Assembly: GCF_014839805.1 (NCBI RefSeq) | Contig: NC_051119.1 | Span: 10,099,245-10,163,244 of the forward strand | Length of the DNA: 64,000 nt | Source: Manduca sexta | Taxonomy: Eukaryota; Arthropoda; Insecta; Lepidoptera; Sphingidae | Direction: 5' to 3' | The notes under the pieces: model-generated | The model's database searches: none | Told to the model about the DNA's origin: nothing | Seen by the model: only the letters and a program-made list of their open reading frames with translations | Shown here: one piece after another, positions 1 through 64,000 of the stretch | How positions within the stretch are numbered: the first letter of the stretch is position 1 | How the letters are laid out: every line of letters begins with the position of its first letter | Translations under genes and position numbers: made by a program

Positions 1-18
1 TTAGAGAAATACATCAGG
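1..18 (+). pseudogene. 3' end of CSPP1-like exon 2, duplicate copy
   Basis: Six codons reading LEKYIR are followed by a GTGAGT donor, matching the end of the exon at 21714-21872 with one synonymous difference (AAA for AAG). It lies upstream of exon 1 of the same gene, so it cannot be used in order by that gene as assembled. The rest of this exon lies beyond the left edge. Confidence 0.75.
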
Positions 19-622
19 GTGAGTCAGGAACATATTTTGGATAAAAAGACTTTTTATTTCGTGTATACATCAGCAGAGGGGGTTCGGTTTAAAAGAATTA
101 AACCTGTCTCTTCATACGGATTTCCTTAGACAATTTGCTTTGATTAGAACGATTTGCAATCCGTATTTATGCATATCAGTTTATTTTTTGTCGGCTTCAC
201 TTTGGAAAATTTCAACATGTAGTGTGGGAATTACAGTATAAAACTTTAGAAGTAGCCTCTGGACCGTATGTGACTATGCCAAGTTCAAAATTTATGTTAG
301 ACTGGCGCCATCACGTCGGCCATTTCTTTGGCAGGAACCAGCCAAAGTAAGACTTGTACTCCAGAGCCGTAGCTAGGGGGAGGACATTGTGGAGCAATGC
401 CCTATCTTAAAAAACTAATGCCCTACCTTAATAATCAACTAAATTATACATAACTCAATCAAAATATATGGAGCAGTGGGTTTTTTATTTCACGATTTGG
501 AAGTTGGTCCCATAGTAACCTGAGTCATTCACAAGTTAAGTAAGCCAAAAATCGATCGACCAGATCAGATATAGTAACATTTATACTTCGGCCCTAGCTG
601 TAACCACAGCTGCCCTACCTTA

Positions 623-1326
623 CAGTGGCGAAGGGTGAAAATTTTCAAAAGGTAACCCGACGAAATATTTTTTTCTACCATGTAATACGCTGTTAACATG
701 TAATACGCTGTTCACAATAAATTAAAATCAGTAAAATATCATAATACATAATAATTTCCTTCTAACATAAACTTTATTTCTAAACTCTAAATTTAACAAA
801 TAATCACATATTTTGAACATAGGTACTTATCTAAAAGAGCCCAACAAAAATGAATACTTAACCCACACTAAACACAAACACTAATAATTATATATTCTAA
901 ATTATTAAAAAATTTCACGCCAATGGCCCAACATTAAGCCGCAAATTCTCGGGTTACCCTGAAGTACACATACACGCACGCACACATGTATTTTTGCGTC
1001 ACTTCCAAAAGATTAGACAAAGACACCGCGCTACGTGTGAAAGAGACAACAATATCGCGAGGGAAGCTATGCGCGGCCGGGTTCACTTCGAACACTATAA
1101 GGCGCGAGCACTGCGCGCGAGTTACGATTTCACGAATTGATAATAATATGAACTATATACCGTAATCGTTGAAGTATTGATTTAATGAAATATGTAGGTA
1201 TAGGATGACTTGTTTGAATATACTATTATTATTCTAGTTATATAGTTATGTTTTTCATTTATTATTTTAAGTAATTTACAAAAGGTAACCCGGTAGGAAT
1301 CGGCTTGTATGGACGCTTCGCCACTG
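623..1326. mobile_element. Non-autonomous hAT-like element, copy-1 specific
   Basis: A 704-bp insertion begins CAGTGGCGAAG and ends CTTCGCCACTG. It is flanked by the 8-bp direct repeat CTACCTTA (615-622 and 1327-1334). The partner copy near 22490 has a single CTACCTTA and no insert. An 8-bp target duplication with CAG...CTG termini is the hAT superfamily pattern. No transposase frame is present, so it depended on a helper. Confidence 0.85.
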
Positions 1327-1662
1327 CTACCTTAAATTCAAATCTAGCTACGGCCCTGTTATACTCGATACTAAAGAAGGGCTATAGTATACTAACACGT
1401 AGATCTAGATCGCGGAAAAAACGAATACATGGCTTTTTAAAAGATATTATTTCCATTGTCAATGCCATTTCAACTAAACAATGAAAAAGTGAGGCGGGCC
1501 GCCCGCGCGTCTCATTATATTTTTCACACTGCCATTAGTTTGTTTAGAACGTTAGGCTGGTCGCTAAATGGGCGAAGCGCTGTCGTGAGTTGGGGGATTA
1601 AGGATCATTAATCTGTCGTTTTATCCTACTGAAAATATTGATTTAACGCCTTAAATACGATA

Positions 1663-1878
1663 TCAATGCATATTATAAAACAACGTCTCCTTTTCTGTCT
1701 GTATGTATATTATCGATTTTTTCAAAATCTACTGAACGGATTTCTATGAAATTTGGTATGGAGATAGTTTAAGACCCTGGGAAGGTATATATAGGCTTTC
1801 TATAACAGGGAAAATATATAGCGGGACTGTTATCCCGGAAAACTCCTTCACGCGGGCGAAGCCGCGAGCAAAAACTAG
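1663..1878 (+). mobile_element. Short Helitron-like element
   Basis: It ends with the GC-rich hairpin region around gcgggcgaagccgcg, then AAAAACTAG followed by T, the usual 3' terminus of non-autonomous Helitrons. The 5' boundary is approximate. A matching copy is at 22825-23035 in the partner block. Confidence 0.65.
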
Positions 1879-2454
1879 TAAATAATTTCATGCAATTTTC
1901 ACCTATGGCTGCTATGATGCAAGAGGAAAGTTTATGTATATAATTCATTGGTTTATACGACAAAAAATTTAGGCATATATATATGCTTCGCTTTCTCTAT
2001 GAAGCCGGGACAACTTGCCCGTAATAAAATATAACTACGGTTATTTTATCGTCATTTAAACAAAGAATTACAAGGATTAACCAGAGGTCGAAATCATCTC
2101 TATGCAATAACCACACGTTCGCGTGTAATTTAGACAGATCTTAAATCTTGAGGCGAAGATTAGCAACGATGTTATTGTTCGTAATAATGTACACTCGTCG
2201 ATATAAAGCTTTAACTTTGGAACTTAACTATCACAGAGCTATTTTAGAAAAGGAAATTTAAAATTTGGCTTATAAAAAAAACTTTGGAACTTTAATGTCA
2301 TAAAGCCATTTTAGAAAAAAAAGGGCTGCTGTAAAAAAACCGAATTAAAAACAAAAAAAAACATGTTTGTTTTTTATTAGCTTTGACTATTTAACTGACA
2401 TACCAAGACCACAAAGGTACCTAAAGCAGAGATTAGTTTTAGATTATTTTTTTT

Positions 2455-2670
2455 TGCTTTTTTATATGCACTAGGAAAAGCGACCCACTCCATCTGATGG
2501 TAAGCGAAGCGGAGTCCAGATAGAATGTTTATCTCTCGCCACTCGACACAATTATGTCGACGATGATTATGATTTCTTGGGCCACTAGGGCGTATTTTAA
2601 CCCTTACGTACGGTGGTCGTCATCTGGGCGAATACCCTACTACCAGCAACTGTTTAGGTATTCCACGTCA
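2455..2670 (+). repeat. Interspersed repeat family A (5' part)
   Basis: Carries the family A signature: 'CATCTGATGGTAAGC', then AGTCCAGATAGAATG, then an 'ACTCGACACAATTATG' segment. Other copies are at 4118, 6815, 23615, 28064, 30190, 36705, 37975 and 63085. No coding potential is visible. Confidence 0.6.
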
Positions 2671-2693
2671 AACACACCAAAATGGGCTAGTTA

Positions 2694-2881
2694 CATCGAT
2701 ATATAAGTACTACGAACTAAATTTGGCGTTCCGAACATTCACTGTGTTCAACTGAATTGAACTGCAATCCATTCAAACTGACTTAAGAAAGGTCAATATT
2801 GACAGCTTGTGGTGGTCATTTTAGTTCAATTTTGAAGGAATAGTTTATATGGACGTTTGTGTCCATAGAATATACGTCAAT
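2694..2881. mobile_element. 188-bp copy-1 specific insertion
   Basis: Flanked by the 9-bp direct repeat GGCTAGTTA (2685-2693 and 2882-2890). The partner copy near 23875 has one GGCTAGTTA and no insert. Part of the sequence recurs at about 63450-63570. I see no clear terminal inverted repeats, so the element class is undecided. Confidence 0.65.
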
Positions 2882-3795
2882 GGCTAGTTATGTCCCGGTC
2901 TCTTTCTATCAACATTTCAACAAATCATGTCAAATCACTATTATTACGTTTAATACCAACTAATGGCTATACTTAAGGTAATCGTTCAGAAGCACAAACA
3001 AAACGACGTTATTAAAGTAAACATGCCACGCGATATGATTTGCTCATCCATTATTAGTATATGACATGGTTTCCCAAACTGGAAATCTAGTGGGGTAGTT
3101 TTGGTTCAAATTATCTTTAAGTACAAAGCATTATAGACTGGATTGGCTTGCAGCTCGACCCGTAGAACTCTGTTCTACTTTGGGTTGAAATAGTGTTATT
3201 AACTGCCGATTCCGCTAAACTGTCCTAACCCCTACGTATAGATAGTAAGGATAAACCGATAACAATAACATCTGTAAGCCTGTCAACTAACTTTGTTTCG
3301 ATTGGACCATTTTGGCTATCCGACGGTAAAGGTTAAGATAATTTATAAAAATAGGTCATTAGAATTCTATACTGAACTTAAGTTCCTATCTCTGCTTTAC
3401 TTTGATTGACAAGAGCCCTTGGAGTACACCATGAGTTATACTAGCCTTTTATGCGCCTGTTACGAGCTTCTATAACTGCGCCCACGCATGACCCCTTGGT
3501 CATTACTGAGCCACTATGGGGTCGGCGCCATGTGCCCGTACAACGTTAGCATTGCTCTAGCTACGCCACTGCGTACTAATACCAGCATTAAACAAAACAT
3601 CTTATAACGGATCTTGATGATGCAGCGTTACAACTGCTGAAGAAATACCAATTTGCTGTGCATTCGTGGCGAATGGATTGAACACGCTGGCTGTTACCGA
3701 TTGCAACATTTATGAAAGAGACAGTTACTACGTCTCACAGTTTGCGTGGTCTTTCTATATAGATAATTTATATATGGTGTCTTCTATCTGTCGTA

Positions 3796-3920
3796 CAGTG
3801 GCAAAGGGTGAAATATTTCAAAAGGTAACCCAAGCCAAAAAAATATTGCGTTAGTTAATACATCGCGGCCAATTTAACAGTAAGCAAACTAAGACAAACG
3901 TGAAAAGCGCTTCGCCACTA
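3796..3920. mobile_element. Internally deleted hAT-like MITE
   Basis: A 125-bp relative of the 623-1326 element. It begins CAGTGGCAAAGGGTGAAA and ends CGCTTCGCCACTA, and has a near-perfect 8-bp duplication (CTGTCGTA before, CTGCCGTA after). It is present in both block copies, so it predates their split. Confidence 0.75.
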
Positions 3921-4117
3921 CTGCCGTATGTACAATTATGGAAGCACTGCCGGCCTTTAAAGAATAAGGATTGGGCAAGGGTGAAGGTATTTGGGGTGAT
4001 ATCCTTATTTTTAGGAAGCTGTCACTTCAAGTATGTTTTGTGTATCTCAGCCGAGCTCTCCAGTCTGCTGTGGACAGATGTCTACAGCGTGGATCTAAAA
4101 GTTTAAGGGCACATAAA

Positions 4118-4365
4118 TATATATCTTTTTTTTATATGGGTATAGCCAAGTTGCCCCTCTGTACGTGATGGAAAGTGGAGTGGGCTCCAATAGAATTTCG
4201 ACTGATGAAAGATGGTTATATCTCGAGAGTCGACATAACTATGGCGGCCTGTTGGAACTGTATATACACAGGCTGATCCCGGAACGCGACACACTTACGA
4301 ATCTACTATAGCGGTAACATATTGTGTAAGGTGATACGGATATTAAATATATCCTACTAGTAACG
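4118..4365 (+). repeat. Interspersed repeat family A
   Basis: About 240 bp with the family A order: GATGGAAAGTGGAGTGGG, CCAATAGAATTTCG, GTCGACATAACTATG, and an end near ATATTAAATATATCC. Partner copy at 28064-28330. Confidence 0.65.
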
Positions 4366-4517
4366 ACTCTGAATGATCCTATCATCTAGCAAGCCACTAA
4401 ACACAAGAAGCTCATTCAATGTTATTATTAATGACTAGCTGTTTCTCGCGGAAAAGAGCTTTTTCGGAGCAAAAATCCTGCACTCCTCAGGTATAATAAG
4501 AAGGTTATATATTAAAT

Positions 4518-5313
4518 TCATACTAATCTTATAAAGCTAAAGAGTAAACTTTTTTGTTTGAACGCGCTAATCTTTGGAACTACTAAATCGATTTTGATTT
4601 TTTATTATTAGGAAGCTACATTACTCCTTTTTTTTTTTTTTTTGTTTTCGCGGAGAAAGTGCCTTATTACTACCGCCCAGCCTTCGTGGGGGGCGACTGA
4701 GCGGTTATGCTGGGGTAACCGTGCCTTACGGCCCGGCGTTGAGCCGCCCGGATTTGATGATGACCTTCGGGCGACCGCCGGGCCGAGTCCCTAACCCTAT
4801 ATACAACTTAAACCTATGCACGGCCTACCAGCTAAAACTCCGCGGTGGCCCTCTTCGGCGCATTAGGGACGGCTGCGGGCTTCCTCTGACGTTGAAGTGT
4901 CTAGTCTGCGACCGCAGCCGCCCCTGCGCGGTGCCGCCTTGCGGCCCGTCTCCTTAGGGGGGGGGGGGGGGCTCAGAAGCCCCCGCGCACCGAAGGACGC
5001 CCTCGGCGTCTACGGCAGTGTGAGGCCAACAGCACACTGCCGTCCTTCCCGGGGGTCAACCGAAAGATGTGTAAAAATGCACAAAAATGCACTAGGGCGG
5101 ACAGCCCCCTGCTGCCCGCCGACGACCCCCTTCGTGGCCCCTATTAGTCGCCTCTTACGACAGGCAGGGGATACCGTGGTGGAATTCTCCAAACGCCCCC
5201 ATTCCACAGGGCAGTACATTACTCCTCAGTAATATAGGCTATATTTTATCCCAGGAAATTATTTATCCCTGAAAAACTATCTCGTGGACTGAGCTGCAGG
5301 CAAAATCTGCTAT
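4518..5313 (+). mobile_element. Decayed Helitron interrupted by a retroposon
   Basis: The left part has the Helitron 5' landmarks (ATACTAATCTTATAAAGC, a TTTGTTTG tract, GAACGCGCTAATC) and the right part has GTGGACTGAGCTGCAGGC. The retroposon at 4629-5214 splits it. The uninterrupted version is at about 28480-28676. Confidence 0.55.
4629..5214 (-). mobile_element. Full-length ~586-bp poly-A retroposon (family R), copy-1 specific
   Basis: On the minus strand it starts CTGCCCTGTGGAATGGGGGC and ends in a poly-A tail (poly-T at 4628-4643 on plus). It is flanked by the 12-bp duplication TACATTACTCCT (4617-4628 and 5215-5226); the partner copy has one such site and no insert. A matching start is shared with the copy at 57864-58443. 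Poly-A, target duplication and a fixed 5' end mark LINE-mediated retroposition of a SINE-like unit or LINE 5' leader. Open frames inside it reflect GC content and are not a recognised protein. Confidence 0.85.
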
Positions 5314-6257
5314 ATTATATGCAAAAGATTATCCATTCACGACTTTCTTCTTTTACTTCTAACAAGTATCTTAACAAATTGTCGCATTTAATATTAGAAA
5401 GAAGTAAGATTGGAAATCATTGTTGCCATTCATTTTAAAGCTTAACTTTAAGTTGGAAATATCAGCAAGTTATACCTTCATAAATATCCGATACGGCCTA
5501 TATTGGTCGATGTTTCGATTAGTTTTATCATTTAATCTGAAAGTGGAATTGTTACGTGGAAATTAATAAATACGTTGATAGCGTTAAAGTGCTTTTCAAC
5601 TTTTTCGTCAGTAAAAATTTACTATGCTTTAAGCAGCTTATTCCTGCCATTTACAAACAATTGATTTTATTAATCTTTGTTTTGGTTTTACCTTAGTATT
5701 AAATTCAGAAACTTTCGGTTTCATATCATAGCTATTATTTCTTCATATTTCTTACTGGTGCTACGACTACATGCGTATGCGCAATCCTTCGATTTCCAGA
5801 ATACAGGAAAGTGTGAATCTTTGCGGAGTTTTAGTCAGTAACAATATAGTCCGGGAACCCGATTTCCACATATAATAAATACATTAATAATGCTTCCAAC
5901 TACTACATTGACAATGCAAAGTTTTTTTTAAATTCAAATCACGCTAGACAATTTGCGTCCGAGCGTACCGCGTGTGCAGTTGCGTAGGTGCATAAATTAG
6001 CGTAACCACTGAGCAGAACAGTGCTTGTCGACAAGGCAGCTCGTTCGGGACGCATCATGCTTGCTCTACCGGCTTCAGTATAACTCTGCCTCAATCCCAA
6101 CATGGTGTGAGTAACATAGTTTGGCTTTAGTTTTTTTTTAATTTGAATTTGAAAGCATTTTGATAGACCGACGCAAATATTGGCCAAATTGGAATTTGTA
6201 ACAAATGTTTGTTGGTTGTTGTGTGTTGAAAAAAACTTCTTCGATATTTAGGCAATC

Positions 6258-6475
6258 CATCTATTTATACATATTATTATAAAACAGTCCCCCTTTCTGT
6301 CTGTATGTTATCGATTTACTCGAAATCTACTGAACGGAGTTTTATGAAATTGGGTATGGAGATATTTTAAAACCCTGGGAAGGTTATACACTCGTTTCTA
6401 TCCAGACAAAATATATAGCGGAACTTTTATTCCGGAAAACTTCTTTATACGGGCGAACCCGCAAGTAAAAGCTAG
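6258..6475 (+). mobile_element. Short Helitron-like element
   Basis: Ends in gggcgaacccgcaagtaaaagCTAG followed by T. It is internally related to 1663-1878. Partner at 29622-29839. The left end is approximate. Confidence 0.6.
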
Positions 6476-6814
6476 TTGGTCCATAAAAATCTAGAATTAA
6501 ATTGTTCTACTTTGTATTTCGTGCTAACATCATTTCTTTTGTCATGCATCTATGAACGTAATTCAGCGATTTTCTTCGGTTTGTTTACGATTTATTCAAG
6601 GTTCGTTTCGTTTTAATTGGTGTATATTCTTTTTGTCTTGTATGTTTTAACGAGGTTCATATCCATCCATATCATATCTCATCACTCGATTTACCAAAAT
6701 ACTTTAATAACAAAAGAAAAGCTGATAATTAAAAAAAAATACATACAAATGCAAAATATTCTTTCTATTTCGTGTTTTTATATTTATTTACACATTACAT
6801 ATTTTTTCGAATAT

Positions 6815-7100
6815 TAAGGATTCGGTGTCTACATGCCAGTGATAGGATATATTTTATATCCGCCCGGATAGCGACCACAGAACACAAGGTGTTAAAACCC
6901 GCCGTAGTGGCCCACGTAGAAGTCGCGTTCCGGGATCAGCATGTGTATATCCAACAAGTCCAACAACGGTTACAACAGGCCGGCAAAATTGTGTCGACTG
7001 CCGAGGGATAATCATCTATCGTCAGTCGACATTCTATTGGACCCCTGTCCACTCACTATCCGATGCAGTGGGTCACTTTGATCTGCACGTGTATAAAAAA
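6815..7100 (-). repeat. Interspersed repeat family A, reverse orientation
   Basis: Reads on the minus strand as the family A unit: the reverse of GATATATTTTATATCCGCCC at its end and CCACTGCATCGGATAG at its start. Partner at 30190-30460. Confidence 0.6.
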
Positions 7101-7696
7101 ATAATGTCGGTATTTTTAGGTGTGGTTGTGTTCGCAAACGCACCTTTATTGTTGTTTCACCGGTAATTAACCCGTCAAACTTTCATTATGAACTAATTAA
7201 TGGCACACGTGGCGGAAATTGAAATGTCAAAGTAACAATGCTCTTTTGTGTTCATTTATTATTAAAATGAATTCACTTTCGTTAGCTTCTGTTAGGAAGG
7301 TTGAGACAGTTCGATATCTGGTTAGTAGACGCTAGTTCGTAATCTCTTTTGGTTGTTTAAAACATTGAGGATTTAATTTTGTGCACTTTCTGGTGTTTCT
7401 TCCAAGACTAGAGGCGTGAGATCGTATAATGCTTTTGTATCCGAATGACAAAATTTCTAATGCCAAATATTTTTACAATCATGGTTTCCATTGGATTTTT
7501 TTTAAACTCTTCTAAATGCAACAACTTACGTTTTACGTTTCCATAATATTTGATTTTTAAACATAAATAGCTGTAGTATTAGGATTATAGCAGTGAGTGC
7601 TTTAAGTATGAATTGAAATGAAGTTTCCGCCCATAAATAGTGACGTAAGTATACGTAAGTTATTCATTAATTACGCGTAACTTTAAGTAACATGTA

Positions 7697-7880
7697 TAAT
7701 ACCAGCCCTGTGTTTATACTGTCCCACTGCTGGGCACGGGAGTCTTCTACTACTGAGAGGGTTTAGGCCTTAGCCCACGCTGGTCTAGTGCGGATTGGCA
7801 GACTTCACATACCAAATTCCTTATACAGAACTTCTCAGGTATGCACGTTTCCTCACTATGTTTTCCTTTAACGGTAAAGC
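7697..7880 (-). repeat. Non-LTR/SINE-type 3' fragment
   Basis: Contains 'TGTCCCACTGCTGGGCACGG' followed by CTACTACTGAGAGGGTTTAG and a TTTTCCTTTAACGG end. From memory this block is widespread in lepidopteran genomes as a retroelement tail. Partner at 31059-31245. Confidence 0.5.
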
Positions 7881-8735
7881 AAGCGATATTTCACAAAGAT
7901 AGCACATGAAATTATAATAACTTTCAATAGTTTTATAATTATGTATTAAGTTATTATTTGTTGTCACTAGTCTATTCCCTCTACACTTTACACCCTCTAA
8001 TTATTATTACAATATCTTATATCCAAAACTTCTGTAATCGTATTCATTAGTTCTTAAGCTGTAATGATGTGCGTATTAAGTAAGAAGGTAAGTTTCATTC
8101 ATGAAGTACTTAACATTTAATTTAATGAGTGCTCGCATTATTTCGCAAATGTATTCCATGTCTTGATGGAGGGCGAGTCCATTACCACAGTTCTAATAGA
8201 ACGCTAAACTTAGAACACTATCATAGGGGTGGGTTCCATAGGCGCGGCTCACGCGACGGGGCGCGGTGCGAGGCGCGGCGGTTAACCAAAAAAACATTAC
8301 CTTAATAACTTTTTGCGACGCAGAGCTGGTCTCGTACTACTTTGATCTACGTAAAACTAAATGAAAATCAATTGTATTAAAATATATACTTTTTATCTAA
8401 CATTATAAGTGCGAAAGTGGATTGGTTTTTGTTACTCAATCAATCCAGAACGGCTTAACGGTTTTAGATGAAATTTCGGCTAAAGATATATTATAGTCTG
8501 GAATATTATATAAACTTTTCATCCTGGAATAATATAAATATCTAACAGCAGAGTGATCAGTCTGGAATGAGCAGTGTTGTGTACATTACGCTAACCTTGT
8601 ATTAATCTAGAACGTCATTTACAGTAAGTGACTGTGGGGTGTCTATTATTTTTACATTCTCTTCCGCAATCATGTTAAATGACTAAACAACTAAAACCTT
8701 TATGATCTTTAACGAGGCGTTTTATGATCAGAGTA

Positions 8736-8912
8736 ACTACTGGACATAATAAGACTTAACATCTCATGTCTCAGGATGGCGAGCGCGGTGGAATACTAAA
8801 CAATACTTTGTAATTCAAGTTGTTGGATGGTGTCTCTACTGTATGGGCGGTCGTATTGCTTACCATCAGGCGAACGGCAAGCATGTCTCGTCATTCAAAG
8901 CAATAAAACAGT
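8736..8912 (+). repeat. Interspersed repeat family B tail
   Basis: Signature: CTGGACATAATAAGACTTAA, then CTCAGGATGGCGAGCGCGG, GTATGGGCGGTCGTATTGC, TTACCATCAGGCGAACGGC. Further copies are at 32092, 35877 and 39620, with a reverse copy at 11516. Confidence 0.6.
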
Positions 8913-9378
8913 CTCAATTCAAAACCAGAACAACCAGAGGTGCCCTTGGGCCAGTTGTTTGATGCTTCCCACTTGAAATCTGGCGCTATTCAGGACACCC
9001 ACTCTGATCTATCGCTATGCCAACAATTACAGTTGATTCGAATTTAATGCCGCATATAGTGTGGCTCCGGACGAAACGTCGCGCGGGCTCCAATGCGGAG
9101 TCGTTATTTTGACTAATGGCTGTATGTCATTTGTCATCGTCAATGTAATTTGTATCAGTTTGCGTCACAAAAAGCGATTATTTGTTTGCCTTTGCTTCGT
9201 GGAATTTGTATCTATTCTCTGAGCAATGTGATAGGTATCTTTAAGGTTTTAAGGCAAGGTGACTTTTCTGGCTTATACGGTGAAGACTAATCAGAGATCT
9301 TTACAGACTATCTCACGTTAGTCGTGACAATTATGTCGTCCTGTCTAATTGCTGTCACATATCTGAATCTTTCCTAGC

Positions 9379-9416
9379 GTGCAACTGTGTATTGTGTGCG
9401 CAATACACAGTTGCAC
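9379..9416. other. Perfect 16-bp hairpin
   Basis: GTGCAACTGTGTATTG and its exact reverse complement are separated by the 6-nt loop TGTGCG. An identical hairpin is at 32741-32778 in the partner block. It lies in intronic/repeat DNA and its function is unknown. Confidence 0.8.
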
Positions 9417-9503
9417 TCACTGTTCCTTCACTCTCATAGTCCGGTGAGACGGCAATCCGACATAACTGGAGAGAGCTCAGGCGCAGGACCAACAGCTTTA
9501 CGT

Positions 9504-9632
9504 GCTTAAATCATCATCATCAGCTGCAGGTGTCCACTGCTGAACATGGACCTCCTCTGTAGATTTCCAGGCATCCAGCGACCTCCTGCAACTTTTATGA
9601 GGTCATCTGTCCACCTCGTGCTTAGATCGCAT
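9504..9632 (-). mobile_element. LINE 3' fragment (VQQW type)
   Basis: After CATCATCATCAGC, the minus strand encodes EEVHVQQWTP, a decayed version of the 'EAYVQQW' end I recall for lepidopteran non-LTR polymerases. Partner at 32868-32996; a third copy is at 25160-25325. Confidence 0.5.
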
Positions 9633-9709
9633 TTTTATAATCTTCATGTGTCCTTTAATTTATTGTACGTAAATTAATCAAAGGATTTTTTGTTTTGTCA
9701 CCTATAGAC

Positions 9710-10209
9710 NNNNNNNNNNNNNNNNNNNNNNNNNNNNNNNNNNNNNNNNNNNNNNNNNNNNNNNNNNNNNNNNNNNNNNNNNNNNNNNNNNNNNNNNNNN
9801 NNNNNNNNNNNNNNNNNNNNNNNNNNNNNNNNNNNNNNNNNNNNNNNNNNNNNNNNNNNNNNNNNNNNNNNNNNNNNNNNNNNNNNNNNNNNNNNNNNNN
9901 NNNNNNNNNNNNNNNNNNNNNNNNNNNNNNNNNNNNNNNNNNNNNNNNNNNNNNNNNNNNNNNNNNNNNNNNNNNNNNNNNNNNNNNNNNNNNNNNNNNN
10001 NNNNNNNNNNNNNNNNNNNNNNNNNNNNNNNNNNNNNNNNNNNNNNNNNNNNNNNNNNNNNNNNNNNNNNNNNNNNNNNNNNNNNNNNNNNNNNNNNNNN
10101 NNNNNNNNNNNNNNNNNNNNNNNNNNNNNNNNNNNNNNNNNNNNNNNNNNNNNNNNNNNNNNNNNNNNNNNNNNNNNNNNNNNNNNNNNNNNNNNNNNNN
10201 NNNNNNNNN
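9710..10209. other. Assembly gap, exactly 500 N
   Basis: A run of exactly 500 undetermined bases. A round fixed length suggests a scaffolding placeholder, not a measured distance. Any reading frame through it is meaningless. Confidence 0.98.
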
Positions 10210-11515
10210 CTTGGGCTTGGTGTTACAGAGATGATTTATGCATTATTTTATAGGAATAATAGAACCATTTCTAAATTAGAAAAAAAATCTGTCTACAATG
10301 GGAGTAAAGAAATAATCGCTATAGAATATAGCGTAAAACACTTTTCTGTGAATATCTTTGTGTTTACCCGATAGCACAAGATGTTCACAGTACCTAATTA
10401 TTGTCCATTTGATTGCCGTGTTGACTAATGAACAGCTGGCTTAGATAATAACCAGAATTGAAATGATCGTATGGGATAGACGAGGATCGATATAAAGGTA
10501 CTTATCGCAAGATGAAACTAAGTGTAGGTTGCATATCTTCTTTTATCTACTCCTTCATGGAATCAGGCATGAGTTTATACTGTTTTTATATTATTGAAAG
10601 AACTATTTCGTTTTCAATTGGACGAATTCCTTTAGTGTTACAACGCCATGTAGCTATGCCACAATTAACACAATGGTGTTGGTGGTTCATCGTTACTTTT
10701 TGAAATCCGGTAGAACAAGCAAAATCAGTCGAGCAAGCAAGAAATCAAAGTCGGTTGTTGAATAAGCGTGGGTAGTTCATTAAATCAGCAATCGTCAAAA
10801 TATTCTCGGAAAGCCGTAGTCGTTAAAATAAAAATATCAAACCAAAAACATTCACTTGCGCAGAAGTACAGAAAGCGAATAACAATAATAATATACATTA
10901 ATAAAAGACAGCCTGATATTCCCGATACCGAAAGTCAGTTACTTATTCATAATAAAAAATATTTTATTTTCCCATTGTAATACAATCTAATATTCTTTAA
11001 TGGCTGATATAAAAATAAAAGAAGAATATTGATAAATGTTTCATAAGTGTACAGTCAAGCCCAATTTCGCCCGTCTCCTTTATTGTCCGAAAAAATTGTA
11101 AGTAAGTATATTTCGATAATTTAGAAATAGTAAACGCGTATTTACACTTCAAGCAGTTTACTACCTTGATGACGTCATGTCATGGCGGCACACGTTTCGC
11201 ATCTTTGTAAAACAGATAAAAAAAGTCAAAACTTTGAATTGAATTTAAAAAATTTATTTATAATTTTATGAACTGAAACTACTATTTTCCGATTGCCTTT
11301 TGATGAAACTATCTTATTTATGTAATTTTGTTTTTTTTTCTCACATACACTAAAATACCCTATTACATTGACTTATAAAGAAAAATAGTAAAATGTTCAC
11401 CCGCAACAAGATTCGGATCTTTACCACATCTTTATCAACCGCAACCTCTACGTGGACAGCAATATGCCGGCCATCAGTTTGTATCAGTGTTTAGTACAAA
11501 GTATTATTTGGTATT
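10210..11515. other. Intergenic, nothing recognised
   Basis: AT-rich sequence to the right of the gap. Short frames lack domain signatures or sensible splice contexts. It has no counterpart in the duplicated block. Confidence 0.5.
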
Positions 11516-11710
11516 CCACTGTGTTCCTCATCCTGAGACATTAGATGTTTAAGTCTTATTATGTCCAGTAGTTACACTGGCAACAATGTTCTTCAACGCG
11601 AGACATAACAGTGAATGCAAACTGCTGCTTGGCGGCAGAAATAAACATTGCGGTGGTACATACCCAGGCGTGCTTTCACATATGGGAGACCTACCACCAG
11701 TAGTAACCAA
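11516..11710 (-). repeat. Interspersed repeat family B, reverse copy with upstream part
   Basis: On the minus strand it reads CTGGTGGTAGGTCTCCCATA, then GCCGCCAAGCAGCAGTTTGC, then the CTGGACATAATAAGAC signature, joining the family B tail to a more 5' portion. Confidence 0.6.
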
Positions 11711-12399
11711 ATTAAATTTAGATTAAGGGTTATTAAGGCCCTGTTGAAAAATAGTAAATACTAAGTGAAAAATAATCGTGGTAATTATTGTTTTTGGAAT
11801 ATATCGTGATTAGTACGTTCAACAATATCCGAAAAATAGTTTCATTTCGATGTCTAACATGTCGCGTAAATGTAAGAAATCATGTCCTTTTGTTTTATTG
11901 AAATTTCAATGCTTACTATTTCTTTTTTCTAAGATTCTTGGTAAAATACGATATGTCCTAGTGTATGTTAGGATCTTCTAAAAAAATAAGGTTTGCAACA
12001 CTGGGCTACACTCATTAGTCAGAACTCAGAATAAGAACAAGCATAGAAGGAATCTAAATTACCTTCGTATACTTATCCTATTTTTTCAAATAGGCCAAAA
12101 CCGTTGAAAAGAACGAGACAAATATTATGTTGCTAAGGTCGGCTTGCGTACACTTTAAAATAATCAAATGGTTACCTTTGGTCATCTTTATGATGCCGAA
12201 TTAAAAAGCAAATAAAATGTCAAATGTGCCCACTTGCCAACCTCATAAAACAATGTCACAAACGCGCCCACACAATTTAGTTACGTTATACTTCAGCGCG
12301 TGCTTTTCAAAAGTGGCTACATGTTTTGTAATATTTTTGTTGTTAATTTTAATAAATACACAGTGCTGTTTAAATAAAATATAGCCCTACGAACAAGCA

Positions 12400-12940
12400 A
12401 TGGCCTGCGTTATTGTGGGATGTAAATCTCATTCTTCTCGTAAAGAAAATAAAACTGAAATCATCAGCTTCCATCGGTGAGTAAACAAAAAACCCAATAT
12501 ATTTGCTTAAACCCTGTACATAAGTGCAAAAAGTGTTATTAATTATACTTTATTATGCTGTAGTCATATTATAATCTGCTGTTGGCCATTCGATACAGTA
12601 ATTATTAAGTATTTTTCATTTTTACCAATTTACGTAGTCGAGTTCAATAGTGTTGTGCTGCATATTCTGTCGATAACAGTTAGTATATTGTAGTTTACTA
12701 TTTTGCATAATTTGCCTTTTACTTACAATATACGGTGGTGTAGTGGTAAAAGCCACTTGGAAACCGCGCGCGAAGGCTGGGGTCGAGGAAACTATCTCAT
12801 TTTCATAGTGTGTTTCATACAATGTGTTTCATTGCAGATTCCCCAAAGATGATGTTATGAGGAAAAAATGGATCCCAATTGGCATTGGAAAAAACAGCAC
12901 CGTGTTTGCTCTAAGCATTTCGGCAAAGTTTTACTAACAT
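12400..12940 (+). pseudogene. THAP-domain gene fragment, frameshifted
   Basis: Exon 1 (12400-12476) starts ATG and reads MACVIVGCKSHSSRKENK followed by TEIISFH, then a GTGAGT donor in phase 2. A TTGCAG acceptor opens exon 2 at 12838, restoring Arg and giving RFPKDDVMRKKW. This is the N-terminal half of a THAP zinc finger (C-x(4)-C, then FHRFP and W). The second half, HRVCSKHF, is present only in the +1 frame from about 12880, so the reading frame is broken near 12878-12888 and then stops. THAP domains bind DNA and occur in host regulators and P-element-type transposases. Whether this was a host gene or a transposon cannot be told here. Confidence 0.6.
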
Positions 12941-13499
12941 TGAAATAAGTTATCAAACATATGCGACATGAATGATACCGCTGTGTTTTAATTTTACTGT
13001 CCCATTTTAGTAGCTTCTGTCAAATCACACCTCTTGGGTATCTTTTAATCCCTAAGAAAGTCAGAAAAGAACAGAAGGGCTGCTGGCTTTCTCCTAGACG
13101 AAATTCTTGCCGATTTCTTGTTTGTTACTTACAGCGGTTTCCATTCCTTCCGAAATTTCTAACATTTGCTTTGCATTTGCTAAACCATTTTTGTGTGAAT
13201 GACATTTCGAAAGGCATGAAAACTGCTTTAAATAGCAAATTAAAATTGGACAAAATTTAGTTCGAAGAAAGCCGGTAGTTCCATTGTTTATGTAATTTAA
13301 CAGCTTCTTAACATGTGCTTTTATATACCCAGACTTCTTCTGGTACTTGAATACCAAATCAGGGTTTTGATATCTTTTTTTTAGCCTTTCTCTAAAATAG
13401 CAGCAATTTGCAGCGGTTTGTACTTGACTAACCGAAAAGTGTTTATTTTAGCAGGTTTGTAAATTTACCATAGCCGATACGCATGAACTAGGAGGAGGA

Positions 13500-14330
13500 C
13501 AAAACATTTTGTATAATGTTGTTTATGTCAGGGTTTCTAAGAATAATTATTTATCTTTAAAACCGCCACATAGAGCTTAGTTTTCGTTGACAAGACTTTA
13601 GGTAACGTCTAGTACCAACATAACGGACCCCAAAAATCTAGAAAATATGTTGGCGCTCATGATAGCTGACAAATGGCCGCCATTATTGACTTTACATTTA
13701 CTAGTCTGGTCCGCTGGCCAGACTCTAACAAATGTAACGTCTCTAACAAATGCCACGACTCGCTAGTCGTGGCACAGAAAGTTTGGCAGAAAATTAAAAA
13801 AATACATACTTTATGATGTAAACATGAAATAAATAATATTTTTACTAAAGATTGTTAAAATAATTATTATACTTTAAATATTTTTGAATTAACTCATCTA
13901 CTTAATCTTCATGGGGTTTACAAAGCTTAGATGTTTTTGAATTTGTCACCATATTTCTGTGAGACGACTCGTATGCCAGTCTCTATTGTTGGACTTTATT
14001 TGTATATTCTTTATAATTGCGACTTTGTTCAATAATAACTTAAGTTTTCTTCCAAATGCGTTGAGTTGAGCCTGCTCCTCTGTTTCGTGTGTATTTTTCG
14101 TTATGGAATTTATATCGTGTTTGTTTGCGAAACAGTGACTCTTATTATTCCCAGATATTAACTCCAATTGTGTTTAGGTACATTTGTGTATTTTATTTAT
14201 TTTTTGTGTTACAATGGAGAAAAGAACTAGGTAATCAAAAATCGAAATCTATGAATTTGACTCTACAATAATTGTAATCACCAATTGTTCGTTAGAAAAA
14301 GACCACACTGTATAAAATTTATACATAAGA
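13500..14330. other. Intergenic, no gene assigned
   Basis: AT-rich. Minus-strand frames at 13946-14167 could be an exon of the minus-strand THAP gene, but no convincing splice chain was found. Confidence 0.35.
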
Positions 14331-14337
14331 AAATAAT

Positions 14338-14475
14338 AAAGCGGCGATAGCCTAGTTGCTTGTGACACGGACTGCCGAGACGAATGTGCGCAGGTTTAAA
14401 TCTCAAGGGCACACACCTCTGACTTTTATTATTATGACTTTTATTTAACTCTTGGTCTCTCGTGAATCGCCGGCG
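14338..14475 (+). mobile_element. tRNA-derived SINE
   Basis: A-box-like TAGCCTAGTTG at 14348-14358 and B-box-like GGTTTAAATCTC at 14393-14404, with GACACGGACTGCCGAGACG between, then AAGGGCACACACCTCTGAC. The internal Pol III promoter layout and order match a common lepidopteran SINE. Confidence 0.7.
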
Positions 14476-14608
14476 AGCCAAGACAGCTACATGACATTTG
14501 CGTGTGTCACGGGATTATAACCTTATATACTACATATATACTACATAATAAGGTTATTTTTCCGTCACACGCGTAGCTGTCAATGTTTGCCGGCAAACAT
14601 TCAGCTAC
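14469..14608. mobile_element. Foldback (palindromic) element
   Basis: GCCGGCGAGCC...GACAGCTAC...GCGTGTG...CACGG is mirrored by CCGTCACACGCGTAGCTGTC and TTTGCCGGC around a TATA-rich centre. The right arm itself contains a near-perfect palindrome, AATGTTTGCCGGCAAACATT flanked by GTAGCTG and CAGCTAC (14573-14608). Confidence 0.6.
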
Positions 14609-15780
14609 CTCACGGGTTAATCAATGCCATTTATGTCAATTATAACCAATGATAAAAGAGTATAGAGGATGAGCGATATGGTAACGTGACATGCGGCACA
14701 TTGAATGCATAAAATGGCGCCGACTCCGCCCCTTACAATAGTGATATGCTAGTACCGAAAATTATGTATCGACATCGAAGAATTAAAGAGAGATAAACAA
14801 GTCCAAAAAGATCAACTACAAAATGGGTTAGGTTCTACCATATTATAAATATAACAAACCATAATATAAACAAACAAACTGAAACTGATTTATAAGTAAC
14901 AATTATTAAAGAAAGCAGTACCTGTTGTGACAAACATCCAGTTGTGTTTGATTAATTTTGTTATATTTGTATGTACACTATTGCTTGCTAAAAATTTAAG
15001 TTTACGGTTATTATGCTCTTTGAGAAGATCGAGAAACATAACTATGTCTCAGCAGTCAAAAACAAAGAGCGTAAAGATGGTGGTTAAGATAATCAATTAA
15101 AATAATTATTTGCAATAACAATAATTTGATTATGGATCTATTTCCGTGCATGCAAAGGTTCCTCGAAACATAAGACCACCAATTGTATAAATATATCTTA
15201 CATTTCATCTATATGTTGTTTCTTTTATGTTTCATTGGTTACGCAATAACAATTCTAATTTTATTTATAGCAATATATTAAAGCAATATTACTATTAGGT
15301 GAAGTATAATAATCATTACTATTTTACTTACCGGGAATATTGTTGGAAAACAGTTATCTTTTACTCGCGGTACTTTTAACGTGTGGTTATGCATTTCTTC
15401 ACAAAATGTAAAGAACGAATATATGTATTTGGTGTAGGATTTCAATCACGTCGCCCAATATTCATTTTGCCCTGGTTTTTAAATTTTTTGGTAATCTAAA
15501 AAAATATTCTAATTTCACTTAGTTTGTCGTTCTGGATAATACAATATTGATGTGTGCTCTAACATTCTTTCAAAGATAAAAATCGTAACTGATAAACGGT
15601 CGTCTGTTAAAATATCGATATCAATAATTTCTAAACAAATCCATCCATCCTTAAGCTTGAGAGTAAACAAACATAATGATTTTAATGTATATAAATCACG
15701 CCTGAAAGGGTCCAAAGCTAAAATCCAAAAAGTAAATGTACAAAGATATTTACTAATTTTCGGTAAAAACAGATACTAAC

Positions 15781-15851
15781 CTATGAAAAGATATTTCGGG
15801 GTCTTTCTTGCGTGAATTGGATTTGCATCCTTTCATACAACACTGAGTCAT
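15781..15851 (-). CDS. THAP-type first exon, minus strand
   Basis: On the minus strand an ATG (15851-15849) opens MTQCCMKGCKSNSRKKD followed by PEISFH, ending in phase 2 before GTTAGT. Length class, the paired cysteines, the FH end and the splice phase all match exon 1 of the plus-strand THAP fragment at 12400. The next exon, which should begin with the RFP motif, was not located. It could be an intact THAP gene, a transposon or a remnant. Confidence 0.5.
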
Positions 15852-16159
15852 TTTCGAACTTAATAAAGAAACTAAGCAATTGAGAATATGATTATATTAC
15901 TTAAGTACTTTAAATTCAATATTTATGAAGATTTGTTTACATCGTTTGACACTACATGTACTTGCTGACTGGGCTGCAATAAATGGCGTCTTCTGCCGCA
16001 AACCGGTCCCGGTGTCTTGCAGTAAACTAAATTTTGCCATATTTGAATAAAGCAATTATTTTGTCTTTTTTTTGTTGCGTTGCAAATAACCTTTGAGTAA
16101 AAGAGATAGACATATATATTTACAAATCTGCGTCGATTTCCCTAACATAAATATAACTT

Positions 16160-16950
16160 ATTCATATAGCTAACTTTTGAGGCAAAGCAAAGGAAACGAG
16201 CAAGTTGATTTTTTAGCCAAGTCAATTGTTGACACAGACAGCGGCATCCCTGTTGATGATGTTGCCATACTATTCTCGGACATAAAGTTAATAATAAGAG
16301 AGTCTATTCATAACGAATGGAAAGAATATTGGCTGAATACGTTAAAAGTAAAAGGTACTCATTATGTAGTAATTAATATTCATGTGGGAAAGTGTCCTTG
16401 GTTCTGTCGATCCAATTTCAACAAGCATCGAAGATATTACACTATATTGAACCGACTTCGGTTTGGACATGGTTGTTTTAAAGCCCATCTTAATCGAATG
16501 CGTATTGTTTCGTCCCCCATATGCACAAAAAGTTGATCAAACATATAATCACAAAATATTTGAGTGCCCTGCCTTTAGTATATAAAGATTCATATTTATT
16601 GACAAATTAATTAACATCTACTGCAAATCTGAGTTTGTCCCGCGCTCCATATTAGAAATATTAAAACGAACAGAGACGTACCAAGCAATTTATGAATATA
16701 TCAGCAATGCAGTAATTGATATATAAGGAAAAATGAAAAGAATGAACTTATGACTTGGCTTTGGACTTATTTATATAATAATTAAACAAGGAAATGATAT
16801 GAAGACTTGGCTGACAGACTTATCGTACTTATCGTATCGCATTGAAAGCATTATTAATGTCGATGCTGTATGGGCTAGAACCCTTTGCCTTCCCAATAAT
16901 AAAGGGAAAATCAAAAAAAAAAAGCAGAAGGCCGAATGGCCGAAGCCAAT
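16160..16950 (+). pseudogene. Decayed LINE: RNase H end and 3' region
   Basis: The frame at 16177-16536 reads KGNEQVDFLAKS, as in the RNase H domains of Jockey/I-type non-LTR elements. It continues with NEWKEYW, RRYYTILNRLRFGHGCFKAHL and SPICTKS. The expected trailing ECPAF appears after 16560 only past a stop. A poly-A stretch (about 16913-16922) and AATAAA near 16949 end the element. The 5' part is missing. Confidence 0.7.
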
Positions 16951-17174
16951 AAACTGTCAAAGGTCAAAAGTAAACGTCTATAGATAACGGTTTTATGCAT
17001 GTAAATTGTAAACAAATAATTATATTTCGAAGATTATTAAGTCGCTATCTATAAATAAAGATTTTTTCAACTTTGCATTTCTAGTATATAGAACATTTCC
17101 TCAATACAGTAAACACCTCATGTCTACAATCGTGTTTTTGCCGCGAACGAAAGCGAAACTTTCCCGTTAAAACA

Positions 17175-17279
17175 ATGTTATCAACAACAGATTTAGAAAG
17201 GCTAATTGCCGTGAAAAGGCGTGAGATTGAGAAGGAGAAAACGCATCTCGGCCTTTCTGCACCTCCGGACTCCGACCAC
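17175..17279 (+). CDS. CSPP1-like exon 1
   Basis: The start AACAATG is a good insect context. The 35 codons (DLERLIAVKRREIEKEK..., residues 1-35) form a charged helix like the CSPP1 N terminus. It ends in phase 0 before GTGAGT. No TATA box is evident upstream. Confidence 0.7.
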
Positions 17280-20200
17280 GTGAGTAAAATTTCAAATAAA
17301 ACGCACACCTGTTGCTTTATGGCGGGAAGCAGTATTGATTTTTCGCCAGTTTCAGTAGATAAAGTGCAGTGCTATCGATTGCGCTGTACGCAGTCACACG
17401 CCGTCGGTCTCTGAAACTAAGACGTCGCGCAGTGAATGTAAATTAGTGTTTACAAGTTTAGTGATTTTCATTAAATAATAAGGTATGGCAACTAGTCATT
17501 ATTTTTTAATTTATAAATATAACTACAGGGTAATTTCTTTTAAATTAATAAGTTGGAAAAGTGTTTTTTATTATTAATTTCTAAATGTAATATTTTTAGG
17601 TATGTTGACATAAGTGTGAAAATTAACAGGATAAAATATTTTGTGGACCTGAAGGGACATCATCTGTTCCCTACCCTTGTATAACGAATAAGTGAGCCAT
17701 TAATTACTTTCCATTTTACCTGCAGCTGATTAGTTTAGGAAAAGATCTAATTGAGAATGAATCATGGAAACAAAAGAATTCAATATCTGATATAGAAAAA
17801 TATTTATTACATTATACAAGTGTAGTACAAGACAATATTTATTAATAGTTAAGGCGATACCTCAAGGTCCATTTTCATACATTTTGTTTCACCTTTAATC
17901 ATGGATATTTCGGCCTTTAAAATTTAATATGACGAAATTTTAAAGGCAGAAATATCCATGATTATTAATTATTTTTATGTTTTTCTTTCAACTGCGAGAA
18001 CTAATCACTAACTAGACGTGAATTTAAATTCTTTACTTGCCAATACTTGTTTAGTTACCCAGATTAAAGGTGAAACAAAATGTATGAAAATGGAGCTTGA
18101 GGTATCGCCTTAAAGTGCTAAATAGTTTAAACCAGATATACTCATTTTTTTTATATGGTCCATAATATAAATAAAATAATAATATGAAATACTTTATTTA
18201 TCACAGAGGCAAACAAAGCTGCACTTTGTATGTCAAAATTTATTTTAAGAATAATAATTATTATTTCTAAATAACAATTAAAATCACCAAGTTTTAGTTA
18301 TGGTACTACAGGTTACAATGGAAATCGTTTGACCTATTTAAGTGTCTAAAAATGTAATTAATATATATTCAGGATAGAGCTGAAGGGATGGGAAAAGTTT
18401 GTTCAATTCCAATGAGATTTTTGAAGTCAAATAAACCACTTGGAAAAACTTAGCCTGCTTCTGTTTGAGTATCAATCAATGGCTCCTAAGTAAACTGTTG
18501 TATCCGGAAAGTAGCGATATTCATTTTTTTACTGTTTCGTTATCTATGTACTGTTTACTACCAAATCCATTTAATTCAAAGGTTGTTAAACGAAATAAAT
18601 ATTCATTAAAAATCTTGATTTGGTTTGATAGTAAACAGACCCTTGATAACGAAATGCTAAAAGGTGAATAAAGCTAATTTTTTAAATATGATAGTTTACA
18701 TAGGAATCAAAAATTTGTATAGTATATAGTCAAAACTACTAGAAAGTACAATATGTAATTATAATATTCTGTATGTTTTATGTATGATGTATTGTGTAAA
18801 TAACATTATGCAAACAATAGTGCATGTATTATGTAATGGATTATGAAAGTATTATTTCATTGGTTAGATGTTGATCGACTCATCTATAATATGAGAATAT
18901 TGTAGCAATAAAAACTTAGATTGTATGTTAATTAATTTGCAGGAAATTGGTAATTTTCAATAATAAAATATTTTTTATTTGCAATAATTTAATAAAAAAA
19001 TGTACTTAGTCTGGCCATAAATACTGTTACACTTAATTATAAAAAAATATTACATTTGAATTTCGAATCTGTCATTTTTATACGATTGTTCATTGTGTTT
19101 TCTCATTTTGGCGCCAATACATTGTAAAATATTTTGCGATATTAAAATGGTGTGGGGTGATAAAGAGAACCGAATCGCTGTGATAGCATTACACAAAGTA
19201 GGTATGGAGCCAAATGCAATTTTTAAAACTCTCCATACACTTGGTATTAGTAAAATGTTTGTGTACCGGGCTATTAATAGGTACAATGAGACCTCCTCTG
19301 TTTGTGACAGAAAAGATCTGGCCGTCCACGTAGTGTTCGTACGAAAAAGGTGGTCAAAGCAGTAAGGGAAAGAATTCGAAGAAATCCTGTCCGAAAGCAA
19401 AAGATTTTATCTCGGGAAATGAAGATAGCACCTAGAACCATGTCGCGTATTTTAAAAGATGACTTAGGACTTGCAGCCTATAAGAGACGCACTGGCCATT
19501 TCTTAACTGATAATTTAAAGAAGAATAGGGTGGTAAAATCGAAACAACTACTGAAGCGGTACGCAAAGGGAGGTCACAGAAAAATTTTGTTTACGGATGA
19601 GAAAATTTTTACAATTGAGCAACATTTTAACAAACAAAATGACCGTATTTATGCTCAAAGCTCTAAGGAAGCTTCCCAATTAGTCGACAGAGTGCAACGT
19701 GGACATTATCCGACTTCAGTGATGGTTTGGTGGGGTGTTAGCTATGAAGGAGTGACTGAGCCATATTTTTGTGAAAAAGGTATCAAAACATCGGCACAAG
19801 TGTATCAAGATACCATTCTTGAGAAGGTAGTTAAGCCCCTTAACATCACCATGTTCAATAACCAAGTATGGTCCTTCCAGCAAGACTCGGCGCCGGGTCA
19901 TAAAGCTCGGTCCACGCAGTCTTGGTTGGAATCGAACGTTTCGGACTTCATCAGAGCTGAAGACTGGCCGTCGTCTAGTCCCGATCTTAATCCGCTGGAT
20001 TATGATTTGTGGTCAGTTTTAGAGAGTACAGCTTGCTCTAAACGCCATGATAATTTGAGTCCCTAAAACAATCTATACGATTGGCAGTGAAGAATTTTCC
20101 CATGGAAAGAGTGCGTGCTTCTATTGATAACTGGCCTCATCGTTTAAAGGACTGTATTGCAGCCAATGGAGACCACTTCGAATAAGCTTTTATATTTTTA

Positions 20201-23200
20201 ATTGTTTTATATTTATGTATTAAACTGACACACTGTAAAAGTAATAAATGTTATTTGCAGTTAACAATTTTCTTTTTTCTTTATTACAATATTTATGGCA
20301 AGACTAGGTATATAGCATTAGAATATATAGAATATATGTAAATCATTTTCTTAATTCATTTACATATTTGTTTTTCAGTAATAATTATAGAAATCATAGA
20401 TACAAAGAGATTATTTAATTATATATTGGTTGTAGATATTCTAACAAATAAATGTTATTAAGGATTATATTCTGGATATTGTCATCTGGTCATACCATCA
20501 TAAAGTCTAGAATAACTATTTTTCATATATACTTTTTTATTCCTAGCACAGTGAAGTGATTGCACTGCATCTGATGATAAGCACAATGCTGTCCAGATAA
20601 AAATATCAAATGGCAACAGTTAGCTATCTCATGCCATTGCCAATAATTTGAATATCATTTGGTATGGAGTAAGGCTGAAAAAAAAACATAGGCTACTTAT
20701 AAAGTATTTCACGCACAGAATTCCGCGCAGTCGAGTCCGCGACCAATACCTAGTTCTTCAATAAAGTATAATTTATTCATTCCCACTGTAGTATGAGGAC
20801 TGAGGCATTATGAGTATTGATTACACATTAGTGTAGTGTTCACTGAACCATATTCCATGTTTAATGCCTACAACCATATCTATCTAGCCCAATAGAACTA
20901 TGTATGACATAATTTACGTCGACCTTCCTTTATTATAACTAGTTTTTGCTTGCTGATTCGTTCACGGTAGCCTACATTACGCTGAGAAAAGACTGCCAGA
21001 GGAAGGCTTCAGTTTCAGTGATTAGCTTGCAAAAATAAGCAGTTAAAATATCCTAGGCATTGATAACGTGTTGGTATGAGATTAAAAAAATAAAATCTTT
21101 TTCTTTTTAGGTAAGAGAAACTTATATTTATAATGTAGTTTACTTCGCTAATATTTGCCTATAATATTTTATTACTCATCACAATCTTTATTCGGTTTTC
21201 CAAGGCGCCAGATTTTGGCAAGACATTGGGACACCGTAGGCTTCATTTCGACGCATTTACTCTGACTTCTCAATATTAAAGCTTTTGCCACCACTTTCTA
21301 TTCGAACCTAACAATTATTTTTGCGGAAATGGAACAGTGAAAAATTTAGGTGTTCGAGGCTCCTGGGTAGCAAAGCTGGTTGTATTACCCAAGTTTATTG
21401 TATAAAAATTACGTAACGATACTTCAGTTTTATGTGAACAGTGTGAGCGATGCATTGAGCTATAAGAAACAATGTTATGTACCGGCGAACTACCTATATT
21501 ACGCTGTGTGTAAATTAGTGAGACCTCAGTCCCCCCGTGACCATGAAGGCTGCAGTCTTCGAAACGTCGAGAGAAAATTATAGTATAAAAAACCGTGCTG
21601 AAATCCGAAAAATACGGCAATTTCAATTCCTTTAGGTCCTGTTTAGATGGTATTACATTTGGCTAAAGAACGTGGAATAATGGATTATGAATTTATTATT
21701 TCAATTGTTATAGGATGACAAAGGACATAATGATCCCAGAAGATGTAAGTAGCAAGTGAACTTCGAAAATGTAGTCAGTGAGAAAGAGGATGCTACGGAA
21801 GACAAGAAAGACTGCAAGAACCTGTATGATCTCGAAGAGCACATTCCACCAGATTTAGAGAAGTACATCAGGGTGAGTTAGGAACATATTTTGGATAAAA
21901 ATACTTTTTATTTCGTGTATGCATTAGCAGAGGGGGTTCGGTTTAAAAATATTAAACCTGTCTCTTCATACGGATTTCCTTAGACAATTTGCTTTGATTA
22001 GAACGATTTGCAATCCGTATTTATGCATATCAGTTTATTTACCAGTCACCATTATTTTGTCGGCTTCACTTTGGAAAATTTCAACATGTAGTTTGGGAAT
22101 TACAGTATAAAACTTTAGAAGCAGCCTCTGGACCGTATGTGACTATGCCAAGTTCAAAATTTATGTTAGACTGGCGTCATCACGTCGGCCGTTTCTTTGG
22201 CAGGAACCAGGCAAAGTAAGACTTGTACTCCAGAGCCGTAGCTAGGGGGAGGACATTGTGGGGTAATGCCCTATCTTAAAAAACGAATGCCCTACCTTAA
22301 GAATCAACTAAATTATACATAACTCAATCAAAATATATGGAGCAGTGGGTTTTTTATTTCACGATTTGGAAGGTGGTCCCATAGTAACCTGACTCATTCA
22401 CAGGTCAAGTAAGCCAAAAATCGATCGACCAGATCAGATATAGTAACATTTATACTTCCGCCCTAGCTGTAACCACAGCTGCCCTACCTTAAATTCAAAT
22501 CTATCTACGGCCCTGTTATACTCGATACTAAAGAAGGGCTATAGTATACTAACACGTAGATCTGGATGGCGGAAATAACGAATATATGGCTTTTTAAGAG
22601 ATATTATTTCCATTGTCAATGCCATTTCAACTAAACAATGAACAAGAGTGGCGGACCACCCGCGCGTCTCATTATATTTTTTACACTGCCATTAGTTTGT
22701 TTAGAACATTAGGCTGGTCGCTAAATGGGCGAAGCGCTGTCGTGAGTTGGGGGATTAAGGATCACTAATCTGTCGTTTTATCCTACTGAAAATATTGATT
22801 TAACGCCTTAAATACGATATCAATGCATATTATAAAACAACGTCTCCTTTTCTGTCTGTATGTATGTTATCGATTTTTTCAAAATCTACTGAACGGATTT
22901 CTATGAAATTTGGTATGGAGATAGTTTAAGACCCTGGGAAGGTATATATAGGCTTTCTATAACGGGGAAAATATATAGCGGGACTGTTATCCCGGAAAAC
23001 TCCTTCACGCGGGCGAAGCCGCGAGCAAAAACTAGTAAATAATTTCATGCAATTTTCACCTATGGCTGCTATGATGCAAGAGGAAAGTTTATGTATATAA
23101 TTCATTGGTTTATACGACAAAAAATCTAGGCATATATATATATGCTTCGCTTTCTCTATGAAGCCGGGACAACTTGCCCGTAATAAAATATAACTACGGT

Positions 23201-26200
23201 TATTTTATCGTCATTTAAACAAAGAATTACAAGGATTAACCAGAGGTCGAAATCATCTCTATGCAATAACCACACGTTCGCGTGTAATTTAGACAGATCT
23301 TAAATCTTGAGGCGAAGATTAGCAACGATGTTATTGTTCGTAATAATGTACACTCGTCGATATAAAGCTTTTACTTTGGAACGTAACTATCACAGAGCCA
23401 TTTTAGAAAAGGAAATTTAAAATTTGGCTTATATAAAAAAAAAAACTTTGGAACTTTAATGTCATAAACCCATTTTAGAAAAAAAAATGGCTGCTGTAAA
23501 AAAACGTCGTGAAAAACAAAAAAAAACATCTTTGTTTTTTATTAGCTTTGACTATTTAACTGACATGCCAAGACCAAAGGCCCTAAAAGCAGAAATAAGT
23601 CTTAGATAGTGTATTTTTTATATGGACTAGGAAGAGCGACCCACTCCATCTGGTGGTAAGCGAAGCGGAGTCCAGATAGAATGTCGACTTAACATTATCC
23701 CTCGCCAGCAGGCACAATGCCAACGGGTTTGAAACCGGGTATACCTGCAAGTGATCAGGAACGCCTATATATATAGATATAACCTCTGTTTTACGGTGGT
23801 TGTCATCCGGGCAAATACCCTACCACCAGCACCTGTTTAGGTATTCCGAGTCAAAAATCACACCAAAATAGGGCTAGTTATGTCCCGGTCTCTTCCTATC
23901 AACATTTCAACAAATCATGTCAAATCATTGTTATTACGTTTAATACCACCTAATGGCTATACTTAAGGTAATCGTTCAGAAGCACAAACAAAACGATGTT
24001 ATTAAAGTAAACATGCTTCCATGTGATTTGTTCATCAATTATTAGTATACGACTTGGTTTCCCAAACTGGAAATCTAGTGGGGTAGTTTTGGTTCAAATT
24101 TTCATTAAGTACACAGTATTATAGACTGGATTGGCTTGCAGCTCGACCCGTAGAAAACAATTCTACTTCGGATTGAAATAGCGTAATTAACGGCCGATTC
24201 CCCTAAACTGTCTTAACCGGTACGTGTCAATAATAAGGATAAACCAATCACAATAACATATGTAAGCATGTCAACTAACTTTGTTCCGTTTGGACCATTT
24301 TGGCTATCCGACGGTAAAGGTTAAGATTATTTATAAAAATAACCCAAAACACTTCTATTTTGAGATAAAGTTCCTATCTCCTTTACTTTGGTTGACAAGA
24401 GCCCTTAGAGTACACCATGAGTTATACTAGCCTTTTATGCGCTTGTTACGAGCTTCTATAACTGTGCCCACGCATGACCCCTTGGTCATTACTGAGCCAC
24501 TATGGGGTCGGCGCCATCTGCCCGTACAACGCTAGCACCGCTCTAGCTACGCCACTGAGTACTAATACCAGCATTGAAGAAAACATCTTATAACGGATCT
24601 TGATGATGCAGCATTACAACTGCTGAAGAAATACCAATTTGCTGTGCATTCGTGGCGAATGGATTGAACACGCTGGCCGTTACCGATTGCAACATTTATG
24701 AAAGAGACAGTTACTACGTCTCACAGTTTGCGTGGTCTTTCTACAGGGTCATTTTGTAACCCTAGACTTAAATTTAACTGCGAGAAAGTCATCTTGAAAG
24801 AAGTAGTTTACTATAAGTTTTTCTAACCTAAGGTCAAAAACAAAAAAGTAAAATTTTCAAACAAAATAAATATTCAAATAGTCATTTTATTTTTACACAC
24901 CCTTTTGCCACTACTACTATACTAGAATTCGTCGGAGCGGCAACATCGCACACAGTCATTGATAATATTATGCTCACGCACACGAACGAGTGATGCACAC
25001 TCGGAGCGCAAGGGTAGTTCGTCGCACCGCACCGCAACCGAACAGCTGATGTCGTCGATTTAACTACCTAGGGTTTTGTGTCGAGCGACATCACTCGATC
25101 AACAATTAGACCAGCAGCGACGACGGTACGCCGACGTTACAAAAAGACACATACCTAAACATCATTATCATCATCAGCCACATAAAGTCCACTGTTGAGA
25201 ACATAGGCCTCCCCTAAAGATTTTCAGACAGACCTGTCAAAAGCTGCCTGCATCCAATATGTTCCCGCGACGTTCATCAAGTCGTCTGTCCACCTTGCAG
25301 GTGGACATCCAACGCCAACATAAACATCACGCACTAATCATCACATTTCATTAGAACAATATTTTCTATGCTCAAACTATCATCATAAGCAAACGACACT
25401 AATCAAACAACCACAACTGCATAAGTTAGGTACACATAACACATGATTTCCGTAATTTTAAAGTGGTTTTCATTCTTTTAAATCAAAACACACACATTCT
25501 AATGTAGGTAGTTCATCCATTTTAGTAGATAAGTAGGTATAATAAATATGTTCAACGGTTAGATTTATAACACTCATAACAATAAAATATCATTCTGCAA
25601 GTCTGGCATCTGAAACAATTAATAACGAAGTTACAATCTTGATAATAATTAGTTAATGTGATAGTTTGAGGTAAAAATGTCGAGCGACGGGATGCGTCAC
25701 GGCGCGGCGCGGCATCCCAATAGGTATCTAACATGTTTTCAAAATAGTAAATGCGTTTACCAATACCTAATGATGATTTGTAGATTGCTTGTTCCTTTAA
25801 AAGTTGTTTCATACTTCAAAGTATTTTTAATACATTTAATTTGTGACTACCTTGGTGCCGCAGTTGTATTATAGTACGGATGCTTTGCTAAGATCACGGG
25901 ATCGAATCCCTGGTCGGACAAAATGATATTGGATTTTTCCATTCAGTACCTATCGCAAATTCATAAATCCACATTAAAATCGTAATGACAGCCTCCGATA
26001 GAAACATAATCAATAGATTGTGATTAGTTGTTTCGCGTACGCGTCAACGATGCAACTTCGCGATCGTAAAATATTCAAAATGACAAAAATATTTCTAAAA
26101 ATAGACTCTATTTTATAGGTGTTAAGGTCGCATTTAGGGGACCACTTTAAATTTCTTTGTGCCTGACCGACCAACACGCGACACACGAGTTTAGCGAATT

Positions 26201-29200
26201 CCACAAAGTAGCGGCAAGGGTCTGGAGTAGTGTTGCCTGATGTCCCGATTTGCACGGGACGTCCCGATTTTCAGAGTTCTGGGGACGTAACCCGTTTTGC
26301 ACCAATAAAATTATTAAAACCATTAAGTATTATGAAAAATAAACTACGCATTAAGCACTGTGTTGAGTGCGACAATGCAATCAAAATAGCACGTATCTCA
26401 CTAGCGCTGAAGGTACAGTTTTGTTTTATTATCTTGCTTAGAGATGCGACTACCCGGCGATCTGTGCTTTGATGTTGAAAACAGAAATCCAAATTAAACG
26501 CAACTTTAGCATGACTTGCAGTGATATTTTTTGTAAAACGCAATACATAAAACTTAAATTTAAAAAAAATACTTGCTTTTTTATGTCCCGATCTACAACA
26601 CTAAATCTCGATTTGTTTTACCTTCTTGATTTTAAACAAATTGTCCTTGGCAACACTGGTCTGGAGGTACACGATATTTGACGAGCCAGAGTTTTACAAC
26701 TATCACGTGCCCTCGCAGTGTTACCAAACTTTTTATTATTAATTTATTGTGCAATATCTTGTTTATTTTATACCCTGTATGCCTATTGAAAATGAATGAC
26801 TGAATCCAAAATCTCTATTATACTTTATTACTTAAAATAATGTTTCAAAAATACTAAAATATTGCTGTGTATTATTTTAATTAGGTAGACTTTTCATTAA
26901 TCATTTCATCATAAATCATTACTTATTTTATTTTGTAATACAATTGTGTGTTAAATCTGTTAGAACATCATGTAATAAAAAAAATCTAATATCAGAATTT
27001 TTGAAATGCTGTGTCGTTTTAGCAAGCTTTTTGGTAAAAAGTTTATACTGACAACACTGCGAGTTTAGGCGAGAAAGAGTACGACTATTGTATTGAATAA
27101 TCGCGCGCTCTTCGGACTCGGTCAAAGACTCGGACGCATTGCCATAGTGTCTATCTAGCAAAGAAATGGTACAGAAGGCATAATATGACGTTCGGTAATG
27201 TCTACGTAGTCTTCTTTTAGATATTATGACAAACCAAAATATTAATGTTGGAATTAAAATAAATGTCGGAATATTATGTGGAATCTAAAAAAATACGATA
27301 CCAATAGATTTAAATCTTGTAACTTTAGTAATTATGAAGGTAATTTTTTTGGTAAGAAAACTATTTTATTAACGAAAATAACGTTTATAATTGACGAAAT
27401 ATTTTTTGTAGTAAATAATTATTGACTCAATGAACTGCTGCAACCAAGTCAGTAAACGTATTGGGAGTTCATTTGTGAGCTGACCTTCTGAATCCTATAG
27501 GTTCGGTAATAATATCATCAGCTGTGACGTAGTTCATTCACTTCAGTTAAGCGCGCTAAGAAACAGCGTGATCAAAAACCATAAATCTAAAATCGGGATT
27601 ATTGACGTAAATATTCGTTACTTATGAATAATATTTTGCACGGTGTTAGCAGAGGTCACCACGAACCTGTGGTTTCATTTAGTAACGCAATGTCGAAATG
27701 ACCCTGTATATAGATAATTTATATATGGTGTCTTCTATCTGTCGTACAGTGGCAAAGGGTGAAATATTTCAAAAGGTAACCCAAGCCAAAAAAATATTGC
27801 GTTAGTTAATACATCGCGGCCAATTTAACAGTAAGCAAACTAAGACAAACGTGAAAAGCGCTTCGCCACTACTGCCGTATGAACAATTATGGAAGCACTG
27901 CCGGCCTTTAAAGAATAAGGATTGGGCAAGGGTGAAGGTATTTGGGGTGATATCCTTATTTTTAGGAAGCTGTCACTTCAAGTATGTTTTGTGTATCTCA
28001 GCCGAGCTCTCCAGTCTGCTGTGGACAGATGTCTACAGCGTGGATCTAAAAGTTTAAGGGCACATAAATATATATCTTTTTTTATATGGGTACAGCCAAG
28101 TGGGGGCACCCCTGCGCGTGATGGTAAGTGGAGTGGGCTCCAATAGAATGTCGACTAAGAGATGATTATCCCTCGGTAGTCGACATAACTATGCCGGCCT
28201 GTTGGAACCGCATATTCATCAGCTGATCCCGGAACGTGACACACTTACGTGGGCCACTATAGCGGAAACATATTGTGTAAGGTGGTCGCTATCGGGACGG
28301 ATATAAAATATATCCTACCAGTAGCGAATCTGAATGACACTATCTTTTAGCAAGCCACTCAACACAAGAAGCTCATTCAATGTTATTATTAATGACTAGA
28401 TGTTTCTCGCGGAAAAGAGTTTTCTCAGGGCCAAAATCCTGCACTCCTCAGGTATAAAAAGAAGGTTATATATTAAATTCATACTAATCTTATAAAGCTG
28501 AAGAGTAAACTCTTTTGTTTGAAGGCGCTAATCTTTGGAACTACTAAATCGATTTTGATTTTTTATTATTAGGAAGCTACATTACTCCTCAGTTATATAG
28601 GCTATATTTTATCCCAGGAAATTATTTATCCCTGAAAAACTATCTCGTGGACTGAGCTGCAGGCAAAATCTGCTATATTATATGCAAAAGATTATCCATT
28701 CACGACTTTCTTCTTTTACTTCTAACAAGTATCTTAACAAATTGTCGCATTTAATATTAGAAAGAAGTAAGATTGGAAATCATTGTTGCCATTCATTTTA
28801 AAGCTCAACTTTAAGTTGGAAATATCAGCAAGTTATACCTTCATAAATATCCGATACGGCCTATATTGGTCGATGTTTCGATTAGTTTTATCATTTAATC
28901 TGAAAGTGGAATTGTTACGTGGAAATTAATAGATACGTTGATAGCGTTAAAGTGCTTTTCAACTTTTTTCGTCAGTAAAAATTTACTATGCTTTAAGCAG
29001 CTTATTCCTGCCATTTACAAACAATTGATTTTATTAATCTTTGTTTTGGTTTTACCTTAGTATTAAATTCAGAAACTTTCGGTTTCATATCATAGCTATT
29101 ATTTCTTCATATTTCTTACTGGTGCTACGACTACATGCGTATGCGCAATCCTTCGATTTCCAGAATACAGGAAAGTGTGAATCTTTGCGGAGTTTTAGTC

Positions 29201-32200
29201 AGTAACAGTATAGGCCGGGAACCCGATTTCCACATATAATAAATACATTAATCATGCTTCCAACTACTAAATTGACAATGCAAAGTTTTTTTTAAATTCA
29301 AATCACGCTAGACAATTTGCGTCCGAGCGTACCGCGTGTGCAGTTGCGTAGGTGCATAAATTAGCGTAACCACTGAGCAGAACAGTGCTTGTCGACAAGG
29401 CAGCTCGTTCGGGACGCATCATGCTTGCTCTACCGGCTTCAGTATAACTCTGCCTCAATCCCAACATGGTGTGAGTAACATAGTTTGGCTTTAGTTTTTT
29501 TTCAATTTGAATTTGAAAGCATTTTGATAGACCGACGCAAATATTGGCCAAATTGGAATTTGTAACAAATGTTTGTGGGTTGTTGTGTGTTGAAAAAATC
29601 TTATTTGATATTTAGGCAATCCATCTATTTATACATATTATTATAAAACAGTCCCCCTTTCTGTCTGTATGTTATCGATTTACTCGAAATCTACTGAACG
29701 GAGTTTTATGAAATTGGGTATGGAGATATTTTAAAACCCTGGGAAGGTTATACACTCGTTTCTATCCAGACAAAATATATAGCGGAACTTTTATTCCGGA
29801 AAACTTCTTTATACGGGTGAACCCGCAAGTAAAAGCTAGTTGGTCCATAAAAATCTAGAATTAAATTGTTCTACTTTGTATTTCGTGCTAACATCATTTC
29901 TTTTGTCATGCTTCTATGAACGTAATTCAGCGATTTTCTTCGGTTTGTTTACGATTTATTTAAGGTTCGTTTCGTTTTAATTGGTGTATATTCTTTTTGT
30001 CTTGTATGTTTTAACGAGGTTCATATCCATCCATATCATATCTCATCACTCGATTTACCAAAATACTTTAATAACAAAAGAAAAGCTGATAATAAAAAAA
30101 AAAAATACATACAAATGCAAAATATTCTTTCTATTTCGTGTTTTTATATTTATTTACACATTACATATTTTTTCGAATATTAAGGATTCGGTGTCTACAT
30201 GCCAGTGATAGATATATTTTATATCCGCCCGGATAACGACCACAGAACACAAGGTGTTAAAACCCGTCGTAGTGGCCCACGTAGAAGTCGCGTTCCGGGA
30301 TCAGCCTGTGTATATCCAACAAGTCCAACAACGGTTACAACAGGCCGGCAAAATTGTATCGACTGCCGAGGGATAATCATCTCTCGTTAATCGACTTTCT
30401 ATTGGACCCCTCTTCACTCACTATCCGATCCAGTGGGTCACTTTGATCTGCACGTATATAAAAAAATAATGTCGGTATTTTTAGGTGTGGTTGTGTTCGC
30501 AAACGCACCTTTATTGTTGTTTCACCGGTAATTAACCCGTCAAACTTTCATTATGAACTAATTAATGGCACACGTGGCGGAAATTGAAATGTCAAAGTAA
30601 CAATGCTCTTTTGTGTCCATTTATTATTAAAATGAATTCACTTTCGTTAGCTTCTGTTAGGAAGGTTGAGACAGTTCGATATCTGGTTAGTAGACGCTAG
30701 TTCGTAATCTCTTTTGGTTGTTTAAAACATTGAGGATTTAATTTTGTGCATTTTCTAGTGTTTCTTCCAAGACTAGAGGCGTGAGATCGTATGATGCTTT
30801 TGTATCCGAATGACAAAATTTCTAATGCCAAATATTTTTACAATCATGGTTTCCATTGGATTTTTTTTAAACTCTTCTAAATGCAACAACTTACGTTTTA
30901 AGTTTCCATAATATTTGATTTTTAAACATATAGCTGTAGTATTAGGATTATAGCAGTGAGTGCTTTAAGTGTGAATTGAAATGAAGTTTCCGCCCATAAA
31001 TAGTGACGTAAGTATGCGTAGGTTATTCATTAATTACGCGTAACTTTAAGTAACATGTATAATACCAGCCCTGTGTTTATACTGTCCCACTGCTGGGCAC
31101 GGGAGTCTTCTACTACTGAGAGGGTTTAGGCCTTAGCCCACGCTGGTCTAGTGCGGATTGGCAGACTTCACATACCAAATTCCTTATACAGAACTTCTCA
31201 GGTATGCACGTTTCCTCACTATGTTTTCCTTTAACGGTAAAGCAAGCGATATTTCACAAAGATAGCACATGAAATTATAATAACTTTCAATAGTTTTATA
31301 ATTATGTATTAAGTTATTATTTGTTGTCACTAGTCTATTCCCTCTACACTTTACACCCTCTAATTATTATTACAATATCTTATATCCAAAACTTCTGTAA
31401 TCGTATTCATTAGTTCTTAAGCTGTAATGATGTGCGTATTAAGTAAGAAGGTAAGTTTCATTCATGAAGTACTTAACATTTAATTTAATGAGTGCTCGCA
31501 TTATTTCGCAAATGTATTCCATGTCTTGATGGAGGGCGAGTCCATTACCACAGTTCTAATAGAACGCTATACTTAGAACACTATCATAGGGGTGGGTTCC
31601 ATAGGCGCGGCTCACGCGACGGGGCGCGGTGCGAGGCGCGGCGGTTAACCAAAAAAACATTACCTTAATAACTTTTTGCGACGCAGAGCTGGTCTCCTAC
31701 TACTTTGATCTACGTAAAACTAAATGAAAATCAATTGTATTAAAATATATACTTTTTATCTAACATTATAAGTGCGAAAGTGGATTGGTTTTTGTTACTC
31801 AATTACTCCAAAACGCCTTAACGGTTTTAGATAAAATTTCGGTTAAAGATATATTATAGTCTGGAATATTATATAAACTTTTCATCCGGGAATAATATAA
31901 ATATCTAACAGCAGAGTGATCAGTCTGGAATGAGCAGTGTTGTGTACATTACGCTAACCTTGTATTAATCTAGAACGTCATTTACAGTAAGTGATTGTGG
32001 GGTGTCTATTATTTAACATTCTCTTCCGCAATCATATTCAATGACTAAATAGCTAAAACCTTTATGATCTTTAACGAGGCGTTTTATGGTCAGAGTAACT
32101 ACTGGACATAATGAGACTTAACATCTCATGTCTCAGGATGGCGAGCGCAGTGGTATACCAAACAATATTTGTAATTCAAGTGGTTGGATGGTGTCTCTAC

Positions 32201-35200
32201 TGTATGGGCGGTCGTATTGCTTACCATCAGGCGAAAGGCAAGCGCGTTTCGTCATTCAAAGCAATAAAAACAGTCTCAATTCATAACCAGAACAACCAGA
32301 GGTGCCCTTGGACCAGTTGTTTGATGCTTCCCACTTGAAATCTGGCGCTATTCAGGACACCCACTCTGATCTATCGCTATGCCAACAATTACAGTTGATT
32401 CGAATTTAATGCCGCATATAGTGTGGCTCCGGACGAAACGTCGCGCGGGCTCCAATGCGGAGTCGTTATTTTGACTAATGGCTGTATGTCATTTGTCATC
32501 GTCAATGTAATTTGTATCAGTTTGCGTCACAAAAAGCGATTATTTGTTTGTCTTTGCTTCGTGAAATTTGTATCTATTCTCTGAGCAATGTGATAGGTAT
32601 CTTTAAGGTTTTAAGGCAAGGTGACTTTCCTGGCTTATACGGTGAAGACTAACCAGAGATCTTTACAGACTATATCACGTTAGTCGTGACAATTATGTCG
32701 TCCTGTCTAATTGCTGTCACATATCTGAATCTTTCCTAGCGTGCAACTGTGTATTGTGTGCGCAATACACAGTTGCACTCACTGTTCCTTCACTCTTATA
32801 GTCCGGTGAGACGGCAATCCGACATGACCGGAGAGAGCTCAGGCGCAGGACCAACAGCTTTACGTGCTTAAATCATCATCATCAGCTGCAGGTGTCCACT
32901 GCTGAACATGGGCCTCCTCTATAGATTTCCAGGCATCCAGCGACCTCCTGAAACTTTTTATGAGGTCATCTGTCCACCTCGTGCTTAGATCGCATTTTTA
33001 TAATCTTCATGTGTCCTTCAATTTATTGTACGTAAATTAATCAAAGGATTTTTTGTTTTGTCACCTATAGACGCGTACCTTCGCCTCGTGTTGAACAACC
33101 GAAGAAACCTCTAATGTTATTTTCTAGGTTAGTTGTTACGTGTTGTCTACACGGATTACTGGAGTCTAGACTAGGCATTAGCATTAGTCCATATTAAAAC
33201 CCACTCAAGCGCAAACATTTTGTGTATTAGATGACTCGTTTTGGAGTGCTATTTCAATACAGTTCTTGTGTCTTGGTGATGAGGTGTAATAGCTACAATG
33301 CTCGTCAATGTCGTATGGAGTAGAGTGGGTGGACCATGAACTGATGTTTGCATTCTTTCTTGTTGCTATTTTTATTTAAATTAATGGCGGCAAAAGACAC
33401 CGCCATTTTTAATAAAAGATCTCAATCGCTTTTTTCGTTCTTAAAAATGAACCAATCAGAACAAAGCTTTTTTGACTTTCGTACAAATGAGTTATTTTGA
33501 TTGGTCCATTCCGGGAATCGGATTGACATTGGGTTCGTTTATTGAAAATGCCTGTAAGACAGCGTGAACTGAAGATCTGTCTACATCGCGTTGGTGGTCT
33601 CTATTGCAATGTTAATGGCGACTCCAGACGTTAGTATTTAACGACGCTAAAGGAGAGAAAGCGAAGGGTCTAAGCAAACGTTGTTGGGGCCATTGTTATC
33701 ACGGGGGTACATGCTAATTAGTAACTTATTTGTTATGCGTATTCCAGACATGTGAATGCGCAGACGGCAATTAGTCTGGCAGTAATATTTACCCTGGAGA
33801 GATCGCTATTACACAAAAGGGTTATTATTGCATATTTCCCTTCCATCCCTTAATTTCACAGCCTAGTTACATAAGCCATTGCAGTTAAGTCGTTCGCCTG
33901 TATATCGTATAGGATATCCTGGTCACTGAAGCGACACTCGTTAAAATTGTATGCGGACGTAATGGAAGTACTAAAGTAAAAAAAAATGAGAAATGGAATT
34001 GATGTGTTCAAAGTAACGATATATTCACTGCGACGTTCTGAAACGCATTTCAAGTGAACGAGACACTATTTTCTTACCGAATATCATGTTTTAGCATGAA
34101 CATTCGTTCGGAAACTCGGTGCTCTTTCGATCAACTCGGTATAAAAAAGATAGGGTAGGAAGTGAGAGGTTGGCTCTTAGAGACTCCGTGGTACTTCAAA
34201 ACGATATTCCGAAGATTAAATATGAGCTGTATCGTTCCTATGTTCCTGTCTTGGCAATTTTCCAACCACCTTAAAGTTACTCCATTGAAGTTATGGAATA
34301 CGCCCGGCGAATTAAGAAACTAGCGGAGAATATAGGGTTGATGGACAAAATAAATTTGAGGATTTTTTGAAGTATGTCGATTTGAAATATATTTGGTAGT
34401 GGCTGGGCATATTGATTAAGTATGAATTTGACTGTATTTTTAATGTGGAAAACGAAATAACTTGATAGGTTCCAGAAATATGATGTCTAAATTAATGTTC
34501 GGTATGTAATATAGATAGTTCCTAAGAATATAGTAATCCCGTCGTATTGCTGGGGCCATCGCCTTGATGCGGTTTTGTATGAAACTAAAATCCTATGTAC
34601 AATAAAGTAATCGTAATCAGCAAAGTAGTCCTCTAATTGGCTTGACTTATTTTTATAAGCAGTGTAGATTCTACACGTATTTAGAATCAAGTTTTTGTTT
34701 GCACTCACTTCAACGATAAAAGAATGTTTAAGAAAATAAATTTACTTTCTATAAAATGGACGAAAATTAATTATGTGTTTATTTTACATGATCAAGTAAA
34801 ACAACATTTTTATCATGAGTTTTGTGACAACCCTATGAAAATAAAATTTTGTGAAACTGCCGCCAGTAGAGCTGCGGCGACCGCACTAACCCAAGGACTT
34901 GAACACAGATCGGTATCTAGTGGCAATAATATAAATTGCTGGAAAGTTCTAGACATCTAGACCGCGTCGCATTGAATTAGGTCGAAAGGTGTGTGTTAAT
35001 GATTTCAAGAGAATTATGACTATCATGGTTCATTGCTGCACGACAGATTTCAGAAACGCTTTAGTAATCAGTTTAAGCAATGTTTTTGTTGAAGATTTTC
35101 TAATGCCGGCGCCACACATAGCAAAAATATTTGAACATTTATTTGAACACTTGTTTGAAGTCATGCGTGGCGCGGGTATTTGCGTATTTGTGCAAAGTTT

Positions 35201-38200
35201 GTTTAAATGTTTGCGTATTTGTTGTCGGTTTTTCGACCACACATCAAAGCGTTCAAAGTTATCGAGTTGCTTGACGGAGAACCTATTATATGGAAACCTA
35301 AAAGTAAAAGCCATAAAAATTGAAATTTGGTCAGTGTCTGTAACTGTGTTCAAATGTGTGGCAAAGTCTTTGTTCAAATATTTGTCTGTGTGTGTCTCCG
35401 ACATTAAGCATACTCCGTCACATTCAGGGATAACCCTAAATAAGATTCGACAGTGAAACTGTAAGTCATAGCAAATTTTCCATTTAAATTTTGTGCGAAG
35501 AATTATTATCAATGGCATTTGTAGACAGTGTCAAATTATCAACGTTCTTCCGATAGCATACGCGATGTAGAGGTCAAGTATCTGGCGGATAAACAAGTTA
35601 CCGCATTTTGGATTCCCATACTAACAAATTTATATACCTTAATCCTCATTTAAAAGAAGCAATTATTGCTAGCAAAGGTTTCTGAATATCTGCCAAAAGA
35701 ATTGTATACATCAACGAGGACGATAATTGCCTCGGCATTGCGGATGTTCAGACGGTGTAACTTTTCTAAACAATAATTGCGTACAATTATCGCTGTAAAT
35801 AAAAGTTTTTATTTCGCATGTTGTCACGGCGTTGGTACGGCGCCAGTGTCTTAACGAATACAGGATTACGTGTAGCCAGTGTAACTACTGGACATAATAA
35901 GACTTAACATCTCATGTCTCAGCATGACGAGTGCAATGGAATAGCAAACAATACTTTGTAATTCAAGGTGTTGGATGGTGTTTCTACTGTTTATGGGCGG
36001 TCGTATTGTTTACCATCAGGCAAATGGTAAGCTCGTCTTGTCATTCGAAGAAATATAAAATATATATATTCTCGTGTTTATATTCCTAGACAAGTTCATG
36101 GCGCACGCTTCGCTTTACGTGTGAAAGATAACAACTACACGCTCGTTAAGTTCATACGAAAGCGAAAACAGTTTAGTCGGACCTGTCGCCTCGGATAACT
36201 GCGTCACAGTCAACTTAAGTCTTTATTCGAATATACAGTACGATTGGTATTGTTTATTTCGATTTTGAGCGGTTTAGATTCAGTATTTATTTATTGTCTA
36301 GTCCAACATAGCAGTCTGGGTATATTTGAAATTCATATGATGAACTTAGGCATTCGTTTTTCTCAACCGTCAAAGAGAGCGATGATTAACAACGAATATA
36401 AACTTTAAAAATCAATGGTCTCCCAATACTCTTACATCCAACGTGAGTCCATTACTACACCCAAGATGATTAGAGCCAAGCCATGGAACATGATCAGCAG
36501 GAACGGGTTTAAAAAGTGTGTTCACCTCCCGTTAGGCAACAGCATGGCTGTGCCTCTGGTATTGCTTTAGTACATTGGAGGCGGATGTTCCTTAACATCA
36601 GGCGAATCGTTCGCCCGTTTGCCTATTAAGACGAACATGATTCGACCGCTGCAGGCTTCATAAAGATTTAAGCTAAGATGCTATAATGAAAATCTTTCAG
36701 TCGCCAGTGGTAGGATATATTTTATATCCGCCCGGACAGAGACCAACGTACACAAAGTGTCAAAACCCGTCATAGTGGCTCACGTAAGTCTGTCGCGTTT
36801 CGGGAACAGACTATGTATATCGAACAGGCTGGAACAATTGCCTCGACTATCGAGGTGTCTCGTCAGTCGACATTCTATTGGACCCCACTCCACTTACTAT
36901 CAGGTGCAGTCGGATAACTTTGCCGGATAGATTCAAAAAAAGTCAGTCTATCGCCGTCGCCTGCTCGCCTAGACAGCCTCTTGCTCTCAGCAGCCCGTTG
37001 ATTCCGCTACATGTCTTCTTCAAGACAGTCCACCACGCAAAACTATAGGAAATTGAAAAGAACTCTATATCTCCATAGGATCTCGCGTGTTGCAGTTTTT
37101 CCGCGCTCGTGGAAAAAATTTCGCACGTAGCGACTTGGTTAATTGAGCCGTCGGGAGCGATTAAGTGCTGATGGTCACGCGATATGCCGGCGACGGTTGC
37201 TGGTCGCAACTTGTTATTTAAATGCCGTTGGTAACAGTTTCCCTTTTGCGTTGTGCAATTTGTAATCTGTGGTGCATGGCGTGTAACGTTAACTGCAGGG
37301 CGTTGTCGTGGTATAAGATCCGACAAACTTGAACACGCTATCGTGTGGTGGGATTTTTTTGTATCACAGTGTAGCTGCAAGTGCTAGTGCTCAAGTTATT
37401 TGCCGGCCATTATAGTATAGGTGTTGGATTCGAATCGATCGTGTAGGAATTTCATTTATACTTAGTGGAAGGATGCTTTCTTTCTTCTAAATGTTATCCA
37501 TACATACATTTCATACATATTATTCATGCCTCTTATACCCGAAGAGACAGGCAGAGGAACAATTAGTTCAATCACTGTTCGCCTTTTTATTTCATCCCAT
37601 GATGATCACATCCTGGAAATAGATGATTGATAATGATGATGACATCATAGAAAGATGAAAGAAAAATCTAATACCTAGCAGTTTGCCCGACCTGAGGATC
37701 AAACCCGAGACCCTAGCTGTAGTATCGTAATACAACTATACTATCGAGACAGTCTAACAATTTAAAAGAATATTTATAATGTGAATGCCTACGACTTCAC
37801 TGAATGTTGCCTAATTATTACACACATTATGGCTAATTACAGTGCGCTTGCGCGTGATGACCGGAATTCTTGTTGATGAAATTTTATACGTTAAGTTTGC
37901 TTACAAATGTATTAAGTAACTTAGCTAATAGCAAATGAGTTTTATTTACATAGCTGCATAATATTGTAATTATTTTTTATATGAGCACAGGAAAGTGACG
38001 TCACTGCACCTGATGGTAAGCGGAGTGGTGATCGAATTTCGAGTGATGAGAAATGATTAACCCTCGCCAGTCGACATAATTATGCCGGCCTGTTTAAACC
38101 GAATATATACAGTCTGATCTCTGAACGCGACACACTTACGTGGGTAACTATGTCTGGTGTAACACCCTGTGTAGTGTGTCCGATGGTCACTATCAAATAC

Positions 38201-41200
38201 TATATCTTACGACCAGCATATTCTAGTTGGTCTATAACATTTGTTCTGCACATTGCGAATCACTGTTTTATTGTATCATATTTATAATACAGCTATATTA
38301 CGTTCCACAGGCCACAAAACAATAGGTTATTGTCGCGTTACGCGCTAGTCACTTTTGTATTATTTCATTGTTCCAAATGACATCATTTTTCGTTAATCTA
38401 TGCATTCCTCTTTTTTGTATTTATATAATTACAAAAAAAAAAAAAAAACATTAAAATAAGCAGCATAGATGCCAGAGATTAGATATAGAAATATTCTGTA
38501 TCCGTGTGCCAAAATCCATCCAAATCCGTTCAGCGGTTTCTGCGTTTAGTTCAAACAAACATCTAAACATTTTTACAAAATTTTCCATTTATAATATTAG
38601 CAAGAACTGAGAAAATTTTATAGTAATTTAAGTAAGATTAATTTCTTTCAATGTATAGGTAGACACACCGAATTCTGCTGTTTTATAATATGTATAGATG
38701 ATACTTATTAAGTCTTTTATTTGCAGCGGTACCTAGGCCTCCCCGTTATGTTGAAGGCGGGCGAGTACTCCCCGAACAACCCGCTGATCCGCGCCGAACG
38801 CAACACCGGTGACGTGTTGCTCGCGCTGGGAGAGTACGAGCGGCGACGCAACACGCTGCGCAGACTTCGGCAGCAACAGTACAAGGACTATCTCGACCAG
38901 GTACCTAGAGTCAGTGTGAACATGATCCGACCTGTGGATTGGTGGCGTTTGGAGTATTCCATCACGGTATCCTGTGCCTTTTTTTTTTTTTGTTTTCGCG
39001 GAGCAAGTGTCTTATGACTACCGCTCAGCCTTCGTGGGGGGCGACTGAGCGGTTATGTTGGGGTCACCGTGCCTTACGACCCGGCGTTGCGCCGCTCGGA
39101 TTTGATGTCGTCCTTCAGGCGACCGCCGGGCCGAGTCCCTAACCTATATAAAACGCACGGCATACCAACTAAAACTCCGCGGTGGCCCTCTTCGGCGCAT
39201 TAGGGACGACTGCGAGCTTCCTCTGACGAAAATGTCTAAGTCTACATCCACAGCCGCCCCTGCACGGTATCCTGTGCCTGGGGTAAGAAGCAACTAATAA
39301 GGGCTATCGAGGGGTCGCGGGCGGGCGTCAGGGGCCGGGCAAGGGGCTTCTGGTATAAGAGATTATATAAAAGAATTACAAACCATTTTCCAGCAAGCCA
39401 AAAAGAAACAAGAAGCCAAAGAGCAAGCAGAGAAGGAGCGCCGCGAGCGGGAGGAGAAAGAGAGACTGCGGGAAGAAAGGGAGAGAGAGAGACTGCTGTT
39501 AGAGCGAGAGAGACGTAGCCCAGTCCGACGGCCCAGCCTCAACTACAACACGCACGTTTCCAAGTGAGCATTTTTTTAAATTATTATAATGACTACAGTG
39601 AAAGACAGTGTAACAGTCCAACTATTGGACATAATAAGACTTAACTGTCTCAGGATGGCGAGCGCAGCGGAATACCAAACAATATTTTGTAACTCAAGGT
39701 CAATTAAATGGTGTTTCTGTTGTTTATGGGCGGTCGTATCGCTTACCATCAGGCGAACAGCAAGCTCGTCTCTTCATTTAAGAGAATAAAATAAAACATG
39801 AAAAATCCATTTTTGAATAATAATATTACGCGTAGGTATAAGATGGCGTTCATTAGTCTTTTCTCCACTTCCTAGCAACTAACTATATTATAGGTACAAT
39901 TATAACTGGTATAAGCGCGTACAAGAGCGTATTATACGAGCTTACATACGGTGTGATACACAATGAGTAAAGTTTGTACTGTTTCTAGTAAGGTGGACAC
40001 CGGCGTGCAAGTGAACGGGCTCACGAAACCTCTCTCCGTAGCTGTTCAGACCGACGATGCGGAGCTCTACAGGGTCAGTTACGAATATATTTCAAAAAAG
40101 CTGAAATTATATAGTGTTGATGAAAAGTATGCTTTAAAATTGTTATGCGTTATGCCTGGGAGATATTGCAAGTACATTGTGTCTTTCAAATGTGTGTGAT
40201 TGTGGATTTTTGTTTGCGTTTTGCATTGGTAGGTGTTGAGGACAGGGTAGAATGTAGTTTTATATTAAAATGTTTGATATTATTTAAATATTATATTATG
40301 TTAAGAATAATAATTATTATTAATTGTTGAAGGTGTGTCCGTGGACGGCGCCATGTGGCATGACCCAAGCGGAGCGGGAGCTGTCGCCACGAGCGGCGGC
40401 CGAGCACGAACCCACTCACAATGCGCATGCGCATCACACGCACGTGGCACACCCGCGCCCCGCCCCGCGCCACGCGCCGCGCTCCGAGCCCGTGCACAAG
40501 CCGCGCGACGAACCGAAAACCGAGCCGCGCCTCGAACATAACAAAACACGATCCGGTAAGTCATTGCGCCCACCTTACCAATGTTTTCTGTTTATTTGAT
40601 TACTAGCTTTTGCCCGCGGCTCCGCCCGCGTTATAAAGTTTTTCGGCCTAAAGTTTTCCGTTATAAAAGTCACGCTATATATTTTCCCGGGAGCCTATGT
40701 TCTTCCCAGGGTCTGAAACTGTCTCCGTACCAAATTTTATCCTAATACGTTGGGTAGTTTTTGAGTTTAACACGTTCGGGCAGACCGATGCAGCGGGGGA
40801 CTTTGTCTTATGATATATTTTTGTAGAACTTTTTGAGAGAAACAATCCCGTCATTATTGTTGCATAACTTTAACCGTTTACGCAGCGCACCCAACAGAAG
40901 CTCTCAAAACTAATAAATTGTCCCCGTTTTTGCATCATGTTTCATTACTGCTCCGCTCCTATTGGTCATAGCGTGACGATATATAACCTATAGCACTCCA
41001 GGAACAAAGGGCTATCCAACACAAAAATATTTTTTCAGTTCGAACCGGTAGTTCCTGAGATTAGCGATTACTGCTCCGCTCCTATTAGGCATAACGTGAT
41101 GATATATATAGCCTATAGCATTCCAGGAACAAAGGGCTATCCAACACAAAAAGAATTATTCAGTTCAAACTCCTAGTTTCTGAGATTAGCCATTACTGCT

Positions 41201-44200
41201 CTGCTCCTGTTGGTCATAGCGTGATGATATATAGCCTATAGCACTTCACGAACAAAGGGCTATCCAATACAAAATGATTTTTTTAGTTCGAACCGGTAGT
41301 ACCTGAGATTAGCCATTACTGCATTGCTCCTATTGGGTATAGCGTAATGATATATAGCCTATAGCACTCCACGAACAAAAGGCTATCCAACGCAAAAATA
41401 TTTTTTCAGTTTGGATCGGTAGTTCCTGAGATTAGTCATTACTACTCCGCTCCTATTGGGTATAGCGTGATGATATATAGCCTATAGCACTTCAAGAACA
41501 AAGGACTATCCAACGCAAAAAGAATTTTTCAGTTCGGACCGGTAGTTCCTGAGATTAGGCATTACTGCTCCGCTCCTATTGGGTATAGCGTGATGATATA
41601 TAGCCTATAGCACTCCACGAACATAGGGCTATCCAACGCAAAAAGAATTTTTCAGTTTGGACCGGTAGTTCCTGAGTTTAGCGCGTTCAAACAAACAAAC
41701 AAACAAACAAACAAACAAACTCTTCAGCTTTATATAATAGTACTAGCTTTTGCTCGCGGCTCCGCCCGCGTTATAAAGTTTTTCAGGCTAAAGTTTTCCG
41801 TTATAAAAATAGTAGTTTCCCGGGAGCCTATGTTCTCCCCAGGGTCTCAAACTGTCTCCATACCAAATTTCATCTTAATACGTTAGGTAGTTTTTGAGTT
41901 TAACACGTTAAGGCAGACAGATGCAGCGGGGGACTTTGTTATATTATTTAGAACTTTTAAGTGAAACAATCCCGTCATACATCATTGTTGCATAACTTTA
42001 ACCGTTTACGCAGCGCAGGCAACGGAAGCTCTCAAAACTCATAATTTTCCCCGTTTTTGCAACATTTTTCATTACTGCTCCGCTCCTATTGGTTATAGCA
42101 TGATGATATATAGCCTATAGCACTCCAGGAACAAAGGGCTATCCAACACAAAAAGATTTTTCAATTCAAACCGGTAGTTCTTGAGATTAGCCATTACTGC
42201 TCCGCTCCTATTGGTCATAGCGTGATGATATATAGCTTATAGCGGTCCACAAATAAAGGGCTATCCAACACAAAAATATTTTTTCAGTTCGAATCGGTAG
42301 TTCCTGAGATTAGCCATTACTGCTCCGCTCCTATTGAATATAGCGTGATTATATATAGCCTATAGCTCTCCACGAATAAAGGGCTATCTAACGCAAAAAG
42401 AATTTTTCAGTTTAGACCGGTAGTTCCTGAGATTAGCCATTACTGCCCCGCTCCTATTGGGTATAGCGTGATGATATATAGCCTATAGCACTCCACGAAT
42501 AAAGGGCTATCCAACGCAAAAAGAATTTTTCAGTTTGGACCGGTAGTTCCTGAGATTAGCCATTACTGCCCCGCTCCTATTGGGTATAGCGTGATGATAT
42601 ATAGCCTATAGCACTCCACGAACAAAGGGCTATCCAACGCAAAAAGAATTTTTCAGTTTGGACCGGTAGTTCCTGAGATTAGCGCGTTCAAACAAACAAA
42701 CAAACAAACAAACAAACAAACAAACAAACTCTTCAGCTTTATATAATAGTATAGATTACATGCAGTACGTAAAATATGCAATGTTTTACAGTGTTTAAAT
42801 AATAAAATCAAATAATGAGTTTTTTATTTCATAAAAGAATATTGTACTTTTTCCTACACTAAACTTCACTGATGTTCAATAAAAAAAATACTTCTGACTC
42901 CGTTCATTATAGCAAATTTTCAATGTTTAATTTTATAACTGTTAGGAATGAGATATACTGCAGTGTAATAACGCCCTTAGAATTTATAAACAGATCAGAC
43001 TTTATTTACTATTAGGTGAGTTTTACGCTACGTCGTATGTATAATAGTAACATCATTTTTGTTCTCGTTATTTTCCATCGCTATTGAAACTACAATGACA
43101 TTTACAATATCAGCCAGCTAAATTAATAATATATATAAAACCTTCAACAATAACAAACCCATAAAATCGAATCACATCCAATGATATTTTCCAGAGCTTC
43201 CACTAACCGCGAGCCTGGTGAAGCGTTCCAACCAGGACAAGTTACTATCGGAGTTGCGTCACACACACATGCCGTCCATATTCGACGCGGACGCTATACA
43301 ACTACGCAACCTACAGGCTGAGAAGGTAATATATATAGACGGTTGACAGGCTAATTGACTTGGCGACTTTTTTTCGAAAAATTTTAACTATATAAAAAAA
43401 ATATAGATTCATAAAATTTGCGAAAAACGATGTGTGGGCCTATACAATTTCAGGGTTGCTCTCGTTTTCTCCAGGATCCAATCATCAGATCCTGACTTGG
43501 TGACTATGGGACCATTTCAGAAGTATCCGCTTTCGAACAAAAAACGAATTATGAAAATCGATCTACAAATGGCGGAGTAATCGTGTAACAAACACACAAC
43601 AAAAAAACCTTTAGTCCAATTGAGAACCTCCTCCTTTTTTCAAGTCGGTAAAAAAAGTGCTGATTTCAAATATGTATGTAACTTAGTGTCGCAAGAAAAT
43701 GTCGCTTAAGACAATTAGCTTTTCAACCGTCGATATATTTTTGAGCATTTAAATCAAAAGACTACCAAGCCTTTCGCCTGAGGGTAATTGGCAAGTAGAT
43801 ATACATAGTACGTACCCAACCAGGCTACACATACGAGAAACTTACTATCTTAACTGCACTAGGAGATTATTTTTAGAAATTTATAACTTAAGTTACTAGT
43901 TAGCAACATATTTTCACTCACGTATTTTTAGTCGGAATTGCCGACAAGTTTAAACCTATTAAGTACGTATCTTTATGGGCGAGTGCTAAGAGAACGTCGC
44001 TTAGGCCTCTCGATCACTGTCAGCCGCCGTCCGCAAGTTACAAATGGTTAATGTTTCAGGAGGCGGCGGAAAGGCGCCAGTTTTACCAACAAGAACTCAA
44101 AAACCAAATAATGGAACAACAGAGGATAAAGGAAGAAAGGAAATCTAGAGAGAAGTATGAATTTATAAAACAATAAAATTTTATAACCTTGTTAAAAATA

Positions 44201-45571
44201 TCATGTAGTCACAAAAATAAATGTTCCCTTTGATGCTCCCATATTGAAACAAAACTTCATAAAAATTAAATAAATATGTGTAATTTGTTCGAAAAGCATA
44301 ATTTGTTTTTCGATATATTTTTTCTTATCACTTCGTCGTTTATTATAGCTGTAAATGACAATGTTTATTTCGCAACAGATTGCTGGAGCAGGCAGAGATG
44401 CGTCGTCTGGAAGAGCAGCTGCGGATGCTGCGGGTGGCGCAGGACCGCGAGCGAGGGAAACAACTACACCTCGACACGCAGGTACTGGACTGTAACATTG
44501 GAAAATAAAAAGATTCCCTGTTCAAAGTAATACGTTGATCATATATATATAAAAAAATTGATATGTATAAGTTGACATATAAAAAAATTGTATTGTCTCT
44601 ACGGTAGGCAGCGGCTTGTCTATATCCCTAGCATAGCCGAGTCCATGAGCAACGGTGGCCGCTTACCATCAGGCGGGCCGCTAGCTCGTCTGTCAATACT
44701 GGCATATACAATTATAAAAATTTCCCCTACCCCTATCGCATTATGGGACAGAATATACACAGGGGAAAGTAGGTGCACTAGTTGCGCCTCTACCTTACCT
44801 TTGAGGATAAAAGGCTTGAGTTTGTGTAAAATTTCTCGCCGCTCACGTTAAAACTCACTCCAACATTAAAGTCATCGGAGTTTAAAACCATTCCAGAATA
44901 ATGTGTAATTGTTCCAATGTTCAGGAATAAAATTATGAAACGGAACTTCACTACATAAATGAAGTTTTTAATAAACTAAGAATTTCTTCCAGATTACTGA
45001 AAACGCAATAGAATATAAGAACAAGCGCATAGAAATGCAAAAGGAGATCGATTCGGAACAACAAAAACTCAACAAAGTCAAAACACAACCGCGCAAGAAA
45101 TCCACAACGAAAAGCGACAGCCAGTCGAAGTTACCGCCGCAGTACCCTCGGACGGACAAAAAGAAACCATTCTCCATAAACATATCCGATAATTCCTTAT
45201 TCTCGCCCAACTATGACGTCGACTCGTACCTCCGAAGAAATTTGAACTATAACATAAAGGAGGATAAGAACAAAAATTATTTGACAGAGAGTCTTGATTA
45301 TAAATATCCGAGTATCGATGACTCCATACCGGTGTTGAGGCATTCGCCGGTGAAAAATACGGAGAATGTACAAAATAATAACCTAAGCGAAGCGATGAAG
45401 AAAGTTGAGGATAAATGGAAGGTGCCTGCGGTGCAGAAGAATATTTTGAAATCTTTGCCAAACGATGAGGGTAAGAATATAAGCATTTTGACGCAATTAG
45501 GGTCGATAAGACGACAGTTGCAATTGGAACAGTTGAAGTTAGACCAAATGTCGCCCAAGGAAGACGCGTGA
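17175..45571 (+). CDS. CSPP1-like centrosome/spindle pole coiled-coil protein (10 exons)
   Basis: Exons: 17175-17279, 21714 (or 21753)-21872, 38727-38900, 39394-39563, 39989-40073, 40333-40555, 43195-43325, 44060-44154, 44379-44481 and 44993-45571. All introns are GT-AG and all phases agree. The product is 594 aa if exon 2 starts at 21753. It opens with a charged helix, then LGLPVMLKAGEY and ALGEYERRRNTLRRL...YKDYL, resembling the conserved 'LPLGEEYERK...YRRYL' block of vertebrate CSPP1. Long E/R/K/Q helices (about residues 134-175 and 330-420) predict coiled coil, and it ends near LTQLGSIRRQLQLEQLKLD. CSPP1 is known to act on microtubules at centrosomes, cilia and spindles. Vertebrate forms are longer. 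The family call is by motif resemblance. Confidence 0.7.
17853..18109. mobile_element. TTAA-flanked foldback MITE
   Basis: A 257-bp element between TTAA sites (17849-17852 and 18110-18113). It has about 50-bp terminal inverted repeats starting GGCGATACCTCAAGG and a central hairpin (ATCATGGATATTTCGGCC... and its complement). TTAA targets are typical of piggyBac and Kolobok families. It lies in intron 1 of gene 1. A rearranged relative is at 60076-60286. Confidence 0.8.
19005..20308 (+). mobile_element. maT-type Tc1/mariner element
   Basis: 1304 bp flanked by TA (19003-19004 and 20309-20310). The terminal inverted repeats are about 27 bp and imperfect: left CTTAGTCTGGCCATAAATAC, right (complement) CCTAGTCTTGCCATAAATAT. 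It contains one transposase gene and sits in intron 1 of the CSPP1-like gene, in the same orientation. Confidence 0.9.
19147..20185 (+). pseudogene. maT (DD37D) mariner transposase, two frameshifts
   Basis: Starts at ATG 19147 (MVWGDKENR), then two helix-turn-helix DNA-binding regions, VRKQKILSREMKIAPRTM in the second. The catalytic core has D in LFTDEKIF, D in FQQDSAPGHKA and a third acidic residue in SPDLNPLDYDLW. There are 37 residues between the second and third Asp, the DD37D signature of the maT family. Two apparent single-base losses break the frame: near 19313-19319 (an A run before RSGRPR) and near 20055 (after the DNL residues). The downstream frame then runs to TAA at 20185. It is not functional as read. 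Confidence 0.9.
20311..21713. other. Intron 1 remainder
   Basis: AT-rich intron of the CSPP1-like gene. No coding segment or clear repeat was recognised, apart from a partial family A-like stretch near 20530-20590. Confidence 0.4.
21714..21872 (+). CDS. CSPP1-like exon 2, with in-frame TAG or alternative acceptor
   Basis: A pyrimidine-rich tract and TATAG precede 21714. From there the frame reads DDKGHNDPRRCK and meets TAG at 21750-21752, then continues open as QVNFENVVSEKED...PPDLEKYIR to the GTGAGT donor. The AG of that TAG could itself serve as an acceptor, giving an exon 21753-21872 in the same phase 0 without the stop. The upstream context of the inner acceptor is poor in pyrimidines. 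Confidence 0.65.
22825..23035 (+). mobile_element. Short Helitron-like element (copy 2)
   Basis: Partner of 1663-1878 with the same CTAG|T 3' end and GC-rich terminal hairpin; the left boundary is approximate. Confidence 0.65.
23615..23850 (+). repeat. Interspersed repeat family A (copy 2 block)
   Basis: Partner of 2455-2670, with a fuller internal part (AGAATGTCGACTTAAC...). Confidence 0.6.
25160..25325 (-). mobile_element. LINE 3' fragment (VQQW type)
   Basis: CATCATCAGCC followed by GTCCACTGTTGAGAACATAG and GTCGTCTGTCCACCTTGC, the same layout as 9504-9632. Nested in the TA-flanked element. Confidence 0.5.
25853..25935 (+). mobile_element. tRNA-derived SINE head
   Basis: GTATTATAGTACGGATGC (A-box side), then ATCACGGGATCGAATCCC, a good Pol III B box, and TGGTCGGACAAAATGATATT. 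Nested in the TA-flanked element. Confidence 0.55.
27747..27871. mobile_element. Internally deleted hAT-like MITE (copy 2)
   Basis: Partner of 3796-3920, same 125-bp length, termini and imperfect 8-bp flanking duplication. Confidence 0.75.
28064..28330 (+). repeat. Interspersed repeat family A (copy 2)
   Basis: Partner of 4118-4365. It keeps a fuller consensus (GTGATGGTAAGTGGAGTGG, CCAATAGAATGTCGAC, GGATATAAAATATATCC). Confidence 0.65.
28480..28676 (+). mobile_element. Decayed Helitron, uninterrupted
   Basis: Same element as 4518-5313 but without the retroposon, so it supplies the empty target site TACATTACTCCT. Confidence 0.55.
29622..29839 (+). mobile_element. Short Helitron-like element (copy 2)
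   Basis: Partner of 6258-6475 with the same CTAG|T terminus. Confidence 0.6.
30190..30460 (-). repeat. Interspersed repeat family A, reverse orientation (copy 2)
   Basis: Partner of 6815-7100. Confidence 0.6.
31059..31245 (-). repeat. Non-LTR/SINE-type 3' fragment (copy 2)
   Basis: Partner of 7697-7880. Confidence 0.5.
32092..32270 (+). repeat. Interspersed repeat family B tail (copy 2)
   Basis: Partner of 8736-8912 with the same block order. Confidence 0.6.
32741..32778. other. Perfect 16-bp hairpin (copy 2)
   Basis: Identical to the hairpin at 9379-9416. Confidence 0.8.
32868..32996 (-). mobile_element. LINE 3' fragment (VQQW type), copy 2
   Basis: Partner of 9504-9632. Confidence 0.5.
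33401..33551. mobile_element. Palindromic MITE, CATTTTCAATAAA family
   Basis: Starts CCGCCATTTTTAATAAAAG and ends CGTTTATTGAAAATGCC. Inside are GAACCAATCAGAAC and its mirror GATTGGTCCATT. Two relatives lie at 46123-46307 and 47065-47223. Confidence 0.7.
35109..35395. repeat. Possible foldback repeat rich in TTTGAACA
   Basis: AAATATTTGAACATTTATTT (from about 35127) and GCCACACAT (35110) recur as reverse complements near 35355-35395. Both strands are open over much of 34989-35518 because the motif lacks stops, so the frames are not evidence of genes. Confidence 0.4.
35877..36050 (+). repeat. Interspersed repeat family B tail
   Basis: CTGGACATAATAAGACTTAA to TTACCATCAGGCAAATGG, as at 8736-8912. 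Confidence 0.6.
36525..36640 (+). repeat. SINE-like fragment (ATCAGGCG tail)
   Basis: GTTAGGCAACAGCATGGCTG, GCCTCTGGTATTGC, ATCAGGCGAATCGTTCGCC. Related fragments occur at 44600-44705 and 51955-52045. Confidence 0.45.
36705..36940 (-). repeat. Interspersed repeat family A, reverse orientation
   Basis: GGATATATTTTATATCCGCC, TAGTGGCTCACGTAAG, CGTCAGTCGACATTCTATTG and CCACTTACTATCAGGTGCAG, the family A unit reversed. Confidence 0.6.
37655..37760 (-). mobile_element. tRNA-derived SINE, reverse orientation
   Basis: On the minus strand, CGATAGTATAGTTGTATTAC precedes GGTCTCGGGTTTGATCCTCA, a B-box-like core, then GGTCGGGCAAACTGC. Confidence 0.5.
37975..38220 (+). repeat. Interspersed repeat family A
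   Basis: ATGAGCACAGGAAAGTGACG, CACCTGATGGTAAGCGGAG, GTCGACATAATTATGCCGG, CGCGACACACTTACGTGGG. A full-length-looking copy in intron 2 of gene 1. Confidence 0.65.
38727..38900 (+). CDS. CSPP1-like exon 3
   Basis: 58 codons, phase 0 to phase 0, after TTATTTGCAG. Encodes RYLGLPVMLKAGEYSPNN and ALGEYERRRNTLRRLR...YKDYLDQ, the most CSPP1-like part of the protein. It is much richer in GC than the flanking intron. Confidence 0.8.
38927..39345 (+). mobile_element. Family R retroposon, host copy split by another
   Basis: The left part reads CCTGTGGATTGGTGGCG...ATCACGGTATCCTGTGCCT and the right part GGGGTAAGAAGCAACTAATA...GGGGTCGCGGGCGGGC. Joined across 38980-39262, these match the 5' portion of the complete copy at 57864. 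It begins about 27 bp after the exon 3 donor. Confidence 0.7.
38980..39262 (-). mobile_element. Family R retroposon, 5'-truncated, nested
   Basis: Poly-T start (38980-38990) then TGTTTTCGCGGAGCAAGTG, i.e. a minus-strand poly-A retroposon truncated at its 5' end. A 17-bp target duplication, CACGGTATCCTGTGCCT, flanks it (38963-38979 and 39263-39279). The target is another member of the same family. Confidence 0.85.
39394..39563 (+). CDS. CSPP1-like exon 4
   Basis: Starts after TTTTCCAG and ends in phase 2 before GTGAGC. Nearly all Glu/Arg/Lys/Gln (KERREREEKERLREERERE), a strong single-helix or coiled-coil segment, ending RRPSLNYNTHVS. Confidence 0.8.
39620..39795 (+). repeat. Interspersed repeat family B tail in intron 4
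   Basis: TATTGGACATAATAAGACTT, CTCAGGATGGCGAGCGCAG, GGGCGGTCGTATCGCTTACC, ATCAGGCGAACAGC. Confidence 0.6.
39989..40073 (+). CDS. CSPP1-like exon 5
   Basis: The TTTCTAG acceptor joins in phase to give N-KVDTGVQVNGLTKPLSVAVQ-TDDAELYR, then GTCAGT. Open only in this phase across the junction. Confidence 0.75.
40333..40555 (+). CDS. CSPP1-like exon 6, His/Pro-rich
   Basis: Acceptor GTTGAAG and donor GTAAGT, phase 0 to 1. Encodes VCPWTAPCGMTQAERELSP, a histidine-rich run (THNAHAHHTHVAH) and a Pro/Arg-rich tail, probably disordered. It is strongly CpG-rich, so long open frames on all strands here are by-products. Confidence 0.7.
40951..41690 (-). repeat. ~123-bp tandem repeats, unit 1 of the Helitron
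   Basis: Six starts of a CTCCGCTCCTATTGG-type motif at 40951, 41074, 41199, 41322, 41445 and 41568. Each repeat includes a GATATATAGCCTATAGCAC block and CGGTAGTTCCTGAGATTAG. Confidence 0.85.
41683..41720. repeat. (CAAA)n microsatellites
   Basis: About nine CAAA units end unit 1. A similar run is at 42689-42728 in unit 2. Confidence 0.9.
42078..42690 (-). repeat. ~123-bp tandem repeats, unit 2 of the Helitron
   Basis: Five starts at 42078, 42200, 42323, 42446 and 42569. The last two are nearly identical to each other, which suggests recent unequal exchange or slippage. Confidence 0.85.
43195..43325 (+). CDS. CSPP1-like exon 7
   Basis: After ATTTTCCAG, phase 1 to 0: ELPLTASLVKRSNQDKLL-SELRHTHMPSIFDADAIQ-LRNLQAEK, then GTAATA. 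Confidence 0.75.
44060..44154 (+). CDS. CSPP1-like exon 8
   Basis: After TGTTTCAG, phase 0 to 2: EAAERRQFYQQELKNQIM-EQQRIKEERKSRE, then GTATGA. Coiled-coil continuation. Confidence 0.75.
44379..44481 (+). CDS. CSPP1-like exon 9
   Basis: After CGCAACAG, phase 2 to 0: LLEQAEMRRLEEQLRMLR-VAQDRERGKQLHLDTQ, then GTACTG. Heptad-like leucines. Confidence 0.75.
44600..44705 (+). repeat. SINE-like fragment in intron 9
   Basis: CTACGGTAGGCAGCGGCTTG, ATAGCCGAGTCCATGAGC, CGCTTACCATCAGGCGGGCC, GCTCGTCTGTC: a layout I recall from abundant lepidopteran SINEs. Confidence 0.55.
44993..45571 (+). CDS. CSPP1-like exon 10 with stop
   Basis: After TTCTTCCAG: 192 codons from ITENAIEYKNKRIEM, a polar middle, then ISILTQLGSIRRQLQLEQLK ending DQMSPKEDA and TGA (45569-45571). 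It is the longest exon and the largest plus-strand frame in this part. Confidence 0.8.
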   Translation: MTENAIEYKNKRIEMQKEIDSEQQKLNKVKTQPRKKSTTKSDSQSKLPPQYPRTDKKKPFSINISDNSLFSPNYDVDSYLRRNLNYNIKEDKNKNYLTESLDYKYPSIDDSIPVLRHSPVKNTENVQNNNLSEAMKKVEDKWKVPAVQKNILKSLPNDEGKNISILTQLGSIRRQLQLEQLKLDQMSPKEDA

Positions 45572-45936
45572 CTGACGCTTTGGCCTGGCGTTTGTCCCGG
45601 GTTTTGCGCCAGGAATTGAGCGAGTGGGATATCTAGCCGATCGAACTAACTAAACAATAATGTTTGGTAATTAAAGTCCAAATGAAAATCAAGAACACAG
45701 AAGAAAACTTCTGCAAAAATGTTGACGAATTGAATAACTTTTTAGTCAGTGAAATTTATATGTGAAGCATGCTTGTTTGGGTAAAGTGTTAAGACAGAGG
45801 CATTCCAGTAAATATAATGAAAAGTATGGTTGTGTTGATAGCAATTTAAACTTGTTTTAGGTGGATCGTTCACATTCAATCAAGATTTGAATTATATTGC
45901 ATAATATAAAATATTTTTATTAGCATAAAAATCATA

Positions 45937-46611
45937 AATAAATTTAAATTGAAAACAGTTACAGACACTTAATTCTATTAAAAATAAATTCATATGCATA
46001 GCATGTGTCTCGGGCTATCGGAGACAGAGTTAGTCTTAACTGGTTTTAATGGTCATACGAATAAATTAAGGTAACAGAATGCTTAATGTACTTGTGTATA
46101 CAATAATAATAATTACTAACAGCCATTTTCAATAAACGAGATAATTATATCCGATTTCAATAAACGATCTCAATCTCAATCTTTAACCCGATTCTGAATG
46201 AACCAATAAAAATAAGTCATTTGTAATCATGTCACAAAACGTTGTTCTGATTGGTCCATTTGTGAGATAGATTAAAACAAGGTATTTGGATTGTATATTG
46301 AAAATAATAGCATGTGAATACAAATATAATATTATTCATTTAATATTTGCTTGAATGTGTAAGGTTTGCCTAAAACTCTTCAAAATAGCGCAGACTACAA
46401 AAGTAACGGACAGTAATAGTTTTAAAGTAAATACTGTTAAACTATATGTTTAGCGTAATGATTACAATTGTAATGTCTAGCATCTTTCAAAATTCTCGTG
46501 TTACGAATTTCAACCTTCCGTGCTTGGCTTTTGAATTTACATTGGCGTGTAATATTGCTATTATTGGTTTAATATATATTTGATACTAATGTATTATAAA
46601 ATAGAATAAAT
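45937..46611 (+). other. Candidate polyadenylation signals of gene 1
   Basis: AATAAA occurs at 45937-45942 and 46606-46611 downstream of the stop at 45571. Which one is used cannot be told in AT-rich sequence. Confidence 0.3.
46123..46307. mobile_element. Palindromic MITE, CATTTTCAATAAA family
   Basis: CCATTTTCAATAAACGAG to GTATATTGAAAATAATAG, with the same inner GAACCAATAAAAATAA / GATTGGTCCATTTG pair. In the 3' flank of gene 1. Confidence 0.65.
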
Positions 46612-47064
46612 AAAACGGATTGGAATTCGTTGTATTGAAAGGCCATTATCGAATATTTTTGTATGAGTCAAAGGATTTTGGCTTCACAGTTGTGCAGGTC
46701 AGGTCAGGGTCATATTTTATCAATATAAGTAATTGTTGGACCTTTAATTATGTAACTTGTGTTATCTTAATTTTTTCACTGACAACGTAAAATGGATTTT
46801 ACATTAACAAGGAAACTTGGAAACAATGTTTAACATGTAAACTTGTGTATTTATGGCATCTGACTTCTGTAAAGCTTGCGGGACTTGCGGCGAGTTGGAT
46901 TTGTACAATATTATTGCAATATTGCCGCTAGTAAACGCATCTGGAAATTGTTTCGTAATATATTGCTGCGAGAATTTGCAAGTCTAAATTTAGCTAAGAC
47001 CCTAACACCCACCACCTCTTAAGCCTTGCACAACTGCGTAAACCCGAAATGTACATATTAACAC

Positions 47065-47223
47065 ACATTTTCAATAAATAATCCCAATATCAATCTCCAA
47101 TCCGATTCCCAGAATGAACCAATCAAAATAACTCATTTGTAAGCGTGTCAAAAATACTTTGTTCTGATTGGTCCATTTTTGAGATTGAATAAAGCGATTG
47201 GGATCATTTATTGAAAATGGCGG
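47065..47223. mobile_element. Palindromic MITE, CATTTTCAATAAA family
   Basis: CATTTTCAATAAATAATCCC to GGGATCATTTATTGAAAATG, the cleanest terminal inverted repeat of the three copies. Confidence 0.75.
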
Positions 47224-48144
47224 TTAGAATGAATCATGTAAATATCTCATTGGTTTTCAATATTTGAATGTATGAATTTCATTATACTTTATAGTCTGAA
47301 GTCGATTTTGTTTCGGCTAGGATAGTGGCATTCTTAGTAGATTTTATCGACTAAAAGTAGTTGCTGCTCCCTCGCCATATTACGAATATAATACTAACTT
47401 GTAATACGGCAGTTGGCTACATATTGTAAAAAAAAACGTCGCATTGATAACCTCCTTTTTGAAGTCGCTATTAACTGTATGAAATTCTAAATAAATGTAT
47501 AATAACGAATGAAAATCTGTCATGTCTCATACATTACGAGAGAAACAGTTGTAAAACTACACAAATATTCCGGTTGCTTATTATAATAATTGAATCATGG
47601 TGAATTTTAATATCAAAATAATTGAATTTGCTACTGATTGTTCTACGATATGACACAAATGGACCTAAAAATTTTTTAAAAGATCTAATTCAGTTGTTTA
47701 GTCGACTGCCTTATTACAGCATTTCCTTTACGCAAGATGGGTGATTCAAACTATTTTTAAATGTGAAATCGAAAATTTGTTAATCCCCATCTTGCTCTAT
47801 ACTTAATTCTTAATTAAATATTTGTATAGTCATGATTTCTTATGTTTACGCGAATGTTAGACATTGAAATATAACTATTTTTACGGATTTTATCACTGTG
47901 AGCTCATTCTGTGTAGATTGGACTGTCAACAAAAATAAAAAATATAATTGTAAAATGTAGGTAGATATTGTAATTTTGAATTTTCGGATGACCAACATCT
48001 CAGTCCGCCTCGCTACAACGAAGTCTTCAAAACGTTTAGAAAAAAATATAATATAAAACACCGCGATAAAATCTTTAAAAATAGTTTTATTTCAATTCGT
48101 ATGGTAAGTTCCAGTAGTAATAATTCAACTGCGTTACATCCGAA

Positions 48145-48393
48145 TCTATACTATTATATAAAACTGACGAGTTTGTTTGTTTTGAAGCGCTAATATTAGG
48201 AACTACTGGTTCGAATTGAAAAAAAATATTTTAGTGTTGGATAGCTCATTTATTGAGACAAGATAGGCTATATAACATCACTCTAAGACCAATAGACGCA
48301 CAGAATCAAAGAAAAATGTAGGAAAAGCGTGGTAAATTTATTCCTTTTGAGAGCTTCCGTTATTTGCGCTGTGTAAACGCGAGCAAAAACTAG
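48145..48393 (+). mobile_element. Solo non-autonomous Helitron, 249 bp
   Basis: Starts TCTATACTATTATATAAAAC after A48144 and ends GCGAGCAAAAACTAG before T48394. Both ends match the Helitron A|T insertion rule. It is a short relative of the 40603-42755 element with one internal repeat copy. Confidence 0.8.
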
Positions 48394-48399
48394 TAGGAA

Positions 48400-51300
48400 G
48401 TAAAAAATGTGTAGTAATCTTCGCAATAGGCTAGTATGCATGTCGCTACGAATTTTTTTACTCAGTAGTGAGTTTTGTTATGTTGTGTGTCATTAATCTA
48501 CTTCGTTATAAATTGTTATGTAATCAATATCGACGCTTGTAAGACAATTATATCTAAGCGACAATTAGCAAACTTGAGTACAGTTATTTAAATGTTTGAT
48601 TTTACTAAGAAAATTCATAAACCATTTACTTTGTAAAAATAAAGATTAATACTATAAAAATTGTCCTACAGGTTCAAAATCTAGATCAAATGACGCATAA
48701 TAGTCTGTCTATTTCAAATAAGTACATAACTCACTGGTACATTTATCGCTTAGATATTACCTTTTAAGTGTTGCTATTGTCAGCTTTTTATAATTTTTTA
48801 TATGTTTTAGTGTCAGTAGTGCCAAAAAATTACTTCCTTTCAGAACTGTTAATCTTTATATGTTTAATTAGTAGGAAGAATTTTCCATTTTCTACCTTTA
48901 CATTTCTAGAATTATTCTCCTGTTAATAATTAAAAGAAAAATCTGTATTGAATAAAAAAATTAAGAAAAGGCTTGAAACCTATGACAAAGATAGTAAGAA
49001 TTCTTCCTACTTTATAAGGATTTATAGTTAAATTTCTTCGTTCCAAATGAAAATGTTGAATAGATTAAACAAAGGCTAACATTAAAGCCGTCCTTTTTCT
49101 GTTATAGGAAGGTATGGTAAAGTATTTTTTACGTTAAGTGTAAGTAATATTGTTTAATTATTTTACGCGTTATAGCTTTACAGCAGAATCGAGCATTTAA
49201 TGACAACTTTTTTGCGTTCCCAATTAATTTTCGTCGGGTGTTATACAATGGAAAATATTATAATTATATTTTTTTTAATAATGCTTTTTTTTAAAGGATG
49301 TATGATTTTTTCCTTGCACAATTGTTTAAAAATCGCAAGACTGCGCATAGAGGTAAGGATACGAGCTTGGCGGGAAGGAAAGTGAGATTAAACTTAAGAT
49401 GTATTGTTATTTTTTTATAATAGCGAATTATATTTTTACAAGTGTTATCGCTATGTTTTTTTACGGTTCAAAGGACCGCCGTGGCCTAACTACGGTGATT
49501 GATTGCCCCGCGAGACGCGTATAATTTTTTGTGCGATTTTTAAACGCAACCGTCTTGTTCCTCGAACGGTAGTTTTAATGTGCCTTAGAAGGAAGAAAGT
49601 TGATCGACTATAACAAAGAATTCTCACGTCAAAATGACATTTGAGCCTTGATGTAATTTGGGATCTCATGTCAATTCCTAAATTTGCTGTGGTGAGAAAA
49701 AAAGGCATTGTAATCCTATAGTAATAATTAATTCTACTTTAAAAGAACAGTAAAAATAACAACATTGATGAATAAAAATGGTAATAAAGGTTAGTTAGGT
49801 GGCATAATTTGGGAAGTGTTTGGGTGCTTAAAGCGGGGCCGTTAAGTAAAGCCAGATGGCGCTTAGTGCGTGGAGTTTGAGTATATTTTTTGTCAGCACG
49901 ATTCATATTTTGTAATGTATACCAATGATAATACGCCCAAAACATTTTTGTTCAATAAAATAGTCAATTTGTATATTTGGTTTTATTTATAAAATCTATT
50001 TTTTTATTTAGATACCAACAGAGCTTTTCAAGACAACGGCTACGTGTCCACTCAAATTCAAAGGGAGTAATGAATAAAAGCAGAGTATATTAAACATCGA
50101 TCTTTATTTTATAAATACCGACTTACAATGATGTATGTGTATTGAGCGCATGTTATTGCAACAAAGTTCAACGCTAACGAAAAAAGAACAGGAAAAAAAT
50201 CATAATCTTAATTAAAATTATAGAAATGACCGTGTTATTGAGGTTTATGTGTACTATGTAAAAAAAAAACAAAAGAATTAAAAACACTGCATTACTATAG
50301 TCCTGATTGTACATAAGCTACAAAAGTATTGCGCCGTATCAAGTACAACAAAAGCCGTTCAACACCATTCAGATCTTGTAAATATTTACGGATGCGTATG
50401 CGCAAATATTTCTCTGTAAATAGAACGTTCTGTCGGGCGCTGTGAAATACTATGGGATTACAGAAATGAAACTTAGGATCTTGGTTTACAACAGACACAC
50501 ATGAGATTTAGAAAAAAAAAACACACAGCCTCTATCCCCAAAGGTAGAGGTGCAACCAGGGCACACATTTTTGTGGTCCACCCTGTAAAATGATAGGCGA
50601 GATATCAGAGCGGTAGTCACAGCGTACAATACAGTTGTATAATGCCACCGAAGCAGTCTTGGCAAATAAAAAATATGAATATATCAATTCTACCAACTCG
50701 GAAACTATAATTTAATTAAACTATTGTCTAATTTAAACACGATACTTTACCGAGTAAATAATTATATTCACGCGCATCAAGTATCAAGATGTTTTGAATA
50801 TTGATATTTTATGGTTTAAATAAAACATTTCAATATCCATATATTACTTGAAATCTATAAATATACGATATTTCTGTTAATAATTCTTTATAGCCAATTT
50901 TAAACTTTTATTTTTTCAATCTTTATTTATTAATGAATGCTGAAAACCAGATGTGACCCTAAATTTCGATTGAATTAATTTACCGATATTAATATCAAAT
51001 AAATAACATAAAATTTGGCCACAATTCACTCTTTTGAGGTAGCGCATTTTATTATAAAACATAAAATGAAATTTACAAACTTAGAATACTATAAATGAAA
51101 TTCAGAAAATTTAATTTTCTGTTTGTTTCATAACAAACTTGAATATGGTTTTTCATTTACGTTTTAAATAAATAAATTATGTGCCTATGGAATCTTATTT
51201 TCTATGTTAAAATGACATACTGGCAATGACGAAAAATGTCCGCAGGTTACGCGCAACACATTGATCCACTCCCAAATAAAATTTTACACATAATGTATAT

Positions 51301-51583
51301 TACAAATTAAAAAATCACGAAATATTGTATTAAACGAGTTTAAAAAATCATAAAATTTATGGTTAATAAAACACCGTAAATCTGTTTTTCGACCGCAACT
51401 TGCAAATATCTTTACTCGCCACATGAGATGCACTTCACACTAAATTATAATATAAACAAATTAAAACCATAAGCACTCGTAGATAATATTATATCGCTAT
51501 CCATACATTTTGACAGTTTAAGACGATATTATCCAGCACGCTATACTCTGAATACTCTTTATAAATAAAGTTTTATCACAATT
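48400..51583. other. Intergenic between the two convergent genes
   Basis: AT-rich, without recognisable coding sequence. A reverse retroelement tail may lie at 50515-50640 (CTATCCCCAAAGGTAGAGG), related to 44780-44815. Candidate poly-A signals for gene 2 (TTTATT on plus, e.g. 51048-51053) lie here. Confidence 0.4.
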
Positions 51584-51788
51584 TCAATGGCTCAAAAACT
51601 TTTGCAGGGTCGGTCCATTCCTCCCCAGGGGATCTTTAGGGAACATTATCATATCGTCCACCCAAGTGAAAGGCAACAGTCTATTTTCTATAACAAATCG
51701 CCATTTTGAATTTTCGTCTGCCAAGTCTCTGTAGTTGTCTCCGGTTACTATAACACCGTCAAACTCGGCTGCACATTGAATTATGTAT
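51584..51788 (-). CDS. NYN ribonuclease exon 5 with stop
   Basis: After ATTTTCAG: YIIQCAAEFDGVIVTGDN-YRDLADENSKWRFVIENR, then DPLGRNGPTLQKFLSH and TGA. Completes the NYN domain at the C terminus. Confidence 0.85.
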
Positions 51789-54700
51789 CTGAAAATTATA
51801 AGCATAATATTATAAGTTTGATATTTATTTCATAAAAGAAATTATGTTAAATAATTAATAGGATAAAAGTGAGTCCTATTTTGTCATCTAAACCAAATAT
51901 GCTCAATTTTGTTAATAATGACTGGACAGTGGAAAAATTAGAACTATATATATAGATATAGGTAGGCAACGGCTTGCTGTGCCTCTGACATTGCAAAGTC
52001 CATGGGACCGCTTGCTGGTGTGCCTATTAAGGCAAAACAAAAAAAAAGCATCATGCTTATTTCACAGGTGTTATCACATCCACATTTCGCCAGCTATATT
52101 ATAAAAATATGTACTGTTATTTACCAATTATAACAATACAAATTAATTAATTAAATACATGTATGCACACACACACACCAATAAACAAGTGAACTAACCT
52201 GTCATCGTAAGGCGTGATAGTTTTCCCCTTTATTTCCCTGGAGGGGGTGTACACGACCATCCCCTGCCTCTCGAGGTGGTCCAGGAGTCTCGGGTCCGTA
52301 CTCTTACCGTACTTACACCTGTAAAGGGGTTCAAACAGTAGAGGTCTATAGCCTCTCTAATTGCGATAGTGCCATTGCTTAGCAGAATAATTGGCAGTTT
52401 AGCTATTGAGTTTGATGTGACTAGTTAGACTTAAAAAAAGGAATCGACTGTTTTAACTTTAATACAATCAATGTTATTTACTCTCCCAGCCTCCATTTTC
52501 TTACAGGTCTGCAAAATTCTAAGTTATCTTTGCAATTTAGATGTTCATGGGTGACCATAACATATTTGTAGCGGCGTAAAAGTAGTCACCACTCTAAGGA
52601 ACACATGGTTGAGTTTCTCTACGGTAGGGAAGATCTCCCGATGATGGCAGATGTTGCGCTTGACCGGCTACGGCCGCTCTGATGTTTCTTATTCGTGGTA
52701 TATATACTGTGTACCGCGCGCAAATTCTTTACCGCAACTTAGAATTGACTATCGCCATCTAGCGTGATTGCTGTGCATTATCACTACAATTATGTCAATA
52801 CCACATCGATCCTCTCTAGTTCCAGTGATGTTGACGAGATGGCGTTGTATATTACCCTATATTAAATAAACTCTCTTTGCTTAGTTTTTTTTGGAACCGC
52901 TGCAGAATCACCGAGGGCTCCTGTTAATGGGATACTGGCACCCCAGGCTTATCATCTACAGCGGCCCGGAAGGGGAAATTGAGGAGAAGAGGGGAAAGGA
53001 AAAGGGTTCTTAGGATGGGAGGGTCAATCAATGTCCGCTAGCTATTGAGGCGCAATGTACAGATTACCACTACATTGTGTTCCTCGGCTTGCGACAATGT
53101 CTCCAAGCGCTAGGCGTGCATTTGGTATGGAGACCATTTGCACGGTATCGCCTTAGTAGTGACATTGTTTGGTTTAATGTTATAATTTTACTTGTGAGTC
53201 CGTCATGAGACTTTCTCTTTATTAACTGTTGCTACATATTCTTTCGGGGACAGCCTATGGCGTCTTAAGCCGTTAGAGATGCCCAGATAAGCGATACATT
53301 ACATACACCTCTTTGAGCTACTCTATAATCAGCAACCAGTCTGAAAGAAATCGCCGATAGCGATAAGACCGCCATTTGTATTTCCCGTTGGATCCTAATG
53401 TCTAATATATACTTTACTAATGTCTAATATTTACTTTTCTCTATGACTTGATCTACAATAAAGACTTTAAATAAATAAACCTGCTTGTTTTATATAACCC
53501 AACAAACCTGCTAAAACAGACTGCTCGGTTCACTTTTATTTACAAATGTGTACTGAATCTTGATATTTACCTACAGATTTCTAACTACTTTGCGGGTAGA
53601 TCTACCTAATATAAGAAACCATACCTGAATCTGGGCACAAACGCCTTAACTCTATGTCCACGCTTTAAAAAATAATCTATACATATCTTCAAGCCAGCTA
53701 CAGAAAACACTTTTCCTTTCCCGTGCCTGTAATTACAAATAGAGATCAAGATTATTACATATGGCAACGGCGGCCAATCTCAACGGAGATCAACTAGGTA
53801 TGCAGGGATATTATAATACACAAGTGTCTCATATTTTGGTGAGACGGCAATCCAACATGACCGGAGAGAGATCAGGCGCAGGACCGGCGGCATTAGCTTT
53901 CCGAGGCACAGGAGTATCACACCGCTAACTTCCTGACTCCTGAACCCACGATTGAGTTATTTTTAAGATGGATAAATCCAGTCACAATTATATTTGGTCC
54001 TACCATAGATTCGAGCCTAGGATTTCAGCAGGGTAGTCGTACTCCTGGCAGTCACATATAGTAGTATACTAGGTAATAGGTATAGCTCGCGATTTCATCC
54101 CCTTGAAGGAACGATACAGGAACAAAAGCCCCACAGTTTCATTTACCTTTCGTGATAAAAAGATGCCTATATCTTTGTACAATGTCCATTTTGTGTGTGC
54201 CAAATTTTCTCCATAATCGTTCAGGTGTTTTAGTTTACTTCTAAAATACATGCAAACATCTTTACAAAATTTTCTTTATTACAAAGAACAATAACTCTGG
54301 CAAGTAACTTGATTGCTCAATGAGTTGGTTAAGAGACATCATGAATTCGCAGTACATGCACTAACTACTCAAAGTTTAAATCTAAAGCATTAACTTACTC
54401 CATAGCCACATTGCTACCATCTATGACAATCATTCGCAGCCCAGACTTATTATTATTGCCTCTGTCGGGATGGTATATGTTACTTCCCACACTATTTCTT
54501 GATGGTGACTGACCCAACAAAATTTTCTTTATCCGATCATTTTCATCACTGTTTGTAGTGATTGAGTCCTGTAATTTATATTCAAAGTTATATTAAGGTT
54601 TTGGTAGCCTTTTTTTAATATTATTTATTATTAGCTTTTTCATGGGCCTTGCATGAAAATATTTTAAGTTACACATCTAATAATGTATTGGTGAAAACTT

Positions 54701-55953
54701 CATTCAACTCCATACAGTCGTTTTTAGTATGATGCGTGTACAAACATACAGATAGACAAAATTCTAAACTGTTTTTTAGCTTTTGTTGCTCATATAATTT
54801 AAGGCCGCTTATATTAGTTATTCTTCAATATCTATAATGTACAGACACACACCTGTTACAATTTTATTATATGTAAAGATTTATTATGAAAAATCTTTCC
54901 AAAAAGAAAAGGCCCACTGAGTATTCTTTTTGAGTAAACTTTATGAAAATTCATGTTTAAATGCAATGCATGGAATCAATAACTCTTACTTTCACTACAA
55001 ATGTACTTTTCGCATTGTTATTTTAACATGTTATTTATTCCATCCAGTTGCATTTAACAACGAATTTTCATTACAAATCATTACAAATATAATAAGAAAA
55101 AAAATATACAAACCTTTATACTTGTTAAACTTTTTTTCACATGTTTTGGCATGTTGCAACCATTAAATATTTTCTCCGTAATAAACTCTAGCAGCTTGCC
55201 TTTCTCCATTGAGTCTAACTGAGCGATACCATTCGCGATTTTACGCATTTGCTTTGTGCTTGATTGCTGCGGTTTTCTTAAGACTGTAACATCTGATTCT
55301 CCGCTCAAACTATGTTCTGACACATCTGGTTTAGTCACAGATATAATAGAACAATCCGGTAAATCTGTTGTGTTAACTAAATCAATAACAGTATTCTCAG
55401 ATTCTTTGGTGTCATTAGTGGATGCTGTTTTATTTACACTTCCAGATGCTTCATTACCATCAGTTAAATCTATTGTTAAATATGAATCCCTGTTAATCTG
55501 TTTGGTTAAATTAATGTCTTTGTTTAAATTTATTATTGTGGAAGAATTGTTTTTAGGAAATGTGTTCACTATGAGTTCGGATAAGGTTTTACTGTCTTTG
55601 TTTATTATAGGTGTGGAGCATTGGATGGTTGATGGTTTTTTAGGTGTCTGTGGACATAGACCTTCATTGATTATTAGGTCTTCATCATTTAATATTATAA
55701 CACTGTCGGATTTCTGTCTCTTTCTCCTGTTGCCTGGTGATGGACTCAGGGTTCTTTTAGATGGCCTATCATTTAAAGTCTCTGTACTATTATGCAATGA
55801 GTTATCAAGGGAGATAATCGAGATATTTTGTGAAATATTCTCTGAGGCATCACTCTCGCTTCTTAATTGCATAAATATATTCTTTATGGTTTTATTTCTT
55901 CTTCGCTTGATTTTTCTGTTTGAAGCTTTCATTTTTGGTAACATTATATTCAT
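51584..55953 (-). CDS. NYN-domain (Zc3h12a/N4BP1/KHNYN-type) ribonuclease, 5 exons
   Basis: Exons on the minus strand: 55953-55114, 54568-54399, 53726-53625, 52318-52199 and 51788-51584. All introns are GT-AG in matching phases, giving 478 aa. Residues 1-280 are polar and disordered, with basic clusters KIKRRRNK (14-21) and RRKRQK (76-81) that could be nuclear signals. The NYN/PIN-like domain fills the C terminus: VIDGSNVAM (D330), VFSVAGLKICIDYFLKRGH, TPYDDR (D409, D410), VTGDNYRDL (D428), and the family ending DPLGRNGPTLQKFL. These Asp positions match the metal-binding residues known for Regnase-1. Regnase's CCCH zinc finger is absent, as in N4BP1 and KHNYN. Likely an RNA-cleaving regulator; the ortholog is not fixed. 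Confidence 0.85.
51955..52045 (+). repeat. SINE-like fragment in NYN intron 4
   Basis: TAGGTAGGCAACGGCTTGC, CTGACATTGCAAAGTCCATG, as at 44600-44705. Confidence 0.45.
52199..52318 (-). CDS. NYN ribonuclease exon 4
   Basis: After TTTACAG: CKYGKSTDPRLLDHLERQ-GMVVYTPSREIKGKTITP-YDD, then GTTAGT, phase 2. Holds the paired acidic residues. Confidence 0.85.
52600..53480. repeat. Probable transposon-derived insert in NYN intron 3
   Basis: GC-richer than its surroundings, ending in TTCTCT...CAATAAAGACTTTAAATAAA, like a retroelement tail. Its class was not identified and no coding frame is visible. Confidence 0.35.
53625..53726 (-). CDS. NYN ribonuclease exon 3
   Basis: After AATTACAG: HGKGKVFSVAGLKICIDYF-LKRGHRVKAFVPRF, then GTATGG, phase 2. 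The family pattern of a helix followed by 'RGH..V..FVP'. Confidence 0.85.
53825..54065. repeat. Retroelement-like repeat in NYN intron 2
   Basis: TGAGACGGCAATCCAACATG and ACCGGAGAGAGATCAGGCG are shared with 9445-9485 and 32805-32845, followed by a decayed tRNA-like stretch near 54005-54050. Confidence 0.45.
54399..54568 (-). CDS. NYN ribonuclease exon 2
   Basis: After AATTACAG: DSITTNSDENDRIKKILL, a linker, then GLRMIVIDGSNVAM, the first strand and first catalytic Asp of the NYN fold. Donor GTAAGT, phase 2. Confidence 0.85.
55114..55953 (-). CDS. NYN ribonuclease exon 1 (first coding)
   Basis: 280 codons, Ser/Asn/Lys/Thr-rich, from MNIMLPKMKASNRK to NMPKHVKKSLTSIK, then donor GTTTGT, phase 0. 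The open frame extends upstream only to about 55987, where TTTTTTTAG could be an acceptor of a 5' untranslated exon. The antisense open frame at 55256-55987 is a shadow. Confidence 0.75.
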
Positions 55954-55987
55954 TTTGGATTTACTTTTGGATACAGATTTTCTCTAA

Positions 55988-57840
55988 AAAAAATGTTATT
56001 GATTGTTAAATTAGATTGAATCTAGCCTACAATTTACTGAATTGATTGAATTACATAGACATATCAATATATATTATGAATAATACTACAACTTGAACAA
56101 GACAACTTATGTAGAAAATATTTTCAACAAATTTACTGTAATAATGTGAGATTTGAAAGCAGTTAGTTGACTAATCTTATAAATATTAAAAATGAAAAAC
56201 CATGTATAATTTTTTTTATAGGTACAATTAGTGTAATTTTCAAAAAATCATAATATTCAATTACTAACATGTAAATAGTTTCTTACTTAAAAAAGTACAT
56301 ACAGCCTAATCTACAAAGCAAAATCATATAGCAGGCATACAACGCCATATAATTAGAAACTTATTCTTACATAATGTAAATGTTACATGTATTGTTCATG
56401 CTTTCAGTAAAATATGACATGCAAATGATTAAGGTTATAAAAAATGTACATTAAAAGACATTATAAACTGTCACCTAATATTAAGATAACATGGTGGCTA
56501 GCGCTGGGCAGCGGGTTAATTTCATTTCTTGCAAGATATCAAAGTTTTTACAAATGAACAAACGATAATTCTAACATAATTGCTTTTAAGGTTGAAAAAT
56601 AATCAACTTACAAGCAACTCTATATCATCTTTACAGATGTATTTACGAAAAATAGATGAGACTCATACCACAGTGCTTTAGAATGGTAATCAACAACTAA
56701 GTCAATGAAGAAAGAATTAAAATATATGAAGCGTGAAAAAATTTGGAAAAATTATATTAAGTTTTTTATACGTTTTCGTGGGTATTATAGATATCAGATT
56801 TCCAACCCTTAGGGCCTAATCCTAATATTTTAAAAAATATAACCTACAATTTTGTTTTCATAACATTGCACAACAACAAAATAAACATAAAAATTGGAAT
56901 GTTAAATAGTGTTTGGTCGTGACTGGAGCTGATGTAAAGGAATCAACATATTTTTTACGAAACATGTACCTACCATAGAACAAAAAAGATGTTAAAATTA
57001 TAAGTAGTGAGAAAGCACTTTTACAACAGGCAATAAGATTGTAAAGCAGAGAGATAAGCACCATTTTTGTCCCAAGAATTCACTCGCCGTAAAATATACA
57101 TATTTTTTACCTTAATTTTGTAAATAAACAAACTACGCATGTGTAGTAAGAAAGTTGTTAACTAACTGCTAGTGATGACGACGACGGTTTGCCCATTTCG
57201 TAATAAGAATTTTGTATTAGCACTGAAATATAAAGAACTTTTACTAAACTATTGATACAAACTAAGAAATTCTAACAATTTATCCAAATAGCAAAAAAAT
57301 GAATTCAACAATGGAATAACTGTCTTAAAAACGGCAGCAGTGTTACCACATAATTTTCTTTGGTTACCACTTGCTAGATCTGTGTTCGCTAGTAAAGGTG
57401 ATCGTTCAGAAACTCCCAAGATTTTTTTATTATATTGATAATATCCATTTGCTTTTCAAACTCGACATTGGTAGAATTGTCGTAAAACGATACAGTCAAT
57501 AGCAGCAAATTATATTGCGTTACGTTATTATTGTCATAAAATACCTCAAAAACATTAATTAATATCTAGATGCAAAATAGCTTTCTGTTTTTTTATTCTT
57601 GCGGGTACAAGTAAATCACTTCTTTAGACAGAAAGGTGTGTTATCTACATGCATTTCTTAACCCTAAAACTCCTGCCAATATTGTATCAAGATATTTAGT
57701 CCTTAATTAAACTTGCAATTAAAAGCCTCCTAATTTAGGGGGAATCCCGGAATTTCCCGAAATTTGGCAGGGATGGGACTGAGGATGGGTTAGGGTTTGC
57801 CAGTGTTGCCCGTTTAGAAATTTCATTTGTACATTTTACC
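55988..57840. other. Upstream region of the NYN gene
   Basis: AT-rich. May include a 5' untranslated exon and promoter, but no TATA box or clear exon was identified. Confidence 0.3.
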
Positions 57841-57863
57841 CGAATATTAGTATAGCCTCTGAT

Positions 57864-58443
57864 CCGCCCTGTGGACTGGGGGCGTTTGGAGAATTCCACC
57901 ACGGTATCCCCTGCCTGTCGTAAAAGGCGACTAATAGAGGCCATCGGGGGGTCGCCGGCGGGCAGCAGGGGGCTGTCGGCCGCTGGTGTAGGTTGTGCAT
58001 GCTTAGCACATTGTGGTGACCCCCGGGATGGACGGCAGTGTGTAGTTGGCCTCATGCTGCCGTAGACGCCGAGGGCGTCCTTCGGTGCGCGGGGGCTTCT
58101 GAGCCCCCCACCCATAGGAGACGGGCCGCAAGGCGGCACCGCGCAGGGGCGGCTGCGGTCGCAGACTAGACACTTCAACGTCAGAGGAAGCCCGCAGCCG
58201 TCCCTAATGCGCCGAAGAGGGCCACCGCGGAGTTTTAGCTGGTAGGCCGTGCATAGGTTAAGTTGTATATAGGGTTAGGGACTCCGGCCCGGCGGTCGCC
58301 CGAAGGTCGTCATCAAATCCGGGCGGCTCAACGCCGGGCCGTAAGGCACGGTTACCCCAGCATAACCGCTCAGTCACCCCCCACGAAGGCTGGGCGGTAG
58401 TAATAAGGGACTTTCTCCGCGAAACCAAAAAAAAAAAAAAAAA
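57864..58443 (+). mobile_element. Complete family R retroposon, 580 bp
   Basis: Starts CCGCCCTGTGGACTGGGGGC and ends in an A tail (about 58426-58443). It is flanked by the 12-bp duplication ATAGCCTCTGAT (57852-57863 and 58444-58455). Same 5' end as the 4629-5214 copy, so this is the full unit. It is GC-rich against its surroundings, which explains the long antisense frames inside it. Confidence 0.9.
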
Positions 58444-58455
58444 ATAGCCTCTGAT

Positions 58456-60075
58456 GTGTATGTGTGTATGTAACTTTTGTGTCGCCATTCCCTCGCGTAG
58501 ATTGATAGAAGCAGGGCTACCAGGTATACAGGCTTACATTAATTTATTTCTCTTTAAAAGTCTGCCCTGTGGTAGTTAAACAAATTTGATAATATGGATT
58601 TGTAATAGATACTTACTTACACATATTTATACAGACTTTTCCAATTCATATTTTTAGGTTTTGCACTAGAAGATATACTTAAGCAAACGAAAAGGTTTTT
58701 AGTTGCTGGAAAAATTGGATAAGTACAGATTGTTCATGTTACAAATATAATTAATCCGCCACGGCAACCTGGCATCGCTGTGTAACGACTTCTACCAAGG
58801 TCAGATCCGCGATGGGGAAAGGAGAGAGTGTGAAAATATATATTTTTTTACAATAGAGGGTTGTTAGTTTAAAATGTGTAAACAGAGGTTTACAATATTA
58901 ATATGTTTAACAGATTTTTAATGATTACAATTTAAATGTACCTATAATTTTTGGGATGCATTCGTGCATATTGCACGTGCATATTTGTACTGTTAGAAAT
59001 ACATTATGCGGTTACTTTGTAGTAGATAAAGACATGTGTTTTTTGAAATATGATGTTTAATTAGATCAAAAAGAAAGGGACAAAGAGTGAAAATAAATGT
59101 AGTGATGATGTTCCGCGGTCGGGATATAAAGTCACATCGTGGGACGATCACACATTTTATTTTTCCGGGATAAAAGTATGTAGGTTAAGGGCAGCTAATA
59201 ACCCCGTACACATTAGCCATACGAAGAGGACAGGTAGTAAAACATATTACCCATCTGTAGAATGTTTGCCCAGTCTGGGACAAAGAGCACCTCTCTGGGA
59301 TTCAAGGGGAGCGCCAGGTCCCGGGGCGTCATGGGTCCTAGGATGATAAAGCTCGGTGCAAGTGTAGTAAAAAAAAGGAAACACGAACGTACCAATCCCT
59401 TCCACCGCTTGAAAAGGCGAAGGAGGTGCTGCGTTGGTGGATAACTAACCGTTGATCAATACACTAAGGGTTGAGTACATGTTTCGGGCGGTTCGTACTT
59501 TTCAATTCACCGTAGTCAATGTATGCTCTATAAAAGCAGAGTCTAAAATCGTATGACGCTTATGTCAATAACGTCGAGTTTTGCGTGAAATTACTGCGTG
59601 AAGTTATGCATCGAATTTTGTAAGTACTTATATAGGATCAAATTTTTTAACATAGCGAAACAAGTTAGCGGCTTTGTTGTTGGCGGCTTCGTTTAGGCGG
59701 TGAAAAATTTATACTTTTGTTAAGGTCACTCAATGTGTGGCTTCCCACATATATTGCCTGTGGGTGCGTATTTTGCGGAATCAAGAAACAAGGCCCCCAT
59801 AGAAACTATACTACCTCCTAGGCCGCGGTCTATACGGCCTATTGACAAATACGGTACTGAGTCGAGGAACGCGTGGGAGGTCCGAAATGATCAACGGTGC
59901 TTTAGCAGTTTTTAATGAAATAGCAAGGCTGCACAGAAAGCAATCGCCGCCAACACTAAGTCGCCGAGCTGTGTCGGCGTGCCAGCGGGTATGCTGTGTA
60001 GATCATTTAAAGTTGTACACGAGTATGACGCCTAGAATTCTCGCCTGAGTCATAGGTTTACAATAATTATTTGTA
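58456..60075. other. Unrecognised, partly GC-rich
   Basis: Two GC-richer islands (59220-59440 and 59730-60050) look transposon-derived but show no domain motif in any frame. Confidence 0.35.
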
Positions 60076-60286
60076 ACAAGTATTGGCAAGTAAAGAATTT
60101 AAATTCACGTCTAGTTAGTGATTAGTTCTCGCAGTTGAAAGAAAAACGTAAAAATAATTAATAATCATGGATATTTCTGCCTTTAAAATTTCGTCATATT
60201 AAATTTTCTTTACTTGCCAATACTTGTTTAGTTACCCAGATTAAAGGTGAAACAAAATGTATGAAAATGGACCTTGAGGTATCGCC
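60076..60286. mobile_element. Rearranged relative of the TTAA MITE
   Basis: The right end is GGTATCGCC then TTAA (60287-60290), as in 17853-18109, but the interior is inverted relative to that copy. The outer left terminus is lost at about AACAAG. Arms of TATTGGCAAGTAAAG and CTTTACTTGCCAATA show the full element has longer inverted repeats. Confidence 0.7.
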
Positions 60287-60299
60287 TTAAAGTAAAACA

Positions 60300-63080
60300 A
60301 AAGAAATAATATCGTGAAGCCAACCAAATAACTAATGATATATTAAATTTTGTGACTGTTCAATTTAGTCGGGTCCGCGATATCACTTTTGTTGAGTTTC
60401 AGAACGCGACATTACATTATTATATTCTGTGCTCCAACGCACACTGCTTTGATGTTAGGAACACACCTACATTGCTTAGGCAACAGTGAACTTTATACAA
60501 TAGCAATAAAGCTCAAATTGACTCTACGTATTAGTTAGAAAACGTTTGTATGGGAAATAGAAAAATGCTGTTTTGAGGATTTTCCCGGCAATTATTCGAA
60601 TTTTTCTCACCTTTTAAACCTTCCCTAGACCTCCACGAATAATTCAAGACCAAGATAAGATAAATCCGTTCAGCCGTTCTCGAGTTTTAGCGAGACTAAC
60701 GAACAGCAATTCATTTTTATATATATAGATTAATTATTGCTTTCGGCTTTGACTGCGTAAAAAATTCATGATAAAAGTTAGTTATTTTTCCCGGGATAAA
60801 ATTAAGTCCATATTTTGAGCTAGAGACCTCTAACAATAAATCGCTTAAAAGTGCATTCAATTCCATGCGTTTAGAAACATACACCAAGACACAAATTCTA
60901 AAAACTGTTACTTTGTATTTTGTTGTTCTAATAAATCCCCCATGTTCGGTTTTCTTTTATATCTATAATGTACAGATATCGGCTTGTAAGATTTTATATG
61001 TATAGATTGTCTAGAACTAGTGTTAGTCTAGCACATAAACTGATATTACCAACACGTGTTACTAGACCTACAAGAAAATGATAACCTCCAGTGTAGTAAA
61101 ATATTGATACATAATTTTCGTCATATTGAATCCTTGACCGGGTCTACGCACATTTTGATAATAAGTTTATCGTTCGCATTAACCTTTCTAAATTGTTTTA
61201 TTTAATTCAATTGGCGTAGTGACGTGCTTGGGTAACTAGTTTTAAGGAAGCGAAAGGCTTTAACGTACCTATTTATCCATTATTTTGATGTGTAAAATGT
61301 GATATAGTGCCGTGAAATAGTTTACCGGTATACGGGTTCTGTCAGACCTTAAAAAAGAGCGTCAAAAAGCAATAGGCCGACATAATTGTGTTGACCGTCA
61401 AGCGATACTTTCATTTCTTGCCGGTCGACGTTTTTTTTTTGTTCAGTTCACGTAACTCCAGGTGTAAGTAAAGTTATGTCGTTGTGCTAATTTAAAAAAA
61501 AACAAGAAAAAAACGTGTGTGTGTCACATGTATGCACGTAAGAGGTATACTTCTCCGGCGTAACAAGATAAAAATCTTTCTAAAAATTTTGTCCTTCGCC
61601 TATTGTCCTATGTTTGTAGAGAAAATAACATTAATAATAAAAAATGTTATTTAATATATTGAAAGAAAGTTTTATTATAACGCATTATCTAGTTAAATAA
61701 ATTATATTAAAATAGGTATAAAATAATAAAAAAAATCCGGAATTATTTTTTTTGTATGTATTATTAATGTATTATTTTTTTTACACTTATTACATATTAA
61801 ATAAATAAGAATGTAATAATTTAATTAATGACTAGCTAATTTCATGGTATCGGTTTTTCGCGGCGCGACGGTGTGCGCGCGCATCGTAAAAATTTACTCT
61901 CATAATTTTTGCCTAAGGCGCCAAAAGAAGTATAACTTCAAAAAACATGCATTGTTTAGATCTTCAATTAAAGTTATATGACTATTAAAAGGTTCTAATA
62001 TAATTGAACCGCATTTGAATACTTTTTTTGTTATAATTTGCACGAACGTAACAGCGGGAGCATTCTCTACCAGTCAGCTACACGAGTTGCAGATATAGAA
62101 ATGTTTTTGGTGTTGGATATTGAGGAAAACATTCTAAAACAAAATATTGTTAATTTTAGAATCCTTAAAATTGTATGTGTATTGAAATAGCAGTTAGGTA
62201 CTTTATAATTCTGATTAAATATCCGTATTAACTGCTAATTATTTTCCGCATTTTGTGTATTTATACGACTTAATAAACCAATTAATATAATATATCGCAT
62301 AACTCATATCCTTATCAAACGATGAATCATGCAGCAAAATGCATTTATTTATTTGAAACTCCATTCCGATCTTATTTGCACGCCTCTAGCATATTAGGCG
62401 GTAGAGGACGTGAATAATTTTATTAATTAACTGATCATCGTCCTGTTTGTTCGTTTAGCAGTTTTGCAAGACAAGGTAAGTGTTAAATATAAATGTTATT
62501 ATTGTTAAGTAGTTGTGGTCTAGAATTTAAAAGCCGCCATCTCTCCCTTTGACTCCTTACATTAAAATAATTATAAGTAATTCTGAATCAATGTTGGAAT
62601 GCAATATTATTCCTTTAATTTAAATACATGAAATAATAATATATTTGTTACACTATTTCCTTACTATATAACATTGTTTTTTTTATTATTTTTTAGATTA
62701 GTAGTTTAAAAATAAACAAATTAATAACTTCTTTGAATATTTTTTATTGAAGGAAAAGTTTCTCCCTCTTTTCTATGTTTCCGTGCCCTACAAGGTCCAT
62801 GATTATGTACCTACTTTCCTTAATTTGTAAAACCTATATTTTAACAATTGTGGAGTGCAATAAATATTGGGCCTATGTTTTTTCAAATTGTAAAAAAAAA
62901 TAGATCAACTTCGATATTGTACTTATAAAGATTTTATTAGTTAATAGGTTCATTAATAATGACATGATTTGACTGTGTGTTTAAAAAGGTAAAATAATCT
63001 AGAGTGTTTTCTACGTTAGATACCTCTGGAAGTATTGGAGGATTCTCAAGTTAGATTTTTTTAGTGTTTAGTTTTTGTAA
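60300..63080. other. AT-rich intergenic, no gene seen
   Basis: Contains a repeat near 60600-60730 (CCGTTCAGCCGTTCTCGAG, ending TATATATATAGAT), a type I recall as common in Lepidoptera. Otherwise low-complexity AT sequence. Confidence 0.4.
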
Positions 63081-63320
63081 TGAGCATGGCAAAGTGACTG
63101 CTGCACCTGATGGTAAGTGGAGTGGGGTCCAATGGAATGTCGATTGACGAGAGATGATTACCCCTCAACAGTCGACACAATTATGCCGGCCTATTGCAAC
63201 CTGATATACACAGGCTGCCCCCAAAACGCGACACACTTACGTGGGCCACTATGGAGGGTTTCAGCACCTTGTTTACGGTGGTCGCTATCCGGCGGACATA
63301 ACATATCCTATAACCATCAA
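63080..63320 (+). repeat. Interspersed repeat family A
   Basis: AAGTGACTGCTGCACCTGAT, GGAGTGGGGTCCAATGGAATG, CAGTCGACACAATTATGCC, CGCGACACACTTACGTGGG, CGGTGGTCGCTATCCGG. Confidence 0.7.
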
Positions 63321-63449
63321 TATTAAATCAGTATAGCGTTTAAAAGGTCTGACGTCACAGTAATGTTAGTTATAAGATAGCACCGACATTATTTACGATG
63401 TTGATATCTATGTTTTTAATTTATTCAAATTATGTCACCGCGAGCCTTC

Positions 63450-63570
63450 GATATATATGTACTACGTACTAGATTTGGCGTTCCGAACATTCACTGTGTT
63501 CAACTGAATTGAACTGTAATCCATTCTAACTGACTAGTATGGTCAATATTGACAGGTTGTGGATGTGGAC
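63450..63570 (+). repeat. Relative of the 188-bp copy-1 insert
   Basis: Shares GATTTGGCGTTCCGAACATT, GTGTTCAACTGAATTGAACT and GGTCAATATTGACAG with 2715-2810. Confidence 0.6.
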
Positions 63571-63735
63571 GGAGACGCTCATTATATAAGAACTCGAGTC
63601 TAAGTGTAAACCTGGATTTGAATAAAAAATATTAGTCAAATAAGTAAAATTATTTGTTCTTCAAGTGAATATATAATTTATAACAGTGACGTCTTGATCG
63701 GCATTTAGTTAAGATTTTGAACAAATATAATAATA

Positions 63736-64000
63736 CTAGCTTTTGCTCGCGGCTCCGCCCGCGTTATAAAGTTTTCCGTTATAAAAGTCTTGCTATATAT
63801 TTTCCCAGGAGCCTATGTTCTTCCCAGGGTCTCAAACTGTCTCCATACCAAATTTCATCTTAATACGTTGGGTAGTTTTTGAGTTTAACACGTTCAGGTA
63901 GACAGATGCAGCGGGGGACTTTGTTTAATAATATATTTTTGTAGAACTTTTTAAGAGGAACAATCCCGTCATACATAATTGTTAACTTTAACCGTTTACG
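63736..64000 (-). mobile_element. Helitron 3' part, running off the window
   Basis: Plus-strand ACTAGCTTTTGCTCGCGGCTC is the reversed 3' terminus (hairpin plus CTAG|T), followed by the GTTATAAAG...GGTAGTTTTTGAGTTTAAC body seen at 40603 and 41743. Continues beyond 64000. Confidence 0.75.

Follow-up and report, generated by a model that had tools for sequence, protein, structure and literature searches.

An 8.2-kb duplication beside a 500-N gap in the Manduca sexta reference probably represents two unmerged haplotypes of one locus

We analyzed a stretch of 64,000 nucleotides from the Manduca sexta genome (GCF_014839805.1, NC_051119.1, positions 10,099,245 to 10,163,244 of the forward strand), hereafter the window, in which positions are counted from the first base. 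A caldesmon-like/CSPP1-like gene runs along its + strand. We searched for related proteins with a gene model built from exons of the window, restricting the search to those whose length was between 0.55 and 1.75 times that of the query. The search scored 7,990 candidates and gave at least 86 matches at E ≤0.001, the best among the matches listed being 'caldesmon-like [Manduca sexta]', a protein of 594 aa. The records of its relatives carry other names, CSPP1 in Leptosia nina and trichohyalin-like or CCDC66-domain elsewhere, which we repeat as given in those records. A frame-by-frame check placed 593 of the 594 residues of the M. sexta protein in exact blocks on the + strand, from 17175 to 45568. 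An intron interrupts the codon of the remaining residue, N190, with AA at 39562–39563 and T at 39989; counting it, 594 of 594 residues are accounted for on the + strand of the window.

Coding exon 1 lies at 17175–17279 and coding exon 2 at 21753–21872. The remaining coding blocks, all on the + strand and all exact matches, occupy 38727–38900, 39394–39563, 39989–40076, 40336–40554, 43194–43325, 44060–44155, 44380–44481, and 44993–45568, the last of them directly followed by the stop codon; splice ends in these blocks are good to about one codon. Exact peptide matching in all six frames of the window found exon 1 and the body of exon 2 once each, making exon 1 single in the window and leaving exon 2 whole only at the position given above. 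A premature stop that had appeared in exon 2 came from an acceptor misplaced upstream by about 40 nt; in the M. sexta protein this exon begins at 21753, after the stop. Pfam, run on the open frames of five of the ten exact-match exon blocks of this gene, found nothing that reached a curated cut-off.

Other features lie within and beyond the introns. Intron 1 contains a 252-codon open frame (19308–20066) with a weak match to Pfam DDE_3 (E 6.6e-5; 23.2 bits, below the cut-off of 28.6), which we take to be the remnant of a Tc1/mariner-type transposase. The intron between the coding blocks at 40336–40554 and 43194–43325 holds, at 40942–42683, two blocks of about six and about five tandem 123-bp units, each then followed by a CAAA run; BLASTN found related sequence at 48185–48379 (− strand) and similarity between the flanks of these blocks and 63725–64000. 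Further along, 51587–51829 on the − strand matches Pfam RNase_Zc3h12a (E 8.7e-23) and, going by this domain, likely belongs, as an exon, to a Zc3h12a-type RNase gene encoded by the opposite strand. A 300-codon open frame at 55084–55983 (− strand), for which Pfam gave nothing at E 0.001, may belong to the same gene or to a neighbor. ARAGORN found 0 genes in the window.

The original prediction for this locus was that positions 1–9709 repeat 21855–33072, that both copies come to about 8.2 kb once inserts are removed, and that the first copy ends at a 500-N placeholder. All three points were borne out. Comparison of the window with itself by BLASTN and MAFFT showed that 1–9709 (copy A, 9,709 nt) is collinear, on the same strand (+), with 21855–33072 (copy B, 11,218 nt), in an alignment that spans the first to the last base. 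End to end, MAFFT gave 292 mismatches and 31 gaps in 8,175 aligned columns, or 96.4% identity. Four gaps are longer than 100 nt and all the rest are at most 21 nt; after subtraction of the four large inserts, copy A measures 8,203 nt and copy B 8,253 nt. The last base of copy A, 9709, directly precedes the sole N run in the window, which is exactly 500 N long (9710–10209) and presumably marks a join made by a Hi-C scaffolder.

Exact matching of the 9,690 distinct 20-mers of copy A against three stretches found 4,938 in copy B, as against 0 in 10210–21854 and 90 in 33073–44290, so the similarity of the two copies is far beyond chance. Short repeats in both copies do recur elsewhere in the window, as they might if a dispersed repeat or large transposon had been met twice by chance. 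We give that idea next to no credence: an 8.2-kb collinear match and the 20-mer counts both stand against it, and we rejected it because the match contains the tail of a coding exon together with its donor site.

This tail bears on the gene itself. The last 18 nt of coding exon 2 form the start of copy B, and the corresponding 18 nt of copy A (1–18, + strand) encode LEKYIR, with one synonymous difference from B, and are followed by the donor GTGAGT. Copy A therefore opens inside coding exon 2 while exon 1 lies downstream at 17175–17279, just as had been predicted. That prediction also called this order impossible for a working gene, which overstates the case; the exon-order argument is weaker than that because an intact gene preceded by a partial tandem duplicate of itself would show the same order and look identical. 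Nor did its warning of false gene calls find a counterpart here. Within the length range of the protein search (0.55–1.75 times the query) we saw no false extra gene, a range that a short false fragment would escape, and the M. sexta protein is intact and agrees with the exon 2 sequence of copy B. Judged by this agreement, the protein record of the main gene seems unharmed by the duplication.

The limits of the copies provide a further line of evidence. Copy A reaches the window start on one side and the N run on the other, and the right limit of copy B faces only the end of the contig that carries A. The start of the right-hand contig (10210–21854), the stretch that shares no exact 20-mer with A, has a single short repeat match to it by BLASTN (11495–11579, 88%). 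An assembly gap, the 500 N after copy A, separates the two copies on one scaffold, and a gap of this sort, lying between the members of a duplicated pair within a scaffold, has been described as a mark of false duplication (PMC9516828). Homology almost surely continues leftward beyond the window start, given that A begins within an exon and at a point set only by the arbitrary choice of window, and the partner of 10210–21854 is predicted to sit just left of the window. Within the continuous sequence of the window we saw no duplication boundary or junction; either might still be hidden in the gap or further to the left.

The lack of a visible boundary may count against a real partial tandem duplication, in which a segment comprising the gene's 5′ part and flank would have been copied, the intact copy running from 10210 onward, the upstream copy being truncated, and the assembler having broken at the repeat. 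Such an event is permitted by the order and orientation of the copies. Contigs often break at repeats, and true duplications interrupt them as well, so that the presence of the gap is not decisive by itself. That one M. sexta-named protein appears among the at least 86 matches listed (all within the length range of the search, and many of them bearing no name) counts weakly against a second, real copy. Taken together, we consider a real tandem duplication unlikely.

The four large inserts differ in which copy they occupy. Each is bounded by a short direct repeat at the flanks of its alignment gap, and the sites are filled and empty in both directions, with three inserts only in A and one only in B. 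The first of those in A, of 712 nt (615–1326), has an 8-nt direct repeat, CTACCTTA, and inverted ends, CAGTGGCGAAG/CTTCGCCACTG; we take it to be a hAT-like DNA transposon, the superfamily being assigned from repeat length and ends only. The second, of 196 nt (2686–2881), has a 9-nt direct repeat, GGCTAGTTA, and part of it (2696–2812) is similar to 63448–63562 (91%, BLASTN). The third, of 598 nt (4617–5214), has a 12-nt direct repeat, TACATTACTCCT, and a poly-T at its left end, which suggests in both type and strand a retroelement-like fragment in reverse orientation (− strand); a relative lies inverted at 57866–58442 (93%, BLASTN). By BLASTN, 4628–5212, 38979–39268, and 57866–58442 are dispersed members of one retroelement-like family, 87–93% alike. 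The insert found only in B, of 2,965 nt (24742–27706), has a TA direct repeat and inverted ends, CAGGGTCATTT, and is presumably a DNA transposon of Tc1/mariner-like type, going by the TA repeat and inverted ends only. Two of the four inserts thus carry the inverted ends typical of DNA transposons. Insertions that followed a tandem duplication would yield the same filled and empty pattern.

Beyond these four sites, 3.6% mismatches separate the copies, a level of difference that fits alleles, although paralogues could look alike. The mismatches are strongly clustered: over 81 windows of 100 columns the ratio of variance to mean was 7.1, compared with at most 1.6 in 2,000 permutations, and 23 of the 81 windows had no mismatch while 9 had 10 or more. 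The difference between A and B is 5.9% up to position 4617 and 1.7% beyond. In bins of 300 nt, it reaches 8–20% at 2401–2700, 3001–3600, and 4201–4500, beside stretches below 1%. One divergent bin includes a repeat, 4128–4299 being similar to sequence near 63101 and 37973 (BLASTN). Patches of 8–20% are high for alleles and count against an allelic origin. Alleles of mixed ancestry usually show patchy divergence, and gene conversion can likewise produce it. The same features could be had if the 5′ part of the CSPP1-like gene had recently been duplicated in tandem, if both copies had since acquired new transposon insertions, and if conversion tracts had kept parts of them nearly identical, a course of events that we think improbable. 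The 23 windows without a mismatch weigh against a scaffolding error that united two paralogous loci from different places, in that non-coding sequence is nearly identical over long stretches. The join is merely a placeholder and would allow such an error; the orientations agree, however, and Hi-C would have had to put a distant locus exactly here, so that we rate this explanation very unlikely indeed.

The source of the window is probably the assembly JHU_Msex_v1.0. It was made from one male moth by a pipeline that took nanopore reads (N50 9,156) through Canu, polishing, and 3D-DNA v180922 in '-mode diploid', and has a contig N50 of 402 kb and a scaffold N50 of 14.2 Mb (PMC8022704). Its table gives 6,517 contigs and 4,057 scaffolds (PMC8022704); by subtraction from the published figures, the gaps total 1,085,311 bases, a mean of 441 per join, which is near 500 and not equal to it. 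For a beetle genome, contigs scaffolded with 3D-DNA were described as having 500 Ns between them (PMC10320752), and the 500-N run in the window is consistent with an origin in JHU_Msex_v1.0. In a literal count over the main text of the M. sexta paper, the terms 'haplotig', 'purge', and 'heterozyg' have 0 occurrences; by the same count '3D-DNA', printed there as '3 D-DNA', also scores 0 (PMC8022704). Duplicated BUSCOs stand at 5% for JHU_Msex_v1.0 in Table 1 of a later paper, the highest of five columns (the others being 0.6, 3, 0.3, and 2.9%; PMC10234378), columns that may differ in gene set because that table takes its M. sexta value from an earlier supplement, whose assembly had been assessed with insecta_odb10 in the M. 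sexta paper (PMC8022704). This raised figure speaks against a real tandem duplication, and, as far as these sources go, the figure and the absent haplotig terms raise the prior for an artefact. An algorithm that merges overlapping haplotype contigs exists and is described as having stringent default settings (PMC6421076).

We infer that copies A and B are unmerged overlapping haplotype contigs of one locus, and hence an artefact of assembly, with a probability of roughly 0.87. Collinearity, insertions in both directions, patchy divergence, the end of A at the 500-N run, and the lack of an internal boundary all fit the second-haplotype reading that the original prediction had put forward. The end of A at the join, the lack of an internal boundary, the two-way insertions, and the patchy divergence are compatible also with a true tandem duplication at which the assembly was interrupted.

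Under the haplotype reading, the window would join two contigs of a diploid M. sexta, the left one ending at 9709 with copy A at its end and the right one starting at 10210 with copy B inside it, each representing one haplotype. The ends of both contigs would cover the same chromosome segment, and the assembler would have kept the haplotypes apart over their differences, which amount to about 3.6% of aligned bases, patches of 8–20%, and four transposon-like insertions. The Hi-C scaffolder would then have placed the overlapping contigs side by side with its standard 500-N gap. The diploid mode of 3D-DNA runs a haplotype merge algorithm. Since an algorithm for such pairs exists and is part of that mode, the A/B pair must, if it is allelic, have escaped merging, the merge step having presumably failed to catch it; that such an escape is needed counts against the haplotype reading.

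The true locus would then be single-copy, with about 22.9 kb of scaffold sequence (10210–33072) represented twice. If so, the paired copies yield four candidate insertion polymorphisms. The reference of this model insect probably still contains unmerged haplotype contigs at 500-N joins, of which this locus is a worked example, and in M. sexta it is advisable to check depth around such joins before relying on calls of copy number, paralogues, or variants there. The duplication is most likely an artefact of a well-described kind, biologically ordinary, with no real duplication behind it.

Several known systems resemble the arrangement seen here. As in the heterotype false duplications described by Ko et al. 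(2022), two diverged versions of a locus lie on one scaffold with a gap between them, and an exon is partially duplicated; their criteria were depth, linked reads, and k-mers, whereas the present case is known from assembled sequence alone (PMC9516828). A real tandem segmental duplication would likewise be adjacent, in the same orientation, and diverged by a few per cent, but here no boundary or junction was seen and the copy stops at a contig end. In another sphingid, Hyles lineata, the authors attributed the 3% duplicated BUSCOs of their initial assembly to uncollapsed haplotigs, which would have the same cause and were likewise indicated by a raised duplicated-BUSCO figure; there whole contigs were purged by coverage, whereas in M. 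sexta it is the ends of contigs that appear to overlap (PMC10234378). The undercollapsed heterozygosity described for Aedes aegypti AaegL5 offers a parallel among insect Hi-C scaffolds, with overlapping haplotype contigs ordered adjacently (PMC6421076). In AaegL5, such pairs were removed by rerunning the merge with more permissive settings and a whitelist, whereas the M. sexta pair remains (PMC6421076).
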